From NCBI RefSeq assembly GCF_001953305.1, contig NZ_MTFE01000010.1, positions 2,513,716-2,577,715 of the forward strand: 64,000 nucleotides of DNA, in the 5' to 3' direction. Shown piece after piece: positions 1 through 64,000 of this stretch (the stretch's first letter is position 1; every line of letters begins with the position of its first letter). The notes under the pieces are model-generated. The model saw nothing but the letters and a program-made list of their open reading frames with translations. It did not search any database and was not told the DNA's origin. Source of the stretch: Cnuella takakiae (GTDB lineage Bacteria; Bacteroidota; Bacteroidia; Chitinophagales; Chitinophagaceae). The translations under genes and the position numbers were made by a program.

Positions 1-1997
1 TAATTAAGGTGTTGCGGCAGCCTGCCTGCATGGACTATTTCTAATGCTCCAGGCAATACAAAGCTGAATTCGCTGCCCTGACCATTGTGGTGGTATTGTA
101 AAATAATATCATGGTTGGCCAGGAACTCGCGGCAGATTTGCAACCCTAAACCCGACTGCAGGGTAGAGCCGTCTTTCAGGTTGCTGCGGTTTTTAAGCCA
201 GGCATCCAGGTCGGGCTCCTGCAGGCCACTGCCCGAATCAAAAACCGTAATGCGGTATTGCGGCCGCGATGAATGAAGCACGGTACACCGGATGCCCACG
301 GCAGTGTTGTTTTCAGAGGCTTTGATGGCATTGCTCAACAAGTTGCGCAAAACGGTTTCCAACTGGAAGGGATCTGCCTCCACCATTACTGATTCATCAA
401 TTAAAATAGCCATCTCCTGCTTGCGGCTGCTGATATTGGTGGCCAGCAACCCTGCCACATTGCGTACCAGCGACAGCAGGTGAATGGGCTGGGGAACAGT
501 TTCAATGCGCTGCTGCTGGTGTTTCGACCAGGTAAGCAGGTTTTCGAGGGTACCTGCAATATGTTGGATATTGCTCTTGATATTGGCAAGCTTCTGCTGG
601 GCTTTTTCTGGCGTTAAAATATTAAGGGATAAAAGGTCAAGCGCCGCGTTCAGGCTTACAAATGGCATGCGCAGATCGTGCGAAATGATAGCCAGCAACC
701 GGGCTTTAAGGGCATCACTTTCCTCTACCCGCATCAGGGCCTGCTCAAGATCCTGTGTACGCTCCGATACTTGCAGTTCCAGGCTTTCTTTCTGGTGCTG
801 CAGCAGGTTTACCAGCTTTGCCTGCAGTGCCACTTTTTCTTTTAAAACAAGGCTGGAGCGGTAACCCATACCTGCCGAAAGCAGGAGCATCTCCAGGCAG
901 GTAAAAGCCAGCAGTATCTGTGGTATTTGCTTGAACGAAGGATCGATCACCTTCATCACCAGGAGGGAGTTGATCATTACGCTGAGGCTTACACTGGTCC
1001 AGCCGGCAATAAAGTAAAGGGTAGCTGTATCGCCCTTACGGTACACCAGAAGGGCAAACCACAGCATAAAGACAGGGCCCGCCAACCCCATGCCCAGCAG
1101 CAGGGCGTAAGAGAACTGAACATATCCCAACAAGTCTGCAACAATGGTGAGCAACGGAATACAAAAAGCAAGTTGGAAAACACGCAGGTACCATTGAGGT
1201 GCTTTGCTCCGGTCGAGGTAGTGCCAGGCAAAAAGCATCGCAAAAATGTAGGCAAGGGCGCCAAATATCACGCCAAAGCGGGTAACAAGTACCTGTCCGG
1301 CATTTCCCAAAAAATGACCATAACCGCGGAGGTAGAGAAAAGCATAACATACCAAAGCAATCAGGTAAAGCACATACCAGAAACGCTGTTTGCTTTTGGA
1401 GTAGAGTAGGCGAATGGACTGGTACAATGCCAACATCAGCACCATGCCCAACATTATAAGTTCAGGTGCGATTTGGCGCAGGATATAGTTATACCCATGA
1501 GGTGGTTTAACCAATACCAAAGGCATGATCAGTCTTTTGCTGGTACGGCCCCGCAACAATATCTGTTGCGTATTGCCATCGGTGATCAGCGGAAATATGA
1601 ACTTAGTATTGGTGGGTACGCCCGGCAGGGTGGGCAGCAAACTTCCTGCTTGCAGGTGACGGGTGACGCCTTCAAACTGGTACCACAAATCAATGGAATC
1701 CACATTGGCATTGTCTACCACCAAAAAGGCAAGAGTTCCCGGTGGTCCCTCCAAACTGAACCGTGCATACACTGGGTTATTGCGGGTATTGAAAAACTCC
1801 TGGTAACGGCTTCCTTTTTTGAAAGGGTAATATCCCGGGTTGCCTAGTACCTGGGCAAGGTCAAGGTTAATATTTTCATCCGGCTCATACCAATAGGCCA
1901 TGCCATTTATGGGGGTTGCGCTGGGCAGGCTATCCAGGTTGATGCGTTGTGCCTGTGTACAAAGGGGCAACAACAGGAGGAGCAAAAAATACTTCAT
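1..1997 (-). CDS. 7TMR-DISM sensor histidine kinase (HK1), reaches window edge
   Basis: Membrane sensor kinase, partner of the response regulator starting at 2678. From the ATG at 1997 the frame is open for 665 codons to the window edge; the two remaining bases read TA, so the stop may straddle the edge. Visible parts in order: poly-Leu signal peptide ending TQAQ; an extracellular 7TMR-DISMED2-like beta domain (about 30-170); about seven hydrophobic segments (about 180-380); a coiled coil; HisKA with the phospho-accepting His in IISHDLRMPF (about 440); HATPase with N box NLLSNAIKAS, G1 DSGSG and G2 GLGLQICREF. Same layout and clear sequence similarity to the kinase at 5358-7346, so the two are paralogues. 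The RR-HK gap is 18 bases, indicating one transcript. The stimulus is unknown; DISM receptors are generally thought to bind small molecules such as carbohydrates. Confidence 0.9.
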   Translation of the reverse strand, partial: MKYFLLLLLLPLCTQAQRINLDSLPSATPINGMAYWYEPDENINLDLAQVLGNPGYYPFKKGSRYQEFFNTRNNPVYARFSLEGPPGTLAFLVVDNANVDSIDLWYQFEGVTRHLQAGSLLPTLPGVPTNTKFIFPLITDGNTQQILLRGRTSKRLIMPLVLVKPPHGYNYILRQIAPELIMLGMVLMLALYQSIRLLYSKSKQRFWYVLYLIALVCYAFLYLRGYGHFLGNAGQVLVTRFGVIFGALAYIFAMLFAWHYLDRSKAPQWYLRVFQLAFCIPLLTIVADLLGYVQFSYALLLGMGLAGPVFMLWFALLVYRKGDTATLYFIAGWTSVSLSVMINSLLVMKVIDPSFKQIPQILLAFTCLEMLLLSAGMGYRSSLVLKEKVALQAKLVNLLQHQKESLELQVSERTQDLEQALMRVEESDALKARLLAIISHDLRMPFVSLNAALDLLSLNILTPEKAQQKLANIKSNIQHIAGTLENLLTWSKHQQQRIETVPQPIHLLSLVRNVAGLLATNISSRKQEMAILIDESVMVEADPFQLETVLRNLLSNAIKASENNTAVGIRCTVLHSSRPQYRITVFDSGSGLQEPDLDAWLKNRSNLKDGSTLQSGLGLQICREFLANHDIILQYHHNGQGSEFSFVLPGALEIVHAGRLPQHLN

Positions 1998-2015
1998 AGG
2001 ATGCGGTGGTGGCAA

Positions 2016-2678
2016 TCAGGAAAACTGGAGGTGGCGGGACATCAGTTCGGCTTTGGAGCGGACACCCAATTTTAAAAAGATGTTTTGCAGGTGAAAGTTG
2101 ACCGTAGCTGTTGAAACATGCAACTCCGCTGCGATGGTTTTATAATCGTAGCCTTTTACTACCCCCTGGTAAATTTCTTTTTCCCTTTTGGTGAGTTCGG
2201 CGTCGGGCACCATCCTAGCCGGTGCCGCATTAGCAAGGGTGGTCAGCTGCTGGTAAACCTTTTGACTGATGGCCGGAAATTTATTTTGCACCGAGTGGAT
2301 CACCTGCCCCACAAGGTTGAGGATGGGATCGGTTTTGAGCAGGTAGCCATCGGCTCCTGCTTTCAGGGCTGCCTGTATGGTATTACGGTCTTCCAGCAGG
2401 GTGAGCATGATCAAGGAAGTACCGGGAGCGCACAGCATCCGGATGATGGAAATGCCCTCAACGCCATTCATACCGGCAAGGTTTACATCCAGCAATACAC
2501 ACTGGCATCGGGCAATATTGCGGGCGTGGTGGTCAACGGCATCCTCGATGCTGGTACTGTGAAAAAGCACTTCTACCTGCCACATTTCCTTCAGCAGCAA
2601 TATCAGGCTTTCTGCAAAGTCTTCATTGTCTTCAATGATTCCGATCCCGATGGTGGGAAGCGGGGTATTCGTTTTCAT
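2016..2678 (-). CDS. NarL/LuxR-type response regulator (RR1)
   Basis: Two-component DNA-binding response regulator of 220 residues. The receiver domain (about 8-130) has the acidic pair in IIEDNEDF, the phospho-accepting Asp64 in VLLDVNLAGMNG, Thr93 in MLTLLED and Lys115 in YLLKTD. After a linker, a LuxR-type helix-turn-helix (about 160-220) begins LTKREKEIY and contains STATVNFHLQNIFLKLGV. It is closely related to RR2 at 7343-8083, especially in the HTH, so the two may bind similar sites. It is followed by HK1 after 18 bases. A -7 element lies about 60 bases upstream. Targets are unknown. Confidence 0.93.
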   Translation of the reverse strand: MKTNTPLPTIGIGIIEDNEDFAESLILLLKEMWQVEVLFHSTSIEDAVDHHARNIARCQCVLLDVNLAGMNGVEGISIIRMLCAPGTSLIMLTLLEDRNTIQAALKAGADGYLLKTDPILNLVGQVIHSVQNKFPAISQKVYQQLTTLANAAPARMVPDAELTKREKEIYQGVVKGYDYKTIAAELHVSTATVNFHLQNIFLKLGVRSKAELMSRHLQFS

Positions 2679-2736
2679 GGGGCTTTAGTTAGGAAGTGGA
2701 AAACCTGCCTTGTTTGCTACAACAGGCAACGCTATG

Positions 2737-2744
2737 CGAAAATA
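2737..2744 (-). promoter_or_regulatory. -7 element TATTTTCG for the RR1-HK1 operon
   Basis: On the minus strand the sequence reads TATTTTCG, a match to the Bacteroidota TAnnTTTG/TTCG -7 consensus. It would give a leader of about 50 bases before the RR1 start at 2678. The 261-base gap 2679-2939 separates divergent regulators and must hold promoters for both; no gene is seen in it. Confidence 0.5.
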
Positions 2745-2939
2745 ACCCGCTTCGGTAAGTAAATCGGTAACTGCAGTTATCATCTTGAAATATTTGGGCA
2801 GCAAGAGCAATACTAATAATAGTAATAGGTATTTTCTTTGGGTTTGGCATTTAATTGCACACATAACCAAAACGAACGACAGCAAGGCGTACTGCTGAAT
2901 ATAGCATACTGCTGAAAGCACACCCATTGAAACAGACCC

Positions 2940-3572
2940 ATGAAGCCAATCAAGATTGTAATAGCCGACGATCACAAATTTTTACGTTCCGCCTGGAAGA
3001 TCATCCTGGAAAATGACCAGCTATTTGAAGTGACCGGGCTTGCCGGCACCGGCGAAGAAGCCGTTACTTTGGTGCTGCAAACCATGCCCGATATTATTTT
3101 GATGGATATGCTGATGCCGGTAATGGATGGTTTCAAAGCCACACGCATCATCCACAGCCTTGCGCCCAATGTGCGCATACTGGGTGTATCGGCCGAAGTA
3201 AACCCTGTGCAGGTGCGACAATTCCTGGATAGTGGTGCGCATGGTTATGTTTCCAAATATGCACGTGCCACCGAGCTTAAAGAAGCCCTGCTGGCAACAA
3301 TTGAAGGCAAACGCTGGATCTGCCCGCATGTTACCGAACGGTTTATGAACGAACTGCCTTACGAGGATAATCACCCCCGGGTAAGGCCCCTGCTCACCCG
3401 CAAGGAAGCCGCCATTGCCCAGATGATGCAACAGGGTGCCGACAGGCGTACCATCACCCGCCTGCTCGACCTCTCCGACCACAGCCTCGAAGTACACCGC
3501 ACCAACATTATCCGCAAGCTGGGTATCCGCAAAGATTCGATGCTGGCAACCGTGCTTCCCCAGCTCAATTAG
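2940..3572 (+). CDS. orphan NarL/LuxR-type response regulator (RR3)
   Basis: Response regulator of 210 residues, divergent from RR1-HK1 and with no kinase next to it on its own strand. The receiver has DD at 10-11, the phospho-accepting Asp56 in IILMDMLMP, Ser84 and Lys106 (YVSKYA). The C-terminal HTH (about 150-208) starts LLTRKEAAIAQMM and has a less typical recognition region (DLSDHSLEVHRTNIIRKLGI). It is less similar to RR1 and RR2 than they are to each other. Its position between the two RR-HK cassettes suggests it belongs to the same signalling locus, but this is inference. Transcription should end at the long hairpin 3608-3668. Confidence 0.92.
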   Translation: MKPIKIVIADDHKFLRSAWKIILENDQLFEVTGLAGTGEEAVTLVLQTMPDIILMDMLMPVMDGFKATRIIHSLAPNVRILGVSAEVNPVQVRQFLDSGAHGYVSKYARATELKEALLATIEGKRWICPHVTERFMNELPYEDNHPRVRPLLTRKEAAIAQMMQQGADRRTITRLLDLSDHSLEVHRTNIIRKLGIRKDSMLATVLPQLN

Positions 3573-3607
3573 TGCATAAAATATATCCTGCGTTATTTTG
3601 ATCCCAG

Positions 3608-3668
3608 GTTGCAACCAATAAAAAGGCCGATCCTATTGTTTAGGATCGCCCTTTTTATTGGTTGCAAC
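3608..3668. terminator. 28-bp-arm bidirectional hairpin terminator
   Basis: The arms 3608-3635 and 3641-3668 are reverse complements over 28 bases with a single mismatch, around a 5-base loop (TTGTT). Each arm contains an A5 or T5 tract next to GC pairs, so the hairpin could stop polymerase from either side. It separates RR3 from the helicase gene. Confidence 0.88.
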
Positions 3669-3712
3669 AGGAGCTGTTTACGGCCTTTTTGGCATCAGCC
3701 CTTTCAATTGGC

Positions 3713-3720
3713 TACCTTCG
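3713..3720 (+). promoter_or_regulatory. -7 element TACCTTCG, leaderless helicase promoter
   Basis: TACCTTCG ends four bases (CGCC) before the ATG at 3725. It supports that ATG over an upstream in-frame ATG at 3662, which lies inside the terminator arm. Transcription would begin at or next to the start codon. Confidence 0.6.
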
Positions 3721-3724
3721 CGCC

Positions 3725-5047
3725 ATGAATCAACAGTTGAAAGACGCCTTGCTGGCCAACCTGAAGATCAAAGAGCTGAACGAAATGCAGCAGGCTACCC
3801 TTGAGGCAGCCCGGGATCATGCCAACATGGTATTGTTGTCGGCAACCGGTTCGGGTAAAACCCTGGCTTTCCTGATACCCGTTTTGGAAAGCCTTGATAA
3901 AACTATAAAAGGTACACAGGCCCTGATCATCGTTCCCTCCAGGGAACTGGCCTTGCAGATAGAAGATGTGTTCCGTAAAATGGCCACCGGCTTCAAGGTT
4001 ACCACCTGCTACGGCGGTCATAAGCGGGAGATCGAAGAAAACAACCTGCTGGAAGCTCCGGCCCTGATCATTGGCACACCGGGGCGCCTCACCGATCATA
4101 TCCGCAGGGAAAATATCACTACCCAAACCATCCGTACGCTGGTGCTCGACGAGTTTGATAAATCGTTGGAACTGGGCTTCCTCGATGAGCTTTCTTTTAT
4201 TGTAGGCGCCCTGCCCGCGGTTGAGCGGAGGATGCTTACCTCGGCCACTGAAGCGATAGAAATTCCCGAGTTCCTGGGCCTCACCGATGTTCACCGGCTG
4301 GACTTTCTGCCCACCAACGAGGAACAGGGCCCCCGCCTTGAGTTGTATTATGTAAACAGCGAGGAAAAGGACAAGGCTGATACGCTTTTCCAGTTTATCT
4401 GTACCACAGCAGGTCGTTCTACCATTGTGTTCTGCAACCACCGCGAGTCGGTGGAAAGGCTGAACCAGATGCTGCAGGAACGTGGGCTGACCACCACCTT
4501 TTACCATGGCTCAATGGAGCAAAGAGAAAGGGAAGTGGCCCTGGCTAAGTTTCGTAATGGCAGCATCAATACCCTTATTACAACCGACCTCGCAGCACGT
4601 GGGCTGGACATCCCGCATATCCGCTACATTGTACACTACCACCTGCCGGCCACCGAAGAGACCTTTACGCACCGCAACGGCCGTACAGCCCGTATGGAGG
4701 CAAGCGGCGCCGCAGTTCTGTTGCTGGGCCCCGGTGAGCGCCTGCCGGCCTACTTACAGGGAACCGCAACCGAAATGACCGTTGACCCAGAAGCAACTTT
4801 GCCTGAAAAACCCAAATGGACCACGCTCTTTATTGCCGCCGGTAAAAAAGACAAGGTAAACAAGGTAGATATCGTTGGCTTCTTTGCCCAGAAAGGCGAT
4901 CTTAAAAAAGAAGATATCGGCGTTATTGAGGTGAAGGATTTCTTTTCCTTTGTTGCGCTTCGCCGCTCCCAGGTAAGCCATGTATTGCACCTGATCAAGG
5001 ACCTGAAGATTAAAGGGAAGAAGGTGAAGATTGCAGTAGCGAAGTAA
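3725..5047 (+). CDS. DEAD/DEAH-box RNA helicase with DbpA-like C-terminal domain
   Basis: ATP-dependent RNA helicase of 440 residues. RecA-like domain 1 carries a Q-motif region (NEMQQATLEAA), Walker A SATGSGKT (39-46), IVPSRELALQ, GTPGRL, and motif II DEFD at 142-145 in place of DEAD, then SAT. Domain 2 has TTFYHGSMEQREREVAL, ITTDLAARGLDIP and motif VI HRNGRTAR. The last 75 residues resemble the DbpA RNA-binding domain (VDIVGFFAQKGDLKKEDIG), which in DbpA recognises a hairpin of 23S rRNA; a role in ribosome assembly is therefore likely but inferred. The Ala-to-Phe change in motif II keeps both acidic residues, so ATPase activity is expected. Single-gene unit with its own promoter. Confidence 0.93.
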   Translation: MNQQLKDALLANLKIKELNEMQQATLEAARDHANMVLLSATGSGKTLAFLIPVLESLDKTIKGTQALIIVPSRELALQIEDVFRKMATGFKVTTCYGGHKREIEENNLLEAPALIIGTPGRLTDHIRRENITTQTIRTLVLDEFDKSLELGFLDELSFIVGALPAVERRMLTSATEAIEIPEFLGLTDVHRLDFLPTNEEQGPRLELYYVNSEEKDKADTLFQFICTTAGRSTIVFCNHRESVERLNQMLQERGLTTTFYHGSMEQREREVALAKFRNGSINTLITTDLAARGLDIPHIRYIVHYHLPATEETFTHRNGRTARMEASGAAVLLLGPGERLPAYLQGTATEMTVDPEATLPEKPKWTTLFIAAGKKDKVNKVDIVGFFAQKGDLKKEDIGVIEVKDFFSFVALRRSQVSHVLHLIKDLKIKGKKVKIAVAK

Positions 5048-5357
5048 AGGTTCGGTTTTGGTTTTTTGTTGCTGGTTTTGCGCTTGGAACAACCTTTTGA
5101 AGTTAGGTTCAACATGCAAGAGGTCTTGTGGAGGTTTGCGTTCTCCAGGTGGCAGCACCACTTGGAATAACAGGATAGAAAACAGGGATCAAGTTGGTTT
5201 AGGCCAAAAAGTTGTTTCCCGATTTCAAAAAATAATCCGCTCAACTGGACAACGCTCCAACAACCCAAAACCAAAGCTTTATTCGATCGCTTGAGGCGTG
5301 CTTACCGCCATCCTTTCTTTCATTGGTACACTTGCATATCAGCACATGGGTAATACT
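5048..5357. other. gene-free gap between convergent genes, weak heptad pattern
   Basis: 310 bases between the helicase and HK2 stops. Bases 5049-5090 are T/G-rich with a G recurring every seventh base, a weak version of the heptad arrays seen elsewhere; the A/C-rich stretch 5255-5275 could be its inverted partner. No gene, and no clear terminator hairpin, was seen. Confidence 0.45.
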
Positions 5358-7346
5358 TTATGCCATTGCCCCGCATTGTTTTTTGCTTAAATAGCTGGCG
5401 GGTGGGAGTGAAAAAGAAAAAATGGAAATCCCGTTTTCGCGGCGGTAATGCAAGCAACTGTGGTGGTTGGCCAAAAACTCACGGCATATCTGCAGCCCCA
5501 AACCATTGGAAATGCTATAAGACTTCAGGGGTTCTTTTGTTTGCAGCAGGGCATCAAGCGATTCGGCTTCAATACCTTTTCCTTCATCGGTGATGCTGAT
5601 ACAACAGGCCTTCGGGCTTGCAGCCTGGTAGCAAATAACAATGCGGCCCTGTGCCGGGCTTGCCTTTACCGCGTTGCTGAGCAGGTTGCGTAAAATGATC
5701 TCCAGTTGAAAATAGTCGGCTTCAACATAGGTGTCTTCTGGTACCTGCAGGCTTACGTATAGCTGCTTGTTCTGGATCATTTCCTGCAGCAGTCCCAGGC
5801 TGCCCGTCGTAACGGTATGCAGGGCCACCGGCTCGGTTTGGGTATTGATCTTTTGCTGCTGGCTTTTCGACCAGGTGAGCAGGTTTTCGAGGGTGATGGA
5901 AATCTGGCGGATGCTGCTGCTAATGTGCTGTACTTTTTGCTGCACCTTATTGGGTGGCAGTATCCCCATTTGCAGCAACTCGAGGGTGCCGTTGAGCGTT
6001 ACAAAAGGCAGTCGCAGATCGTGCGAGATGATGCCCAGCAGCTTGGTTTTTACTTCGCTGGTTTGCTCCAGTTCGGTGATGGCCATACGCAGCGCTTCGG
6101 TTTGCAGGGCCACTTCCTGCTCCAGCCTTTTTTTCTGGCTCCTGGTAAGCCGGAGCATTTTCTGGCTGAGTTCCTCCTTTTGTTTATTGAGCAGTTTTAC
6201 CCTGCCCGATAAATGGATATTCAAAAAAAGCAGTTCCAGGAAAAAGCCAAAACCAAGGGAGTAGTTCAACGAAACCCAGGTGAAATCTATCACATCGGCA
6301 AGGGCAAGGGTATAAGCCAGGTAGTTGATATTGGTAATGACGCTGCCCACGAAAAAAAAGCGCAACTGCTTTTCGCCCCTACGCCACCCATAGTATGCAT
6401 ATACCGACTGGAATGGCGGGACCACAATGGCTATCATGGTCACCGAATACGCAATGATTTGTTCCGGCAGCACCTTGGATGCCAGCAGCAAAAAGAACAG
6501 CAGGAACAACAGTACCCGCAGGGTATCGGTAAGCCGGGTACCTACCAGGCTGGCAGGCAGGTAATAACTGTTGAAGCCCAGGAAGGTAATCATGGATACG
6601 ATACAGAGTTCATAGCCATGGGTATTGATCCATACTTTGAAATTTATCGGCAACAGGTTGGCATAACCGTACATGAAGAGGTAAATAAAAAGCAGCAGGG
6701 AGCAGATATAGCCCATATAAAGCAGCGAAGCCATGCGGCGATAGGCCAGCACCTGCAGCATATTGTACACCATCAGGGTAAGGAAAATGCCCACCACTGT
6801 AAGCTCGGTAAGGTAGCGGAGCAGGTTGTGGATCTCCAGGCCTCGTGCATCGGTAAGGAACATGGGAACCACCAGCAGGTTCTGGTGTTTGTACCGCACC
6901 AGCACCTCCTGCGTGCCGCCATCAGTAGGAATGTGGAAAGCATAATTGAAGGATGGATCCACACCCAATGCATCGTTTACGGCGGCTCCTGCTCTTTTTT
7001 GTACAATGCGTCCTTTATACTGGTACCACAGCTCGATGGTATCGATATAGGTATTTTCAACCAGTACGCTTACGGTTTTATCGGGTGCTTCATGCAGGCT
7101 GAAACGGGCAAAATAGGCCTTGTCGGTAAAGCCGAAATTCTCTACTTCGCGTTTAATGCCGGCAGCACAGCGATGGGTTGCCATGGACCATACCTCTTCC
7201 ATGGAAGCGGTGCCGGTACTGTCAACATACCAGCAAGCTTTGTCGTTCAGGCTGATCAGTTCTTTGGATTGCACTGAAGTGCAAGGCGACTGGCCAAAGA
7301 TGGAGGCAGACAGCAGCAAAAGCCAACATAGCCACCATGCCCTCAT
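5358..7346 (-). CDS. 7TMR-DISM sensor histidine kinase (HK2)
   Basis: Membrane sensor kinase of 662 residues, paralogue of HK1. Signal peptide 1-19 (SIFGQ); extracellular DISMED2-like domain about 25-165 with ARFSLHEAP and DTIELWYQYKG; seven membrane segments about 180-380; coiled coil 385-430; HisKA with His442 in IISHDLRLPF; HATPase with N box NLLSNAVKAS (554-563), G1 DEGKG (587-591) and G2 NGLGLQICREF. Its ATG overlaps the RR2 stop by four bases (ATGA), so translation is coupled and the two are a cognate pair. No periplasmic PAS or cytoplasmic receiver is present. Confidence 0.93.
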   Translation of the reverse strand: MRAWWLCWLLLLSASIFGQSPCTSVQSKELISLNDKACWYVDSTGTASMEEVWSMATHRCAAGIKREVENFGFTDKAYFARFSLHEAPDKTVSVLVENTYIDTIELWYQYKGRIVQKRAGAAVNDALGVDPSFNYAFHIPTDGGTQEVLVRYKHQNLLVVPMFLTDARGLEIHNLLRYLTELTVVGIFLTLMVYNMLQVLAYRRMASLLYMGYICSLLLFIYLFMYGYANLLPINFKVWINTHGYELCIVSMITFLGFNSYYLPASLVGTRLTDTLRVLLFLLFFLLLASKVLPEQIIAYSVTMIAIVVPPFQSVYAYYGWRRGEKQLRFFFVGSVITNINYLAYTLALADVIDFTWVSLNYSLGFGFFLELLFLNIHLSGRVKLLNKQKEELSQKMLRLTRSQKKRLEQEVALQTEALRMAITELEQTSEVKTKLLGIISHDLRLPFVTLNGTLELLQMGILPPNKVQQKVQHISSSIRQISITLENLLTWSKSQQQKINTQTEPVALHTVTTGSLGLLQEMIQNKQLYVSLQVPEDTYVEADYFQLEIILRNLLSNAVKASPAQGRIVICYQAASPKACCISITDEGKGIEAESLDALLQTKEPLKSYSISNGLGLQICREFLANHHSCLHYRRENGISIFSFSLPPASYLSKKQCGAMA

Positions 7347-8083
7347 GGTTTTACCTGTTTGGCCACCAGCTCCAGGTGGCGGGCCAGTAGTTCGGCCCGG
7401 GAGCGTACCTCCATTTTTATAAAAATGTTCTTTAGATGAAAGTTCACGGTAGCACCGCTGATCTGGAGGTGAGCAGCCATTCTTTTATTATCCCAACCCT
7501 TCAGCAGCAGTTGATACAGATCCTGTTCCCTGTCTGTTAGCTGGGGCAATCTGGACTGCGCCGGTTTGTCTGCAGGTTGGTTGTACAGCAATCCTTCCAG
7601 TAATTGGTTGAATACGGGCCTGCTGATGGCTGGCGCCCCTACCCGCAGGCTGCTGAGAATATAATCCTGCAACACGTTCAGCGAATCGGCCTTGAGCAGG
7701 TAGCCCGCGGCACCTTCCCGGAAAGCATCCCGGATGGCTTCGCTTCCTTCGTGCAGGGTCAGCATCAGCACCTGGCAATGCTGGGGCAGATAGCGCTTAA
7801 TCAGGGGAATGCCGCTGATGCCGTTCATACCATCGAGGTTGATGTCGAGTAGCAGGGCATGGCATTGCGCCATTTCCTTGTGGTGGTTATAAATGGCCAG
7901 TTCAATGGACGGACTGGTAAAAGCGATCCTGACCCCTTCATTCTGCGAAAGGATCAGCGCCAGGTTGTCGGCAAACTGCGGATCGTCTTCTATAATGCCC
8001 AGGACCATTTCGGGATGGTGCGGGAAGTTGTTTTGGTTGCGTGCCTGCATTTTGATATTCGGTACTAAGGGCGTCATCATCAT
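7343..8083 (-). CDS. NarL/LuxR-type response regulator (RR2)
   Basis: DNA-binding response regulator, up to 246 residues. The receiver starts near residue 26 (MVLGIIEDDPQF), with phospho-accepting Asp80 in LLLDINLDGMNG, Thr109 and Lys131 (YLLKAD). The LuxR HTH (about 180-243) contains LTDREQDLY and GATVNFHLKNIFIKMEV, closely matching RR1. The N-terminal 25 residues look unstructured; starts at 8083, 8080, 8077, 8050 or 8008 are all possible and the first is not favoured by any visible signal. Overlaps HK2 by four bases. Confidence 0.9.
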   Translation of the reverse strand: MMMTPLVPNIKMQARNQNNFPHHPEMVLGIIEDDPQFADNLALILSQNEGVRIAFTSPSIELAIYNHHKEMAQCHALLLDINLDGMNGISGIPLIKRYLPQHCQVLMLTLHEGSEAIRDAFREGAAGYLLKADSLNVLQDYILSSLRVGAPAISRPVFNQLLEGLLYNQPADKPAQSRLPQLTDREQDLYQLLLKGWDNKRMAAHLQISGATVNFHLKNIFIKMEVRSRAELLARHLELVAKQVKP

Positions 8084-8337
8084 TAGGGTGGGGATTGCTC
8101 GTAAATGGTAGCTGGCAGCGGGAGGGTTTCCATTCTATTAAATTGCTGCCTTGCCAGTGGGTTAAAAATATTTCACAGGGTTTACTTCCCGTGTAGAATA
8201 AGTTGCAATCATGCGAACATCGAACGGTTGGGTTGGCACCTGTTTACCAGCATAAAGGGTAGCCTCTAGGTGCCGGGTTTGTTTTTATTTTTCTTTTTGC
8301 TAACGCTAATCCATGCAGTTGCGCACCTGTTCTGGCC

Positions 8338-8345
8338 TTACTTTG
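8338..8345 (+). promoter_or_regulatory. -7-like element TTACTTTG before the aldehyde dehydrogenase
   Basis: TTACTTTG ends five bases before the ATG at 8351. The same 8-mer sits four bases before the TMEM220-like gene at 29350. It favours the short start over in-frame upstream codons. Confidence 0.5.
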
Positions 8346-8350
8346 CAGCC

Positions 8351-9835
8351 ATGTTCCCCGACACCCAACTACCGGAAATCAATGCTGCCCTCGCTGCTTC
8401 AACAGCAGCCTTTGGCAGCTACCAGTTCTCCAGCCTGCAACAGCGGGCCAGCCTGCTGCGGGCCATTGCCCGTGAACTGGATGCCATCGGTCCCCAGATT
8501 ATTGAAACCGCACAGGGCGAAACCAACCTCCAACGTGGCAGGCTGCTGGTAGAGTTCAGGCGCACCCTGTTTCAGCTGACTTCCTACGCCGATGCCTGCG
8601 AACAGGGCAACTGGCTGGATATACGCATCGACCAGCCCGACTCGGAGCGCCAGCCGCCAAAACCCGATGTGCGCAAAATGCTGGTACCGGTAGGACCTGT
8701 GGTGGTGTTTGGCGCTTCCAATTTTCCTTTTGCTTATTCTACTGCCGGTGGCGATACAGCCTGCGCCCTGGCTGCCGGCTGTACCGTGGTGGTAAAAGCG
8801 CACCCGGGGCACCCTGCCACCAGCCAACTGGCCGCCGATGCTATCCATCGTGCCCTTGCTGGCGAAGGACTGCCTGCAGGGGTGTTTCAACATGTTTACG
8901 GTGCCTCTTTCGAGGTGGGCAAACAACTGGTACTCCATCCGCAGGTAAAGTCGGTGGGTTTTACCGGCTCTTTTCAGGGTGGCCGTGCCCTGTTTGACCT
9001 GGCTGCCAGCCGCAAGGAGCCCATCCCGGTATTTGCGGAAATGGGCTCGGTTAACCCTGTATTTATGTTACCCGGAAAATTGGGTGCCGAAACTGAATGG
9101 GCGGTAAACCAACTGGCGGCATCCATCACCACCAGCGTCGGGCAGTTTTGTACCAATCCCGGTTTGGTGGTCGGCATTCAGGGACCGGCACTGGAAAATT
9201 TTATACAGGCACTGGGGCAGAAGCTCGCCGAGACCGAACCCGAGCCCATGCTTCACAGCGGCATCGCCCAAAGCTTCAGGCAAAAAAGGGCTGCTGTAAT
9301 TGCCGGTGGCAAGATTACCCTGGCCGGTACCAACGAAACCGGGGGAGAAGGATTCAGCATTCCAACCTTGGCAACTACCAGTGGCGAAAACTTCCTGGCG
9401 CACCCGCACCTGCACGAAGAAATTTTTGGTCCTTACTCGCTGGTAGTGCAATGTAATGATGCCGCACAAATGGCTGCTGTGGCACAGGCGCTCGAAGGGC
9501 AACTTACCACCACCCTGATTGCTACTCCCGCCGAAGCTGCGGAGCATATAGAACTGGTACATATCCTGCAGGCCCGCTGTGGCCGGCTGGTGTTCAATGG
9601 CGTGCCCACGGGTGTGGAAGTATGCCTGGCTATGAACCATGGCGGTCCTTACCCTGCCACCACCGACAGCCGTTTTACGGCCGTTGGCGCCGATGGTATC
9701 CGCCGTTTTGCCCGGCCTTTTTGTTACCAGAACTGGCCCGACCACCTGCTGCCCACCGAACTGCAAAATGCTAATCCACTCGGGTTGTGGCGTACCGTAA
9801 ATGGTGAGTTGACAAAGTCCGGAATAGGTGAATAG
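8351..9835 (+). CDS. aldehyde dehydrogenase, 2-oxoglutarate semialdehyde type
   Basis: NAD(P)-dependent aldehyde dehydrogenase of 494 residues, most like the 2,5-dioxovalerate (alpha-ketoglutarate semialdehyde) dehydrogenase branch, which oxidises the last intermediate of pentose, glucarate or hydroxyproline breakdown to 2-oxoglutarate. Visible: cofactor-site segments FGASNFPFAYSTAGGDTA and VVKAHPGHPATS, general base Glu in FAEMGSVNP, and nucleophile Cys in VGQFCTNPG. No pathway partner is adjacent, so the substrate is inferred from the family only. The start at 8351 follows a promoter element and begins the family-typical N-terminus; a heptad repeat array begins eight bases before the stop codon. 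Confidence 0.88.
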   Translation: MFPDTQLPEINAALAASTAAFGSYQFSSLQQRASLLRAIARELDAIGPQIIETAQGETNLQRGRLLVEFRRTLFQLTSYADACEQGNWLDIRIDQPDSERQPPKPDVRKMLVPVGPVVVFGASNFPFAYSTAGGDTACALAAGCTVVVKAHPGHPATSQLAADAIHRALAGEGLPAGVFQHVYGASFEVGKQLVLHPQVKSVGFTGSFQGGRALFDLAASRKEPIPVFAEMGSVNPVFMLPGKLGAETEWAVNQLAASITTSVGQFCTNPGLVVGIQGPALENFIQALGQKLAETEPEPMLHSGIAQSFRQKRAAVIAGGKITLAGTNETGGEGFSIPTLATTSGENFLAHPHLHEEIFGPYSLVVQCNDAAQMAAVAQALEGQLTTTLIATPAEAAEHIELVHILQARCGRLVFNGVPTGVEVCLAMNHGGPYPATTDSRFTAVGADGIRRFARPFCYQNWPDHLLPTELQNANPLGLWRTVNGELTKSGIGE

Positions 9836-9871
9836 TAAATGGTGAGTAATGCGTTGTGATGGGTGAGTAGG
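9827..9871. repeat. heptad array B, left arm (GGTGAGT-like)
   Basis: Six consecutive 7-mers in phase (GGTGAAT, AGTAAAT, GGTGAGT, AATGCGT, TGTGATG, GGTGAGT). It overlaps the 3' end of the aldehyde dehydrogenase gene. Its reverse-complement partner is at 9983-10024; aligned over 25 bases the left arm matches the reverse complement of the right at 20 positions, and all five differences are transitions. Confidence 0.8.
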
Positions 9872-9982
9872 AGTGGCTGTAATAATTCAGCTGCGCTAGT
9901 TCTGGCGCTCATTGCTTTCTATCGGAACGATTGCACGCCCTGCCATTGTTATTTTGCAAACGAGCGTAATCTCCTAATAAAA

Positions 9983-10024
9983 TAATCACCAATCACTACT
10001 CACTATTCGCCATTCACCAATTCC
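9983..10024. repeat. heptad array B, right arm (YAATCAC-like)
   Basis: Phased 7-mers TAATCAC, CAATCAC, TACTCAC, TATTCGC, CATTCAC, CAATTCC, partner of the array at 9827-9871. It ends about 20 bases before the bshC promoter. The 111 bases between the arms show no gene. Confidence 0.8.
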
Positions 10025-10045
10025 CCTCATTCCCAAACCCTTCCC

Positions 10046-10053
10046 TACATTTG
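10046..10053 (+). promoter_or_regulatory. -7 element TACATTTG, leaderless bshC promoter
   Basis: Perfect TAnnTTTG match ending three bases before the ATG at 10057. An in-frame TTG at 10051 overlaps the element and is unlikely to be used. Confidence 0.65.
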
Positions 10054-10056
10054 CGC

Positions 10057-11664
10057 ATGCCATTTTCCGCATACACGCTGCCTTACGACCAAACCAACAG
10101 CTTTTCGCGTATCGTGCTCGATTATCTGCAGGGTGCAGCAGCCCTGAAACCTTTTTATGCCGCTCCGCCAACGCCGGAAGGATTGGCGCAGGTGCTGGCT
10201 GTACGGAGGCAGAAGCCGGTCAACCGCGAGGTACTGGCAACGGTACTGCAACAGCAGTATGCGGGCATGGAAACCCATGCATCTGTGGTACACAATATCG
10301 AAGCGCTGCAGGATGCCAACACCTTCACCGTTTGCACGGCACACCAGCCGAACCTTTTTACCGGCCCCCTTTATTTCCTGTACAAGATCCTGCATGCCAT
10401 CAGGCTTGCAGCACAGCTGGAAGCAGCACATCCCGGAAGCCGCTTTGTGCCGGTTTACTATATGGGTAGCGAGGACGCCGACCTGGATGAACTGAATCAT
10501 TTCTCGATACAGGGGAAACGTTATACCTGGCAAACGGATCAGAAAGGTGCCGTAGGCCGCATGGTTATCGATAATGCCATTCAGCAGTTGATCCATGAAG
10601 TGGAAGGCCAGCTGGCACCGTTTGAACAGGGAAAGGCAATTGCCGCAAGCCTGCGCCGCCATTTTGCCAAAGGCAACACCATACAGCAGGCCACTTTTGC
10701 GCTGGTAAATAAACTCTTTGGGTCCTTTGGATTGATCGTGCTGATCCCTGATAGCGCATCATTAAAGGCATTGATGTTGCCCGTTTTTGAACAGGAGCTT
10801 TTTGCACCCGTTTCCGGAACCCTGGTGGGCGATACTTCCGAAAGGCTGGCTGCACATTATAACGTACAGGCACACCCGAGGGAAATCAACCTGTTTTACC
10901 TGGAAGGCGATATCCGGGAAAGGATCATCCGGGAAGGCGATGATTTCCTTGTTAACAATACGGCTCTTCGGTTTTCTGCAGCTGAAATGAAGGTGCTGAT
11001 ACAGCAACACCCTGAGCGCCTAAGCCCCAATGTTATTCTCCGGGGATTGTTCCAGGAAACCATTCTGCCCAATATTGCCTTTATCGGCGGCGGTGGCGAG
11101 CTGGCCTACTGGCTGCAACTGAAAGATCTGTTTGAGCATTATGATGTTTCCTTCCCGGTGCTGGTATTGCGCAATTCCTTTTTGCTTTTAGAGGAAAAAT
11201 GGCAGGAGCGTATCGACCGGCTGGGCTTTTCCGTTGGCGATTGTTTTCAGAAAACCGATAACCTGGTGAACCTGCTTGCCCGCAGGCAGGCCGAGCATCC
11301 GCTTACTTTGAATGGCAAGATGGAGCAGGCTGAAGCCCTGTTTGAAGCCATCCGCAGCCAGGCTTCTGCCATCGATCCTACTTTATCGGCACATGTGGCG
11401 GCACTGAAAGCTGCATCGCTGAAAAAGCTGAAGGTGCTGGAACAAAAAATGCTGCGTGCTGAAAAGCGCAAGCACGCCGACAGCCGACGTCAGATTGAAG
11501 CCATACGGCAGCAATTGTTTCCCGGTGACGGACTGCAGGAAAGGGTAGACAGCTTCCTGTATTACTATGCTGTTTATGGCCCGCAGCTGATAGCAGATTT
11601 ATACCAGCATTCAGGTGCACTGGAGCAGCAGTTTACCATACTGCCGCTTAGCGGGGAAGCCTAG
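10057..11664 (+). CDS. bshC: bacillithiol biosynthesis cysteine-adding enzyme BshC
   Basis: Putative cysteine ligase of bacillithiol synthesis, adding Cys to glucosaminyl-malate; 535 residues, normal for the family. Diagnostic segments are VCTAHQPNLFTGPLYFLYKI near residue 90 and YYMGSEDADLDELNHFSIQG near residue 130, followed by a Rossmann-like core and a C-terminal helical region (about 440-500: KLKVLEQKMLRAEKRKHADS) that forms the coiled-coil dimer interface. bshA and bshB are not in the window. Its 3' end overlaps the convergent gene ending at 11648 by 17 bases. Confidence 0.95.
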   Translation: MPFSAYTLPYDQTNSFSRIVLDYLQGAAALKPFYAAPPTPEGLAQVLAVRRQKPVNREVLATVLQQQYAGMETHASVVHNIEALQDANTFTVCTAHQPNLFTGPLYFLYKILHAIRLAAQLEAAHPGSRFVPVYYMGSEDADLDELNHFSIQGKRYTWQTDQKGAVGRMVIDNAIQQLIHEVEGQLAPFEQGKAIAASLRRHFAKGNTIQQATFALVNKLFGSFGLIVLIPDSASLKALMLPVFEQELFAPVSGTLVGDTSERLAAHYNVQAHPREINLFYLEGDIRERIIREGDDFLVNNTALRFSAAEMKVLIQQHPERLSPNVILRGLFQETILPNIAFIGGGGELAYWLQLKDLFEHYDVSFPVLVLRNSFLLLEEKWQERIDRLGFSVGDCFQKTDNLVNLLARRQAEHPLTLNGKMEQAEALFEAIRSQASAIDPTLSAHVAALKAASLKKLKVLEQKMLRAEKRKHADSRRQIEAIRQQLFPGDGLQERVDSFLYYYAVYGPQLIADLYQHSGALEQQFTILPLSGEA

Positions 11665-12595
11665 CCGAAACCCTGAACAGGTTTGTGGTGCCATTATCAT
11701 TATCGGCGGCAAGTACCAGCACGACTTTCCTTTTACGGATGTGCATGGCCGTTACCGACTCAATCTTCATGGGGGCACCTGAATTTAATACCGGGTCTAG
11801 GGGCATCAGGGTATCAGCGGTAAGCGTTGTGCCTGCTGCCATCTGTTTTGTTGCATCCCGTATGAAGGCCAGGTAAGAAGGCCCGATATTCCCATCCCTT
11901 GTTGCTGTTGCCGCTACTTCTGTTGAAATGGTCAGGAGCAGCCAATCTTTTTTTGCCAGGTAAAACATCCCCGAAATGCCAACCACCTCCTTTGTTGCAG
12001 GCAGTTGAATGGTATAGGTGATCTCAGGCTTTGCTGGCAATACCTGCCGGTCCAGGTCATAGCTAAGCAGGTAATGACCCGGGGCTCCGCTATGTGCCCG
12101 GTTAGCCAGCAGGAGCTTATGGTTGATGACTTCCGCCCCTTCGATATTGGTGGCAGGCAGCCCTGTGGTAAAAGGCGCCAGGGTAAGCACGGTAGGGTGG
12201 GCACCACTACGGCCAATATCCAGGCGTACTACTTTATTACGGGTAGGGGAGGAAAAAGAAGGGAACAGCCACAGTGTGGTGCTGTTCCCCTGGGATATGA
12301 TGGCTGCCGACTCCAGGTCGGGCTTTACGGCATATGGAATCCGTTGGCCGGAATAGTTGAATACTGCAACCTGTCTTTTTTCCTTCAGCTTTTTATTCAG
12401 CACCAGCAGGGTGGGAGCATCGTCGCCCATCACGTATAAAGATCCGCGATGCCATGCTATAGCCGAGGCTGAGGAGTATTGGGCAAAGCTTTTTTGTTGC
12501 AGCAGCTTCAGGGTTTGCGCATCAGCCTTGCTGGCCGTCAAAAGCATTGCGATAACCATGGCTTTGCAGGATAGCCACTTTTTCATGTACTTCAT
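11648..12595 (-). CDS. secreted protein of unknown function (DUF6929-like)
   Basis: Exported protein of up to 315 residues: signal peptide with hydrophobic core [10 protein letters not shown] and cleavage near ADAQ, then repeated beta-rich motifs ([39 protein letters not shown]) that resemble a beta-propeller such as SdiA-regulated or phytase-esterase-like proteins. I believe it matches DUF6929, but cannot confirm; no enzymatic residue is assigned. The start is ambiguous: MKYMKKW at 12595 or MKKW at 12586. Either start lies inside the 3' end of purE, and the 3' end overlaps bshC, so both ends are shared with neighbours. Confidence 0.75.
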
Positions 12596-13055
12596 TTTTC
12601 AGTTGTTCCATGTAGGCTGCAATCCTGTTGCCAAGAGCTTCGTCGCCCACGCTGAGTATTTTGGCCGCAAGGATACCCGCATTTTTTGCCGCATTCAGCG
12701 CAACGGTAGCCACTGGTACGCCATTGGGCATTTGCAGGATGGAAAGAATAGAATCCCAGCCATCAATGGAATTGGAGCTTTTTACCGGTACGCCAATTAC
12801 GGGCAGCGGCGTGATGGCTGCCACCATGCCGGGCAGGTGTGCGGCGCCGCCGGCACCTGCAATAACTACTTTCAAACCCCTTGTTCTTGCCTGTTCGGCA
12901 TACTGCATCATGCGTTGCGGGGTGCGATGCGCCGATACTACCGTCAGTTCGTAAGCAATACCAAAGAATTCAAGAATTTCTGCCGCGGGTTTCATTACCG
13001 GCAGGTCGGAGTCGGAGCCCATGATGATGCCAACGAGGGGAGCTGTATTGTTCAT
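12522..13055 (-). CDS. purE: N5-carboxyaminoimidazole ribonucleotide mutase PurE
   Basis: Converts N5-CAIR to CAIR in purine synthesis, working after PurK (19240-20364). 177 residues with the class I PurE signature: [16 protein letters not shown] at the N-terminus, the catalytic region [23 protein letters not shown] and [15 protein letters not shown]. It has its own promoter-like element at 13091-13098 and follows the tolC terminator, so it is not simply the last gene of the efflux operon. The final 60-70 bases double as the signal-peptide region of the next gene. Confidence 0.96.
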
Positions 13056-13090
13056 CCAAAAGTTTTATGGTTGGTTGTTGGTTTGTGGTG

Positions 13091-13098
13091 CAAAATAA
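13091..13098 (-). promoter_or_regulatory. -7-like element TTATTTTG upstream of purE
   Basis: On the minus strand TTATTTTG lies 35 bases before the purE ATG and downstream of the tolC terminator. One base differs from TAnnTTTG. Confidence 0.4.
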
Positions 13099-13188
13099 AG
13101 CAGCCGGAGCTAAGCAGACAAAGAAAAGCAGCGGTCGTGGCTCCTTTTCAGGTAGTGCTAATATTTGCAATCCTTGCCGCAAACAAAA

Positions 13189-13206
13189 AAGGCCCTTGCG
13201 GGCCTT
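13189..13206 (-). terminator. terminator after the TolC-like gene
   Basis: AAGGCCC, TTGC loop, GGGCCTT; on the minus strand it is followed by TTTTTTG. It lies 24 bases past the tolC stop. Confidence 0.8.
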
Positions 13207-13229
13207 GAAGTAGTTGTAATTACATCCAT

Positions 13230-14552
13230 TTACCGGATCAACTCGCCCCGGAGCCGCATCAACTCGATCTCTGAAACCTTGGTGTTGAACCGGGCCTGGA
13301 TCAGGCGGAAGGCAGCGTCTGAAAGGCTTTGCTGGGCTTCGCGTAATTCAATAAAGGTGGTGATGCCCAACCGGTAACGTTCCCTGGCGATAAAAAGGTT
13401 TTCGCGTACCAGTACCATATTCTCTTCTTCCAGTGCCAGCGACCTTTTGTACAGGTCGTAGTTGCGGAAGGCATTGATGATATTGGTCTGGAGCAGGCTT
13501 GCGCTGCGCTCATAGGTGATGCGCTGCGTTTCGGCCACAATTTCTGCTGCCCTGATCTGCCGGCGGGTGGTATAACCATTAAAGATGGGAATAGCAGCTG
13601 TTAGCCCGTAGTTAAGCCCGTTGTTGCGGTTGAACAGGGGCTGGAAAGGGTTGATCACCGTTTTGTTGTCTGCCCGGTTGAAGTTGTAACCCGAGTTGAA
13701 GTTCAACACCGGGAAACGCTCGGCACGGCGGAGGCGCAGGTCCAGGTTGGCCAGCTCTATATTCTTTTGGGCAATCTGCAATTCGGGGCTGGTAGCCGCT
13801 ACGCCGGTACGTACGGCATCCAAATTGAGGCTGGGGTTAAATTCAATGGTTGTATCCGCCACCACGAAATCGGATTGCACCGGTTGTACCACCAGTTGGT
13901 TGAGTTGCTCTTTTGCATTGTTGATACTGGTTTGCTGGGCCAGGTGGGCCGCTTTTTGGCCGTTCAGGTCAATCTGGGCCTGCAGAAGGTCGGGTTTGGC
14001 ACCGGTACCAATATCAAACTTATACTGGGCAAGCCGCAGCCGTTCTTCGCTCAGGCGCATCTGCTCTTCGATGGCTTGCAACTGTTGTTGCTGGCGCACC
14101 ACATCATAATAAAGCCGCATCACATCGGCAACGGTATTCACTACCTGTGCTTTTACCTGCAGGGCACCCAGTTCGGCAAATTCGTACACCCGGTTGCGGG
14201 CAATGAACATTCGCATACCGTCAAAAAGGGTCCATTCCAGGTTTACTGCCGCGTTGGTGGTATGAGAACGGATATCATCGCGCTCCCTTTTCGAGCCGTC
14301 CGCCAACACCTGCTTCTGGTTGTTTTTGTTCCAGAGGGTAGTGGCGGCACCGCTTAGGCGGGGCATAAAGGAATAAAGTACATAGGCTTTGTCGAGTACG
14401 GCGGCCAGTGAGTCATTGCGCGACAGCTGTATATCGTAGTTGTTTTGTAGCGAAAGGGCAATGGCTTCGTTAAGGGTGAGCTGCTTAACCTGGGCGTTTG
14501 CTTGCAAGCTGCCCAGGCCAACCAGCCCGGCCAATAAATATTTCAATTTCAT
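13230..14552 (-). CDS. TolC-family outer-membrane efflux protein
   Basis: Outer-membrane channel of the tripartite RND pump, 440 residues. Signal peptide ends QANAQ; then paired coiled-coil segments typical of the TolC/OEP family (LTLNEAIALSLQNNYDI near the N-terminus, LRLAQYKFDIGTGAKPDLLQ near 190, and its internal repeat RERYRLGITTFIELREAQQS near 400). Third gene of the efflux set, 169 bases after the transporter stop, so it may also have its own promoter (GACCTTTG about 70 bases upstream). Substrates cannot be predicted from sequence. Confidence 0.93.
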   Translation of the reverse strand: MKLKYLLAGLVGLGSLQANAQVKQLTLNEAIALSLQNNYDIQLSRNDSLAAVLDKAYVLYSFMPRLSGAATTLWNKNNQKQVLADGSKRERDDIRSHTTNAAVNLEWTLFDGMRMFIARNRVYEFAELGALQVKAQVVNTVADVMRLYYDVVRQQQQLQAIEEQMRLSEERLRLAQYKFDIGTGAKPDLLQAQIDLNGQKAAHLAQQTSINNAKEQLNQLVVQPVQSDFVVADTTIEFNPSLNLDAVRTGVAATSPELQIAQKNIELANLDLRLRRAERFPVLNFNSGYNFNRADNKTVINPFQPLFNRNNGLNYGLTAAIPIFNGYTTRRQIRAAEIVAETQRITYERSASLLQTNIINAFRNYDLYKRSLALEEENMVLVRENLFIARERYRLGITTFIELREAQQSLSDAAFRLIQARFNTKVSEIELMRLRGELIR

Positions 14553-14721
14553 TCAGGTCTTCTTGTTTGTTCCTAGCAGTTAGTTGGTACGGTCTTATAG
14601 CGATTTTGTTAATTCACGCAAAGGTCGCGGAAGAGCAAAAGGCGAAAAGGAAAATATCCAAATATCTCTCCTTCTTTCCCACGCACCATTTTACGCTACC
14701 GCATATCATCTATTCCCTCGC

Positions 14722-17700
14722 CTAGGCTGTTTCCAGCACCGGCTTTTTCCTTGCCTGCTCTTCATCCATCACTTCCAGTGCATTGCGCTCTTTTTTGGAA
14801 GACAGGTATGAGTAAATGGCGGGGATCACAAAAAGGGTAAGCACCAGCGAGAACACGATACCACCCACAATCACGATACCCAGCGGGATACGGCTGGTGG
14901 CGGCCGCTCCCAGCGACAGGGCAATGGGCAGGGCACCCAGGGCCATTGCCAGCGAGGTCATCAGGATGGGGCGCAAACGCTGTACGGCCGAGTAAACGGC
15001 AGCTTCCGTCTTGTTCATACCCTGCATGCGGTTGTGGTTGGCAAACTCCACGATCAGGATACCGTTTTTGGTTACCAGACCAATCAGCATGATCATGCCG
15101 ATCTGCGAGAAGATATTAAGGGTTTGGCCAAAGAGCCACAGCGAGAGCAGGGCACCCGCAATGGCCAGCGGTACGGTGAGCATGATGATAAATGGATCGA
15201 TAAAGCTTTCGAACTGTGCTGCCAGGATCAGGAAAATCAGGCCAAGGGCCAGCAGGAGGGCAAATGAAGTACCACCCGAGCTTTCGGCATAGTCGCGGCT
15301 GGTGCCGGAAAGGGAGGTTGAAAAGCTTTCATCCAGCAGGCCATCGGCAATTTCCTGCATGGCCCTGATGCCATCACCCACGGTTTTGCCGGGAGCCAGG
15401 CCCGCCGAAACGGTAGCCGACTTATACCGGTTGAAGTGGTAAATGGTTGAAGGGGTTGTTTCCTCTGCAAAGCTCACCACGTTGTCCAGCGATATCATTT
15501 GTCCCGAACCGCTGCGCACATAAAGGCTTTTCAGATCGGTGGGGTCATCGCGGTCGCTGCGGGCCACCTGGCCCATTACCTGGTACTGCTTGCCTTCCTT
15601 GGTAAAATAACCCAGGCGGCGGTTGCTCAGTGCCAGTTGCAGGGTTTGCGACACGTCTTCAACACTCACACCCAGTTGGGCGGCCTTCAGGCGGTCCACA
15701 TTTACCCGCAGTTCGGGCTTATTGAATTTCAGGTCGGCGTCAACACCCACAAACACGGGGTTCTTCTGGGCTTCTTCCAAAAAGCGGGGCAGCACCTGTG
15801 CCAGCTTGTTGAAGTCGTTGTTCTGGATCACGTATTGCACCGGCTGGCCGCCACGGCGGTTTACCGAAATGGTTTGCTCTTCGATCAGGAAGGCACGTCC
15901 CTCGCCATAACGCGACAGGTTGCGGTTCACCATCTCTGCGATCTCTTTCTGCGAACGTATGCGGTCGGTAGGGTCGATCAGCATTACCCGCACAAAGCCC
16001 GAGTTGGCAGAACCGGCACCCTGGAACCCGGGAGAGGTTACCGACAGCAGGTTGGCCCTTTCGGGTACCGAATCCATCATGAGGTTGGTAAGCTGGTCCA
16101 CATAGCGGTCCATGGCATCGAAGGAAGTACCTTCAGGGGCTGTAAGCTGCAGGCGGAACTGGCTGCGGTCTTCCATGGGCGCCAGCTCGGAAGGCATGTC
16201 CTTTCCAATAAAGAAGATGATGCCGCCGCAGAGGGCAACTACCACCCAGGCCATCCATCTTACCCGCATAAAACCCTCTAGGGCCTTGCGGTAGCCATTT
16301 TCCATACCACGGAAGAAAGGCTCTGTTTTTTCGTAAAACCAGCCGTGTTTGTGCGCACCCTTGCGGCTCATTTTTACGTTGAGTACCGGGGTAAGGGTAA
16401 GCGATACAAGGGCAGAAATAAGTACCGCACCGGCTACCACGATACCGAACTCGCGGAACAGGCGGCCTACAAAACCCTGCAGGAAGATGATGGGCAGGAA
16501 TACCACCGCCAGCGTAATGGAAGTGGAGATAACCGCGAAATAGATTTCCTTGGAACCCTCGCGGGCCGCGGTCCATTTGTCCATACCGGCTTCCATCTTT
16601 TTATAGATGTTTTCCGTTACTACAATGCCGTCATCCACCACCAGGCCCGTGGCCAGTACGATACCCAGCAGGGTAAGTACGTTGATGGTAAACCCGCAGA
16701 TATACATGATAAAGAAGGCGCCAATAAGCGATACGGGGATATCGATCAGCGGGCGGATGGCAATGAGCCAGTCGCGGAAGAAGAGGAAGATGATCAGTAC
16801 CACCAGTACGATGGCAATGATGAGGGTTTCTTCTACTTCGAGGATGGATTTCTTGATGAACTTGGTCTGGTCGAGGGCAATGTCCAGCTTTACATCAGCG
16901 GGCATTTCCTTTTTGATCTGTTCAAATCGGGTATAAAACTCGTTGGAGATGGCCACGTAGTTGGAGCCCGGCTGCGGAACCAGTGCCAGCGCGATCATGG
17001 GCGTGCCATTGCCCTTTAATACCGTTTCTTCGTTTTCAGGGCCCAGTACTGCTTCACCAATATCCTTGATCCGCACATCGGAGCCGCCTACATTTTTTAC
17101 AATGATATTGTTGAACTCATCCTCGGTATTGAGCCGGCCGAAGGTGCGCACAGTAAGTTCGGTGGCATTACCCGAAATTTTACCCGAAGGCAACTCGATG
17201 TTTTCGCGTAGTAAGGCAGCCTGCACATCATTAGGTGTAAGGTTATAGGCCGTCAGTTTTTCGGGCTCAAACCAAACGCGCATGGCATAGCGCTTCTCCC
17301 CCCAGATCTGGATACCACTCACACCAGGAATGGTCTGGAGGCGTTCCACCAGTACGTTGTTGGCCCACTCGGTGATCTGGAGCTGGTTGCGGGTATTGCT
17401 CTGCACCGTCATGGATATAATGGCATCGGAAGAGGCATCCGCCTTGGATACCACGGGTGGTGCATCGAGGTCATCGGGAAGCGAGCGGGTAGCCTGCGAA
17501 ACTTTATCCCGAACGTCGTTGGCAGCCGCTTCCAGGTCCACGCTGAGGTCAAACTCTACGTTGATATTGGAAGAGCCGCTGCTGGACAGCGAGGTGATGT
17601 TTTTTACACCGGCGATACCGTTGATGGATTTCTCCAGGGGCTCAGTGATCTGCGATTCGATGATGTCGGGGTTGGCGCCGGGATAGGAGGTGCGCACATT

Positions 17701-17835
17701 GATCACGGGCGGATCGATGGCGGGATAGTCGCGTATGCCCAGGTACTTAAACCCGATAACGCCAAACACCACGATGATGATGTTTAGCACGATGGCCATT
17801 ACAGGCCGCCTTAAGCTTATTTCGGAAATGTTCAT
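14722..17835 (-). CDS. RND efflux transporter, HAE-1/AcrB-MexB family
   Basis: Inner-membrane proton-driven drug-type exporter of 1037 residues. It has the family twelve-helix, two-pore-domain layout: N-terminal helix (MAIVLNIIIVVFGVIGF), large periplasmic loops after TM1 and TM7, TM4 with the proton-relay pair in GLVVDDGIVVTENI, and the matching second half (GLVTKNGILIVEFANHNRM). No HME (metal) signature was noticed, so HAE-1 is the better assignment. Pairs with the adaptor at 17973 and the TolC homologue at 13230. Confidence 0.95.
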   Translation of the reverse strand: MNISEISLRRPVMAIVLNIIIVVFGVIGFKYLGIRDYPAIDPPVINVRTSYPGANPDIIESQITEPLEKSINGIAGVKNITSLSSSGSSNINVEFDLSVDLEAAANDVRDKVSQATRSLPDDLDAPPVVSKADASSDAIISMTVQSNTRNQLQITEWANNVLVERLQTIPGVSGIQIWGEKRYAMRVWFEPEKLTAYNLTPNDVQAALLRENIELPSGKISGNATELTVRTFGRLNTEDEFNNIIVKNVGGSDVRIKDIGEAVLGPENEETVLKGNGTPMIALALVPQPGSNYVAISNEFYTRFEQIKKEMPADVKLDIALDQTKFIKKSILEVEETLIIAIVLVVLIIFLFFRDWLIAIRPLIDIPVSLIGAFFIMYICGFTINVLTLLGIVLATGLVVDDGIVVTENIYKKMEAGMDKWTAAREGSKEIYFAVISTSITLAVVFLPIIFLQGFVGRLFREFGIVVAGAVLISALVSLTLTPVLNVKMSRKGAHKHGWFYEKTEPFFRGMENGYRKALEGFMRVRWMAWVVVALCGGIIFFIGKDMPSELAPMEDRSQFRLQLTAPEGTSFDAMDRYVDQLTNLMMDSVPERANLLSVTSPGFQGAGSANSGFVRVMLIDPTDRIRSQKEIAEMVNRNLSRYGEGRAFLIEEQTISVNRRGGQPVQYVIQNNDFNKLAQVLPRFLEEAQKNPVFVGVDADLKFNKPELRVNVDRLKAAQLGVSVEDVSQTLQLALSNRRLGYFTKEGKQYQVMGQVARSDRDDPTDLKSLYVRSGSGQMISLDNVVSFAEETTPSTIYHFNRYKSATVSAGLAPGKTVGDGIRAMQEIADGLLDESFSTSLSGTSRDYAESSGGTSFALLLALGLIFLILAAQFESFIDPFIIMLTVPLAIAGALLSLWLFGQTLNIFSQIGMIMLIGLVTKNGILIVEFANHNRMQGMNKTEAAVYSAVQRLRPILMTSLAMALGALPIALSLGAAATSRIPLGIVIVGGIVFSLVLTLFVIPAIYSYLSSKKERNALEVMDEEQARKKPVLETA

Positions 17836-17972
17836 TGCTACTTGTGTTGATTAAGGATGTCGCTTCCCCTGAGTTGTTCTGAACCACCAAAGCATTGCAA
17901 AAAGAAGAACGCATAAAGATTACTATTGACCGGGTGCATCTTTATTGCTTCAAGACTTCGTGGTTCAGCAAA

Positions 17973-19049
17973 CTATTGCTGCACTTTACCTATCGTCACC
18001 TTGGCATCGGGTTTCAGTCCAAGCAGGCCAGTGGTAATTACGGTATCGCCTTGTTTCAAACCTTCCAGTACCTGCACCTTGCTGCTGTCGCGTACGCCGG
18101 TTGTTACTTCCACAAATTGAGCCACGCCGCCCCTGTATACGTACACTTTTTTACCTCTTGCCTGCGGCACCACACTCTGTGTTGGAATCATCAGGGCATT
18201 GGCATCGGGTTCAAAGGCCAGTTTAACTTTGGCAAATCCGCCGGGCAGGAGGCCCGTGGCATCGCCTTTAACCTGCGCCCTTACGGTGAGGCTGCGGGTT
18301 TCTTCCGCAATACCCGACTCGGTAGCCATTACAGCCGCATTGTAGGTGCGGTCGTTGCCTTCAACGGTAAAGGTTATGTTCTGCCCCTTTTTGATTTGGG
18401 TGGTATATTTTTCCGGTACGTTAAAGTCGATGCGCAGGCCGGCCGTTTTTTGAATGGAAGTGATCACGCTGGTGGGCGTAACATAAGCGCCGGTGGAAAT
18501 TTCCTTTAAACCCAGTTTGCCACTAAAGGGGGCACGCACTTCGGTTTTTTGAATGGCGGTGCGAATAATATCCAGGTCGGCGCGGAGGTTGCTGACATTG
18601 AGCGAGGTGAGATCGTAGTCCTGTTTGGAAATACCACCAATTTGGACCAGCTGGTTGTAACGGTCTTCGGTTGTCTGGGCGATTTTGAGTTGTACTTCCA
18701 GCTTTTTGCGTTGGGCCTGCAAATCGCCATCGTACAGCTTGGCCAGCAGGGCCCCTTTATTTACGTATGCGCCTTCCCGTATGTACAGGCCGGTTACACG
18801 GCCCGAAACTTCAGGATGAATTTCAGTGGCTTCATCAGCTACCAGGTTGCCTGGTACTTCAAGGGCTTCGCTTACCGTGGTGGTATTTACCACAAAGGCG
18901 TCAACCTTTGCAGGGGGGCGGGGACCTTGTTTTTGTTGGGCGGTAACTTTTTCCTTCAGGTCGGAGGAGCAGGCTGCCAACAGAACGGCGCTGCTAAGGG
19001 CTATAAGTGACGTACGGCTTATTGATTGTAAATCCACGGCTTGAAACAT
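17973..19049 (-). CDS. RND efflux periplasmic adaptor (AcrA/MexA family) lipoprotein
   Basis: Membrane-fusion protein linking the transporter and the outer-membrane channel. From the ATG at 19049 it has 358 residues: lipoprotein signal with lipobox LLAAC, biotinyl-lipoyl-like motif EVSGRVTGLYIREGAYVNKG, alpha-hairpin (YNQLVQIGGISKQDYD), second lipoyl half VRAPFSGKLGLKEISTGAYV and the beta-barrel and membrane-proximal domains. A longer in-frame ATG at 19076 lies upstream of the predicted transcription start, so 19049 was chosen. 137 bases separate it from the transporter gene. Confidence 0.93.
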   Translation of the reverse strand: MFQAVDLQSISRTSLIALSSAVLLAACSSDLKEKVTAQQKQGPRPPAKVDAFVVNTTTVSEALEVPGNLVADEATEIHPEVSGRVTGLYIREGAYVNKGALLAKLYDGDLQAQRKKLEVQLKIAQTTEDRYNQLVQIGGISKQDYDLTSLNVSNLRADLDIIRTAIQKTEVRAPFSGKLGLKEISTGAYVTPTSVITSIQKTAGLRIDFNVPEKYTTQIKKGQNITFTVEGNDRTYNAAVMATESGIAEETRSLTVRAQVKGDATGLLPGGFAKVKLAFEPDANALMIPTQSVVPQARGKKVYVYRGGVAQFVEVTTGVRDSSKVQVLEGLKQGDTVITTGLLGLKPDAKVTIGKVQQ

Positions 19050-19063
19050 AATGTGTTGAGCCG

Positions 19064-19071
19064 CAAAAATA
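19064..19071 (-). promoter_or_regulatory. -7 element TATTTTTG for the efflux operon
   Basis: TATTTTTG on the minus strand matches TAnnTTTG and ends 14 bases before the ATG at 19049. It shows that the efflux genes need not depend on purK transcription. Confidence 0.6.
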
Positions 19072-19140
19072 GCCAATCTGTTTGCCCCGCTATGTAGGAA
19101 TTTAGTGAAAAGAGTATGGGTTAACGTTTATTAACCTTAT

Positions 19141-19172
19141 GGAAATTTGGGCTTTGTGATTTCGGATTCCGG
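19141..19172. repeat. heptad array C, left arm (TCGGATT-like)
   Basis: Phased 7-mers GGAAATT, TGGGCTT, TGTGATT, TCGGATT, CCGG. The partner with opposite orientation is at 19209-19243. Lies between acrA and purK. Confidence 0.65.
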
Positions 19173-19208
19173 CAGTTTGAACCAATGGTAAGCGCTTTGC
19201 AATTGACA

Positions 19209-19243
19209 ACTACCGATATCCGAAATCCCAGATCCGCAATCAT
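19209..19243. repeat. heptad array C, right arm (AWATCCG-like)
   Basis: Phased 7-mers ACTACCG, ATATCCG, AAATCCC, AGATCCG, CAATCAT. It runs up to and just into the purK stop codon. Its ATCCGAAATC core is the reverse complement of GATTTCGGAT in the left arm. Confidence 0.75.
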
Positions 19244-20364
19244 TTAGCCTGTACTTCAAGCGCCTGCTTGATGCCATTGGCTTTATGAATCAGTTCCTGC
19301 TTTTCATTGCTCAGGATGGTTACATGTCCCATCTTACGGCCGGGCTTTGTGTCTTTTTTACCGTATAGGTGTACAAACACATTGTCCATGGCCAGCACTT
19401 CTTCCAGTCCTGCATAATGCACGGGGCCGCTGTGTCCTGCTGCGCCAATAACGTTTACCAGTGCCGAAGGCAGGATGGCTTTTGTATTTCCCAGGGGATA
19501 GCCCAGGATCACCCGCCACAGCATATCAAACTGCGAGGAATAATGCGCTTCGATGGTATGGTGGCCGCTGTTGTGTACGCGGGGCGCAGTTTCGTTTACA
19601 AAAACATCGTCGTTGCGGTCTACAAAAAGCTCAACGGCAAACAGCCCGGGCGAGTTGAAATTGCGCACTACCGAAAGTGCGATGGCTTCAATTTTCCATA
19701 AAACATCGCGGCTGATATATGCGGGGCAAAGCTGGAAATCGAGCAGGTTGAGGTTGGGGTTGAACACCATTTCAACGGGTGGGTAGAGGGCGGTTTTACC
19801 ATCCTGCCCCACGGCAACGATGAGGGCAATTTCCTTTTGCAGGTCTACCTTTTTCTCCAGCACGCTATGGTCGTCGAAGCCTTCACTAAACTGGCCAGGG
19901 TTTTCAATAATCTGTACGCCTTTACCATCATAACCACCGGTGGCCAGCTTTTGCACACCTGGAATCAGGTGGGGCCAGTCGCCCAACTGGTGCCTGCCTT
20001 CCAGTACGGCAAACGCGGCCGTTGGAATGGAGTGGTGCTGGTAATACTGCTTTTGGAGGATCTTGTTTTTGATAATGCGCAGTACGGAAGGCTTGGGGAA
20101 GACCTTTACGCCTTCGGCTTCGAGGGCTTCGAGCGCGTCAACGTTTACATTTTCAATTTCAATAGTAAGGGCATCCAGGTTTTTGCCAAATTGGTACACC
20201 GCATCGTAGTCGCGGATATCGCCTTTTACAAAATGGCGGCACAGGTGTGCCGAGGGGCATTCGGCGTCGTTTTCCAGTACATATGTTTCAACGGGATAAT
20301 TAGCTGCGGCCTGCAGCAGCATCCTGCCCAGCTGGCCACCACCCAGAATTCCTACTTTTTGCAT
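19240..20364 (-). CDS. purK: 5-(carboxyamino)imidazole ribonucleotide synthase PurK
   Basis: ATP-grasp enzyme converting AIR, bicarbonate and ATP to N5-CAIR, the substrate of PurE. 374 residues; N-terminal GILGGGQLGRMLLQAA, ATP-grasp segments PTAAFAVLEG, GYDGKGVQII and VAVGQDGKTALYPPVEMVF, and the metal-site region ELFVDRNDDVFVNETAPRVH with NSGHHTIEA. It is separated from purE by about 6 kb containing the RND system, all on the same strand. Its promoter element ends four bases before the ATG. Confidence 0.96.
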   Translation of the reverse strand: MQKVGILGGGQLGRMLLQAAANYPVETYVLENDAECPSAHLCRHFVKGDIRDYDAVYQFGKNLDALTIEIENVNVDALEALEAEGVKVFPKPSVLRIIKNKILQKQYYQHHSIPTAAFAVLEGRHQLGDWPHLIPGVQKLATGGYDGKGVQIIENPGQFSEGFDDHSVLEKKVDLQKEIALIVAVGQDGKTALYPPVEMVFNPNLNLLDFQLCPAYISRDVLWKIEAIALSVVRNFNSPGLFAVELFVDRNDDVFVNETAPRVHNSGHHTIEAHYSSQFDMLWRVILGYPLGNTKAILPSALVNVIGAAGHSGPVHYAGLEEVLAMDNVFVHLYGKKDTKPGRKMGHVTILSNEKQELIHKANGIKQALEVQAK

Positions 20365-20368
20365 GCTG

Positions 20369-20376
20369 CGAAGGTA
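20369..20376 (-). promoter_or_regulatory. -7 element TACCTTCG, leaderless purK promoter
   Basis: Minus-strand TACCTTCG followed by CAGC and then ATG at 20364. Identical in sequence and spacing to the helicase promoter at 3713. Confidence 0.6.
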
Positions 20377-20382
20377 AGGGTT

Positions 20383-20424
20383 GGACCATTGACGATGGAG
20401 AATGGACCATGGATGGGGAGAGAT
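20383..20424. repeat. heptad array D, left arm (GGACCAT-like)
   Basis: Phased 7-mers GGACCAT, TGACGAT, GGAGAAT, GGACCAT, GGATGGG, GAGAGAT. The partner is at 20477-20511; the core ACCATTGACGATGG pairs with the partner almost completely. Confidence 0.8.
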
Positions 20425-20476
20425 TCTTGGGATTGTATGGAACTATAGGGGTTGCTATCCGTTCAAAGGGTACACT

Positions 20477-20511
20477 CGCCATTATCAATCGTCCATCATC
20501 AATGGTCAATT
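20477..20511. repeat. heptad array D, right arm (RTCMATC-like)
   Basis: Phased 7-mers CGCCATT, ATCAATC, GTCCATC, ATCAATG, GTCAATT. It sits in the divergent promoter region between purK and the T9SS-exported protein. Confidence 0.8.
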
Positions 20512-20572
20512 GCCCTTGGTTAACCCACCGCCATCAATTACATCTTCGTATATTCCCCTACCAAACTTTTGC

Positions 20573-22483
20573 ATGCCTTTTCGCCTGGTACTAAATCTTT
20601 TTTTGCTTTGTTTTTCCGCCCTGGCGGTACAGGCTCAATTATGTGCCGGTCCCTTTTCCGATCCATCCCTGGTTATCGATTTTGGTACCACCCTCAACCC
20701 TTACCCTACCGCGGGCAAGCTGGGTGCCGGCTATGGCCGCACCACCGAAACCTGCACGCCTGAAGGCACGGCCGAACTGCGGGCACAGGCTTTTATGTGC
20801 AAACCCGAATGGCAGGTGACGCCCTTCGACCATACCGATGGCGACGAGAATGGCAATTTCCTGATGGTGAGCCCACTGCCCGGCACCACCGAAGTGTACC
20901 GCGATACCATCAGCGGTCTTTGCCCGCAAACGGTGTTCAATTTCCAATTGTGGGTACTCAACCTGATGGTGGCCGAAGCCTGCGATGGGCAGGCCGCCGA
21001 TCCCAACCTGAAAATAGAATTGTTCGATGCTACGGGTGCGCACCTTGCGGTGCGCAATACCGGAACTATTCGCAAGCAGAGCCGCGCCGAATGGGTAGCC
21101 TTTGCCGCCCAGTTTCGCAGCCCTGGTTCGGGGACCATCATCCTGGTAGTAACCAGCGTGGATGCCAGGGTTTGCGGCAGCGATTTTGGTATTGATGATA
21201 TTGGATTTGCGCCCTGCAAGGGCGGTATCAAAGCAGGGCTGGAGGGTAATAGCCTTGCGGTGCAGGTTTGCCAGGACCAGCAACAGGCCTACCTGATGCA
21301 GGCCAGTTACAACGGCTTTAGCAACCCGCAGGTGCAGTGGCAGGTCAGTGAAAACGGCAGCGCATGGGTGGATGTGGCTGGTGCCAATACATCCAGTTTC
21401 CGGCGTGAGCCTTCGGAGGCAGGGGAATATGCCTACCGCATGCGCCTGCTGGAAAATGGCAACAATGCCTGTGCCTTTGTTTCCAATCCGGTTCAGGTGC
21501 AGGTTTTTCGCAAGCCCTTTGCCCAGGGCACCAACTATGTTTATGGTTGCTATGGGTTTCCGGTAAATTTCCAGGCTTCGGGCGGCACCCAGTACGAGTG
21601 GGCAGGCCCGGCGGGGTTCCGGTCCAACCTGCAGGCACCTTCTATTCCCAGGCTCGACTTTGTCAATGCTGGCCGCTACCGGGTAAAGGTGACCAACGAC
21701 CAGGGCTGTAGCGATTTCGACAGCACCGACCTGGTGGTATACCCTGCGCCGGTTGCAACCCTAAATATCAGCGATACCCTTATTTGTGCCGGCGATAGTC
21801 TGAGGCTTGTAGCCGGTGGCGCCGACCGCTACCTGTGGCTGCCGGCAGGCGGACTGAGCAATGATACCATTGCCAACCCTCAAGCCAGCCCCGATGCAGA
21901 TACGCGTTATACCGTAAAAGTATTTACCGAACCAACCTGTTACGATACCGCCAGCGTGCAGGTGCGGGTGGTGCCCAAAGCTTTTGTAGATGCCGGTCCT
22001 GATAAGTTCAGCCTCCGCAACCGTATGGTAACCCTTGAAGGCAGGGTGAGCGGGGCAGGAGTGCGGTACCGGTGGAGCCCGGCAGGGCCGCTGGATAATG
22101 CCAATACCCAACGCCCCAAACTGAAAGCCCTGCAAACCACCTTGTTTGTGCTGGAAGCCGAAGGTGCTTTTGGCTGTGGCGTGCTGCGTGATACCGTAAA
22201 GGTGGAAGTGATCGACCGTTTATTTATACCCACAGCCTTTACGCCCAATGGCGACCGCCTCAACGATGTCTGGGAAATTGTGGCCATTGACCTTTACCCA
22301 AATGCCGAGGTGCAGGTATTTGACCGCTGGGGTAAAAGAGTATACCAGAGCCTGGCAAAAGCATACAAGCCCTGGAATGGAAAAGATGGTGTCTATCCCG
22401 TACCACCGGGAGTTTACATTTATATGCTTAACCTGGGCGATGGCAGCCCATTGCGCAAGGGCAGTTTAACAGTGCTGCAATAA
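20573..22483 (+). CDS. T9SS type B-sorted secreted protein (gliding-motility C-terminal domain)
   Basis: Exported surface or extracellular protein of 636 residues. Signal peptide MPFRLVLNLFLLCFSALAVQAQ; a jelly-roll-like region (about 25-215) with cysteines and PFDHTDGDENGNFLMV; Ig/PKD-like repeats (about 225-540); and a C-terminal T9SS type B sorting domain from about 545 (FIPTAFTPNGDRLNDVWEI, VQVFDRWGKRVYQS, PPGVYIYMLNL). It therefore leaves the cell through the type IX system, whose genes are not in the window. The start at 20573 follows CTTTTGC and gives the signal peptide directly; upstream in-frame codons run through the heptad array. Binding target unknown. Confidence 0.9.
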   Translation: MPFRLVLNLFLLCFSALAVQAQLCAGPFSDPSLVIDFGTTLNPYPTAGKLGAGYGRTTETCTPEGTAELRAQAFMCKPEWQVTPFDHTDGDENGNFLMVSPLPGTTEVYRDTISGLCPQTVFNFQLWVLNLMVAEACDGQAADPNLKIELFDATGAHLAVRNTGTIRKQSRAEWVAFAAQFRSPGSGTIILVVTSVDARVCGSDFGIDDIGFAPCKGGIKAGLEGNSLAVQVCQDQQQAYLMQASYNGFSNPQVQWQVSENGSAWVDVAGANTSSFRREPSEAGEYAYRMRLLENGNNACAFVSNPVQVQVFRKPFAQGTNYVYGCYGFPVNFQASGGTQYEWAGPAGFRSNLQAPSIPRLDFVNAGRYRVKVTNDQGCSDFDSTDLVVYPAPVATLNISDTLICAGDSLRLVAGGADRYLWLPAGGLSNDTIANPQASPDADTRYTVKVFTEPTCYDTASVQVRVVPKAFVDAGPDKFSLRNRMVTLEGRVSGAGVRYRWSPAGPLDNANTQRPKLKALQTTLFVLEAEGAFGCGVLRDTVKVEVIDRLFIPTAFTPNGDRLNDVWEIVAIDLYPNAEVQVFDRWGKRVYQSLAKAYKPWNGKDGVYPVPPGVYIYMLNLGDGSPLRKGSLTVLQ

Positions 22484-22555
22484 GGGCCTGAGCTTTGTAT
22501 TGTGCAAAAAAACAGGAATTCTTAATAGGGGCGGGTATCAAGTAATTAGATAACA

Positions 22556-22653
22556 GACCACGGACCACAGACAACGGACGACAGACAAGGGACCATGGAT
22601 GACAGACAACTGGCGACATAAGCCTTGTGGCCTGTCGTCCATGGTCCCTTGTC
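22556..22653. repeat. heptad array E with 22-bp hairpin arms (GACNACR)
   Basis: Nine phased 7-mers of consensus GACNACR occupy 22556-22618; complementary heptads occupy 22623-22657. Bases 22584-22605 and 22632-22653 are reverse complements over 22 bases, with the only deviation a G-T pair, around a 26-base loop. No coding potential. Confidence 0.85.
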
Positions 22654-22690
22654 CTTCCGCTCGTTCCAACTTATTTAGGGCCGAATGATA

Positions 22691-22698
22691 TACATTTG
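22691..22698 (+). promoter_or_regulatory. -7 element TACATTTG before a micro-ORF
   Basis: Perfect TAnnTTTG match, seven bases before the ATG at 22706. Confidence 0.5.
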
Positions 22699-22705
22699 AA
22701 GTACC

Positions 22706-22795
22706 ATGCGTCCGGATTATCCCCAAAAATATTTCAACGATGAGCGCCACAATTTCGTGTTGCTGATGGAGTCGTTGGCCATGGACGCCGCCTGA
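22706..22795 (+). CDS. possible 29-residue micro-ORF or gene remnant
   Basis: A short frame starting MRPDYPQKYF and ending ESLAMDAA, placed seven bases after a perfect -7 element exactly as real genes here are. Six bp of dyad (CCTCCG, CTTGC loop, CGGAGG at 22797-22813) follow its stop. I do not recognise the sequence. It could be a true small protein, the surviving N-terminus of a decayed gene, or chance. The rest of the gap 22484-22889 holds array E and no other gene. Confidence 0.3.
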   Translation: MRPDYPQKYFNDERHNFVLLMESLAMDAA

Positions 22796-22889
22796 ACCTC
22801 CGCTTGCCGGAGGTACTTATTCCCTTGACAGATTTTGCTTGTGCACTGACAATAGTCAGTAATTCCTTATTCAATTAAGTTTTCTTGCC

Positions 22890-24020
22890 ATGAACACCCA
22901 AGCCCTTTCCGCGGTGCCTGCCGCCCATACCGATTTCCTGCCCCTGCAGGGTACCGATTATGTTGAATTTTATGTAGGCAATGCCAAACAGGCGGCGCAT
23001 TATTATATCACTGCTTTTGGCTTTTCAGCCCTGGCCTTTGCCGGCCCTGAAACCGGTATGAAGGACAAAGCCAGCTACGTGGTGCGTCAGAACAAGCTCA
23101 CCTTTGTGCTCACTTCGGCACTCCGTCCCGAAGGGCCCATCGCCGACCATGTATTTCGACATGGTGATGGCGTAAAACACCTGGCCCTTCGGGTAGATGA
23201 TGCCGCTAATGCCTGGCACCAGACTACCCTTCGGGGTGCACAAACCGCCCTGGAGCCCCAGCGCCAGGAGGATGAGAACGGGCAGGTAGTGATGAGCGGT
23301 ATCCAAACCTATGGCGATACCGTGCACCTGTTTATTGAACGTAAAAATTATAACGGCGTTTTCCTTCCGGGGTACCGCACATGGGAGAATCCTTATTTCA
23401 GGCCAGCCCAATCGGGACTACTGTATGTAGACCATTGTGTAGGCAATGTGGGCTGGAACCAGATGAACCGCTGGGTGCAGTTTTACCAGGACGTGATGGG
23501 CTTTCGTAATATCCTCACCTTCGACGATTCGGATATCAGTACCGAGTACTCGGCCCTGATGAGCAAGGTAATGAGCAATGGCAATGGCTTTGTCAAGTTT
23601 CCCATCAACGAGCCGGCGGAGGGCAAGAAGAAGTCGCAGGTGGAAGAGTATCTTGAGTTTTATGGGGGCGAAGGGGTTCAACACGTGGCGCTGGCTACCA
23701 ACGATATCGTAGCGACCGTACGCAACCTGCGCAGCCGCGGTGTTGAATTTTTGCAGGTGCCTACCACTTATTACGACGACCTGCTGGACCGGGTAGGGCA
23801 GATCGATGAAGACCTGGAGCCCCTGAAGGAACTGGGCATCCTCGTGGATCGGGATGATGAGGGCTACCTGTTGCAGCTGTTTTCCAAACCAGTTCAGGAC
23901 CGGCCAACCGTGTTTTTCGAGATCATCCAGCGCAAGGGAGCCAAAAGCTTTGGTAAGGGAAATTTCAAAGCCTTATTTGAGGCCATTGAAAGAGAACAGG
24001 AGGCGAGAGGGAATTTGTAG
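22890..24020 (+). CDS. hppD: 4-hydroxyphenylpyruvate dioxygenase
   Basis: Fe(II) enzyme of tyrosine catabolism converting 4-hydroxyphenylpyruvate to homogentisate; 376 residues. Two VOC-type halves; the iron ligands are expected at the His of YVDHCVGNV (about 178), the His of VQHVALATNDI (about 260) and the Glu of VFFEIIQRKG (about 345). Substrate-pocket region FSKPVQDRPTVFFEI is typical. Homogentisate dioxygenase and fumarylacetoacetase are not adjacent in the window. Single-gene unit. Confidence 0.96.
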   Translation: MNTQALSAVPAAHTDFLPLQGTDYVEFYVGNAKQAAHYYITAFGFSALAFAGPETGMKDKASYVVRQNKLTFVLTSALRPEGPIADHVFRHGDGVKHLALRVDDAANAWHQTTLRGAQTALEPQRQEDENGQVVMSGIQTYGDTVHLFIERKNYNGVFLPGYRTWENPYFRPAQSGLLYVDHCVGNVGWNQMNRWVQFYQDVMGFRNILTFDDSDISTEYSALMSKVMSNGNGFVKFPINEPAEGKKKSQVEEYLEFYGGEGVQHVALATNDIVATVRNLRSRGVEFLQVPTTYYDDLLDRVGQIDEDLEPLKELGILVDRDDEGYLLQLFSKPVQDRPTVFFEIIQRKGAKSFGKGNFKALFEAIEREQEARGNL

Positions 24021-24354
24021 GTTAAGCGTTTAGGATTTGGAGTTTGGTGTTTTTCATTTCTTGTTTTTGGTTGGGGTAATTGGGGTTATTAAGGCGGCTA
24101 TGTTTGGGTGGGTTAAGGGCTTTGGGGGTTATCGTTTGTTTTAAGAAAATCATGCAAGCGCAATTTTGTGCGGAAGCGGCCGTTTTTTATTGCAGTCCTG
24201 GTGTAGGAACAATCATTTGTGTAACGGGTAAAACGAGGCCGGGACAAGCTTTCGACGTATAATCATTTAATCTTATCCAAATAATGTTTGTTTCCACCGA
24301 TTGTGTACGGCTGTCCATTCATTTTTTCCGAACTTGCCCCTGGATTTCTTAAAC
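24021..24354. repeat. heptad array F (24026-24074) in a gene-free gap
   Basis: Phased T/G-rich 7-mers (GCGTTTA, GGATTTG, GAGTTTG, GTGTTTT, TCATTTC, TTGTTTT, TGGTTGG) start six bases after the hppD stop. No inverted partner was found here. The rest of the gap to 24354 shows no gene; it should contain the promoter of the next gene, but no clear -7 match was seen. Confidence 0.65.
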
Positions 24355-25539
24355 ATGAAAGCGCCCTTACTCTTCCTTTACTCCGTTCTGTTTTTTCAAC
24401 TGGCCCAGGGCCAGGGCACCAGTGTGCCCGCAGCCATGGTGACCGGCAACAACCTGTTACCCACCTTTATCGACTTCCAGCGTTCCCTGCCCCGCCCGGG
24501 TGATGCGCTGCGGCGAAAAGAGGACACCCTCCAGAAACAGTTTGCCGCCAAAGGCCTCGACTGGCCTGCCAAATACCTGTACATCCGCAACTTCAAATAC
24601 GACGGACAGCTGGAAGTATGGGTGAAAAACGACAAGAAAGAACAGTTTAAATTATTTAAAAACTACCGGGTCTGTGCCCTTGCCGGTTCGCTTGGTCCCA
24701 AGCGGATGGAAGGCGACTACCAGGTACCCGAAGGTTTTTATTATATCAACGAATTCAACCCGCGCAGTTCCTACCACCTGTCGCTTGGGCTCAACTATCC
24801 CAACCCATCCGACAAGGTGCTGAGTGATATGTACAAGCCCGGAGGCGATATTTTCATCCACGGCAGTTGCGTAACGGTAGGCTGTATTCCCGTCAACGAC
24901 CAGCAGATTGAAGAATTGTACATCCTGGCCGCCCATGCCCGCAATGCGGGGCAGGAGTTTATACCCGTACACATTTTCCCGATCCGGTATAACAATAAGC
25001 GGAGTGCCGACTACCTGGCTACCCTTACTAAAACAGATGGCGACCTGAAGCTGCATGCAGAGAACCTGGAGCTGGTGTATGACCATTTTGAGATCACCCG
25101 CCAGCTGCCCATCATTATGGTGAACAACCATGGCGATTACCGCTATGAAGGGCTGACGAAGAAATTGCCGCCACCACCACCACCGCCCAAAAAAGCACCA
25201 AGGCCGCATCCACAGCGGGTAATCACTAACCTTGCGGATGTGGTGCACCAATGGCCCCAGTTTCAGGGAGGTAACGAACATTTCCTGAAATACCTGGAAA
25301 AGATGGGTAAGGCCATGGCCTCCCAATTGCCCAGCGGGAAAAAGAAAGCCTATGTGGTAGTAGAGTTCATTGTGGACCAGGATGGCGCCCCGGTAAATTT
25401 CAAGGTGATACAGGGTGTTGATGATGAGTTCAACGATGAACTGATAACGGTACTGGAACAAATGCCTGCGTGGAAACCCGCAATTTTAAACGACAAGCCC
25501 GTTGCCAAAAAGATCAGGCAGGGTTTTGCAGTGGAGTAA
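24355..25539 (+). CDS. YafK-like L,D-transpeptidase fused to a TonB-C-like domain
   Basis: Exported cell-wall enzyme candidate of 394 residues. Signal peptide ends LAQGQG; an L,D-transpeptidase (YkuD fold, YafK/DpaA branch) domain covers about 60-240, with the conserved HGSCVTVGCIPV carrying the catalytic His and Cys. It is followed by a proline-rich linker of six Pro and KKAPRPHPQ (about 285), and then a domain (about 305-394) with QFQGGNEHFLKYLEKMG and VEFIVDQDGAPVNFKVI that matches the TonB C-terminal fold seen in many Bacteroidota proteins. YafK-type enzymes cut or form cross-links at diaminopimelate; the fusion partner could anchor it to peptidoglycan or a partner protein. The start at 24355 gives the signal peptide. 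Confidence 0.85.
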   Translation: MKAPLLFLYSVLFFQLAQGQGTSVPAAMVTGNNLLPTFIDFQRSLPRPGDALRRKEDTLQKQFAAKGLDWPAKYLYIRNFKYDGQLEVWVKNDKKEQFKLFKNYRVCALAGSLGPKRMEGDYQVPEGFYYINEFNPRSSYHLSLGLNYPNPSDKVLSDMYKPGGDIFIHGSCVTVGCIPVNDQQIEELYILAAHARNAGQEFIPVHIFPIRYNNKRSADYLATLTKTDGDLKLHAENLELVYDHFEITRQLPIIMVNNHGDYRYEGLTKKLPPPPPPPKKAPRPHPQRVITNLADVVHQWPQFQGGNEHFLKYLEKMGKAMASQLPSGKKKAYVVVEFIVDQDGAPVNFKVIQGVDDEFNDELITVLEQMPAWKPAILNDKPVAKKIRQGFAVE

Positions 25540-25555
25540 TGGCTGGTGGTTGCGG

Positions 25556-25584
25556 AAAGCTATAAGCTTAAAGCTGCAAGCATC
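25556..25584. repeat. heptad array G (AAAGCTN)
   Basis: Phased 7-mers AAAGCTA, TAAGCTT, AAAGCTG, CAAGCAT, just after the transpeptidase stop. The same motif family recurs at 25717-25800 and 28902-28936. Confidence 0.7.
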
Positions 25585-25655
25585 AAATGGGTGTACGCAA
25601 AAATTATTGCACAGAAAACCTGCTCATGACACTTGCGAAAGCAATACATTTCCAC

Positions 25656-25690
25656 AAGCGCCCCTTCTGTTAGGAAGGGGCGTTTGTTTG
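25656..25690 (+). terminator. terminator after the YafK-TonB gene
   Basis: AAGCGCCCCTT and AAGGGGCGTTT arms around a short loop, followed by a T-rich tract; one mismatch in the arms. Confidence 0.75.
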
Positions 25691-25716
25691 TTATGTACAG
25701 AATGGAAATCCATTGA

Positions 25717-25800
25717 TCCTTACGTGCAGCTTGTAGCTAAAAGCTTGCTGCTACTTCCTTACGTGCAGCTTGTAGCTAAAAGCTTGCTGCTACTTCCTTA
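25717..25800. repeat. 39-bp tandem repeat, two perfect copies, abutting aspartate kinase
   Basis: Copies at 25717-25755 and 25756-25794 are identical; the first six bases of a third copy (TCCTTA) include the aspartate kinase stop codon. Each copy is built of AGCTTGT/AGCTAAA/AGCTTGC heptads. The duplication appears recent since no base differs. Confidence 0.92.
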
Positions 25801-27054
25801 TTGCTCCCGCATCACCACCTGTACGGTTTCCCTTGTTTGCTGGCGCAAAACGATTTGTTTACCGGCTGTAAGCTTTGCCAAAATGTCTTCATTATAATGC
25901 CTGATGGTAAGCAGGGAAAGTCCTTTTTCAAGGTGTACATCAAACAACCCGCCAGCAGCCTGTGCAAACTGGTCCAGCTTTTCTTCAAGATTGTCGGTTA
26001 GGCAAAGTATGCTGATGGCGGTGATCTGCGTAAGGTTGGGTTTGAACTTCAGTCGTTGAAACAGGATGTCTATCTCGCTGTTCAGTCCTTCGCTTACAAA
26101 GGAGTAATCACGGGATGTGAGTTCCACAAGCACCTGTGCTTGCTTGTATACGATAATGGGGGGCAGGCCTGCGATATTTCGGTTATGTATTACCGTACCT
26201 TCTTCCTGTGGATGCAGGAAGGATTTTACATACAGCGGGATATCCTTGTTCTGCAAGGGCTTGATGGTCTTGGGATGGATCACCTGTGCTCCGTAATAGG
26301 CCATTTCAATCACCTCGCGGTAGGTCAGCTCCCTGATCCATTCGGCATCGGGATAGAGCTTGGGATCGGCATTCATCACCCCCTGCACATCTTTCCAGAT
26401 GGTTTGGCTTCCGGCATCCAGCAGGTGGGTAAAAACAGCTGCGGTATAATCGCTGCCTTCGCGGCCGAGTGTCGTGCTTTCGTTTTCGTCCGTAGCGCCA
26501 ATAAAGCCCTGGGTAATCAGCACCTGGGTTTGCCGGAACAGGGGCAGTACTGTGGTTTGTACTTTTTCATTGGTATATACCCAATCGATGCGGGCATCCC
26601 GGAAATTATTGTCGGTGCGGATAATGTCGCGCACATCCAGCCATTGGTTGGATATGCCTTCGGTTTGCAGGTAATGGCTGATGATGGCGGTAGACAGCAG
26701 TTCGCCGATACAAACCACCTGGTCGTAGTAATAATCGTAATTGCGAACCGGTTTATCATGGAGCAGCCATTCTACTTCTGTAAACAGGTCGGCCAGTTGA
26801 GGGAGGGGCACCGGTGTAAGTTGGGTGCAAATATCCAGGTGGCTTTGCTTGATGGCTTCAAAAAGGCGGAGGGCTTCTTCCTTTTCATTGCGGTAAAAGG
26901 TTTCCACTACCGTTTCCAATGCATTGGTGGTTTTACCCATGGCCGAAATCACCACCAGCAGCGGCTGACCGCTATAGCTGGCCAAAATCTCTTTTACATT
27001 CCTGATCCTTTCTGCTGTACTCACGGAAGCGCCGCCAAACTTGAACACCTTCAT
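25798..27054 (-). CDS. lysC: aspartate kinase
   Basis: Phosphorylates aspartate at the entry of the Lys/Thr/Met pathway. 418 residues, a monofunctional aspartokinase: kinase domain with MKVFKFGGASVSTAERIRN, GFIGATDENESTTLGREGSDYTA and IWKDVQGVMNADPKLYPDA, then two ACT-type regulatory segments (about 275-418: VLVELTSRDYSFVSEGLNSE and the C-terminal half). Feedback inhibition is expected but which amino acid cannot be told. A near-match -7 element (CATCTTTG) lies 20 bases upstream on the minus strand. Confidence 0.93.
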   Translation of the reverse strand: MKVFKFGGASVSTAERIRNVKEILASYSGQPLLVVISAMGKTTNALETVVETFYRNEKEEALRLFEAIKQSHLDICTQLTPVPLPQLADLFTEVEWLLHDKPVRNYDYYYDQVVCIGELLSTAIISHYLQTEGISNQWLDVRDIIRTDNNFRDARIDWVYTNEKVQTTVLPLFRQTQVLITQGFIGATDENESTTLGREGSDYTAAVFTHLLDAGSQTIWKDVQGVMNADPKLYPDAEWIRELTYREVIEMAYYGAQVIHPKTIKPLQNKDIPLYVKSFLHPQEEGTVIHNRNIAGLPPIIVYKQAQVLVELTSRDYSFVSEGLNSEIDILFQRLKFKPNLTQITAISILCLTDNLEEKLDQFAQAAGGLFDVHLEKGLSLLTIRHYNEDILAKLTAGKQIVLRQQTRETVQVVMREQ

Positions 27055-27092
27055 GTTGAGGTAAAATTTGGTGCAAAGATGAGGATGTGAAG

Positions 27093-27148
27093 GTTTTTTG
27101 TTTTTTGTTTTTTGTTTGGAGTTTGGAGTTTGGAGTTTGGAGTTTGGA
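27093..27148. repeat. heptad array H, left arm: GTTTTTT x3 and GTTTGGA x5
   Basis: Eight perfect heptads in one phase, three GTTTTTT then five GTTTGGA, 56 bases. The inverted partner is at 27324-27361. Confidence 0.92.
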
Positions 27149-27197
27149 ACAAACTTTCCAAAGTACGAAAGATATTCAGGGCCTATTAGGAACTGTC

Positions 27198-27218
27198 ATG
27201 CCGAACTTGTTTCGGCAT
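27198..27218. repeat. REP-like palindrome ATGCCGAA-N5-TTCGGCAT
   Basis: Eight-base arms ATGCCGAA and TTCGGCAT around CTTGT. I recall the wider motif GTCATGCYGAACTTGTTTC recurring between genes in related Bacteroidota genomes; this is memory, not a search. The gap 27055-27363 contains this and array H and no gene. Confidence 0.6.
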
Positions 27219-27323
27219 CTCCTTCTAAATGAGAGTGTCTTTATTCAGAAGGGGGTGCCAAAACAATTTCGTTGGGACCATATCTCGCCGGTAACAAATC
27301 CATTTTCCAACAGGAGTTCGCTT

Positions 27324-27361
27324 CAAAAAACCAAAAACTAAAAACAAGAAACCAAAAACCA
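27324..27361. repeat. heptad array H, right arm (CCAAAAA)
   Basis: Phased 7-mers CAAAAAA, CCAAAAA, CTAAAAA, CAAGAAA, CCAAAAA, ending three bases before the fucosidase stop. It is complementary to the GTTTTTT half of the left arm. Confidence 0.85.
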
Positions 27362-27363
27362 TT

Positions 27364-28821
27364 TTACTCGCCAATTCCTCCCTTCATCTTTATAACAAAC
27401 GGTGTTTGCTTGATATCTCCCGGTTGAAGAGACGAAAGATCAATAACCATATTGTTGCCTGCCTGACGGCCTTTCAAAAGCTTATTGCTACCCAACAATT
27501 GAAGGGTAGTTCCTGCAACGGGTTTGAAATTTTGGATGCTCACCTGCTGCCGGTATTCGGGAACGATCACAAAAAGGTCCTTGCCCTTGCGGGTATAAAA
27601 CTGTTCGATATAGGCGCTGTCCCTGCGGGGTTGTACCATTTTACCGATGTCATAGCCAGCCATGAATGCGGGTCCTTTCTTTTCGGCACGGGGGCCGCTG
27701 CTCCACTGGTAGGTTTGCTTCCATGCTTCGGTGCCATAAATGGCCTCGCCATTTACCTGTAGCCAGTTTCCTATTTCCAGCAGTCTTTCCTGCATGATTA
27801 CGGGAATGCGGCCATCGGCGGTGGGTCCGATGTCCAAAAGCAGGTTGCCGCCACGGGCCACCACATCGGCCAGCAGCAGGATGAGCTGTCGCCCTGTTTT
27901 GTAATCGTCCAGTTGTTCGTTGCGGTTGTAGCCATAGGAGTGACCAATGCCCTGGCTTTCCTCCCAAATTACATCGGGGTTCATGCCTGCACCATACTCG
28001 GAAGTAGTATAGGTGGCCCCGGTATTTTTCTCCCTGGTGTTTTTGCCCCAACGGTCGTTTACCACCACGCTGTCCTTCACCGGCGATTCGTTGAAAAGCC
28101 AGGCTAGCAGTTCCTCGCTGCGCCATGCTGTATCCGATATATCCCATTCGCCATCAGAGAAAATTACCGATGGTTTGTATTTGTTCACCAGGTCTTTGAA
28201 CTGTGGATGCATGTGTTCGCGTACATAACGGTCCTTATCCGAAAGCCACAGCGGGTTGAACCATTCGTATAAGGAGTAGTAGTAACCCATTTTCAACCCG
28301 GCGTCTTTTACCGCATTGGTGAGGTCGCCCAGCAGGTCGCGTTTAGGGGTACCTGTTACCGCATTCCAGGGCCGCCCCCAAGCTTTGTCGGCTTCAGGGC
28401 TGTTCCAAAGGGCATATCCTTCGTGGTGCTTGGAGGTAAGCACAACATAGCGGGCACCCGAGCGACGGAAGATATCTGCCCAGTGTTGCGGGTTGTACAG
28501 TTCGGCGCGGAACTGTTTTTCAAAATCAGGATAGGTAAAGTTTTCGCCGTAGTTCCTGGTATGAAAAGCCCAGAAATCTTTTTGTTTTGGCGGCAGCCGG
28601 TTCCAATACCATTCGGAATAGGAGTAGCCGCTGTTGGGAATAACCGGGGCATAGGCAGGAACGGCATAAACACCCCAATGGATAAAGATGCCAAACTTGT
28701 CGCGGTGAAACCAGGAGGGTATCCCCCTTTTGTTGAGCGAAGCCCAGTTGGGGGCAAAGGGTTGTGCTGTAGCCGCAAGGTTAAGGGCCAGCAGCAGGCA
28801 AATGGCAATCGTTCGTTTCAT
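27364..28821 (-). CDS. GH29 alpha-L-fucosidase, secreted
   Basis: Retaining alpha-L-fucosidase that removes terminal fucose from glycans. 485 residues from the ATG at 28821, which starts the signal peptide MKRTIAICLLLALNLAATAQ. GH29 landmarks: FGIFIHWGVYAVPAY, SEWYWNR, YVVLTSKHHEGYALW, and the nucleophile region VIFSDGEWDI, then a C-terminal beta domain with IGPTADGRIPVIMQERLLEI at the end of the barrel. No SusCD or other glycosidase is adjacent, so its glycan source is not indicated. Confidence 0.93.
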   Translation of the reverse strand: MKRTIAICLLLALNLAATAQPFAPNWASLNKRGIPSWFHRDKFGIFIHWGVYAVPAYAPVIPNSGYSYSEWYWNRLPPKQKDFWAFHTRNYGENFTYPDFEKQFRAELYNPQHWADIFRRSGARYVVLTSKHHEGYALWNSPEADKAWGRPWNAVTGTPKRDLLGDLTNAVKDAGLKMGYYYSLYEWFNPLWLSDKDRYVREHMHPQFKDLVNKYKPSVIFSDGEWDISDTAWRSEELLAWLFNESPVKDSVVVNDRWGKNTREKNTGATYTTSEYGAGMNPDVIWEESQGIGHSYGYNRNEQLDDYKTGRQLILLLADVVARGGNLLLDIGPTADGRIPVIMQERLLEIGNWLQVNGEAIYGTEAWKQTYQWSSGPRAEKKGPAFMAGYDIGKMVQPRRDSAYIEQFYTRKGKDLFVIVPEYRQQVSIQNFKPVAGTTLQLLGSNKLLKGRQAGNNMVIDLSSLQPGDIKQTPFVIKMKGGIGE

Positions 28822-28858
28822 ACCCTTAAGCAACGGAAAAGGGGCCATATATAAAAAA

Positions 28859-28890
28859 ATGCAGGCCTGTTTTTATCAACAGGCCTGCAT
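28859..28890 (-). terminator. terminator after the TMEM220-like gene
   Basis: Arms ATGCAGGCCTGTT (28859-28871) and AACAGGCCTGCAT (28878-28890) are perfect 13-bp complements; on the minus strand a run of seven T follows. Confidence 0.85.
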
Positions 28891-28901
28891 TTGGTTGGAG
28901 C

Positions 28902-28936
28902 GATGCTTCAAGCTTTTAGCAACAAGCTGCAAGCCT
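28902..28936. repeat. heptad array I (CAAGCTT-like)
   Basis: Phased 7-mers GATGCTT, CAAGCTT, TTAGCAA, CAAGCTG, CAAGCCT, the same family as arrays at 25556 and 25717. Confidence 0.7.
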
Positions 28937-28954
28937 GGGAATATCGTTTAAAAA

Positions 28955-29350
28955 TTATGCGTATGCGCTTCGGGGTGTTGTTTTTCGTGAAGCAAAATAA
29001 TTGACCAGGAAAGTCCCGATCAGGATCAGTAGTCCGAAGAACTCGCGGGTGTCTTCAATCCACGGTTTGGTAGCCTTCATGGTTTGGGCAATGTTTTCGG
29101 CATCATGCTGGTTAAGCCAGTCAATAACCCCATCGTGCGTAAACAGCAGGTAAAAAGCATAAACGCTGTACAGGATGGTGGCTATAAGGTAAGCCTTAGG
29201 GTAAAAGCGGCCTTTGGCTGCCTGGAAGCAGAGCAAAGTGCCAAAGAGGTAAATGGGCGCCCACAGCCAGGGATCGGGGTCGTTGTACTGGAGCACGGCA
29301 GATACCAGGAACAAAAAGGCAAACAGGTAGTTGAAGATTCGAAGGGCCAT
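28955..29350 (-). CDS. TMEM220-family small membrane protein
   Basis: 131 residues with about four hydrophobic segments and the conserved QYNDPDPWLWAPIYLFG loop characteristic of the transmembrane 220 family, whose function is not known. The C-terminal part includes KPWIEDTREFFGLLI. The promoter element TTACTTTG at 29355 ends four bases before the ATG and the hairpin at 28859 ends the unit, so it is monocistronic. Confidence 0.85.
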   Translation of the reverse strand: MALRIFNYLFAFLFLVSAVLQYNDPDPWLWAPIYLFGTLLCFQAAKGRFYPKAYLIATILYSVYAFYLLFTHDGVIDWLNQHDAENIAQTMKATKPWIEDTREFFGLLILIGTFLVNYFASRKTTPRSAYA

Positions 29351-29354
29351 GATT

Positions 29355-29362
29355 CAAAGTAA
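29355..29362 (-). promoter_or_regulatory. -7-like element TTACTTTG before the TMEM220-like gene
   Basis: Minus-strand TTACTTTG, then AATC, then ATG at 29350; same 8-mer as at 8338. Confidence 0.5.
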
Positions 29363-29492
29363 AAATCTTTTGCAATACAATGCGTGGCAAAAGGAAGCTA
29401 TTGGGAATGATTTATATCAGCTGGCACAACATGTCGGTGTTTGGCGCACCGAAGGAGGGGCGGGTTTGGCTTTGGCCGGCGATAAATCAATT

Positions 29493-29523
29493 ACCCCTGA
29501 CAGGTTTTGAAAACCTGTCAGGG
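29493..29523. repeat. perfect REP-like palindrome, 15-bp arms
   Basis: CCCCTGACAGGTTTT, a single central G, AAAACCTGTCAGGGG: both arms match over all 15 bases. No T-run follows on either strand, which argues against an ordinary terminator, although it lies 14 bases downstream of the cupin stop. I recall similar CTGACAGGTTTT palindromes dispersed in Bacteroidota genomes. Confidence 0.8.
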
Positions 29524-29536
29524 GTTCCAGGCAGGG

Positions 29537-29860
29537 TTAAATCTTATAATCTTCCCGCTCCGGGGTAAACACATCCAGCAGCAGGCAATCTGTAATGGAG
29601 CGACCGCCATGCACCACACCACCGGGTATCACGGCCACCACACCGGGCTCAAGGATGCGGGTTTCATTGCCAACGGTCAGCTCAAATTTTCCTTCCAGCA
29701 CATGTGCCACCTGTTCGTGCGGGTGCTGGTGCATGGCAAAATCAAGACCGGCCTTCATTTCCCAATAAGCGAAGGTCATGGTTCCGGTATGGATAAACCT
29801 GGCTTTGGCGCCAGGCTGGAATTCTTTGAACGGTAATTCGGGCACTTGGGTAAAAGACAT
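29537..29860 (-). CDS. small cupin-domain protein
   Basis: 107-residue single-domain cupin. Motif 1 has [21 protein letters not shown] with two His and a Glu that can bind a metal; motif 2 is [16 protein letters not shown] with the last His ligand. Such proteins bind small ligands or act as isomerases or dioxygenases; nothing here chooses among them. Transcription reads toward the palindrome at 29493. Confidence 0.88.
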
Positions 29861-29896
29861 AAGGATGTTTTGCAGGCAAAGGAAGGTAAATCAGGC

Positions 29897-30160
29897 ATGA
29901 ATTTTAAGGTTCTTATCAAAAAGCCTATGGAAAGAGATCCCAAACAAACTGAACAGCAAACACCCGAAACAGATGCTGCCGACCGAAAGGCTTTGGCAGG
30001 CAATGGCCAGATGGATGCGCAGAAGATCGAAGCAGCGCACCAACAAGCAGAACAGGATATGGAAGCCGATGCCGAGTTGACCGCAAGCAGTCCCAACGAT
30101 GATTTGGACGAAGGCGAAACAGCCAGACTGGGAGAAGACATCCCGGACATCATTGGCTAG
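29897..30160 (+). CDS. small acidic hydrophilic protein, unknown function
   Basis: Up to 87 residues with no hydrophobic segment, rich in Glu, Asp, Gln and Ala (DAQKIEAAHQQAEQDMEAD), predicted disordered or helical. The first ten residues (MNFKVLIKKP) differ in character from the rest, so translation may really start at the ATG at 29927 (MERDPKQTEQQ). It resembles in composition the next small gene; both look like stress-associated hydrophilic proteins, which is inference only. Confidence 0.55.
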   Translation: MNFKVLIKKPMERDPKQTEQQTPETDAADRKALAGNGQMDAQKIEAAHQQAEQDMEADAELTASSPNDDLDEGETARLGEDIPDIIG

Positions 30161-30283
30161 ATCAGCGTTCAAACGGCACCGACCAGGAACCGGGTAGTAG
30201 CCAGGTACAAATGTTTGAATATAGGGCCAGGTGGTAATGGCCAGTGCGGATGCATATTCTTTTAACCAACAAAACACCCAACT

Positions 30284-30640
30284 ATGAGCAAGGAGAGACA
30301 GGAAAACTTTAATAAAGAACGCAAGAGCGATGCGCGGAAAGAATTTGAAGAACAGGATAATGCCGGACGCTTTGCCGGCGAAGACTTGGATGCACAGGCA
30401 GCAAGGGCACAGGCCGAAGATAAAATCAGGCAGGTGGAAGGCAGCCTTTCGGAGCAACACACCGTGCGCGAGGTAATACCCGAAGATGCGCCGCCACCCA
30501 TGGATGGTGCGCAACCCAATAACGAAGGCAGCGAGGCACAAAACGTAAGCACCCAGCGTGCCGATGCCGGGCAACTGTTGAACAATGACCGGAGCATGGA
30601 TGATGCAATTGGCAAGGCCAACCAGGGTGGCAACCGATAG
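30284..30640 (+). CDS. small hydrophilic protein, unknown function
   Basis: 118 residues, highly charged, no signal peptide or membrane segment. N-terminus MSKERQENFNKERKSDARK is basic/acidic repetitive; the middle is acidic and the C-terminus contains NNDRSMDDAIGKANQGGN. Composition is like hydrophilins or KGG-type stress proteins, but no family is recognised. It ends 70 bases before a strong terminator at 30711. Confidence 0.65.
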   Translation: MSKERQENFNKERKSDARKEFEEQDNAGRFAGEDLDAQAARAQAEDKIRQVEGSLSEQHTVREVIPEDAPPPMDGAQPNNEGSEAQNVSTQRADAGQLLNNDRSMDDAIGKANQGGNR

Positions 30641-30710
30641 TGCCGGCCTCCGTCATTGTTGTTGAAGGCAAGACTGCTAAATTTACCTGCAGGCTTGCCA
30701 GCCTTTACGG

Positions 30711-30748
30711 AAAGCGTTGTGTTTCTGAAAGATGCACAACGCTTTTTT
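30711..30748 (+). terminator. terminator after the small hydrophilic gene
   Basis: AAAGCGTTGTG and CACAACGCTTT form 11 bp around a 13-base loop, followed by TTTTAT. The remainder of the gap 30641-30960 holds the promoter at 30897 and no recognised gene. Confidence 0.82.
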
Positions 30749-30896
30749 ATTGCCGGACAAAAAGGGTGTGAAGTGGTGTTACAACCAGGAAAACACTAAT
30801 GTTAAATTTCAAAAGGCAAAGGTTTGCTTGCTGCTGTAGCAGCTATCCTTTTACATTTTGACACCAATCAAACTTTAATTGTATGAAACGCTCCAA

Positions 30897-30904
30897 TACA
30901 TTTG
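30897..30904 (+). promoter_or_regulatory. -7 element TACATTTG for the VOC-rlpA unit
   Basis: Perfect TAnnTTTG match giving a leader of about 50 bases before the ATG at 30961. It lies inside an 19-codon frame beginning at 30883, which is therefore unlikely to be translated. Confidence 0.5.
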
Positions 30905-30960
30905 TACCCTGCCGGCTAAGTTTTCCTTTATCTTTTTTCCTTACCAACAGGTAACTATTT

Positions 30961-31341
30961 ATGGTAATCAGTCATATTGCATTGTATGTTTCCGACCTGA
31001 AAAGGAGTACTGCTTTTTATGCTGGTGTACTTCAGTTGCAACCTTTGGAAGAGCCATTCAAGTTGGGCATACACAGCTGGTTTTCGTTGGGCGATAGGTG
31101 TCAGTTGCACCTGATTGCAGGTGCCAGGCAGGTACCGGCATTGCACATCAACCATCACCTGGCTTTACGCACCGACAAGTTTGATAACTATCTGGAACGC
31201 CTAACCGAAAATAGCATAGAATACTTTACTCCCGACCATCAACCCAATACCGTATCTGTGCGACCTGATGGTATCCGGCAGGTGTTTTTCCAGGACCCGG
31301 ATGGCTACTGGCTGGAGTTGAACGATGAACCTTTAACCTGA
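30961..31341 (+). CDS. VOC/glyoxalase-family protein
   Basis: 126-residue single VOC module. N-terminal half [21 protein letters not shown]-terminal half with [15 protein letters not shown]; the metal-ligand positions correspond to His5, a central His/Glu region and Glu in YWLEL. The family includes glyoxalase I, fosfomycin-resistance enzymes and dioxygenases; this short form gives no substrate clue. It is 14 bases upstream of the rlpA-like gene and probably shares its transcript. Confidence 0.88.
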
Positions 31342-31355
31342 AACAGTATACGAAC

Positions 31356-31709
31356 ATGAAGGTGTTGCCTTGTTTGCTTTTGGTGCTCTTGGTTGTCAGT
31401 TCTTGTGCCCAACCGCTGGTGGAGCAAGGTGCCGCATCTTATTACGCCGATAAGTTCAATGGACGGAAAACCGCATCAGGAGCTATTTTCCGCAATCGCA
31501 AGAAAACGGCTGCACATAAAACTTTGCCATTTGGTACCCGCGTCAAGGTTACCAATTTGAAGAATGGCCGCTCGGTAAAAGTGCGGATCAATGATCGGGG
31601 TCCCTTTGTTAAAGGCAGGATCATTGATCTGTCTAAAAAGAGTGCGCGAAAGATCGGGATGTTACGGGACGGCGTAAGCGAAGTTCGCCTTTCTTACAAA
31701 TTGAAGTGA
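31356..31709 (+). CDS. RlpA-like lipoprotein with double-psi beta-barrel
   Basis: 117-residue lipoprotein: signal with lipobox VVSSC, then a DPBB domain with [19 protein letters not shown] and the conserved acidic residue in [18 protein letters not shown]. RlpA proteins are septal lytic transglycosylases that cut denuded glycan strands. There is no SPOR domain, so targeting to the septum through SPOR is not supported. Confidence 0.9.
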
Positions 31710-31853
31710 GATTTCGTTGGATAAGTGACACTAACTCCTACCTGTACTCTTTATTGTGTGGAAGGTTGCATTTTTTATTTGGCACAATAGTTGGCAAGAG
31801 CTGCCCGGTTTCCGGAAGCCACTATCCTTAACACTTAACCAAATACAGCAGTC

Positions 31854-32171
31854 ATGAAAATGATCCTGAAAAGCACCACTGCTCTTGCACTTGCGTCTAT
31901 AGCTCTTTTTTCTTTCAAGCCCCATACTGCATCAAGCCTCAAAGGCAAAATTGCACCTGCTGAAAGTGTTGGTACCGTTTGGGCCATTGCAGGCACCGAT
32001 TCGTTGAAAACAAGTGCTATCGAAGGCGAGTTCAGCTTTGCTGAAATCAAGCCTGGTACTTATAAGATCGTAGCGGAAGCAAAAGCTCCTTACAAAAACC
32101 TGGAGAAAGAAGGCGTTGAAGTAAAAGAAGGCGAAACCACTGACCTGGGTACCCTGATGCTCCAACAATAA
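31854..32171 (+). CDS. small secreted carboxypeptidase-regulatory-like protein
   Basis: 105 residues: signal peptide (MKMILKSTTALALASIALFS) and one beta-sandwich module of carboxypeptidase-regulatory type (EGEFSFAEIKPGTYKIVAEA). Such modules are common in Bacteroidota envelope proteins; a free-standing one has no assigned role. Its own strong terminator follows at 32182. Confidence 0.75.
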   Translation: MKMILKSTTALALASIALFSFKPHTASSLKGKIAPAESVGTVWAIAGTDSLKTSAIEGEFSFAEIKPGTYKIVAEAKAPYKNLEKEGVEVKEGETTDLGTLMLQQ

Positions 32172-32181
32172 TTTAGGATAT

Positions 32182-32225
32182 AAAAGCCTGCCTTGCATTT
32201 GTGACGATGCAGGGCAGGCTTTTTA
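32182..32225 (+). terminator. long terminator hairpin, 17-bp arms
   Basis: AAAAGCCTGCCTTGCAT and ATGCAGGGCAGGCTTTT pair over 17 positions with one G-T pair, then T-rich sequence. Confidence 0.85.
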
Positions 32226-32360
32226 TTAATATTTCAAAGTAATAAGATAAATCGGGTACAACGGAAAACAATGTACGAACCACAAGTACCACGGTTGATT
32301 ATTGTACTTTGAAATGAGGCTGTTTTCGATAATGATATTGGTATCATCCGTAACAAAAGT

Positions 32361-33074
32361 TTAGTAGGCCTCCACCTGGCCGCCACCGCTGGTAACGATT
32401 TCTTTTGTTCCGGGGTTTCCTTTGTAACGGATGCGTGCACCCCTGGTAGCTTCTGCAAAAAGCATATCTGAAACATGAACAGTAGCCTGTGCGCCGCCGG
32501 AGGCTGAAATGTCTACTTCGATTGCCGTTGTTTCTGCGGCTTGCAATTCGGACCCACCCGAAAGTGTTCCAAATAAATTATTCGTTTGTCCTTTTATCCA
32601 CAACCTGGAAGCTCCCGAAAGGTCAAACTGGGTTTGTATGGATGTACCTTCCACCCTTGCTTTTGATCCACCTGATAACACCATTCTGAGGTTAGCGGCA
32701 TTATTTTCAAAACCTTTTATTTCCCCTTCAGCAGCCCCGGACAGCACAACGGAAGACAGCTGCGGCAGGGTTATATCTATTTCCACCACATCGCGCTGGA
32801 TGCGGTTGCGCTCAAAGTCAAACTCCAGTGTATTGCCGGGTTTCATCTGGAGGCGCAAATCATCAATATCCCGATTACAACCCTGGGCGCTAATGCTAAA
32901 AGTTTGGCCTTTAGTAATGTTCAGGTGAATGGCACTGCCTGCAACAATACGGCTGAAGCCTGTTTCAGTATAGGTTCGTGTCGTGTTTCCATCGCAGGGT
33001 TTTTCTTTTTCGCAGGCACCCAGCAGGAGGGTGGCGCCCAGCAGGGCGGAAAGCAGCAATTTATTTTGGTACAT
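32361..33074 (-). CDS. GIN-domain (DUF2807) lipoprotein, putative adhesin head
   Basis: 237-residue lipoprotein from the ATG at 33074: signal with lipobox LLLGAC, then a repetitive beta-helix region (GFSRIVAGSAIHLNITKGQ, LSSVVLSGAAEGEIKGFEN, FDLSGASRLWIKG) typical of the DUF2807/GIN domain annotated as a putative autotransporter adhesin head. Cell-surface or periplasmic location is expected; function is unproven. A -7 element lies at 33135, giving a leader of about 55 bases. Confidence 0.88.
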   Translation of the reverse strand: MYQNKLLLSALLGATLLLGACEKEKPCDGNTTRTYTETGFSRIVAGSAIHLNITKGQTFSISAQGCNRDIDDLRLQMKPGNTLEFDFERNRIQRDVVEIDITLPQLSSVVLSGAAEGEIKGFENNAANLRMVLSGGSKARVEGTSIQTQFDLSGASRLWIKGQTNNLFGTLSGGSELQAAETTAIEVDISASGGAQATVHVSDMLFAEATRGARIRYKGNPGTKEIVTSGGGQVEAY

Positions 33075-33134
33075 GGTTAAGGGTTTTATAAGCAGTTCAT
33101 GGTTTTGCAGGCCCAAACGGGCTGCAGGTGCGGA

Positions 33135-33142
33135 CAAAACTA
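33135..33142 (-). promoter_or_regulatory. -7 element TAGTTTTG for the GIN lipoprotein
   Basis: Minus-strand TAGTTTTG matches TAnnTTTG, about 60 bases before the ATG at 33074 and 117 bases from the divergent prfB start. Confidence 0.45.
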
Positions 33143-33244
33143 CTTGCGGCACCAGTCCTGGTCAAGCATAAAGAGGACGAGCGGCAAGGCTTGTTAAGCT
33201 TTTTGATAAAATGATTGCCGGAACTTTGATATGACCGTTTGGCC

Positions 33245-33252
33245 TAAATTTG
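33245..33252 (+). promoter_or_regulatory. -7 element TAAATTTG, leaderless prfB promoter
   Basis: Perfect TAnnTTTG match, six bases (CGCCCT) before the prfB ATG at 33259. Confidence 0.65.
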
Positions 33253-33258
33253 CGCCCT

Positions 33259-34354
33259 ATGACACAAGAGCATATTAAAGATATGAGGGACCGCCTCCTG
33301 GTCCTGAGGAGGTTTCTTTGACGTCGAGAACCGCCGCTTCAAAATAGAAAATGACCGCCAGCTGTCGCTGGCACCCGGTTTTTGGGATGATAATGCCCGT
33401 GCAACCGGCATCCTGAAAGAAATCAAGCTGAACGAGTTCTGGATTGACCTGTACACCGAAACGGAAAATGCAGTAGAGGATTTCGCTGTGCTGTTCGAAT
33501 TCTGGAAAGAAGGAGAGGGCGCTGAAGAGGACGTGAAAGTGGCTTATGAAAAAGCACTTGCAGCCCTTGAAGAAACGGAGTTCAAAAGTACCCTCAACCA
33601 GCCCGAAGATGAGCTGCCTGCCGTATTGCAGATCAACTCGGGAGCGGGTGGTACCGAAAGCCAGGACTGGAGCGAGATGCTGGCCCGCATGTACCGCATG
33701 TATGGCGAAAAGCAGGGCTGGAGCGTTTCCATCCTTGATTGGGTGGATGGCGATGGTGCCGGTATCAAAACCGCCACCCTCCAGTTTGAAGGGCCTTTTG
33801 CTTACGGTTTCCTGAAAGCCGAAAGCGGGGTACACCGCCTGGTGCGCATCTCGCCCTTCGATTCCAACGCCCGCCGCCACACTTCTTTTGCTTCGGTATT
33901 TGTATACCCGCTGGTAGACGATACCATCAATATCGAAATAAAGGACAGCGAGGTGAAAATGGAAACCGCCCGAAGTGGTGGCGCCGGTGGGCAGAACGTA
34001 AACAAGGTGGAAACCAAGGTAATGCTTACCCACTTGCCTACAGGCTTTGTGGTGGTGTGCCAAACAGAGCGTACCCAGCTGGGCAACCGCGAAAAGGCCA
34101 TGCAGATGCTGAAGAGCCGCCTGTACGAAGAAGAACTGCGCAAACGCGAAGAGCTGAAAAATGCTGCCAACGCCAGCAAGAAAAAAATTGAATGGGGTTC
34201 GCAGATCCGCAGCTATGTGTTTCACCCGTATAAAATGATCAAAGATCACCGTACTGATTACGAGGTTGGCAATATCCAGCCTGTAATGGATGGTGAACTG
34301 GATGGTTTCATCAAAGCTTATTTGATGCAGCAGAAAGAAGAAGAAGCCGCGTGA
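33259..34354 (+). CDS. prfB: peptide chain release factor 2 with programmed +1 frameshift
   Basis: Release factor recognising UGA and UAA. The first 20 codons ([20 protein letters not shown]) end at an in-frame TGA at 33319-33321; skipping one base there continues in the +1 frame from GAC at 33320 to the stop at 34354, giving 364 residues. The site CTT TGA C with AGGAGG at 33307-33312, three bases before CTT, is the classic autoregulatory arrangement: slow decoding of UGA by scarce RF2 favours the shift. RF2 features follow: SPF tripeptide in [10 protein letters not shown] for stop recognition and GGQ in [16 protein letters not shown] for peptidyl-tRNA hydrolysis. It must be annotated as one gene, not a pseudogene. 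Leaderless promoter upstream. Confidence 0.97.
33307..33322 (+). promoter_or_regulatory. RF2 recoding site: AGGAGG-TTT-CTT-TGA-C
   Basis: Internal Shine-Dalgarno-like AGGAGG pairs with 16S rRNA and, with the 3-base spacing to CTTTGAC, promotes slippage of the Leu-tRNA by +1. Notable because initiation in this group rarely uses a Shine-Dalgarno sequence. Confidence 0.93.
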
Positions 34355-34425
34355 TGAGTAATGAGTAATGAGTAATGAGTAATGAGTAAGTAAAGAACAT
34401 CTACTCATCACTCATTACTCATCAC
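34351..34425. repeat. heptad array J: ATGAGTA x5 with inverted partner
   Basis: Five exact ATGAGTA copies run from 34354 to 34388, starting in the prfB stop codon. Bases 34351-34374 and 34402-34425 are reverse complements over 24 positions with one mismatch, so the transcript can fold into a long hairpin after prfB. Confidence 0.92.
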
Positions 34426-34458
34426 TATTCATAATAGTAAAACACAAAATCCTTCCAT

Positions 34459-36102
34459 ATGAGCTTAGGAACTTTTTCCTATCCCATGCCGGTAAATGAG
34501 CCGATACACAGCTATGCTCCCGGCAGTGCGGAGCGTAAAGCTTTGCAGCAGACACTTAAAGAACTAAAAAGCCAGCAGGCAGATATACCCATGTATATTG
34601 GTGGGGAGGAAGTGCGCACCGGTAATACCGTAGCCATCAACCCGCCGCATGAGCGCAACCATGTACTGGGGCATTTTCACATGGGTGATGAAAGTCATGT
34701 GCAGCAGGCCATCGATGCAGCACTTGCTGCTAAGGAGGGCTGGGCCAATATGAGTTGGGAAAGCCGTGCCAATATCTTTTTGCGTGCTGCCGACCTGATC
34801 AGCGCCAAGTACCGGTACCACATGAACGGTACCACCATGCTGGGTCAAAGTAAGAATGCCTTTCAGGCAGAGATCGACAGCGCCTGTGAACTGATTGACT
34901 TCCTGCGCTTCAACGTACACTACCTGAGTGAGATATATAAGCAACAGCCGATTTCCGCACCCGGTATGCACAACCGTTTGGAATGGCGGCCACTTGAAGG
35001 TTTTGTGTTGGCCGTTACGCCATTCAACTTTACCGCTATTGGCGGCAACCTGCCTGCCTCTGCTGCGCTTTGTGGCAACGTGGTGGTATGGAAACCTGCC
35101 AACACCCAGGTGTATTCGGCGCAGATGTTTATGAAGATTTTGAAAGAAGCCGGATTGCCGGATGGTGTAATCAACCTTATTTATGTTGATGGTCCTACCC
35201 TTGGCAAGGTAAGTTTTGCACACCGCGATTTTGCTGGTGTACATTTTACCGGTTCCACAGGTGTGTTTAACCAGATGTGGAAGACCATTGGTGAGAACAT
35301 TCCCAACTACCGCTCTTACCCACGCATTGTTGGGGAAACCGGTGGTAAGGATTTCGTAATTGCACACCGCTCGGCTAAAGCTGAAGTAGTAGCTACCGCT
35401 CTGCTGCGTGGCGCTTTCGAATACCAGGGGCAGAAATGCTCAGCCGCTTCCCGCGCCTATATTCCTTCCAACCTGGCAGCGGATGTAAAGCGTTTGCTGG
35501 TAGCAGGGGTAAACTCATTTAAAATGGGCAGCACCGAGGAGTTTGGCAACTTCATCAATGCTGTGATTGACGAGCGGAGCTTTGATAAGATCGCAACCTA
35601 TATCAATAATGCAAAACAGGATGCCAACGCCTCGATCCTTGTAGGTGGTGTTTGCGATAAAACTGAAGGCTACTTTATTCAGCCAACCGTTATTGAAGCG
35701 AAGTATCCCAAGTATGTTACCATGTGCGAAGAAATCTTTGGACCCGTGCTCACCATTTATATTTATGATGAACACCAGTTTGAAGCCACGCTGGAATTGG
35801 TTGATACTACGTCTCCTTATGCATTGACCGGCGCTGTAATAGCCCAGGATCGTTATGCTGTGGAACTGGCTACGCAAAAGCTGCGCAATGCTGCAGGTAA
35901 TTTCTACATCAACGATAAACCTACGGGTGCCGTTGTTGGGCAGCAACCTTTTGGTGGTGCCCGTGCATCGGGTACAAACGATAAGGCCGGTTCTGCGCTT
36001 AACCTTTACCGTTGGTTGAGTGCACGCACCATCAAGGAAACTTTTGTTCCACCAACCGATTACCGTTATCCTTTCCTTTTGGGGGAAAGTGAAGGAATAT
36101 AA
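34459..36102 (+). CDS. pruA: L-glutamate gamma-semialdehyde dehydrogenase PruA
   Basis: NAD-dependent 1-pyrroline-5-carboxylate dehydrogenase, the second step of proline catabolism, making glutamate. 547 residues, the monofunctional form close to mitochondrial ALDH4A1. Visible: cofactor segments VTPFNFTAIGGNLPASAAL and VVWKPANTQVYSA, base Glu in RIVGETGGKDF, nucleophile Cys in EYQGQKCSAASRAY, and PTGAVVGQQPFGGARASG near the end. The proline dehydrogenase partner is not in the window. A UUCG-loop terminator follows directly. Confidence 0.96.
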   Translation: MSLGTFSYPMPVNEPIHSYAPGSAERKALQQTLKELKSQQADIPMYIGGEEVRTGNTVAINPPHERNHVLGHFHMGDESHVQQAIDAALAAKEGWANMSWESRANIFLRAADLISAKYRYHMNGTTMLGQSKNAFQAEIDSACELIDFLRFNVHYLSEIYKQQPISAPGMHNRLEWRPLEGFVLAVTPFNFTAIGGNLPASAALCGNVVVWKPANTQVYSAQMFMKILKEAGLPDGVINLIYVDGPTLGKVSFAHRDFAGVHFTGSTGVFNQMWKTIGENIPNYRSYPRIVGETGGKDFVIAHRSAKAEVVATALLRGAFEYQGQKCSAASRAYIPSNLAADVKRLLVAGVNSFKMGSTEEFGNFINAVIDERSFDKIATYINNAKQDANASILVGGVCDKTEGYFIQPTVIEAKYPKYVTMCEEIFGPVLTIYIYDEHQFEATLELVDTTSPYALTGAVIAQDRYAVELATQKLRNAAGNFYINDKPTGAVVGQQPFGGARASGTNDKAGSALNLYRWLSARTIKETFVPPTDYRYPFLLGESEGI

Positions 36103-36105
36103 ATC

Positions 36106-36130
36106 AAAGCTGCTTCGGCAGCTTTTTTTT
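36106..36130 (+). terminator. UUCG-tetraloop terminator after pruA
   Basis: AAAGCTGC, TTCG loop, GCAGCTTT followed by T5: eight perfect pairs and a stable tetraloop, starting three bases after the stop. Confidence 0.93.
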
Positions 36131-36433
36131 ATGCACGCAGCTTTTTGACAAACACGTTTTTCCATGCAATTTGTTCCTGATGCGCTGCAATTTTTCTACA
36201 CTGTAGTGCTTATTCTTCATGTACTGCTATGTTCTTTACTCAATTGAAATTGCCTGTAAATTTTTTAGCACTCTTTACTTACAGGTAGCAGTATAAAACC
36301 TTCTGGACCTCCGTTCCTTACCTACGCTTTTTTCAGGTAAACACACAAGGGTACACGTGAGACGGCATGTTTACATATGGAGAAAAAATAAAATGGTATC
36401 GCATTTGTATAGATGAGAGCAAAGAATTCACAA
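36131..36433. other. gene-free gap upstream of the first beta-barrel gene
   Basis: About 300 bases, AT-richer than its surroundings. No gene, repeat or convincing -7 match was found; it should hold the promoter and leader of the gene at 36434. Confidence 0.5.
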
Positions 36434-37042
36434 ATGAAAAAGACCAGTTTATTCCTTGTAGGAATAGTATGTGCCTTCGCCTCCTTTGCTCAGTCGAAAC
36501 CCCATTTTGGTTTGAAGGGTGGCCTGAATATCGGCACCATGAAATTTTCCAACGTAAGTAAAAACAATATGGATCCACGCTTTGGTTTTCACCTGGGTGG
36601 AACCGCACACATTCATATTACCGATGCTGTTGCTATTCAGCCTGAATTATTATACTCTACCGAAGGCGCCAAGCAGAAAGTAGGCAGGGGTGAAGAAGTG
36701 ACCTGGAAAACCGATTACATCAATGTGCCCATCATGCTGCAATACATGTTTGACAATGGCTTCCGACTGGAAGCTGGTCCGCAGTTTGGCCTGATGGTGA
36801 GCGGGAAGAGTAAAGACCAGGATGGTATTGAAGCCAACGAAAGCGACTTCTTCAAATCAGCTAATGTATCGCTCGGCTTTGGTCTCAGCTATCTTTCCTA
36901 CTCGGGTGTAGGTGTAAGCGGCCGTTATAATGCAGGGCTGAGTAATGTGTTGGAAGATGGCTATGGCACCGGAAAGAACAACACCTTCCAAGTTTCGCTT
37001 TTTTACATGCTCGACAAAAATCATAAACGTAAATCCCGCTAA
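36434..37042 (+). CDS. outer-membrane beta-barrel protein (porin-like, PF13568 type)
   Basis: 202 residues from the ATG at 36434: signal peptide MKKTSLFLVGIVCAFASFAQ, then alternating beta-strands beginning KPHFGLKGGLNIGTMKF, with PEVLLYSTEGA-type strand turns and FRLEAGPQFGLMVSGKSKD. This is the small PorT-like beta-barrel family of Bacteroidota; the role is unknown. It is a paralogue of the next gene, sharing the LKxGxN and EAGPQF segments. Confidence 0.88.
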   Translation: MKKTSLFLVGIVCAFASFAQSKPHFGLKGGLNIGTMKFSNVSKNNMDPRFGFHLGGTAHIHITDAVAIQPELLYSTEGAKQKVGRGEEVTWKTDYINVPIMLQYMFDNGFRLEAGPQFGLMVSGKSKDQDGIEANESDFFKSANVSLGFGLSYLSYSGVGVSGRYNAGLSNVLEDGYGTGKNNTFQVSLFYMLDKNHKRKSR

Positions 37043-37151
37043 TCATTGCGCATAACCTGGGCCGTTGAAGAAGGCTGGGTAAAACCTTCCTCTGCCATCA
37101 TTTTAATATCGGCCCCTTATTTGTTACCAAAGTTTTAGAAAAACACCAATT

Positions 37152-37835
37152 ATGAAAAGAATCTGTTTGTTCGCGTTGGCATTGGCCACAGGCGTTGCTG
37201 TAAATGCACAGGATGCTCCCAAGTTGAGAACCGAAATGGCTACCAAACCTTTTTTGGGTATTAAAGCTGGTGTTAACTCGGCCCGTCTCGAAATCGATGA
37301 TGATGGTACTAATGCCGCAGGTTACAACACCAACAACAAAACCTCGCTGCACGCCGGTGTGTTTTACCAAATTCCTGTTTCCTCCGCTTTCCGTATTCAG
37401 CCCGAACTGATCTACAACATCCAGGGTACCAAGGTGAATGCAATCTCCTCTACCGATCCAAACCTTTCCGGTTTGAACGAGATTGACCTGCATTACATCT
37501 CTGTTCCCGTGATGTTGCAGTTTGTAAGCCCCGGTGGTTTTACCATTGAAGCAGGTCCCCAGTTCAGCTTCCTGTCAAGTGCCAATGGCGACCGTGCCAA
37601 CAATGGTGGTGAAGTAAACCTGAAAGACGGTGACTATGTAAAGAAAGTTGACTTCTCAGTAGGTGGCGGTGTAGGTTATACCACCCGTATTGGGCTCGGT
37701 GTGCATGCCAAATATGTACATGGCTTCACCAATGTTTGGGCCAACGAAAACAGCCCCATGGCTGGTTCAAATATGCAGTGGCGCAACCGTAACCTCCAGT
37801 TTGGATTGCATTATATGTTTGGCGCTGCCAAATAA
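37152..37835 (+). CDS. outer-membrane beta-barrel protein (porin-like), paralogue
   Basis: 227 residues: signal peptide MKRICLFALALATGVAVNAQ, then FLGIKAGVNSARLEIDDDG, FRIQPELIYNIQGTKV, FTIEAGPQFSFLSSANGD and C-terminal strand LQFGLHYMFGAAK. Tandem duplicate of the gene at 36434, with 109 bases between; the gap may include a separate promoter. Ends in a strong terminator at 37856. Confidence 0.9.
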   Translation: MKRICLFALALATGVAVNAQDAPKLRTEMATKPFLGIKAGVNSARLEIDDDGTNAAGYNTNNKTSLHAGVFYQIPVSSAFRIQPELIYNIQGTKVNAISSTDPNLSGLNEIDLHYISVPVMLQFVSPGGFTIEAGPQFSFLSSANGDRANNGGEVNLKDGDYVKKVDFSVGGGVGYTTRIGLGVHAKYVHGFTNVWANENSPMAGSNMQWRNRNLQFGLHYMFGAAK

Positions 37836-37855
37836 GTTCACATGTCATTATAATG

Positions 37856-37884
37856 AAGGCCGGTATGTACCGGCCTTTTTTTTA
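37856..37884 (+). terminator. terminator after the second beta-barrel gene
   Basis: AAGGCCGGTA, TG loop, TACCGGCCTT then a T run: ten perfect pairs. Confidence 0.9.
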
Positions 37885-38061
37885 TGCCCGTCATGGAGCC
37901 AATGGAAATGGTTTTGGGGAACATGGCTGCATGATCAACAACCAGAGCATAGAGCATGATAAGTATTAGCTCAAACTTGTAACCTGTTTACTTTATTACA
38001 GGTGTTCACCCAAGCAACTTATAGTGCCGGGTTTACCTATTTTTACGCAAAATTTCAGGTA

Positions 38062-38580
38062 TTGAAAATCATTCTGGACCACCAGCAAATCGAACTGGTT
38101 ATCAAGCGGCTGGCCCACCAGGTGCTGGAAAACCACAGCGATAGCAACGATACGGTACTCATCGGCATCCAGCCGCGTGGTATTTTCCTTTCCGACCGGC
38201 TGCACCAGGAGCTATGCCGGTACTCGGCAACACCGCCACCTTATGGTAAGCTCGACATTACCTTTTACCGCGACGATATCCGCAAACAGATTCATGTGCC
38301 CAACCATACCGATATTCCTTTTTCCATTGAAGGCAAGAAGGTGGTACTGGTGGATGATGTGTTGTATACCGGTCGTACTATACGGGCTGCCCTCGATGCG
38401 TTGATGGATTTTGGCCGGCCTGCAAAGGCAGAATTGCTGGTGCTTATTGATCGCCGGTACAGCCGGCAGCTGCCCATCCAGCCCGATTATACCGGCAAAA
38501 CTATCGACTCCATCGTTTCCCAACAGGTGAAAGTAAACTGGAACGAGGGGCAACATGAAGTGGTTCTGGTAGACCAGTAG
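38062..38580 (+). CDS. pyrR: PyrR, pyrimidine regulator / uracil phosphoribosyltransferase
   Basis: Bifunctional PyrR-type protein with PRPP motif VVLVDDVLYTGRTIRAALDA, N-terminal VLIGIQPRGIFLSDRL and ITFYRDDIRKQ. From a TTG codon at 38062 (KIILDHQQIELVIKRL follows) it has 172 residues, the usual size; an upstream in-frame ATG at 38002 would add 20 residues (MFTQATYSAG) not typical of the family. No ATG lies near the family start, hence TTG is preferred. It leads the pyr cluster; in Firmicutes PyrR binds pyr mRNA, but no attenuator was identified here. Confidence 0.87.
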   Translation: MKIILDHQQIELVIKRLAHQVLENHSDSNDTVLIGIQPRGIFLSDRLHQELCRYSATPPPYGKLDITFYRDDIRKQIHVPNHTDIPFSIEGKKVVLVDDVLYTGRTIRAALDALMDFGRPAKAELLVLIDRRYSRQLPIQPDYTGKTIDSIVSQQVKVNWNEGQHEVVLVDQ

Positions 38581-38655
38581 GAGCTTTTAGGTCCGCCTGT
38601 TTGTTCCGGAAAAACAACAGGTTGGAACAAGGCACAACCCGAATCTTTTATCCTT

Positions 38656-38663
38656 TAACTTTG
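38656..38663 (+). promoter_or_regulatory. -7 element TAACTTTG, near-leaderless pyrB promoter
   Basis: Perfect TAnnTTTG match, seven bases before the pyrB ATG at 38671, and 75 bases after the pyrR stop. Confidence 0.6.
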
Positions 38664-38670
38664 GCCTTTA

Positions 38671-39600
38671 ATGACGCTTTCTACTCGACACCTGCTGGGT
38701 ATCAAAGACCTTACACCACAGGATATTTCTCTTTTGCTACAAACCGCGCAGCAGTTCAAGGAAGTGCTGCAAAGGCCCATTAAAAAAGTGCCCTCCCTGC
38801 GGGATATTACCATCGTCAACCTTTTTTTCGAAAACTCTACCCGTACCCGGATTTCTTTTGAACTGGCGGAGAAAAGGCTTTCGGCCGATACCATAAATTT
38901 TACGGCTTCGGGTTCTTCGGTGTCCAAAGGAGAGACCCTGCTGGATACGGTTAACAATATCCTGAGCATGAAGGTGGACATGGTGGTGATGCGGCACAGC
39001 GCTTCCGGGGCGCCGCATTTCCTGGCCAAACATATTCCTGCCGCCATCATCAATGCAGGCGATGGTATCAATGAGCACCCCACACAGGCCTTGCTGGATG
39101 CCCTGTCGATGACTGAAAAACATGGCTCCCTGGAAGGTTTGAAGGTGGCCATTATCGGCGATATCATGCATAGCCGGGTGGCACAAAGTAACCTCTACCT
39201 GTTAGGAAAAATGGGCGCGGAAGTGACGGTTTGTGGTCCACCCACCCTTATTCCAAAGCACCTGGCTGAAGCCTTCAACGTGCGGGTGGAATATAACCTG
39301 CGCAAGGCACTTGAATGGTGCGACGTGGCCAATGTGCTGCGGATTCAGCTCGAGCGCCAGAACCAGGTGCTCTTTTCCACCCTGCGGGAGTATAACCTCA
39401 GCTATGGCATCAACAGGCGCCTGCTTGACAGTCTTGGCAAGGATATTACCATTATGCACCCGGGACCAATAAACAGGGGCGTGGAGTTGGACAGCGATGT
39501 TGCCGACTCCGGCCAATCCATTATTTTACAACAGGTGGAAAATGGCGTGGCCGTAAGGATGGCAGCCCTTTATCTGTTATCCAACAGGCAACAGGCCTGA
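38671..39600 (+). CDS. pyrB: aspartate carbamoyltransferase catalytic subunit
   Basis: Joins carbamoyl phosphate and aspartate in pyrimidine synthesis. 309 residues; carbamoyl phosphate site ENSTRTRISFELA, HRxS-equivalent RHSASGAPHF, EHPTQALLDALSM and C-terminal HPGPINRGVELDSDV. No pyrI regulatory subunit is nearby. coaD follows after 13 bases, so the two probably share a transcript. Confidence 0.96.
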   Translation: MTLSTRHLLGIKDLTPQDISLLLQTAQQFKEVLQRPIKKVPSLRDITIVNLFFENSTRTRISFELAEKRLSADTINFTASGSSVSKGETLLDTVNNILSMKVDMVVMRHSASGAPHFLAKHIPAAIINAGDGINEHPTQALLDALSMTEKHGSLEGLKVAIIGDIMHSRVAQSNLYLLGKMGAEVTVCGPPTLIPKHLAEAFNVRVEYNLRKALEWCDVANVLRIQLERQNQVLFSTLREYNLSYGINRRLLDSLGKDITIMHPGPINRGVELDSDVADSGQSIILQQVENGVAVRMAALYLLSNRQQA

Positions 39601-39613
39601 TAAACTAACCCGT

Positions 39614-40108
39614 ATGGAACGCATCTGCCTTTTTCCCGGCACTTTTGACCCCATCACTTTTGGCCACCTCGACATCATGGAGCGTGCGCTGCCCTTGTTT
39701 GATAAACTGGTGATCGGTATTGGCGTAAATGCCAATAAAGCGCCCATGTTTGCGCCGGAGCAGCGTGCCGCCTGGATCAACGAGATCTTTGCACACGAGC
39801 CCAAGGTGGAAACCGTCATTTACGAGGGACTTACTGTTGACTGCTGCAAGCGGATTGGCGCCAGCTATATCCTGAGGGGTATCCGTTATGTAAATGATTT
39901 TGAATACGAAAAGGCCATTGCCGATATGAACCGGAGCCTGGACCCTGGCATAGAAACCATTTTCCTGACCTGTTTGCCAAAATATACCTCCGTTGCATCT
40001 ACCCTGGTGCGCGACGTAATCAGGCATGGCGGCGACGTGAGCCAGTTTGTTCCCGATGCGGTGCTTCGGGCCATACAGGCACCTCCGGTAAGGCAATACG
40101 TAATTTGA
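39614..40108 (+). CDS. coaD: phosphopantetheine adenylyltransferase
   Basis: Penultimate step of coenzyme A synthesis: 4'-phosphopantetheine + ATP to dephospho-CoA. 164 residues with the nucleotidyltransferase motif FPGTFDPITFGHLDI, ILRGIRYVNDFEYEKAIADM and KYTSVASTLVRDV. Terminates at a bidirectional hairpin shared with the convergent Nudix gene. Confidence 0.96.
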   Translation: MERICLFPGTFDPITFGHLDIMERALPLFDKLVIGIGVNANKAPMFAPEQRAAWINEIFAHEPKVETVIYEGLTVDCCKRIGASYILRGIRYVNDFEYEKAIADMNRSLDPGIETIFLTCLPKYTSVASTLVRDVIRHGGDVSQFVPDAVLRAIQAPPVRQYVI

Positions 40109-40123
40109 AAATGGAATACCATG

Positions 40124-40158
40124 AAAAAGGCTGCACTTATAAAAGGTGCAGCCTTTTT
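40124..40158. terminator. bidirectional terminator between coaD and the Nudix gene
   Basis: AAAAAGGCTGCAC and GTGCAGCCTTTTT, 13 perfect pairs around a 9-base loop, with T-runs on both strands between convergent genes. Confidence 0.92.
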
Positions 40159-40161
40159 TGT

Positions 40162-40776
40162 TTACAAAAGGGGAGCAGCCTCGCTTATAACATCGGCAAT
40201 AGACGGGTGGGTATTGGTGAGGTAGCCTGCCAGTTTTTTAGGATCAACCCAGATGCAGGCTTCAATATCTTCTTCCAGCTGGGGTTGCATGGGGCCGGTG
40301 TGTTGGGTGCGCATCAGGTACCAATGCGATTCTTTGAGGCAGTGTTGCCCTGCCATAAAATAAGTATGGTAGGTAGGAGACAGGGGCTGGATGATACTTA
40401 GCTGGCCCACGCCTGTTTCTTCCCCTACTTCCCGCACAGCGCAGGTGGGTAGGTCTTCGCCGGGGTCCAGCTTGCCCTTGGGCAGGTCCCATTTGCCTTT
40501 TCTGTAAATCAGCAATACTTCACCACTAGCGTTTTGCACCAGCCCGCCAGCAGCCTGTATAAAGGCAAAATGTGCCTTTGCCGCTTCCAGCAACAGTGCC
40601 GTATCGGGAGCTACCAGGTAAACACTTGGGCTTTGCCCGATGGCTTTTTTGGCCGTTTGCATATCGGCTTGCTGTGTGAACGGAATAACAGGGGCAGCGT
40701 GTTGTCCCGTTGTGTTTGCGGGGGGAGCGCTGGTCAGTACCAGTTTTTTGGGTCCAAAGTAAAGGGTATACTCCAT
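40162..40776 (-). CDS. Nudix hydrolase
   Basis: 204 residues from the ATG at 40776. The N-terminal 70 residues (YTLYFGPKKLVLTS) are not a known domain to me; the Nudix fold occupies about 75-200 with an intact Nudix box starting GKLDPGEDLP and ending REVGEETGV, so it should hydrolyse a nucleoside-diphosphate-linked substrate with Mg. It sits between coaD and pyrE but on the opposite strand. The start is fixed by a -7 element three bases upstream; longer in-frame codons overlap the pyrE promoter. Confidence 0.9.
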   Translation of the reverse strand: MEYTLYFGPKKLVLTSAPPANTTGQHAAPVIPFTQQADMQTAKKAIGQSPSVYLVAPDTALLLEAAKAHFAFIQAAGGLVQNASGEVLLIYRKGKWDLPKGKLDPGEDLPTCAVREVGEETGVGQLSIIQPLSPTYHTYFMAGQHCLKESHWYLMRTQHTGPMQPQLEEDIEACIWVDPKKLAGYLTNTHPSIADVISEAAPLL

Positions 40777-40779
40777 CCT

Positions 40780-40787
40780 CAAATGTA
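40780..40787 (-). promoter_or_regulatory. -7 element TACATTTG, leaderless Nudix promoter
   Basis: Minus-strand TACATTTG then AGG then ATG at 40776. Confidence 0.6.
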
Positions 40788-40883
40788 GGATGGTTCTGCA
40801 GGCCGGCGCATTCATGGGGATAAAAGGGTGGCTGCGCGGGATAGAATTGCGCTGCAAATGCTTGTGTGCTTTTGCCCGCACCC

Positions 40884-40891
40884 TAACTTCG
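40884..40891 (+). promoter_or_regulatory. -7 element TAACTTCG, leaderless pyrE promoter
   Basis: TAACTTCG then CCGC then ATG at 40896; lies in the 119-base divergent gap with the Nudix gene. Confidence 0.6.
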
Positions 40892-40895
40892 CCGC

Positions 40896-41531
40896 ATGAC
40901 AGATGCCGTTGTTACCGCCGAAAAGCTGCTGCAGATAGATGCAGTAAAGCTGAGCCCAACCCAGCCTTTTACCTGGGCCAGTGGCTGGAAAAGCCCCATT
41001 TATTGCGACAATCGCAAGGTGTTGTCCTTCCCCTTTGTTCGTGATTATATAAAAAGCGAGCTCTGCAATGTTGCATTTGAGCAGTTCCCCGAAGCCGACC
41101 TGATAGCGGGCGTAGCTACGGCCGGCATTGCCTGGGGAGCGATGGTTTCAGACCAGTTGAAGCTGCCCTTTATTTATGTTCGCCCCAAACCTAAAGAGCA
41201 TGGATTGGGCAATCAAATTGAAGGTGGCTACCAAACCGGTCAAAAAGTAGTAGTAATTGAAGACCTGGTGTCCACTGGCAAAAGCAGCCTCCAGGTGGTT
41301 GAAGTGCTCCGTGCGGCAGGTCTGGAAGTGGTAGGTATGATCTCTATTTTCAATTATCGTTTTGATGCCGGCAAAGATGCTTTTGAGCAGGCCGGCGTGA
41401 AACTGATCTCGCTGACCGACTATCCAACCTTGTTGGAATTGGCTCAAAAGAAAGGGGTAGTGCAGGAGGATCAGCTGGAAATTTTGTTAAACTGGCGTAA
41501 GGATCCTGCATCCTGGACAGGTCTTTCATAA
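40896..41531 (+). CDS. pyrE: orotate phosphoribosyltransferase
   Basis: Transfers phosphoribose from PRPP to orotate. 211 residues with FTWASGWKSPIYCDNRK, IAGVATAGIAWGAMV, RPKPKEHGLGNQIEG and PRPP motif VVVIEDLVSTGKSSLQ. Third pyr gene in 3.5 kb; the HMA protein gene follows after 22 bases and may be cotranscribed. Confidence 0.96.
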   Translation: MTDAVVTAEKLLQIDAVKLSPTQPFTWASGWKSPIYCDNRKVLSFPFVRDYIKSELCNVAFEQFPEADLIAGVATAGIAWGAMVSDQLKLPFIYVRPKPKEHGLGNQIEGGYQTGQKVVVIEDLVSTGKSSLQVVEVLRAAGLEVVGMISIFNYRFDAGKDAFEQAGVKLISLTDYPTLLELAQKKGVVQEDQLEILLNWRKDPASWTGLS

Positions 41532-41553
41532 TTTCAGCTAATAAATAAGCTCC

Positions 41554-41910
41554 ATGAAAAAACTCTTTTTCTCCCTGCTTGCCCTAGCCTGGTTTGCAGT
41601 AGGCCAGGCACAAACGAAGGCGGTACTGACAACCAAAATATCTACTCCTTCTGTTCAATGCGAAATGTGCAAGAAGAAAATCGAAACTTATCTCAAAAGG
41701 TATGATGGGGTGAGTCTGGTTAATGTAAACGTCAAAAAGAAAGAAACAACTGTAAAGTACCTGACCGACCGGATCAACGAAGAAGAAATTAAAACGGCCA
41801 TCGCCAATGCAGGGTATGATGCCGGTGATGTAACAGCAAATCCTGACTCTTACAAGCGATTACCTGTTTGTTGTAAAAAGCCTGAAGACGGGGGAGGTAT
41901 GAAAGAATAA
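41554..41910 (+). CDS. secreted HMA-domain (CxxC) metal-binding protein
   Basis: 118 residues: signal peptide ending VGQAQ, then a ferredoxin-like heavy-metal-associated domain with CEMC in place of the usual xCxxC loop (VQCEMCKKKIETYLKRYDGV), and a C-terminal tail with a second Cys pair (PVCCKKPEDGG). Probably a periplasmic copper- or other metal-binding protein; no metal transporter is adjacent. Confidence 0.85.
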   Translation: MKKLFFSLLALAWFAVGQAQTKAVLTTKISTPSVQCEMCKKKIETYLKRYDGVSLVNVNVKKKETTVKYLTDRINEEEIKTAIANAGYDAGDVTANPDSYKRLPVCCKKPEDGGGMKE

Positions 41911-41911
41911 T

Positions 41912-41942
41912 AAAAAAACCAGCCAAAATGGCTGGTTTTTTT
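41912..41942. terminator. bidirectional terminator between convergent genes
   Basis: AAAAAAACCAGCC, AAAAT loop, GGCTGGTTTTTTT; serves the HMA gene and the LEA-2-like gene. Confidence 0.92.
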
Positions 41943-41953
41943 ATGTGGTTTAT

Positions 41954-42412
41954 TTACAGGTTCAGGTCAAGCTTATGTTTCCCCTGGTACTTAATGTCTT
42001 TACTTACAAAGATTCCCCCTTTCCCAACTCTAACCGACCCATCAGCCCGCACCAGTATTTCTTTATTTAGAATATCACTCGCCTTTAGTTTCAGTGCTTT
42101 TGCAATTGGTACACTCCCCTCAAGCGGTATAGCAAATTCTGCATTTTTTTTGACCTCCACACCTGTCGGCTGTGTAAACTGTCCTATATAGGTCGAATCA
42201 AAATAGACATTTACCGCACCTTCTTTAACATTAACGCCAAAGCCATTAGGGTTAAAATACACAACGCTGATTCCAATCCTGGCTTCCTGAAGTCCCAGGC
42301 TCTTTACCTTAAAATCTGAAATGCGCCGAAACTCTGGCTCTTTGACCTTGGTACATCCAATCAATAAGAACAAAGAAAAAGAAAGTAACGTTATGTTGAA
42401 TGCTTTTACCAT
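41954..42412 (-). CDS. LEA type 2 (WHy-like) lipoprotein
   Basis: 152 residues: lipoprotein signal with lipobox LLIGC, then one LEA-14/WHy beta-sandwich (GISVVYFNPNGFGVNVKEG, VNVYFDSTYIGQFTQPTG, EFAIPLEGSVPIAK). Found singly in many Bacteroidota envelopes; function unknown. The gene is lower in GC than its neighbours and borders the AT-rich island. Confidence 0.8.
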   Translation of the reverse strand: MVKAFNITLLSFSLFLLIGCTKVKEPEFRRISDFKVKSLGLQEARIGISVVYFNPNGFGVNVKEGAVNVYFDSTYIGQFTQPTGVEVKKNAEFAIPLEGSVPIAKALKLKASDILNKEILVRADGSVRVGKGGIFVSKDIKYQGKHKLDLNL

Positions 42413-42418
42413 TGGCAT

Positions 42419-43080
42419 AAAGGTGTCAAAAACTGTGCATAATTGAACGCAAAAGGAAAAAAAATTTAAAAATTATTACTAAAAAAATTAGCAATAAACA
42501 TTATCTCAATGAATTAAATAATTGGCAATTTTTTTAGTGTTTCAAAACCTGATTATTTAATTAAAAAACAATTACTTATAAGCTTTAAATAATAAAATAA
42601 ATGAAGATATATAGGAATATTAAGGTCACAATATTTAGAGAGAAAAAAGGACATGTAAAATAATAGATTATGCGGTATAATTGATTGATTCATAAGGATT
42701 TGCAAGTTTTTGTCATTATTAGTGTATATAAAAAATAAAAAAGCAAAAATTTTTTGTTAATGTCAAAAAATTATAAACAGATAATTAATAAAAAATATTA
42801 TCAAATATGTTTTATGATATTTGTACACTTATTTATTTTAAGAAACCATATAAAATTTAATAAGATGACCTAACTAGCATTATTATTTTTACATCATACT
42901 CTAGAGTTGATCCATTTACCTACTTATATTTAATTGGATATATTTTTCTAAATCAATAAAGGATATAGATTGCTGCTTTTAGTTTTAACTTCTCTCAGTT
43001 CAGTTTGTGTTTTGTATTAATTTTTATCAGTTATTAGTTATTTTAATTTTATTATAGTTTGGGTGGGGTTTAAATTACCT
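42419..43080. other. AT-rich gene-free island
   Basis: About 660 bases with no open frame of note. Two lines counted by hand (42541-42600 and 42721-42780) contain only 8 and 9 G+C in 60 bases, against roughly half in flanking genes. No tRNA, repeat family or transposase remnant was recognised. Confidence 0.8.
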
Positions 43081-43490
43081 GTTAAGCGTGTAGGAAACAA
43101 CTTGTCGCAAGAGTGACCCTCTTTCCCAAAGGGCTCAATAAACCAAACAGGAATGGTTATGGGTGTTGTAAGAAGATTGGTGCTTTAAGCCAAATACCCT
43201 ATTTAGTAAGCAGGCTGTTCATTTTAAGTAAGAGCCCTGTTAAAATGGCAGGAATAAAAGGCAGGTATTACCTTGTTAATTAGTCAGGTACTAATACGAT
43301 ATAATAAGATTATAGAAGGGAGTGGGAAGCATTCAACGGTTCACCTGGCGGATGCTGGATGCTTCAACGATGTAGCTTCATTAAGTAGAACTCAGGTAGA
43401 ATTTATCAAAAGCGGGACTTAACCTGTTACTGGGCAGCTGCGGGAGCATGAAACAAAGTGTGCATTTAAAAGCCTGACTTTACCCAATAA
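43081..43490. other. non-coding stretch with several possible RNA helices
   Basis: Normal-composition sequence with no gene. Possible helices: CCTGTT with AACAGG enclosing a smaller hairpin (about 43077-43160), GTATTA-CCT with AGGTACTAATAC (about 43266-43297), and GAAGCAT with ATGCTTC (about 43328-43367). None matches an RNA family I know, and the flanking hairpin at 43493 belongs to the M56 gene. Confidence 0.3.
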
Positions 43491-43492
43491 AA

Positions 43493-43514
43493 AAAGACGG
43501 TAAGTACCGTCTTT
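43493..43514 (-). terminator. terminator after the M56 gene
   Basis: AAAGACGGTA, AG, TACCGTCTTT: ten perfect pairs; T-run follows on the minus strand. Confidence 0.9.
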
Positions 43515-43539
43515 GCAATATCCTGTGATCTTGATTGAT

Positions 43540-45198
43540 TTAAAACTTTACTACAGGTCTTATCCTGACTTCCTGCAGGCTATCCAATGACTGCTGAATG
43601 TGTTCTTGCAGGTTTGCTATCTGCCGCACGGAATAATCGGGTAAAACAGGGTTGCCATGTTGGTTTCTTTCCCTGTTCAGTTGGTTCAAAGCCATTTGCA
43701 AAGAATTCATCAGGCTATCCAGGCGCATCTGCTGCCGGGCATTTCCAAGATACTGGTTAATCTCATCCCAGTTGGTTTGGTGGTACCTGCTGGCCAGGTT
43801 ATCGGCCATTTGCTTCCAATTGATGGCGGCAAGTTGCTCCTGGTACTGCTGGTGTGCCTCTGCTTTCTCCTGTTCATTCAAGGCATCAGCCATCTGGGCT
43901 TCCATCTTCTCCCACTCCAAAGTAGCCAGCGCTTTTTGTGTAGTCATTACCGCCTCATTAACCTGTTCTTTTTCCTGGGCTGCCAACTGGTCCATAGGGG
44001 CTTCGGTATTTACAACCTGTACAATGGGCGGAGGAGGTGGCGCCATGGGTTGTAGTTCCGGATCAAGGAATATAGGTTCCGGAGGTGGGCTGTTCAGTGC
44101 AATAGTTTTTTGGTTGTTTTGTTTTTTAAATGGCTTTAGGGGAGCATCAGGGGCGAGCATTTCTTCGTCCTGGTGGGCCAGTCCAAAAGGATTGGCAAAG
44201 CCATCGAGCATTGAACTGCCCTTTTCTGCCCTTGATTGCTGCTTTATGACCAGCAAAGAGTGCAGGGCAAGCAGGCAAAGTGCCGAGGCCAAAAGCCCGG
44301 CAAAATGGGTGAATTTCAGGCGAGGGAGCTTGGCGGGCTGTCCTACGATTGCTTCAATCCGGTTGAGCAGCTGGCTTTTGCCTGTAGCTGCCAGTGCCAG
44401 TTGGGGCAGGGGAGCCGAAAGTTTTTCCAGGTGCAGCAAAGCGCTGGCATAAGCCAGCCGGTCGTAGCCAAACTGCAACACCATTTTATCGCAGCAGCCT
44501 TCGCGGCCGTCTTCGGCTACCCGCACAAAAAGCCGAACAAAAGGGTTGAAATAAAGCAGGGTGTGTACAATGCTGATCCCAATATTGACCAGGAAATCGA
44601 AGCGGCGGATATGGGCCAGCTCGTGCAGCAGGATGGCCTCCGCCTGTTGGGTGCTCAACTGGTTGAAGCTGGCAACGGGCAGCAAAATCAGGGGTTTGAA
44701 GTAACCAATGGTAAGAGGCGACTGTACCAACGCCGACAGGTAAACCTTTGCGGGTTTGCGCAAGCCCAGGTGGGCGCCAACCCTTTGAACAAAGAGCCGG
44801 TACTGTACCGGCGCCTTGGCCAGCTGGCTGCGGCGGAGGTGGTGAAGCAGGCGCCAGTTGTGCAGCAGCCTCGATACAGGGATGAACAAAACAACAATAT
44901 AGGCCAGGGAAGCGGCGGTGAGGGTAGCCGAAAACCAGGCCGTATCACTCAGCCTGCCCAAATTGAAGGGGGCGCTAACCTTAAGTGTGCCGGTGTAAAA
45001 TAAATAAAGGCTCCCGGCAAAACCAGCAAATGCCAGCGCAAGGGAACCCACAGCAGCCCGGTACTGAATACCCGGGCCCAAAGGCCGGAACCGCCGAGCC
45101 AATGCAAACAAACACCACAAAATCCCCACCTGCCAAAAACTGTTAAGGGTAGCCCATCCAAGGGCCTGCAGTAATGCCGATTGGCTGAAACCGGTCAT
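43540..45198 (-). CDS. M56-family (BlaR1-like) membrane metallopeptidase
   Basis: 552 residues. Four membrane segments in the first ~320 residues, with the zinc motif HELAH near residue 193 (ILLHELAHIRRFDFLVN) and downstream ED-CC region (RVAEDGREGCCDKMVLQFGY). After the last membrane helix comes a cytoplasm- or periplasm-facing tail with a polyproline stretch (PMAPPPPPIV) and a long Gln/Glu-rich coiled coil (about 400-540), instead of the penicillin-binding sensor domain of BlaR1. It follows blaI-type gene with one base between, so it should inactivate that repressor on an unknown signal. Confidence 0.9.
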   Translation of the reverse strand: MTGFSQSALLQALGWATLNSFWQVGILWCLFALARRFRPLGPGIQYRAAVGSLALAFAGFAGSLYLFYTGTLKVSAPFNLGRLSDTAWFSATLTAASLAYIVVLFIPVSRLLHNWRLLHHLRRSQLAKAPVQYRLFVQRVGAHLGLRKPAKVYLSALVQSPLTIGYFKPLILLPVASFNQLSTQQAEAILLHELAHIRRFDFLVNIGISIVHTLLYFNPFVRLFVRVAEDGREGCCDKMVLQFGYDRLAYASALLHLEKLSAPLPQLALAATGKSQLLNRIEAIVGQPAKLPRLKFTHFAGLLASALCLLALHSLLVIKQQSRAEKGSSMLDGFANPFGLAHQDEEMLAPDAPLKPFKKQNNQKTIALNSPPPEPIFLDPELQPMAPPPPPIVQVVNTEAPMDQLAAQEKEQVNEAVMTTQKALATLEWEKMEAQMADALNEQEKAEAHQQYQEQLAAINWKQMADNLASRYHQTNWDEINQYLGNARQQMRLDSLMNSLQMALNQLNRERNQHGNPVLPDYSVRQIANLQEHIQQSLDSLQEVRIRPVVKF

Positions 45199-45199
45199 G

Positions 45200-45583
45200 C
45201 TAATTCTTTTTGAGGTTATCCAAAAGCTTTTGAATCTGTTCCAGTTCTTCAGGGGTGGCTTTTGCCTCGGTATTGCCGAGGGCCTGAAGGATCAGCTGGG
45301 TGGAAGAGCCTCCAAACAGGGTATCGATCATTTTGCCCAAAATATGCTTCTGGGTCCTTTCTTTATTCACCGAGGCCTGGTACACATGGGTGCGCATGCT
45401 TTCATCGCGCTTAACCAATCCTTTTTCATGCATGATCTGCATCAGCTTGAGGGTAGTGGTATAGCCTACGTCCTTGGTTGCGCTCAGCGATTCGTGAACA
45501 TCCCGCACGGTGGCCAGTCCTTTCTCCCACAATATCTGCAGGATCTCCAATTCACTTTCCGTTGGTTTGATGTATTTGTTCAT
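45200..45583 (-). CDS. BlaI/MecI/CopY-family repressor
   Basis: 127-residue winged-helix repressor: PTESELEILQILWEKGLATV, recognition region GYTTTLKLMQIMHEKGLV and the dimerisation/cleavage region ASVNKERTQKHILGKMIDT. The cleavage-type site expected for M56 partners lies near the junction between these parts. It forms an operon with the M56 gene and likely represses itself at the dyad at 45609-45624. Confidence 0.93.
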   Translation of the reverse strand: MNKYIKPTESELEILQILWEKGLATVRDVHESLSATKDVGYTTTLKLMQIMHEKGLVKRDESMRTHVYQASVNKERTQKHILGKMIDTLFGGSSTQLILQALGNTEAKATPEELEQIQKLLDNLKKN

Positions 45584-45602
45584 GACCCGTGGTTTTGCCT
45601 TA

Positions 45603-45624
45603 CGAATATACGATTTGCTTCGTA
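45603..45624 (-). promoter_or_regulatory. -7 element and candidate BlaI operator
   Basis: Minus-strand TATATTCG (45603-45610) is a -7 match about 20 bases before the blaI-type ATG. Overlapping it is the dyad TACGA-N6-TCGTA (45609-45624). The overlap suits autorepression. Confidence 0.5.
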
Positions 45625-45681
45625 CGATGCTTAGGGTAAGTCCTTATTTATATTTTTTTAACATGCAACAGCCTGCATGCG

Positions 45682-46590
45682 CTATTTGAATGGTTGTGAC
45701 GAAGGAGTTGGTTCTTTTGTTACAGTAAAACGCTTTTTTCTTAAATCTTCCGCTGTTGCACCCAAACCATCGTGTCGCCAACCAGGAGGCGCCAGGAAGT
45801 AGCGGATGCCTGTTTTCAAGGAACCTGACCTGCGGGCCAGGGAAAAAAGCTCACCCCAGGTTTTGAAAGCCACCCTTATGGGATTGAAGGAACCAATATT
45901 GGTGGTGAGACCATAGGTTGGTTTTTCTTCCTCGGGCTGAAAAGTTTTGAAAAGCCGGTCCCAAATAATGAGCACACCGCCGTGGTTGCGGTCGAGGTAT
46001 TTGGCATCGCTGCCATGGTGTACGCGGTGGTGCGAGGGTGTATTGAAAAAGAATTCCAATGGGCGGGGCAGCCGGTCAATCCATTCGGTATGAATCCAGA
46101 ACTGGTAGATCAGGCTGATTTGCTGCATGAACAATACATAAATGGGCGGAAAGCCTGCCAGTGGCATCCAGGCCCAGAAAAGAAAGGCGCCGGTAAGGTT
46201 GCCGGTCCAGGTTTGCCGTAAAGCTGCTGCCAGGTTGTAGTGCTGGCTGGAATGGTGCACTACATGCGAAGCCCAAAACCAGCCCACCCGGTGGGAGCTG
46301 CGGTGAAACCAGTAGTAGGAAAAATCATCGGCAAAAAACAACAACACCCAAAACCACCAGGTGCCGGAGGCTAGGGTGAAAATGCGGTACTGGTATAAAA
46401 AGGAAAAAATTCCGAAGATGATGGCCTTGGTGATCAGCCCGGTGAGCACATTGCCAATGCCCAGGGCAAGGCTGCTCAGGGTGTCCCGGGTGTGGTACTG
46501 ATGTTTTTGCTCTCGGTAGGCCAAATAAGCCTCTATGCTCAGCAGCAAAACAAAAAAAGGGATGGCATAATATAATATGGCAGGCGGCAT
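45682..46590 (-). CDS. sterol desaturase / fatty acid hydroxylase family protein
   Basis: Integral membrane di-iron oxygenase of 302 residues. Several hydrophobic segments and the histidine boxes HRSSH, HVVHH and HHRVHH with HTEW, which bind the two irons. In bacteria such enzymes hydroxylate or desaturate lipids, carotenoids or ornithine lipids; the substrate cannot be told. The start at 46590 follows a perfect -7 element at 46594-46601 by three bases; an in-frame codon at 46665 would place the start before the promoter. Confidence 0.88.
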   Translation of the reverse strand: MPPAILYYAIPFFVLLLSIEAYLAYREQKHQYHTRDTLSSLALGIGNVLTGLITKAIIFGIFSFLYQYRIFTLASGTWWFWVLLFFADDFSYYWFHRSSHRVGWFWASHVVHHSSQHYNLAAALRQTWTGNLTGAFLFWAWMPLAGFPPIYVLFMQQISLIYQFWIHTEWIDRLPRPLEFFFNTPSHHRVHHGSDAKYLDRNHGGVLIIWDRLFKTFQPEEEKPTYGLTTNIGSFNPIRVAFKTWGELFSLARRSGSLKTGIRYFLAPPGWRHDGLGATAEDLRKKRFTVTKEPTPSSQPFK

Positions 46591-46593
46591 ATT

Positions 46594-46601
46594 CAAATGT
46601 A
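46594..46601 (-). promoter_or_regulatory. -7 element TACATTTG, leaderless hydroxylase promoter
   Basis: Minus-strand TACATTTG then AAT then ATG at 46590. Confidence 0.6.
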
Positions 46602-46793
46602 AAAAATACCAGGGGTTGAGTGGCTGTCCATAATAGGCGTGCTTTGTTTTGGGGCCTCTTGACAAAATATTTCAGTTGTCGTGCAATAAAAAATACTAAG
46701 CTGGGCAGGGCGGCTGTAGCATAGTATTTGTAAATGGCAATAGTCCCTGCAACAAACCGGATTTTTTTGTTAACCATAAAACACCCTTCGTGT

Positions 46794-47315
46794 ATGAAAC
46801 ACTTCCTGACCATTGGCGCTTTGAGCCTGGGCCTTTTATTGACCGCATGCGAAAAAGCAGACAATGATGAAGACAATGTCAGCGCACAGGACCGCAACTT
46901 TGTTGCCGAGATGACCCTCTCCAACCGTACCGAGATTGCCCTGAGCAACATGGCCCTTAACATGGCTACCAACGATTCAGTCCGCCAGTTTGCACAACAG
47001 ATGATAACTGAGCATACCGCTGCCGATGCGCAACTGGCCGACATTGCCGACGACCTCGACATCGACTTGCCTGCCGATTCGCTGAACGCAATGGGTACTA
47101 CCATGCGCACCACCCTGATGGGATTGAGTGGCCGTGCTTTCGATTCGGCTTATATCACCGGACAGGTACCTGCACACCAGGCTTCGCTGGCAATAGCCCA
47201 AACCGAAATCAACGCCGGAACCAGCGGACAGCTGCGCACTTTTGCCACCGATATGGCGCCCAAGATCCAGATGCACCTGGCCATGGCTGATTCCATTTCG
47301 ACTCGCTTCCGTTAA
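46794..47315 (+). CDS. DUF4142 lipoprotein
   Basis: 173 residues: lipoprotein signal MKHFLTIGALSLGLLLTAC, then the all-helical DUF4142 domain (RNFVAEMTLSNRTEIALSN, VRQFAQQMITEHTAADAQL), related to ferritin-like bundles. Periplasmic, function unknown. CCCTTCG lies three bases before the ATG and may be a weak form of the leaderless promoter. Confidence 0.88.
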   Translation: MKHFLTIGALSLGLLLTACEKADNDEDNVSAQDRNFVAEMTLSNRTEIALSNMALNMATNDSVRQFAQQMITEHTAADAQLADIADDLDIDLPADSLNAMGTTMRTTLMGLSGRAFDSAYITGQVPAHQASLAIAQTEINAGTSGQLRTFATDMAPKIQMHLAMADSISTRFR

Positions 47316-47346
47316 GATTTTTCAGGTGTATTGCACCGTAAAGATG

Positions 47347-47375
47347 GGCCGCACCCTAGGGTGTGGCCTTTTTTT
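47347..47375 (+). terminator. terminator after the DUF4142 gene
   Basis: GGCCGCACCC, TA, GGGTGTGGCC (one G-T pair) then T7. Confidence 0.88.
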
Positions 47376-47506
47376 ATGCCCTCTGTTACTAAAGCAAATA
47401 AAGGCTGCCTGTTGTGGCAGGGCGTTTTTATAGGGATCAATCTTTCCATTTGCTCCCTGGTTTTATACATTATATATGTAATACCTTGAACGGGTAAACC
47501 CCGCTT

Positions 47507-50086
47507 ATGGAATGGTATCAATACCCGGTACAGGATATCTGGAAAGCAATGGAATCAAGGCCCGAGGGTTTGGATGAAACAGCAGTACAGGAGCGCCTTG
47601 AACAGTATGGACCCAACAGGTTGCAAGAGGCCAAACGCAAATCGGTACTGGCCATGGTACTGGGACAGTTTAAAGATTTCATGATCATCGTGCTGCTGGC
47701 AGCAGCCTTTATTTCGGGTATCCTGGGCGATATTGCCGATACCATCGCCATCGTCCTGATTGTTTTGCTCAATGCTATTCTTGGATTTGTGCAGGAGTAC
47801 CGTGCTGAAAAAGCCATGCAGGCACTCCGGCACCTGGCCGTGGCTCACTGCCGGGTGTTGCGCGGTGGCAGGGTAGCCGATATTTCAGCCGATAACCTGG
47901 TTCCCGGTGATGTGGTGTTGCTGGAAGCCGGCGATGTGGTGCCCGCCGACCTCAGGCTGGTAGTTGCCAATGCCCTGAAAATTGAAGAAGCTTCCCTAAC
48001 CGGCGAGTCGGTGCCCAGCGATAAAGCAACTGAACCTTTGCCCGAAGACAATCTTCCTTTGGGCGACCGCAGCAATATGGCTTTCAAAAGCACCCATGTA
48101 ACTTTTGGAAAGGGCAGGGGGGTGGTCATTGCCACGGGCATGCAAACTGAACTGGGCCGCATCGCCTCCCTGCTGGAAGTACCCGAAGTGCAAACACCCC
48201 TGCAAAAACGCCTGGCTGAGCTGGGCCGCAAGCTGGCCTTTTTGGTTCTGGTGATCTGCGTGGTGGTTTTCCTGTTTGGTTTGTGGCGGGGCGAGCAACC
48301 CATTACCATGTTGCTGACGGCAATTTCCCTTGCAGTTGCAGCCATACCCGAAGCCCTGCCTTCGCTGGTTTCAATTTCACTGGCCATTGGCGCCCGCCGC
48401 ATGGCCCGCAAAAAAGCCCTGGTACGCAACCTGCCTGCAGTGGAAACCCTGGGTTCGGTCACTTATATCTGTACCGATAAAACAGGCACCCTCACGGAAA
48501 ACAAGATGACCGTGGAAATGATCTTTGCCGATGAAAGGGTGCTGGATAAAAATCAATGGGCCGGGCAAACACTAAGTGCAAGGGAACAGGACCTTTTAAT
48601 TGGAATGGCGCTCAATAATAATGTCAGCATCGGCAAGGATAACGAAGTAAACGGCGACCCAACCGAAGTGGCCTTATACCGGATGGCGCATTCTGTGGGC
48701 TTTGACAAGGAAAACCTGGAGCAACAATTTCTGCCCGTGGCAGAAATTCCTTTTGATTCGGACCGGAAATGTATGACCACCATTCATAAAGACGGTAATG
48801 GGTACCGGGTGCTGACAAAAGGGGCTGCCGATGTATTGTTGCAACAGGCAAAGACCGGGTCGGGTTTGGAAGGGTTCAGCCAGGAGTATGAAAAATTATT
48901 AGGAAATGGCTTGCGGGTGCTGGGCTTTGCCCAGAAATTCCTGGATGAGCTTCCTGTTAAAATCGACCCGGCAAGCATAGAAAAAGACCTGGCATTTATA
49001 GGGCTTGCCGGCATTATCGATCCACCGAGGGAAGAAGTAAAAGCCGCCATTGCCGAATGCACAGGTGCAGGCATCCGGCCGGTGATGATAACCGGTGACC
49101 ACCCGCTTACTGCCCACAACATTGGGGAGCGGTTGGGTATGGTTGGCCCCGGTGCGGCTGTGCTCACCGGCACCGACCTGTCGGGTATGAGTTCCGAAGA
49201 GTTGAAACAAAAAGTGCCCCAGGTACAGATCTATGCCCGGGTGTCGCCGGAACAAAAGCTGCATATTGTTTCGGCACTCCAGGCCAACAACCAGTTTGTG
49301 GCCATGACCGGCGATGGGGTAAATGATGCACCTTCCCTCAAACGCTCCGATATCGGCGTGGCCATGGGCATCACCGGTACGGAGGTATCCAAAGAAGCCG
49401 CCGACCTCATCCTGCTGGATGATAATTATGCCACCATTGTAAAAGCGGTGCGCAGCGGCAGGAGGATTTACGACAATATCCGCAAGTTCATCAAGTATGC
49501 CATGACCGGCAACACCGGTGAGATTTGGCTGATTTTTCTCGCGCCTTTTTTTAATCTGCCCATCCCGCTCTTACCCATACATATTTTATGGATCAACCTG
49601 GTGACCGATGGCCTTCCCGGGTTGGCGCTGGCTGCCGAGCCAGCCGAGCACAATATCATGCAACGGCCGCCCCGCCATCCGAAAGAGTCGGTATTTGCCG
49701 GCGGTATGGGATACCATATTATATGGGTAGGGCTGTTGCTGGGTTCGGTGAGTATCGCCACACAGGCTTTGTTCATCCACCAGGACAATTGGCAAACCAT
49801 GGTTTTTACAGTGCTTTGTTTTAGCCAGATGGGGCATGTTTTTGCCATCCGTTCCGATTATGCCTCGCTTTTTAAACAAGGTTTATTTTCCAATGCGCCC
49901 CTATTTTGGGCGGTGATGTTTACCCTTGGTTTGCAACTGGCAGTTATATATGTGCCCTTCCTGCAGCCGGTGTTTCATACCAGGCCGCTTAGCCTGAAAG
50001 AACTGGGAATTGCATTTGCATTATCGTCCATCGTCTTCTTTGCTGTGGAAATAGAAAAGGCGCTTAGGCGTGCCCGTAATAAGTAG
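47507..50086 (+). CDS. P2-type cation ATPase, probably Ca2+-exporting
   Basis: 859-residue P-type ATPase. Actuator TGES (LTGESVPSDKA), M4 PEALP, phosphorylation motif DKTGTLTENKMTV, hinge MTGDGVNDAPSLKRSDIGVAM, and ten membrane segments. Ca-site residues of SERCA are present at M4 (Glu of PEALP), M5 (Asn and Glu in GNTGEIW) and M6 (Asn and Asp in NLVTDGLPGLAL), so Ca2+ transport is likely; M4 has Ala where SERCA has Gly. The pfkB gene follows after 59 bases. Confidence 0.92.
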   Translation: MEWYQYPVQDIWKAMESRPEGLDETAVQERLEQYGPNRLQEAKRKSVLAMVLGQFKDFMIIVLLAAAFISGILGDIADTIAIVLIVLLNAILGFVQEYRAEKAMQALRHLAVAHCRVLRGGRVADISADNLVPGDVVLLEAGDVVPADLRLVVANALKIEEASLTGESVPSDKATEPLPEDNLPLGDRSNMAFKSTHVTFGKGRGVVIATGMQTELGRIASLLEVPEVQTPLQKRLAELGRKLAFLVLVICVVVFLFGLWRGEQPITMLLTAISLAVAAIPEALPSLVSISLAIGARRMARKKALVRNLPAVETLGSVTYICTDKTGTLTENKMTVEMIFADERVLDKNQWAGQTLSAREQDLLIGMALNNNVSIGKDNEVNGDPTEVALYRMAHSVGFDKENLEQQFLPVAEIPFDSDRKCMTTIHKDGNGYRVLTKGAADVLLQQAKTGSGLEGFSQEYEKLLGNGLRVLGFAQKFLDELPVKIDPASIEKDLAFIGLAGIIDPPREEVKAAIAECTGAGIRPVMITGDHPLTAHNIGERLGMVGPGAAVLTGTDLSGMSSEELKQKVPQVQIYARVSPEQKLHIVSALQANNQFVAMTGDGVNDAPSLKRSDIGVAMGITGTEVSKEAADLILLDDNYATIVKAVRSGRRIYDNIRKFIKYAMTGNTGEIWLIFLAPFFNLPIPLLPIHILWINLVTDGLPGLALAAEPAEHNIMQRPPRHPKESVFAGGMGYHIIWVGLLLGSVSIATQALFIHQDNWQTMVFTVLCFSQMGHVFAIRSDYASLFKQGLFSNAPLFWAVMFTLGLQLAVIYVPFLQPVFHTRPLSLKELGIAFALSSIVFFAVEIEKALRRARNK

Positions 50087-50145
50087 TAGCACCATCTTCT
50101 AAAATAGATCAGCCGGAAGGATCAGTATTAAAACAAACTTCGCAC

Positions 50146-51090
50146 ATGTCGCAAATTGTAACCCTTACTTTAAGTCCCGTCATAGATAAGAGCACCGCTG
50201 TACCTGCCCTGGCGCCCGAAAAAAAGCTGCGTTGCAGCGAACCGAAATTTGAACCGGGTGGAGGGGGCATCAATATAGCCCGGGCCATCCGCCAGCTGGG
50301 TGGCGATGCACTGGCCATTTACCCGGCAGGTGGTCATTCTGGAAAATACCTGGAATCTTTGCTTGACGCTGCCGGCATTACTTCAGTTGTGGTACCTACC
50401 GCAGCACCAACCCGCGAAAACCTGATCGTGGTGGAAGAGGCTACCAACAACCAGTACCGTTTTGGCATGCCCGGCGCTCCGCTCAGCCCGGCCGAACTGG
50501 AAGCCTGTATAGCGGCTGTTGAATCCGTTCCGGAAATGGAATACCTGGTAGCCAGCGGCAGCCTGCCTCCGGGTGTGCCTGATGATATTTTCGCCCGGCT
50601 TGCTGCAATTGCCAAAAAGAAAGGTGCCCGTTTCATTGCCGATACTTCGGGCGAGCCCCTGCGGGCAGCTGCCCGGGAAGGAGTGTTTCTGCTAAAGCCC
50701 AACCTTGCGGAATTAAGTTCCCTGGTTGGCCGCGAGGAAATTCACCTGGAACGGGTCGACGATGTGGCGCGGGAACTTATTGCCCAGGGCGGTTGCGAAC
50801 TGGTAGCTGTTTCACTGGGCCCCTCGGGCGCCGTGCTGGTGAACCCCGAATATGTATATATGGTGACGCCACCCCCGGTACGCAAACGCAGTACGGTTGG
50901 CGCCGGCGATAGCATGGTGGCCGGGCTGGTGCTGGCCCTTGCCGAAGGCAAATCCCTGTCCGAAGTTTTGTGCTTTGGCGTGGCTGCCGGCACCGCTGCC
51001 ACCATGAACCCCGGCACCGAACTTTGCCACCGCGCCGATGTGGACCGGCTCTTGCCAAAACTGCATGTGCAGCGTTTACGGGAACTTTAA
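50146..51090 (+). CDS. PfkB-type hexose-phosphate kinase (1-phosphofructokinase family)
   Basis: 314 residues of the ribokinase/PfkB fold: N-terminal TLSPVIDKS, substrate motif GGGGINIARAIRQLGGDA, C-terminal catalytic STVGAGDSMVAG with the base Asp. The family covers 1-phosphofructokinase, tagatose-6-phosphate kinase and Pfk-2; the phosphate acceptor is not determined. AAACTTCG ends three bases before the ATG and resembles the leaderless promoters with one mismatch. Confidence 0.9.
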   Translation: MSQIVTLTLSPVIDKSTAVPALAPEKKLRCSEPKFEPGGGGINIARAIRQLGGDALAIYPAGGHSGKYLESLLDAAGITSVVVPTAAPTRENLIVVEEATNNQYRFGMPGAPLSPAELEACIAAVESVPEMEYLVASGSLPPGVPDDIFARLAAIAKKKGARFIADTSGEPLRAAAREGVFLLKPNLAELSSLVGREEIHLERVDDVARELIAQGGCELVAVSLGPSGAVLVNPEYVYMVTPPPVRKRSTVGAGDSMVAGLVLALAEGKSLSEVLCFGVAAGTAATMNPGTELCHRADVDRLLPKLHVQRLREL

Positions 51091-51104
51091 AGGGGTAAAA
51101 GGAA

Positions 51105-51132
51105 AGCCCCCACTTACGCGGGGGCTCTTGTT
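51105..51132. terminator. hairpin between convergent pfkB and hppA
   Basis: AGCCCCC, 8-base loop, GGGGGCT; the downstream tracts are only moderately T-rich on both strands. Confidence 0.7.
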
Positions 51133-51152
51133 CTTCTCACAAAGCAGAATAT

Positions 51153-53411
51153 TTATTTATACATAACGGCGGTGCCGCTCGTTGCAACTGGGGTCTTTGT
51201 AGCAATAGACCGCTCCTGTTTTGTATTCGCTGCTTCGGCGCCGGAATTATTTTCACCCGCGTAAATACCGGCAAGGGTAGGGGCAATAACAAGGGACACG
51301 ATGGACATCAATTTGATCAGGATGTTCATGGAAGGACCTGATGTGTCTTTGAAGGGATCCCCAACGGTATCACCTGTCACCGAAGCCTTATGCGGATCGG
51401 AACCTTTGAAATATTTCTGGCCGTTAATATCTACGCCTTTTTCAAAGCTTTTTTTGGCGTTGTCCCAGGCACCACCGGCATTGTTCTGGAACATGCCCAT
51501 CAGCACACCGCTCACAGTGGCACCTGCCAGGAAGCCGCCCAGTGCTTCGGGGCCAAGCAAAAAGCCAATAATGATGGGAGAGATGATGGCAATGGCGCCG
51601 GGCAGCATCATCTTTTTGATGGAAGCTTCGGTGGAGATGGCCACGCATTTGTCGTACTCCGGGCGGCCCTTGCCTTCCATGATACCGGGAATTTCGCGGA
51701 ACTGCCGCCGCACTTCCTCTACCATCGCCATAGCCGCTTCACCTACGGCACGGATGGCCAGGGAAGAGAAAATAAAGGGAATCATACCCCCTACAAACAG
51801 GGAGGCCAGCACATCGGCTTTATAAATATTGATGCCGTCCATCTCCAGCCCATTGGCATTGATCACCCCAACATAGGCGGCAAAAAGCGCCAGTGCGGTA
51901 AGGGCTGCCGAGGCAATGGCAAAGCCTTTACCTGTAGCAGCGGTGGTATTACCAACGGCATCAAGGGTATCGGTTTTTTCCCGCACATCTTTAGGCAGTT
52001 CGCTCATTTCGGCAATGCCGCCGGCGTTGTCGGCAATGGGACCAAAAGCATCAATCGCCAGTTGCATGGCGGTCGTGGCCATCATACCCGCAGCAGCAAT
52101 GGCTACACCATATAAACCTGCCAACTCGTAAGAGCCCCAGATACCGGCAGCCAGTACCAGGATGGGGAGGAAGGTTGATTCCATACCCACAGCCAAACCA
52201 CCGATTACGTTGGTGGCATGTCCGGTACCCGACTGGCGTACAATGGACATCACAGGGCGTTTCCCCATTGCGGTATAAAACTCTGTAATGATACTCATGA
52301 GCGTACCCACAACAAGGCCAACTACGATGGCGCCAAAAACATCACCACGGGTAAACTCAAAACTGCGGAGGTACATATTGCCTTCGGGCAAAATGAAAAT
52401 ACAGAGCAGGTAAGAAGCAATGGCGGTGAGCACAATGGAACCCCAGTTGCCCAGGTTGAGCGCACGCTGCACCACCGAAGTGCTGATGCCCGCGCTATCG
52501 GAAATGCGCACAAAGAAGGTCCCGATGATGGAAAAAAGGATACCTACCCCTGCAATCAGCATGGGCAGCAGGATAGGGGCATAACCATTAAAAGTGTCGT
52601 TAAGTGCCGCACCATTGCTGTCTGTAACCTCGTGGCCCAGCACAATGGTAGCCAGCACGGTAGCTACATAAGAACCGAAAAGGTCGGCACCCATGCCTGC
52701 CACGTCACCCACGTTGTCGCCTACGTTGTCGGCAATGGTGGCGGGGTTGCGTGGGTCATCTTCCGGGATGCCGGCTTCTACCTTACCCACCAGGTCGGCG
52801 CCCACATCGGCAGCCTTGGTATATATGCCACCACCCACACGGGCAAAAAGCGCGATGCTTTCGGCACCCAGCGAAAACCCGGTGAGCACTTCAATGGCGC
52901 GGGTAACTTCTTTTGCCGTAGCCAGCGCGTCGGGTGCAAAAAATTTGATGAGTACGATAAAAAGTCCGCCCAGTCCAAGCACTGCCAGGCCGGCAACACC
53001 CATACCCATCACGGCACCGCCGGTAAAGGAAACCTGGAGGGCTTTGGAAAGGGATGTGCGGGCTGCCTGCGCCGTGCGTACATTGGCCTTGGTGGCTGCA
53101 CGCATACCAATATAACCGGCAAGTGCGCTAAAGAAAGCGCCGAGGATAAAGGCCACGGCAATGCTCCAGTGCGACTCTTCGCTGCGGCTACCCATAAAGC
53201 CAAGCAGCGCAGCCACGATGATTCCGAAATAGGTAAGGATGCGCCACTCGGCACGTAAAAAGGCCATGGCACCTTCGGCAATGTACTGCGCTATTTCGCG
53301 CATACGGTCGGTGCCCGCATCTTGTTTGCTTACCCAACTGAATTTCCAAAGGGTGTACAGCAGGCCCACAAGGCCCATTAAGGGAACGAGATACACGAGG
53401 TTAGAATTCAT
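51153..53411 (-). CDS. hppA: membrane-bound ion-pumping pyrophosphatase, K+-dependent signature
   Basis: Couples hydrolysis of pyrophosphate to H+ or Na+ export. 752 residues, about 16 membrane segments; catalytic loop [20 protein letters not shown] and [21 protein letters not shown]. The segment [15 protein letters not shown] has Ala and Gly where K+-independent enzymes have Lys and Thr, so this should be K+-dependent, a class that includes Na+ pumps, H+ pumps and dual pumps. The C-terminus carries an extra polar tail ([12 protein letters not shown]). A -7 element at 53547 gives a leader of about 130 bases. Confidence 0.95.
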
Positions 53412-54657
<1,246 letters not shown>

Positions 54658-54726
54658 ATAAAGGGAATCCATTTTGTTTTATACAAATGCAAAACGGATC
54701 CACATATAATTATACAATCGCCCTAT

Positions 54727-54752
54727 GCCGCTCTGCAAAGAGCGGCTTTTTT
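54727..54752 (+). terminator. GCAA-tetraloop terminator after DUF3050
   Basis: GCCGCTCT, GCAA, AGAGCGGC then T6: eight perfect pairs with a stable tetraloop. Confidence 0.92.
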
Positions 54753-54842
54753 ATTGTCCAGCTTTTATTTACGAAAATTTAAAACAGGTTTTTTATAGTG
54801 CTAATGGCACAAGGGCACGCTATTGGTTAAAAGAATACTGCT

Positions 54843-55286
54843 ATGGAAAACAATACGCACCCCAACTATTCCGGCGAGCAGTTAAACAACGGTACCTCTA
54901 AGCAACAGGTAATACCGGTGGTAGAAGAGTTTGCTACCATTCACCAGGAAATAGTTGAAACAGGTAAGGTTTCGATCCGTAAAACAGTAAGTGAAGAGCA
55001 GGCTCTTGTGAACCTGCCCATCACCAACGAGTATTATGACATTGAACGCGTAACCGTCAACGAAACGCGGGATACGCCACCACCTTCGGTGCGTTATGAA
55101 GGCGATACCATGATCATCCCGGTAACAAAGGAAATTACGGTAATCCAGAAACGGTATGAAGTAGTGGAAGAACTGCGCATTACCCGCAAGCTTACCGAAA
55201 CACCCGTGATGCAGGAGATCACCCTGCGCAAAGAGCAGGTACATGTAGAACGGCACAGGGGCGATGAAGCTCCGGAGCGTTTCTAA
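54843..55286 (+). CDS. DUF2382 (YsnF/AvaK) domain stress protein
   Basis: 147 residues, soluble. The DUF2382 domain (about 20-140) contains repeated IPVVEEFATIHQEIVETGKV-type and KRYEVVEELRITRKLTETP segments and VHVERHRGDE near the end. This domain occurs in general-stress proteins such as YsnF. Together with the next gene it makes a pair of DUF2382 proteins 102 bases apart. Confidence 0.88.
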   Translation: MENNTHPNYSGEQLNNGTSKQQVIPVVEEFATIHQEIVETGKVSIRKTVSEEQALVNLPITNEYYDIERVTVNETRDTPPPSVRYEGDTMIIPVTKEITVIQKRYEVVEELRITRKLTETPVMQEITLRKEQVHVERHRGDEAPERF

Positions 55287-55378
55287 ATGCTATTCTCTTA
55301 TACCTATGCAACCACTGCAGTAGCATGGCAACATGCTGCCTTTTCCCAACTTCTTTTATTCACTTAACCATACGAAAA

Positions 55379-55384
55379 GGAGGC
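55379..55384 (+). promoter_or_regulatory. Shine-Dalgarno-like AGGAGG before a stress gene
   Basis: AGGAGG lies four bases before CTATTATGG, giving 5-6 bases to the ATG at 55389. Most genes in the window lack such a site. Confidence 0.5.
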
Positions 55385-55388
55385 TATT

Positions 55389-56306
55389 ATGGCACAAACA
55401 GTAATTGGATTCTTTGATTCCTACAGCGAAGCGCAAAACGCAGTAGAGCAATTGGCAATGGCTGGTATCAGCCGCGACCGCATCGATATTTCATCAGGTC
55501 GCAGTGGCTCCGGCAATGTATCGTACAGCGGCAGCAGCGATAGCAGCGATCGCCATGATGATCACGAAAGCGGTGTAACCCGTTTCTTTAAAAACCTGTT
55601 TGGTGACGACGACAACGACAATGTGAGCCGCTACAGCAGTGTTGGCCACAACAGCGATGCCATTGTAACCGTACACGCCCAAAGCGACACAGAAGCCAGC
55701 CGCGCAGCTGACCTGTTGGACAGCTACGGAGCCGTAGACGTGGATGAGCGCGCAGCAAGCTATGGGCTTACTTCCGGTACCCGCAGCACCGACAGCGACC
55801 GTTTCACCGACACCGATGAGCGTAGCACTTCTATTCCCATCATCCGCGAAGACCTGGAAGTAGGTAAGCGCGAAGTAGAACGTGGTGGTGTAAGGGTACG
55901 CAGCCGCATTGTAGAGCGCCCTGTAGAAGAACATGTACGCCTGCGCGAAGAGCATGTACGTGTAGAGCGCAACCCTGTTGACCGTCCCCTGCGTGAAGGT
56001 GAACTGGGCGCATTCCGCGAAGGTGAGATTGAACTGACCGAAAGGGCAGAAGTTCCCGTGGTAAACAAAGAAGCCCGCGTGGTAGAGGAAATTCGCCTCA
56101 ATAAAGAAGTTACTGAGCGCGAGGAAACCATCCGTGATACCGTACGCAGCACCGATGTTGACATTGATGAAACCGGCCGCCGAAGCGATGTGGGCCTCGC
56201 CGGCTCCACTGGTACCACCGGCAGCGATCTCGGTACTACCGATTACCGCGATACGGACAATGACCTTCGCGACAACCTGCGCAATAATGATAACCGCTCT
56301 TTGTAA
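55389..56306 (+). CDS. general stress protein: YflT-like N-terminus plus DUF2382
   Basis: 305 residues. N-terminal alpha/beta module (about 1-125; TVIGFFDSYSEAQNAVEQLA) of heat-induced stress protein YflT type, interrupted by a Ser/Asp-rich loop; a Ser/Thr/Asp linker; the DUF2382 domain (about 150-250; IPIIREDLEVGKREVERGGV, EEHVRVERNPVDRPLREGE); and a low-complexity Asp/Thr/Asn tail. Acidic and repetitive, typical of stress-induced soluble proteins. Upstream AGGAGG at 55379-55384 is, unusually for this genome, a perfect Shine-Dalgarno sequence. Confidence 0.9.
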   Translation: MAQTVIGFFDSYSEAQNAVEQLAMAGISRDRIDISSGRSGSGNVSYSGSSDSSDRHDDHESGVTRFFKNLFGDDDNDNVSRYSSVGHNSDAIVTVHAQSDTEASRAADLLDSYGAVDVDERAASYGLTSGTRSTDSDRFTDTDERSTSIPIIREDLEVGKREVERGGVRVRSRIVERPVEEHVRLREEHVRVERNPVDRPLREGELGAFREGEIELTERAEVPVVNKEARVVEEIRLNKEVTEREETIRDTVRSTDVDIDETGRRSDVGLAGSTGTTGSDLGTTDYRDTDNDLRDNLRNNDNRSL

Positions 56307-56347
56307 AACTATTCCGGTTTTACAGTGCAGCAGATCATATTACCATC

Positions 56348-56371
56348 AAGGGCCTTTATAGGCCCTTTTTG
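56348..56371 (+). terminator. terminator after the second DUF2382 gene
   Basis: AAGGGCC, TTTATA loop, GGCCCTT then T-run. Confidence 0.88.
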
Positions 56372-56393
56372 TTTTACAAACAGTTTTGCTTGC

Positions 56394-57098
56394 TTACAAC
56401 AATTTATCGGGGCGGGGAATGAGGTTGAGAAAAGCGCCCTGTTGCTTTTTGTATTTACGCTTATCCAGTTTATAGAGGTAAGCGCCCTTCTTGGACCCTG
56501 ATTTATCTTTCGCTGTTTGCTTGATCAGCAAACCCGTACTAATAAGTTTGCGGGTAAAATTGCGGTTGTCGAAAACGGTATCGTAAACCGCTTCGTACAG
56601 GGCCTGCAGTTGCGGGATGGTAAACCTTTCGGGCAGCAATTCAAACAGCAGGGGATGCAGGGCTGCCTTATACCTTAACTGGTGCAGGGCTTGCCGCACC
56701 ATATCATCATGATCAAAAACAAGGCGGGGCTTTTTATCCAGCAAAAACCATTTGGCTTCGTAGTCTTCAGTTACCTGGTGCTCGTACTTATTGATATCGA
56801 TCAGGGCAAAATAGGACATGGATATAACCCTTTCGGCAGGGTCCCGGTCAGGTTCGCAAAATACTTTCGATTGTTCCAGGTAAACGCCTTCAAGGCCGGT
56901 GAGCGTTTTCAATACCCTGTTGGCTGCATCGGGCAGCGATTCGCCTTTTTTTAAAAAGCCGCCCATCAGGCTCCATCGGCCCTGCTCGGGATCAAAATTT
57001 CTTTTTATGAGTAAAATGTTAAGGTCTTTGCCATCAAAGCCAAAGACAATGCAATCCACGGCAAGGAGTACGGGTTGTTGGAGCAGGTATGCGGTCAT
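56394..57098 (-). CDS. NrtR-type transcriptional regulator with degenerate Nudix domain
   Basis: 234 residues from the ATG at 57098 (TAYLLQQPVLLAVDCIVFGF follows). The Nudix fold occupies about 5-140, but the box GGFLKKGESLPDAAN-RVLKT lacks the REUxEE catalytic residues, so it is a ligand sensor rather than a hydrolase. A winged helix follows (about 150-225; FTIPQLQALYEAVYDTVFDN and TRKLISTGLLIK). In Bacteroidota this family includes sugar regulators such as AraR. Divergent from susC, it is the natural candidate regulator of that locus. Confidence 0.85.
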   Translation of the reverse strand: MTAYLLQQPVLLAVDCIVFGFDGKDLNILLIKRNFDPEQGRWSLMGGFLKKGESLPDAANRVLKTLTGLEGVYLEQSKVFCEPDRDPAERVISMSYFALIDINKYEHQVTEDYEAKWFLLDKKPRLVFDHDDMVRQALHQLRYKAALHPLLFELLPERFTIPQLQALYEAVYDTVFDNRNFTRKLISTGLLIKQTAKDKSGSKKGAYLYKLDKRKYKKQQGAFLNLIPRPDKLL

Positions 57099-57444
57099 AT
57101 GTGCAATCGTTTTCGCAGTGGCGAACCATTTGGTAAATTTTGCCACTGTCAATGTATAACCGTGAAGAAAGCATTTTTTGGTTTAATAAAGAAAAACAGC
57201 AAAAAGCATGGGTGGTGAAACTTGCATTGAACCGGAAAACCTTTACCATGGCGGTTTAAGCATGTATCCTGTCGGTTGCCCTTGGCGCACAATTGCTTTT
57301 TAGGTTCTGTTGTAAAAAAAGGACGTATTAAAACTTATAGGAATAATTGCGGAAAGTAGAACAAAATGTATCAATTGTGGATAAGTAAAACTGCTTATGA
57401 AATGTAGTTCATACGTTTAAAAAAAATGCTATTTTGGTTTTCGT

Positions 57445-57461
57445 TAACGGATCTCCCGTTA
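57445..57461. promoter_or_regulatory. candidate operator TAACGG-N5-CCGTTA upstream of susC
   Basis: Perfect 6-bp dyad placed about 10 bases downstream of TATTTTGG, a near -7 match, and 26 bases before the susC ATG; repressor binding here would block transcription. Rest of the gap 57099-57444 shows no gene. Confidence 0.4.
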
Positions 57462-57486
57462 GCATTCATTTAAACGATCTACTGCC

Positions 57487-60400
57487 ATGATTAATTGCTT
57501 TACCCGAAGCAAGGAGGGGCGCAACGCCCCCAATGGCCTGGGCCATTTTTACAGAACCCCCAGGCTGTTTTTAGTCCTTCTTTTGATGTTATCTGCTTTG
57601 GTGCCCTGGGCGCAAAACCGCACGGTTACAGGTAGGGTGACGGCCGCTGATGGCACTACACCGCTTTCCGGCGTTTCGGTTCAGGTAAAAGGTGGGGCCA
57701 CTGGCACCCAAACCAATGAAGCCGGTAACTACACGCTGCAAGTGCCGGCCAATGCAACCCTTGTGTTCAGCTATGTAGGTAACGAAACCCAAGAAGTTGC
57801 AGTGGGCAACCGCTCCGCTGTGAATTTTCAGTTTAAGTCTACCAATCAGGAAATGCAACAGGTAGTGGTTGTGGGTTACGGCCGGCAAAAGAAGGCCACC
57901 GTTACCGGCTCGGTTGCGGCCGTGCAGGGTACGGAGCTGGACAAGTCGCCAACCGTTAACCTGTCCAACTCACTGGCAGGCCGTCTGCCGGGTATCACTG
58001 CCATTCAAGGCAGCGGTGAGCCAGGATATGATGGTTCTACCATTCGTATTCGCGGTACCAACTCTTTTGGTAACAGCTCACCACTTGTAGTTATTGATGG
58101 TGTGCCTGACCGGGCCGGTGGTTTGGATCGTCTGAACCCTGCCGACATCGAGAGTATGTCGATTCTGAAAGATGCTGCGGCCGCCATTTATGGTGCCCGT
58201 GCAGCAAACGGTGTCATCCTGATTACTACCAAACAGGGAAAAATCGGTAAGCCTGTAGTTTCCTATGACTATAACTATGGTCTACTGCAGCCAACCGTTG
58301 TTCCGGAAATGGCCAACGCTGCTCAATATGCCGAATTGATGAATGAGCAAACGATGTTTCAAAATGTACCTTTTGCCCAATGGGGTGCCGCTTGGCCTGC
58401 TATCAAGCAACAAGGTTTTTATGTTCGTTCTGACAACAACCAAAGAGTAAATGCCATTTATTCTCCACAGGACGTACAAAAATTTGCAGATGGTTCCAGC
58501 CCACTGACCCATCCCAATACCAATTGGTACAACAGTGTGTTTAAGAAATGGACGAACCAGCAAACACACAGCCTGCAAGTAAGCGGGGGTACAGAAGCGT
58601 TGCGGGTTTTGGCTTCCATTGGTTATCAAAACCAAGATGCTTACTACAAAAACTCAGCTACCAAGTACAGCCAATACGATGCCCGCATCAATATAGATGC
58701 AAAGATTAACAAGTACATCAACACAACCATTGGTGCTTTGTACCGCCAGGAAGTCCGCGATTTTCCAACGGTAGGTGCCGGCGATATTTTTAGGATGTTG
58801 GTACGTGGCAAACCTACAGAAATGGCTGTATGGCCAAACGGTCTTCCTGGACCGGACATTGAGAACGGACAAAACCCTGTTGTGGTAACTACCGGTGCCA
58901 CTGGCTATGATAAGGACAGGCGCAATTATCTGCAAGCAAACGGGCAGATGGTGATCAGCAACCCCTGGGTAAGTGGGCTGAAGCTAACACTGCAAGCAGC
59001 AGCAGATAAATATATGCGCAATACCAAACGTTTTGCTACCCCATGGGCACTGTACACCTGGGATAAAACTACTTTTGAGGCGGATGGTGTAACGCCAAAG
59101 CTCACAAGAACAATCCGTTCAACCTTTACTGACCCTCAATTGAACATGGGGAATGAGGATGCATTGAAACTTACGCTGACAGGCTTATTAAACTATGACC
59201 GCACCTTCGGTGACCATACCGTAGGATTACTGGCTGGTATTCAAAAAGAGCAAAATGATGGTGAAAGCTTTTCTGCTTTCAGACGAGATTTCATTTCGGC
59301 TGCACTGGATCAGTTGAGTGTTGGTGGACAACAGCGGCAGAATGTCGGAAGCGGTGGTTTTGCTGAAGCCCGCCTTAGTTATTTCGGCCGGGCTGCTTAC
59401 AACTACCAGGAGAAATATCTTGCAGAATTCTTATGGCGTTATGACGGTTCCTACTTCTTCCCAGAGAAGGATCGTTTCGGATTCTTTCCTGGCGTGCTGG
59501 CAGGCTGGACCATTTCAAAAGAAAAATTCTTTGAGCCTGTAAAGTTTGTCAACAACCTGAAGATTAGAGGTTCTTATGGCCAGATGGGTAATGACCGTGT
59601 GGACTTGCCTGCATTTGGATTTTTGTCTACTTACTCACTTTCCGGTACACAGGTAATCAATGGTCAACTGCAGCGTACACTTACCGAGGCCCGTGTGCCT
59701 AACCTGAATTTTACATGGGAAGTTGCTACTAACGCCAATATCGGTTTGGAAGGTACCCTGTTCAACAATCGTGTTTTCTTTGAGGCAGATGTATTTCGCA
59801 ACAAGCGTGATCAAATGTTGATTACTAATTCCGCAACTATTCCAAACAGTGCAGGTATTGCTTCCCTTCCTCCTGTAAATGAAGGGGAAATGGTAAATAG
59901 GGGATGGGAGTTCCGATTGGGTTACAATGGTAAACGCGGTCGCGATTTCACCTATACGGTATCAGTGAACGGAGGCTACTCTAAAAACGAGGTGCTGAAA
60001 TGGAATGATATTGCCAGCGCACCTGAGTATCAAAAAACTGTAGGCCGTCCTGTTGGTACCAATGGTGCTGCGTATTTAGTTTTTGAGTCTGATGGCATTT
60101 TTGTGGATGAAAAAGATATCGCAGCAAACAAACTCGATTATACGGCTTTTGAACGGGAACTGCGACCCGGCGATATGAAATTTAAGGATATCAACGGCGA
60201 TAATAAGATTGATAACTTCGATCAGGTACGTCTTGACCAAACCCGTGATCCACGCTTTACCGGTGGCCTCAGTATTAATATGAGTTATAAAAGCTTCGAC
60301 CTGTCCATGCTGTTTCAGGGTGCAACAGGCGGCCTGCAAAGGTTGAACTTTAACGAGACCGGTGAGTTTGGCAACTGGCTTACCTATGGTTACAACAACC

Positions 60401-60723
60401 GTTGGTCTGTTGATAATCCAAGCAGCGAACATCCTCGTTTGGTGAGCCGTAATAACCGTTACTATGCCGGCAGCCAGGGCAACAATACTTATTGGTTGCG
60501 CAGCAACAGGTATTTGCGTTTCAAAAACTTTGAACTGGGTTACAACCTTGCTCCCAGCATCGGCGACAGGTTGGGTATCAGCCGCTTGCGCTTATATGTA
60601 AGTGGGTTGAACATTGCTACTTGGGATAAGTTGGGCATTTGGGATCCGGAGGCAACAGCAGAAAACGGGTATGCTTATCCTCAGTCCCGTATTATTTCAT
60701 TTGGTGCCCGTGTTACCTTCTAA
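57487..60723 (+). CDS. SusC/RagA-family TonB-dependent transporter
   Basis: Outer-membrane importer of oligosaccharides or other polymers, 1078 residues. Signal peptide around 28-45 (LVLLLMLSALVPWAQ) after a polar N-terminal extension; CarboxypepD_reg-like domain (about 48-125; VTGRVTAADGTTPLSGVSVQ); plug domain with VVVVGYGRQKKATVTGSV and the SusC signature NPADIESMSILKDAAAAIYG; 22-strand barrel ending FGARVTF. Works with the SusD gene 11 bases downstream. Substrate not predicted. Confidence 0.96.
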   Translation: MINCFTRSKEGRNAPNGLGHFYRTPRLFLVLLLMLSALVPWAQNRTVTGRVTAADGTTPLSGVSVQVKGGATGTQTNEAGNYTLQVPANATLVFSYVGNETQEVAVGNRSAVNFQFKSTNQEMQQVVVVGYGRQKKATVTGSVAAVQGTELDKSPTVNLSNSLAGRLPGITAIQGSGEPGYDGSTIRIRGTNSFGNSSPLVVIDGVPDRAGGLDRLNPADIESMSILKDAAAAIYGARAANGVILITTKQGKIGKPVVSYDYNYGLLQPTVVPEMANAAQYAELMNEQTMFQNVPFAQWGAAWPAIKQQGFYVRSDNNQRVNAIYSPQDVQKFADGSSPLTHPNTNWYNSVFKKWTNQQTHSLQVSGGTEALRVLASIGYQNQDAYYKNSATKYSQYDARINIDAKINKYINTTIGALYRQEVRDFPTVGAGDIFRMLVRGKPTEMAVWPNGLPGPDIENGQNPVVVTTGATGYDKDRRNYLQANGQMVISNPWVSGLKLTLQAAADKYMRNTKRFATPWALYTWDKTTFEADGVTPKLTRTIRSTFTDPQLNMGNEDALKLTLTGLLNYDRTFGDHTVGLLAGIQKEQNDGESFSAFRRDFISAALDQLSVGGQQRQNVGSGGFAEARLSYFGRAAYNYQEKYLAEFLWRYDGSYFFPEKDRFGFFPGVLAGWTISKEKFFEPVKFVNNLKIRGSYGQMGNDRVDLPAFGFLSTYSLSGTQVINGQLQRTLTEARVPNLNFTWEVATNANIGLEGTLFNNRVFFEADVFRNKRDQMLITNSATIPNSAGIASLPPVNEGEMVNRGWEFRLGYNGKRGRDFTYTVSVNGGYSKNEVLKWNDIASAPEYQKTVGRPVGTNGAAYLVFESDGIFVDEKDIAANKLDYTAFERELRPGDMKFKDINGDNKIDNFDQVRLDQTRDPRFTGGLSINMSYKSFDLSMLFQGATGGLQRLNFNETGEFGNWLTYGYNNRWSVDNPSSEHPRLVSRNNRYYAGSQGNNTYWLRSNRYLRFKNFELGYNLAPSIGDRLGISRLRLYVSGLNIATWDKLGIWDPEATAENGYAYPQSRIISFGARVTF

Positions 60724-60734
60724 TTCCTACAATC

Positions 60735-62600
60735 ATGAAAAGTACAATAAAGCAATTTTGGATTTTGTTGCTGGCGGCAGGTGGCTTGCTTTCTGCCTGC
60801 AAAAAAGATTTTTTAAATACAAAGCCGCTCGATCAAATTGATGGGGCAGCTACCTGGCAAGACCCCGCTTTAGCGCAGGCATTCGTATTTGGCCTTTATG
60901 GTGGGTTGTTTGAAGGTGGCTTTGATGAGGAGATGCTTGCTGCCCTCACAGACGAAGCAATTTTTACCCACCAGGGACGCAACATCAATACGATTAATCA
61001 AGGCAGCGCAAGCCCTTCCAACCCGGGATGGCAGAACCGTACAACATCATTTGGTGAAATGTACCGGTTCATTCGCCAGACCAATATTGCGTTGCAAAAT
61101 TTGCCTGATGCTGCTATCGCTGACGAAATGATGAAAAAAAGACTCATTGGTGAAGCTCGTTTTCTCCGGGCGTACTATTATCATCAGCTGTTGCGTTTTT
61201 ATGGCGGTGTACCCCTTGTTACTAAACCTTACCTGTTAAGCGACAGTTTCAGCATTGCTCGCAATACGTATGCGGAGATACATAACTTCATTATTACAGA
61301 AGCAGACCAGGCAATCACTTTGCTGGCCGGTCAATCAAAAGTAAAAGGACGTCCTTCTGATTTGGCTGCGATGGCGCTAAAAGCAAGGCAGTTGCTGTAC
61401 GCAGCATCCGATTTGCACGATGTGCCTACGGCAAAGTCAAAATCAACAGTGCTGAATTCATATGCAAACCCTGAGCTGGTCGGCTTTGTTTCCGGCGACC
61501 GCCGGGCACGCTGGCAGGCAGCAAAAGATGCCGCCAAAGCGGTGCTCGACGCAGCTGGTTCTGGTTATAAAACCAACCTCACGGCCCCGGTTACGGCCGA
61601 TGAAGGACGCAAAAACTACCTGGCTATTGCCATGGGCGGCCGCAGCAAACACCCGGATGCTGATGCGGCTGTTGCTAGCTCCAACGAAATTTTGTTCGAA
61701 CGCACTTTTTCGCCAGAGCAGGAAGTGGGTGCAATGCGACATGGTCTGCGCCAGGGCCCCAATGGCTACAACAACTGGGCAGGCAATACGCCTATTCAGC
61801 AGGTGGTAGACGACTACGAACTGATGGACGGCACCCGCTTCGACTGGACCAATCCGGCGCACAAAGCAGATCCTTATGCTAACCGCGATCCCCGTTTTTA
61901 TGCATCCATTTTATATGATGGTGCTGGTTGGAAGCCGCGGAACCGGGCAGAAGATCCTGCAAACCAGATCCAGACCGGAACCTACTTTGCTGGCGCCAAC
62001 AAAATTGTGGGCATCGATACCCGACAGGGCCCCATCGAGAACTGGAACGGCAGCTTTACCGGATATTATTTCCGCAAGTTTATCGATCCGGATCCAGCTA
62101 TCCGCGACAATACCACGCCACAGCTGGTACCCTGGCCTTTCTTCCGATACACCGAAGCGGTTTTGAACTATGTTGAAGCCTGCATCGAACTGGGTGAAGA
62201 CGCGGAAGCCCGTAACTGGTTGAATAAAATTCGGTTCCGCGCAGGGATGCCGGCAGCTACCGAATCCGGAGCGGCGCTTCGCGACCGTTACCGCAACGAA
62301 CGCCGGGTGGAACTATTGCTGGAAGAACAAAGGTATTTTGACGCAAGGCGTTGGATGATTGCCCCGCAAACCTTGGGTAGAAAGGTGCAGTTCATTCAGA
62401 TTGAAGGACAGTTAAAACCGGGCGCTACGGCACCTTCGCCTTACCGAAAAGACCCGAACGTTTTCAACTACACCTACACACCTGTGGTGAACAACGATCT
62501 GGAAAACAGGACTTGGTTGGATAAAATGTATTTCCGGCCTATTAGTTTGTCCGAGATTCAGCGTAACAGTAAACTGGTACAAAACCCAGGTTACGAATAA
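60735..62600 (+). CDS. SusD/RagB-family surface lipoprotein
   Basis: Glycan-binding lid of the SusC channel, 621 residues from the ATG at 60735. Lipoprotein signal with lipobox GGLLSAC followed by KKDFLNTKPLDQ; TPR-like helical region with IGEARFLRAYYYHQLLRFYG, a SusD hallmark; and the C-terminal NERRVELLLEEQRYFDARRW. Follows susC in the same operon; ends in a perfect hairpin. Confidence 0.96.
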   Translation: MKSTIKQFWILLLAAGGLLSACKKDFLNTKPLDQIDGAATWQDPALAQAFVFGLYGGLFEGGFDEEMLAALTDEAIFTHQGRNINTINQGSASPSNPGWQNRTTSFGEMYRFIRQTNIALQNLPDAAIADEMMKKRLIGEARFLRAYYYHQLLRFYGGVPLVTKPYLLSDSFSIARNTYAEIHNFIITEADQAITLLAGQSKVKGRPSDLAAMALKARQLLYAASDLHDVPTAKSKSTVLNSYANPELVGFVSGDRRARWQAAKDAAKAVLDAAGSGYKTNLTAPVTADEGRKNYLAIAMGGRSKHPDADAAVASSNEILFERTFSPEQEVGAMRHGLRQGPNGYNNWAGNTPIQQVVDDYELMDGTRFDWTNPAHKADPYANRDPRFYASILYDGAGWKPRNRAEDPANQIQTGTYFAGANKIVGIDTRQGPIENWNGSFTGYYFRKFIDPDPAIRDNTTPQLVPWPFFRYTEAVLNYVEACIELGEDAEARNWLNKIRFRAGMPAATESGAALRDRYRNERRVELLLEEQRYFDARRWMIAPQTLGRKVQFIQIEGQLKPGATAPSPYRKDPNVFNYTYTPVVNNDLENRTWLDKMYFRPISLSEIQRNSKLVQNPGYE

Positions 62601-62623
62601 ATCGGGATTCTTTCCCAACAGGC

Positions 62624-62660
62624 AAAAACCAATGCAGCCGCTGGCTGCATTGGTTTTTTT
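62624..62660 (+). terminator. 16-bp perfect terminator after susD
   Basis: AAAAACCAATGCAGCC, GCT, GGCTGCATTGGTTTTT: all 16 pairs match, then TT. It separates susCD from the VCBS gene, which therefore needs its own promoter or read-through. Confidence 0.93.
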
Positions 62661-62784
62661 ATTGGGTGCCCATCCTGTTTTCTGTCCACAATCACACTGT
62701 GCAACAGCTGTTTTTCCTAATTTTAATAGGTGTACCCATTGTTGCGGGTCCCTTTGTTTTTTCGCCAACCACCGAACCGCCGAT

Positions 62785-64000
62785 ATGCTTTGCCGCCTGA
62801 TTTCCGTGCTGTCCCTGGGAACCTGTAGTTTCCTGTTTTCCTGCTCCGCCGACTCCAACAAAAAAGAGGCTTCCGGGCCCTCTTTGTTTACCCTGCTGCC
62901 AGCCGAACAAACAGGTATCGCGTTCAACGATACCCTTGTTGAAGGGGTAAATACCAACGTACTGATGTACGAATACTTTTACAATGGCGGAGGGGTTGCC
63001 GCCGGCGACCTAAATGGTGACGGTCTCGATGACCTATATTTTTCAGCCAACATGGCTGCCAATAAATTGTACCTGAATAAGGGCAATTTGAAATTTGAAG
63101 ATATTACCGACGCCTCCGGGCTGGTTACCCGCGATGGTCCCTGGAAAACAGGTGTAGCCATGGCTGATGTAAATGGCGACGGCAGGCTGGATATCTATGT
63201 TTCTTACTCGGGCAACCTGCGGCCCGAAAAGCTGGTGGGCCAGCTTTTTATCAACCAGGGCGCCGGTGCGGATGGGATACCGCATTTCAAGGATCAGACC
63301 ACCGCTTTTGGCCTCGACATCCCGGGGCATACTACCCAGGCTTATTTCTTCGATTACGATGGGGATAGCGACCTCGACCTGCTGCGCCTCAATCACAACC
63401 CCCGCAACATACCGGTGCTGGATGAAGTAAATACCGCAGCCCTGCTCAAGGTAGCAGAGCCGCTCTATGGCCTTCGGCTGTACCGCAACGACGGAAGCCG
63501 CTTTTCAGATGTAACAGCGCAAACCGGTCTCAATAGTTCGGCTTTGAGTTATGGCCTGGGTGCGGGCATATCTGATTTCAACAACGATGGCAGGCCGGAC
63601 ATCTATGTTTCCAACGACTACTCGGCTCCCGATTACCTGTATATCAATAATGGTGATGGCAGTTTTACCGATAAAAAGGCGCAAGCCCTCGGTCACATTT
63701 CGCAGTTTTCGATGGGCAACGATGTGGCTGATATCAATAATGATGGCCTTTCCGATATTATCACCCTGGACATGCTGCCCGCAGACAACCGCAGGCAAAA
63801 GCTGCTCTTTGCTCCCGACAACTACGAGAAATTTGACCTGGGTGTAAAAAGCGGTTTTCACTACCAGTACATGCGCAATATGCTGCAGGTAGCCAATGGC
63901 GATGGCACGTTTAGCGAGGTAGGCCAGCTGGCTGGCATCAGCAATACCGACTGGAGCTGGGCGCCGCTCTTTGCCGATTACGACAATGATGGCTGGAAAG
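62785..64000 (+). CDS. VCBS/FG-GAP repeat lipoprotein (CRTAC1-like), 3' end outside window
   Basis: At least 405 residues, open to the window edge. Lipoprotein signal with FLFSC; then repeated calcium-binding FG-GAP/VCBS blades: AAGDLNGDGLDDLYF, MADVNGDGRLDIYVS, FFDYDGDSDLDLLR, ISDFNNDGRPDIYVS, VADINNDGLSDIITL. This fits a seven-bladed propeller of the CRTAC1/UnbV type often found beside SusCD pairs, probably a surface binding protein. A TAATTTTA element about 65 bases upstream is a weak -7 match. Confidence 0.9.
   Translation, partial: MLCRLISVLSLGTCSFLFSCSADSNKKEASGPSLFTLLPAEQTGIAFNDTLVEGVNTNVLMYEYFYNGGGVAAGDLNGDGLDDLYFSANMAANKLYLNKGNLKFEDITDASGLVTRDGPWKTGVAMADVNGDGRLDIYVSYSGNLRPEKLVGQLFINQGAGADGIPHFKDQTTAFGLDIPGHTTQAYFFDYDGDSDLDLLRLNHNPRNIPVLDEVNTAALLKVAEPLYGLRLYRNDGSRFSDVTAQTGLNSSALSYGLGAGISDFNNDGRPDIYVSNDYSAPDYLYINNGDGSFTDKKAQALGHISQFSMGNDVADINNDGLSDIITLDMLPADNRRQKLLFAPDNYEKFDLGVKSGFHYQYMRNMLQVANGDGTFSEVGQLAGISNTDWSWAPLFADYDNDGWK

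Follow-up and report, generated by a model that had tools for sequence, protein, structure and literature searches.

Paired seven-base intergenic arrays and dispersed PF05635 genes in Cnuella takakiae

Background

REPIN/RAYT systems have a conserved arm sequence and a gene encoding a Y1 transposase, and the STRRs of cyanobacteria are heptameric repeats. Further heptameric simple repeats have been reported as GGGAATC in Xanthomonas and GGGGAYT in Nostoc (PMC4692102), as TAACTGA in Beggiatoaceae (PMC4679880) and as heptanucleotide elements in Geobacter (PMC2700814). The intervening sequence (IVS) of the Coxiella 23S rRNA, 428 nt long, carries an S23p gene and has complementary ends, with heptameric repeats where RNase III cuts (PMC4990558). 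The same report describes the S23/IVP proteins outside retroelements as having no known function.

We have analysed a 64,000-nucleotide stretch of the Cnuella takakiae genome (contig NZ_MTFE01000010.1, positions 2,513,716 to 2,577,715), here called the window, for which an initial annotation had listed ten gaps with 7-base arrays and had known of no description of such repeats as a class. The latter does not stand, as published reports already describe heptameric repeats for cyanobacteria, Xanthomonas, Beggiatoaceae, Geobacter and the Coxiella IVS. The arrays resemble the heptameric simple repeats (STRR/LSSR) in being intergenic tandem 7-base units at many loci, near stop codons and with some inverted pairs, and in differing in length and sequence between relatives. 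Those reports each deal with one unit per species, whereas here many units share one period and are linked to a gene family. The gene-bearing elements have the design of the 23S rRNA IVSs, in which complementary ends form a stem whose loop holds a PF05635-type gene, and they are of similar size. The elements found here differ in lying between protein genes, in being many per genome and in having a unit that differs per copy; most pairs are without a gene (eight elements of this genome carry the PF05635/S23p gene, no window pair does), and RNase III cutting would apply to them by analogy. Many gene-less inverted-arm units, few gene-bearing ones and a polarity are also features of REPIN/RAYT; the difference is that here period and pairing are kept while the arm sequence is not, and that the protein is a four-helix bundle.

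Methods

Each of the ten listed gaps was scored for lag-7 signal and inverted repeats (IR) against 300 dinucleotide shuffles of its own sequence. The genome sample consisted of the window and 40 stretches of 20 kb, giving 864 kb of the 5.7 Mb genome and 564 gaps. A gene was counted as having inverted flanks at an IR score of at least 14 with 300-bp flanks.

The genus set contained 60 loci, drawn from the matches of six genomes (12 of 14, 10 of 11, 14 of 17, 9 of 10, 12 of 16 and 3 of 10). The phylum set contained the loci of the 30 best-scoring matches and is not a random draw, and the plasmid set contained 13 of 23 matches. Three loci (L105, L109, L113) were too short and were left out of the flank scoring and its controls, and one self-overlapping swapped flank pair of 300 was dropped, leaving 299. 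The fucosidase gene was too diverged to be an ortholog anchor, and lysC was used in its place.

Results

The ten gaps of the window contain the following features, where 0/300 means that no shuffle reached the score.

5045..5281: inverted pair of a G/T-rich arm (5045-5068) and its partner (5258-5281); IR 15.2 (0/300), lag-7 p=0.06
9821..10024: degenerate heptamer arms of GGTGAAT/GGTGAGT type (9821-9860) and AATCACC type (9984-10024); IR 20.2, lag-7 15.8, each 0/300
19145..19240: arm pair of TCGGATT / CCGAAAT type (19145-19177 and 19208-19240); IR 15.4 (0/300), lag-7 p=0.003
20384..20507: arm pair of GACCATG / CATNGTC type (20384-20412 and 20479-20507); IR 15.8 (0/300), lag-7 p=0.003; RNA fold z -2.2
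22548..22653: AGACAAC / GGACCAT array (22548-22610) and inverted partner (22627-22653); lag-7 16.4, IR 20.4, each 0/300; RNA fold z -7.3
24021..24072, + strand: degenerate GTTTNGN array immediately 3' of the stop of an hppd-like gene, without partner; lag-7 9.8, p=0.003; best IR p=0.41
25549..25800: AAGCTNN array (25549-25586) and inverted partner (25764-25793); IR 14.6, lag-7 9.8, each 0/300
27093..27361: GTTTTTT/GTTTGGA array (27093-27148) and AAAAACC partner (27326-27361); lag-7 42.4, IR 19.8, each 0/300
28903..28936: AAGCTNN-like stretch of the initial annotation, without significant 7-base periodicity (lag-7 p=0.12); what scores as a significant inverted repeat in this gap is a palindrome (28857-28892)
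34351..34431: ATGAGTA array (34351-34389), overlapping the prfB stop, and inverted partner (34402-34431); lag-7 29.8, IR 21.8, each 0/300; RNA fold z -7.0

The lag-7 signal was significant (p<=0.003) in eight of these gaps (9827, 19141, 20383, 22556, 24026, 25556, 27093, 34351); in 5050 and 28902 it did not exceed the 300 shuffles significantly. An inverted partner scored above all 300 shuffles in nine gaps, the exception being 24026. Because the inverted repeat of 28902 is an ordinary GC-rich palindrome, array-type pairs are counted in eight of the ten, where at least five had been claimed; the placement of arrays at gene ends was likewise borne out. The partner arm at 25764-25793 falls within a 39-bp tandem duplication (25717-25800, TRF), and the 27093..27361 pair surrounds one member of a family of dispersed palindromic cores (about 27186-27213). 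RNA folding was weak for 14600-14700 (z -0.8) and for two segments without a partner arm, 9800-9945 (z -1.0) and the single arm of locus L096 (z -1.1). Rfam gave no match anywhere in the window. Ordinary terminator-like palindromes adjoin arrays in the gaps 25540-25797 and 28822-28954 (by eye).

Period-7 intergenic arrays, often in inverted pairs, are a genome-wide class. The gaps of the 864-kb sample held 100 lag-7 arrays against a shuffle mean of 0.7 (maximum 1), together with 24 arrays at lag 8 (mean 0.7), 11 at lag 9 (0.6) and 3 at lag 6 (0.6); lags 14, 21 and 28 are harmonics. The period that had been called strict is mostly 7, with 8 and 9 also occurring. Altogether 75 of the 564 gaps contained period-7 arrays: 6 of 107 divergent, 57 of 356 tandem and 12 of 101 convergent gaps. 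An absolute polarity of the arms is ruled out, as it was reversed in 1 of 20 array pairs of the sample and in 3 of the 86 loci described below.

In three bacterial phyla, a small gene with dispersed copies is bracketed by paired arrays. The gene belongs to PF05635/TIGR02436 (four-helix-bundle, S23 or 23S-rRNA intervening-sequence protein) and to no transposase family, and its nearest solved structure is Xanthomonas XCC0516 (2gsc). All eight copies in this genome have an adjoining array of period 7, 8 or 9, seven of them on both sides. Inverted flanks (score at least 14) were found at 7 of these 8 copies, at 49 of 60 loci in the genus, at 18 of the 30 best-scoring loci in the phylum (12 being below 14) and at 12 of 13 in cyanobacteria and Azospirillum. 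The controls gave 0 of 137 size-matched genes of this genome, 5 of 299 swapped flank pairs and, among other own genes of any size, 5 of 631, two of these having 8-mer arrays. One locus, L090, passes through another repeat, its own 9-mer arms lying beyond the 300-bp flank. The own-genome copies examined and the window pairs lie between protein genes, not inside the 23S rRNA gene.

Both arms have the same period at 51 of 53 loci. The G-arm comes first at 73 of 86 loci and the C-arm at 3, with 10 unclear. Median arm lengths are 30.5-35 nt in all four groups, and the median number of copies per arm is 4.4 for both 7- and 8-base units; these data fit a fixed copy number and a fixed stem length equally. 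We found no publication that ties paired arrays to PF05635 genes. The initial annotation, whose central observation is confirmed and whose reading is partly supported, had missed both the polarity and the PF05635 genes.

The gene and its arms are dispersed together, as a unit of roughly 450-560 bp. Copies within the genome are 69-80% alike over 455-507 bp, and in 25 of 31 alignments the homology starts, and in 20 of 31 it ends, within 15 bp of an outer arm end (both directions and cross-genome alignments are counted). The dispersed unit ends in terminal inverted repeats, as does a classical IS or MITE; unlike these, the element has no own transposase, and no excess of target-site duplications over shifted controls was seen at 61 loci. 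At one site in close species the genome G101 is without gene and arms, and G136 and G199 have both. At a second site the flanks are 87-90% alike and the genes about 63-70%, while the arms are unrelated, each pair matching itself. No nearly identical element copies were found. The element looks mobile, its mode of movement being conjectural.

The unit differs between the gene-bearing copies of this genome, yet for four of six such units tested, exact matches occur in 3-7 of the 98 other arrays. Three successive copies of GTTTGGA occur at 16 loci, 12 of them exact and 4 differing at a single base, while the reversed control gave 0; a search of 37 relatives found them in 7, which all belong to the same genus. 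The claim of one period without one sequence remains; that of an own sequence for each gap is only partly right and, as stated, is rejected because units recur. Orthologous gaps, in alignments read by eye, turn over fast as had been expected, and pairing is retained while arm sequence changes. Period and pairing rather than arm sequence would be what matters.

None of the window pairs carries a PF05635 gene. A search of the 864 kb for remnants gave only two known copies below E 1e-3, and 18 spacers included one known copy and a single further match, of 34 bp, to an element, so that gene-less pairs are not recognisably decayed gene-bearing elements. They have the period, the polarity, the arm length and several of the unit sequences in common with the gene-bearing form, and we read them as gene-less relatives, with descent as the presumed connection. 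Array density did not vary significantly with the number of PF05635 genes (Spearman 0.15, p=0.54; low versus high group p=0.10; 20 genomes, 40 kb each). An array at the palindromic core is not the 5'-UTR of a leftward gene, since the gene caller places 10 of the 13 copies with arrays between convergent genes.

Discussion

The arrays are probably the fast-changing stem arms of dispersed, IVS-like hairpin elements, of which the window holds pairs without the gene. The full form would be an arm, a short spacer, the PF05635 four-helix-bundle gene, a short spacer and the inverted arm, with the G-rich arm usually leading. Each arm would consist of about 4 to 5 tandem units, mostly of 7 and more rarely of 8 or 9 bases, and measure some 30-35 nt. 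Such elements would be situated between genes and also within operons. In RNA the arms may form a long stem that RNase III, whose gene is present in this genome, could cut as published for rRNA IVSs, and insertions between co-transcribed genes would therefore be tolerated. The arms presumably change fast by slippage in unit steps, their complementarity being upheld by selection for the stem or by arm-to-arm copying. Several findings count against the hairpin-element reading. Gene-less pairs hold no PF05635 remnant, array density does not follow PF05635 number, 12 phylum loci score below 14, L090 passes through another repeat, a few other own genes have such flanks, and target-site duplications and nearly identical copies were not found. 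In addition, the PF05635 gene is antisense to its co-directional neighbours in 4 of 6 cases in this genome, and some gene-less arrays, including that at 27093, belong to the different, palindromic core.

The TRAP protein reads one triplet per subunit. By analogy, about five heptamers per arm might suit the five-fold ring that the PF05635 protein forms, one unit per subunit. In the widest reading, the ends of a mobile-element class would be set by period and pairing and not by sequence, and a single family with its gene-less remains would then comprise the IVSs of rRNA, the STRRs of cyanobacteria, the heptamers of Xanthomonas and the arrays of the Bacteroidota. We hold this wider proposal to be tentative and rather doubtful.

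Plain slippage microsatellites would be another origin: polymerase slippage would favour 7-base units in gaps, template switching would give the inverted partners, and PF05635 elements would merely insert in, or tolerate, such places. Slippage with a 7-base contact of the polymerase has been suggested in print (Mrazek 2007, cited in PMC4679880), the density of arrays does not follow PF05635 number, and perfect re-expansions exist, as in the nine TTCAGGAG copies in G101 with no matching right arm. Yet we find this unlikely, given the absence of such flanks from all 137 size-matched genes, the period common to both arms, their position at the element ends and their fixed polarity, apart from the reversals given above. 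It is also improbable, and slightly more so, that the array hairpins are terminators or 3'-end stabilisers with PF05635 genes riding in their loops. Arrays do begin where genes end, occur less often in divergent gaps and fold strongly, and in Paracnuella the ortholog of one window pair is a hairpin with a T-run behind it (by eye); but separate terminator-like palindromes adjoin arrays in two gaps, and the spacer makes up half or more of the element length. The likeness of PF05635 to the retroelement protein Avd (PMC10053308) would suit a reverse-transcriptase-driven element with arrays from iterative copying, but this is very improbable here and was rejected, as a search of this genome for PF00078 gave no match at E<=0.001.

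Heptameric repeats are known from unrelated bacteria, and polymerase slippage is the sole explanation that has been put forward for their 7-base step. Should paired heptamer arrays prove to be the ends of PF05635 elements, two separate puzzles would merge into one, and the role of the protein, the cause of the period and the way in which the repeats spread would become testable together. Many genes annotated as 'four helix bundle protein' would gain a structural context, and a poorly explained repeat class would be linked to a little-understood, seemingly mobile element.

Period and placement of the arrays

Together with the window, 40 stretches of 20 kb from the Cnuella takakiae genome (5.7 Mb) were used, giving 864 kb with 564 gaps between genes (128 kb). 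Gaps were taken from a simple gene caller, arrays (short tandem repeats in these gaps) were located with a lag-k segment finder, and dinucleotide shuffles served as control. The excess at lag 7 proposed as a check in the initial annotation was found, with 100 arrays compared to 0.7 in the shuffles. In a prior count on 464 kb, with gaps from a less refined gene caller, there were 38 lag-7 arrays compared to 0.2 in shuffles, where the coding-sequence rate predicts 1.7. Lags 8, 9 and 6 gave 24, 11 and 3 arrays (shuffled 0.7, 0.6 and 0.6). The period, described as strictly 7, is mostly 7, and periods 8 and 9 occur too. Of the ten window gaps listed at the outset, eight have a significant period-7 signal and eight an inverted partner of the array type, and the starting observation of arrays holds. 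The view that each gap has its own sequence does not: units recur. GTTTGGA was found at 16 loci here; of 37 relatives searched, 7 also have it, all within the same genus.

Period-7 arrays occupy 75 of the 564 gaps (tandem 57/356, convergent 12/101, divergent 6/107). The G-rich strand runs inward from the gap edge, independent of the direction of the neighbouring gene: G exceeds C in 31 arrays and C exceeds G in 10 at the left edge, the figures being 9 and 44 at the right edge (Fisher p=1.5e-8, left vs right). In 20 inverted pairs from gaps of this genome the G-rich arm comes first in 15 and the C-rich arm in one, with four unclear.

The cyanobacterial STRR are heptameric repeats. Such repeats are already in print (PMC4679880, PMC4692102 and PMC2700814). 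The GGGAATC repeats of Xanthomonas are described as placed much like our arrays, with inverted pairs and overlap with stop codons (PMC4692102).

Two side observations were made in the window.
25717-25800: perfect 39-bp tandem duplication, including a right-hand array arm
33488-34354: release-factor-2 frame whose start corresponds to position 72 of the PCRF domain profile; a programmed frameshift upstream would fit this

PF05635 genes between inverted arms

PF05635 (four-helix-bundle, S23 or 23S-rRNA intervening-sequence protein) has eight copies in this genome, none of them in the window. All eight have a neighbouring array with a period of 7, 8 or 9, seven of them on both sides, with the units AAAGTCCGG, TTAGCTG, GGACCAT, GAGTAAT, GGTTTGG, TTAGCTAA, GGTGATT and AAGTACG. 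The best inverted match between flanks (IR score) was determined using a cut-off of 14.

Loci with an IR score of at least 14
Own PF05635 copies, 300-bp flanks: 7/8
Own size-matched control genes, 300-bp flanks: 0/137
Own swapped flanks: 5/299
Own genes of any size: 6/632 (one PF05635, five others)
Small control genes, 20 other Bacteroidota genomes: 3/116 (one itself PF05635-like)
PF05635, genus, 250-bp flanks: 49/60
PF05635, cyanobacterial plasmids and Azospirillum, 250-bp flanks: 12/13
PF05635, phylum, best 30 matches in a 296-genome draw: 18/30

The own copy below the cut-off (L092) scores 13.6, and another (L090) reaches 14 via a different repeat, because its own 9-mer arms sit farther out. 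Two of the five other own genes have 8-mer arrays. At 53 of the 73 genus, cyanobacterial-plasmid and Azospirillum loci, arrays score at least 8.5 both left and right; 71 loci reach this score on one side or both. PF05635 is present in 17/18 genomes of the genus and 232/296 of the phylum (own genome included), and in 0/14 control genomes. Among cyanobacterial copies, L216 lies antisense between the two ribonucleotide reductase genes; L217 is flanked by cas6 and cas4, and L224 by cas10 and a cmr3-type gene.

The periods left and right at the 53 loci arrayed on both sides are 7/7 in 39, 8/8 in 11, 6/6 in one and unequal in two. Among the 86 loci with an IR score of at least 14, the G-rich arm comes first in 73 and the C-rich arm in three (10 unclear), and median arm length is 32 nt in the own genome, 30.5 in the phylum, 33 in the genus and 35 in other phyla. 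Median copy number is 4.4 for period 7 (87 arrays) as well as period 8 (27 arrays). Between co-directional neighbours the PF05635 gene is sense in 40 cases and antisense in 8 (p=3e-6); in the own genome the counts are 2 and 4. Target-site duplications were looked for at these elements and none was found.

In PMC10053308, PF05635 is described as resembling Avd of diversity-generating retroelements; no reverse transcriptase was found in the own genome. In searches of the open-licence PMC literature, no paper was found that connects PF05635 genes with heptamer arrays located outside rRNA.

Gene-less pairs and a palindromic core

Pairs without a PF05635 gene are the majority, including all window pairs, and have period and polarity in common with the gene-bearing copies. 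Of six units from gene-bearing copies, four recur exactly in 7, 3, 4 and 5 of 98 other arrays and two in none. No PF05635 remnant was found in gene-less pairs, the matches with E <1e-3 in the 864 kb being two known copies only. Among 18 spacers checked, one is a known PF05635 copy, and in another a 34-bp stretch matches an element. Array density had no significant relation to PF05635 number across 20 genomes (Spearman 0.15), the low-PF05635 group having 0.14 arrays per kb and the high-PF05635 group 0.44 (p=0.10).

A second dispersed unit, the palindromic core GTCATGCCGAACTTGTTTCGGCATC, occurs at 23 places in the own genome (L282-L304). Thirteen copies have an array at most 160 bp upstream, 10 of these arrays ending 33-39 bp before the core, and 10 of the 13 lie between convergent genes. 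One such copy, at about 27186-27213 of the window, is preceded by the array at 27093. Eight of the 13 arrays are of GTTTGGA type, and each of the remaining five has a unit of its own (GTGATTG, TTTGGTG, GTGAGTG, AGTTTTT, a 9-mer); different units stand beside one core, and the array unit is therefore exchangeable. Separately, a 210-aa gene at 9963-10592 of locus L031 is flanked by identical palindromic repeats AACCTATAAGG, and is a putative REP-associated Y1 transposase.

Proposed mechanism

The arms would pair into a long RNA stem accessible to RNase III, as in rRNA intervening sequences (IVSs). An RNase III gene was found in the own genome, and on RNA folding two gene-less window pairs gave z -7.0 and -7.3, a third z -2.2. 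In the Coxiella IVS, according to PMC4990558, an S23p gene lies between complementary ends forming a 28-bp stem, RNase III cuts inside this stem at the first tandem heptameric repeat, and the repeat number varies by strain. By analogy, RNase III may cut the element stems too. Candidate sources of period 7 are polymerase slippage (Mrazek, as cited in PMC4679880) and the five-fold ring that the S23p-type protein forms (PMC4990558; structure 2gsc).

Turnover and apparent joint exchange

Among 41 loci fetched, the nearest relative by lysC protein is Paracnuella aquatica (77%, Chitinophagaceae), and the window region is syntenic with it. By eye, some of the orthologous gaps, which the initial annotation wished to see compared, contain arrays in each species whose units are unrelated, as behind an hppd-like gene (GTTTGGA type in Cnuella, GTCGGAA type in Paracnuella). 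Paracnuella has a stop-interrupted PF05635 gene inside one pair of 8-mer arms (IR score 21.2). Immediately 5' of lysC there is an 8-mer pair in Flaviaesturariibacter flavus and a 7-mer pair in F. aridisoli. In strain DXS (L077, 11263-11955, partly masked) an arm-spacer-arm unit is seen by eye three times head to tail between convergent genes, around terminator-like hairpins. At locus L069, long 9-mer arrays of AAGAGGTTG / AACCTTTTG type (12035-12091, 14839-14930, 15509-15573) share gaps with 7-mer arrays.

Copies at different sites of one genome are 69-80% similar over 455-507 bp, the similarity being confined to the element.
Genome G009: L199, L205 and L209; L200 and L207
Genome G003: L162 and L164
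Among 31 element alignments of 380-600 bp, 25 begin no more than 15 bp from the outer end of an arm and 20 finish that close to one; these are not independent, because both directions and cross-genome pairs are counted.

Four sites were compared between close species. At site 1, by eye, gene and arms are both absent in G101 and both present in G136 and G199; in G125 and G223 the gene is missing and a hairpin from a different 8-mer family is present. At site 2 the flanks of G136 and G199 are 87-90% alike, the genes 63% ungapped (69.5% over the alignable 223 bp), and the arms are unrelated (left-left score 6.6, self-match per pair 16.6 and 21.8). Gene and arms look, from this alignment, to have been exchanged jointly. 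Site 3, where by eye G136 and G125 keep a left unit and lack gene and right arm, and site 4, where the left arm of G101 is re-expanded to about nine TTCAGGAG copies with no right arm to match, are less tidy. The PF05635 gene and its arms behave as one unit, and we infer that this element moves.
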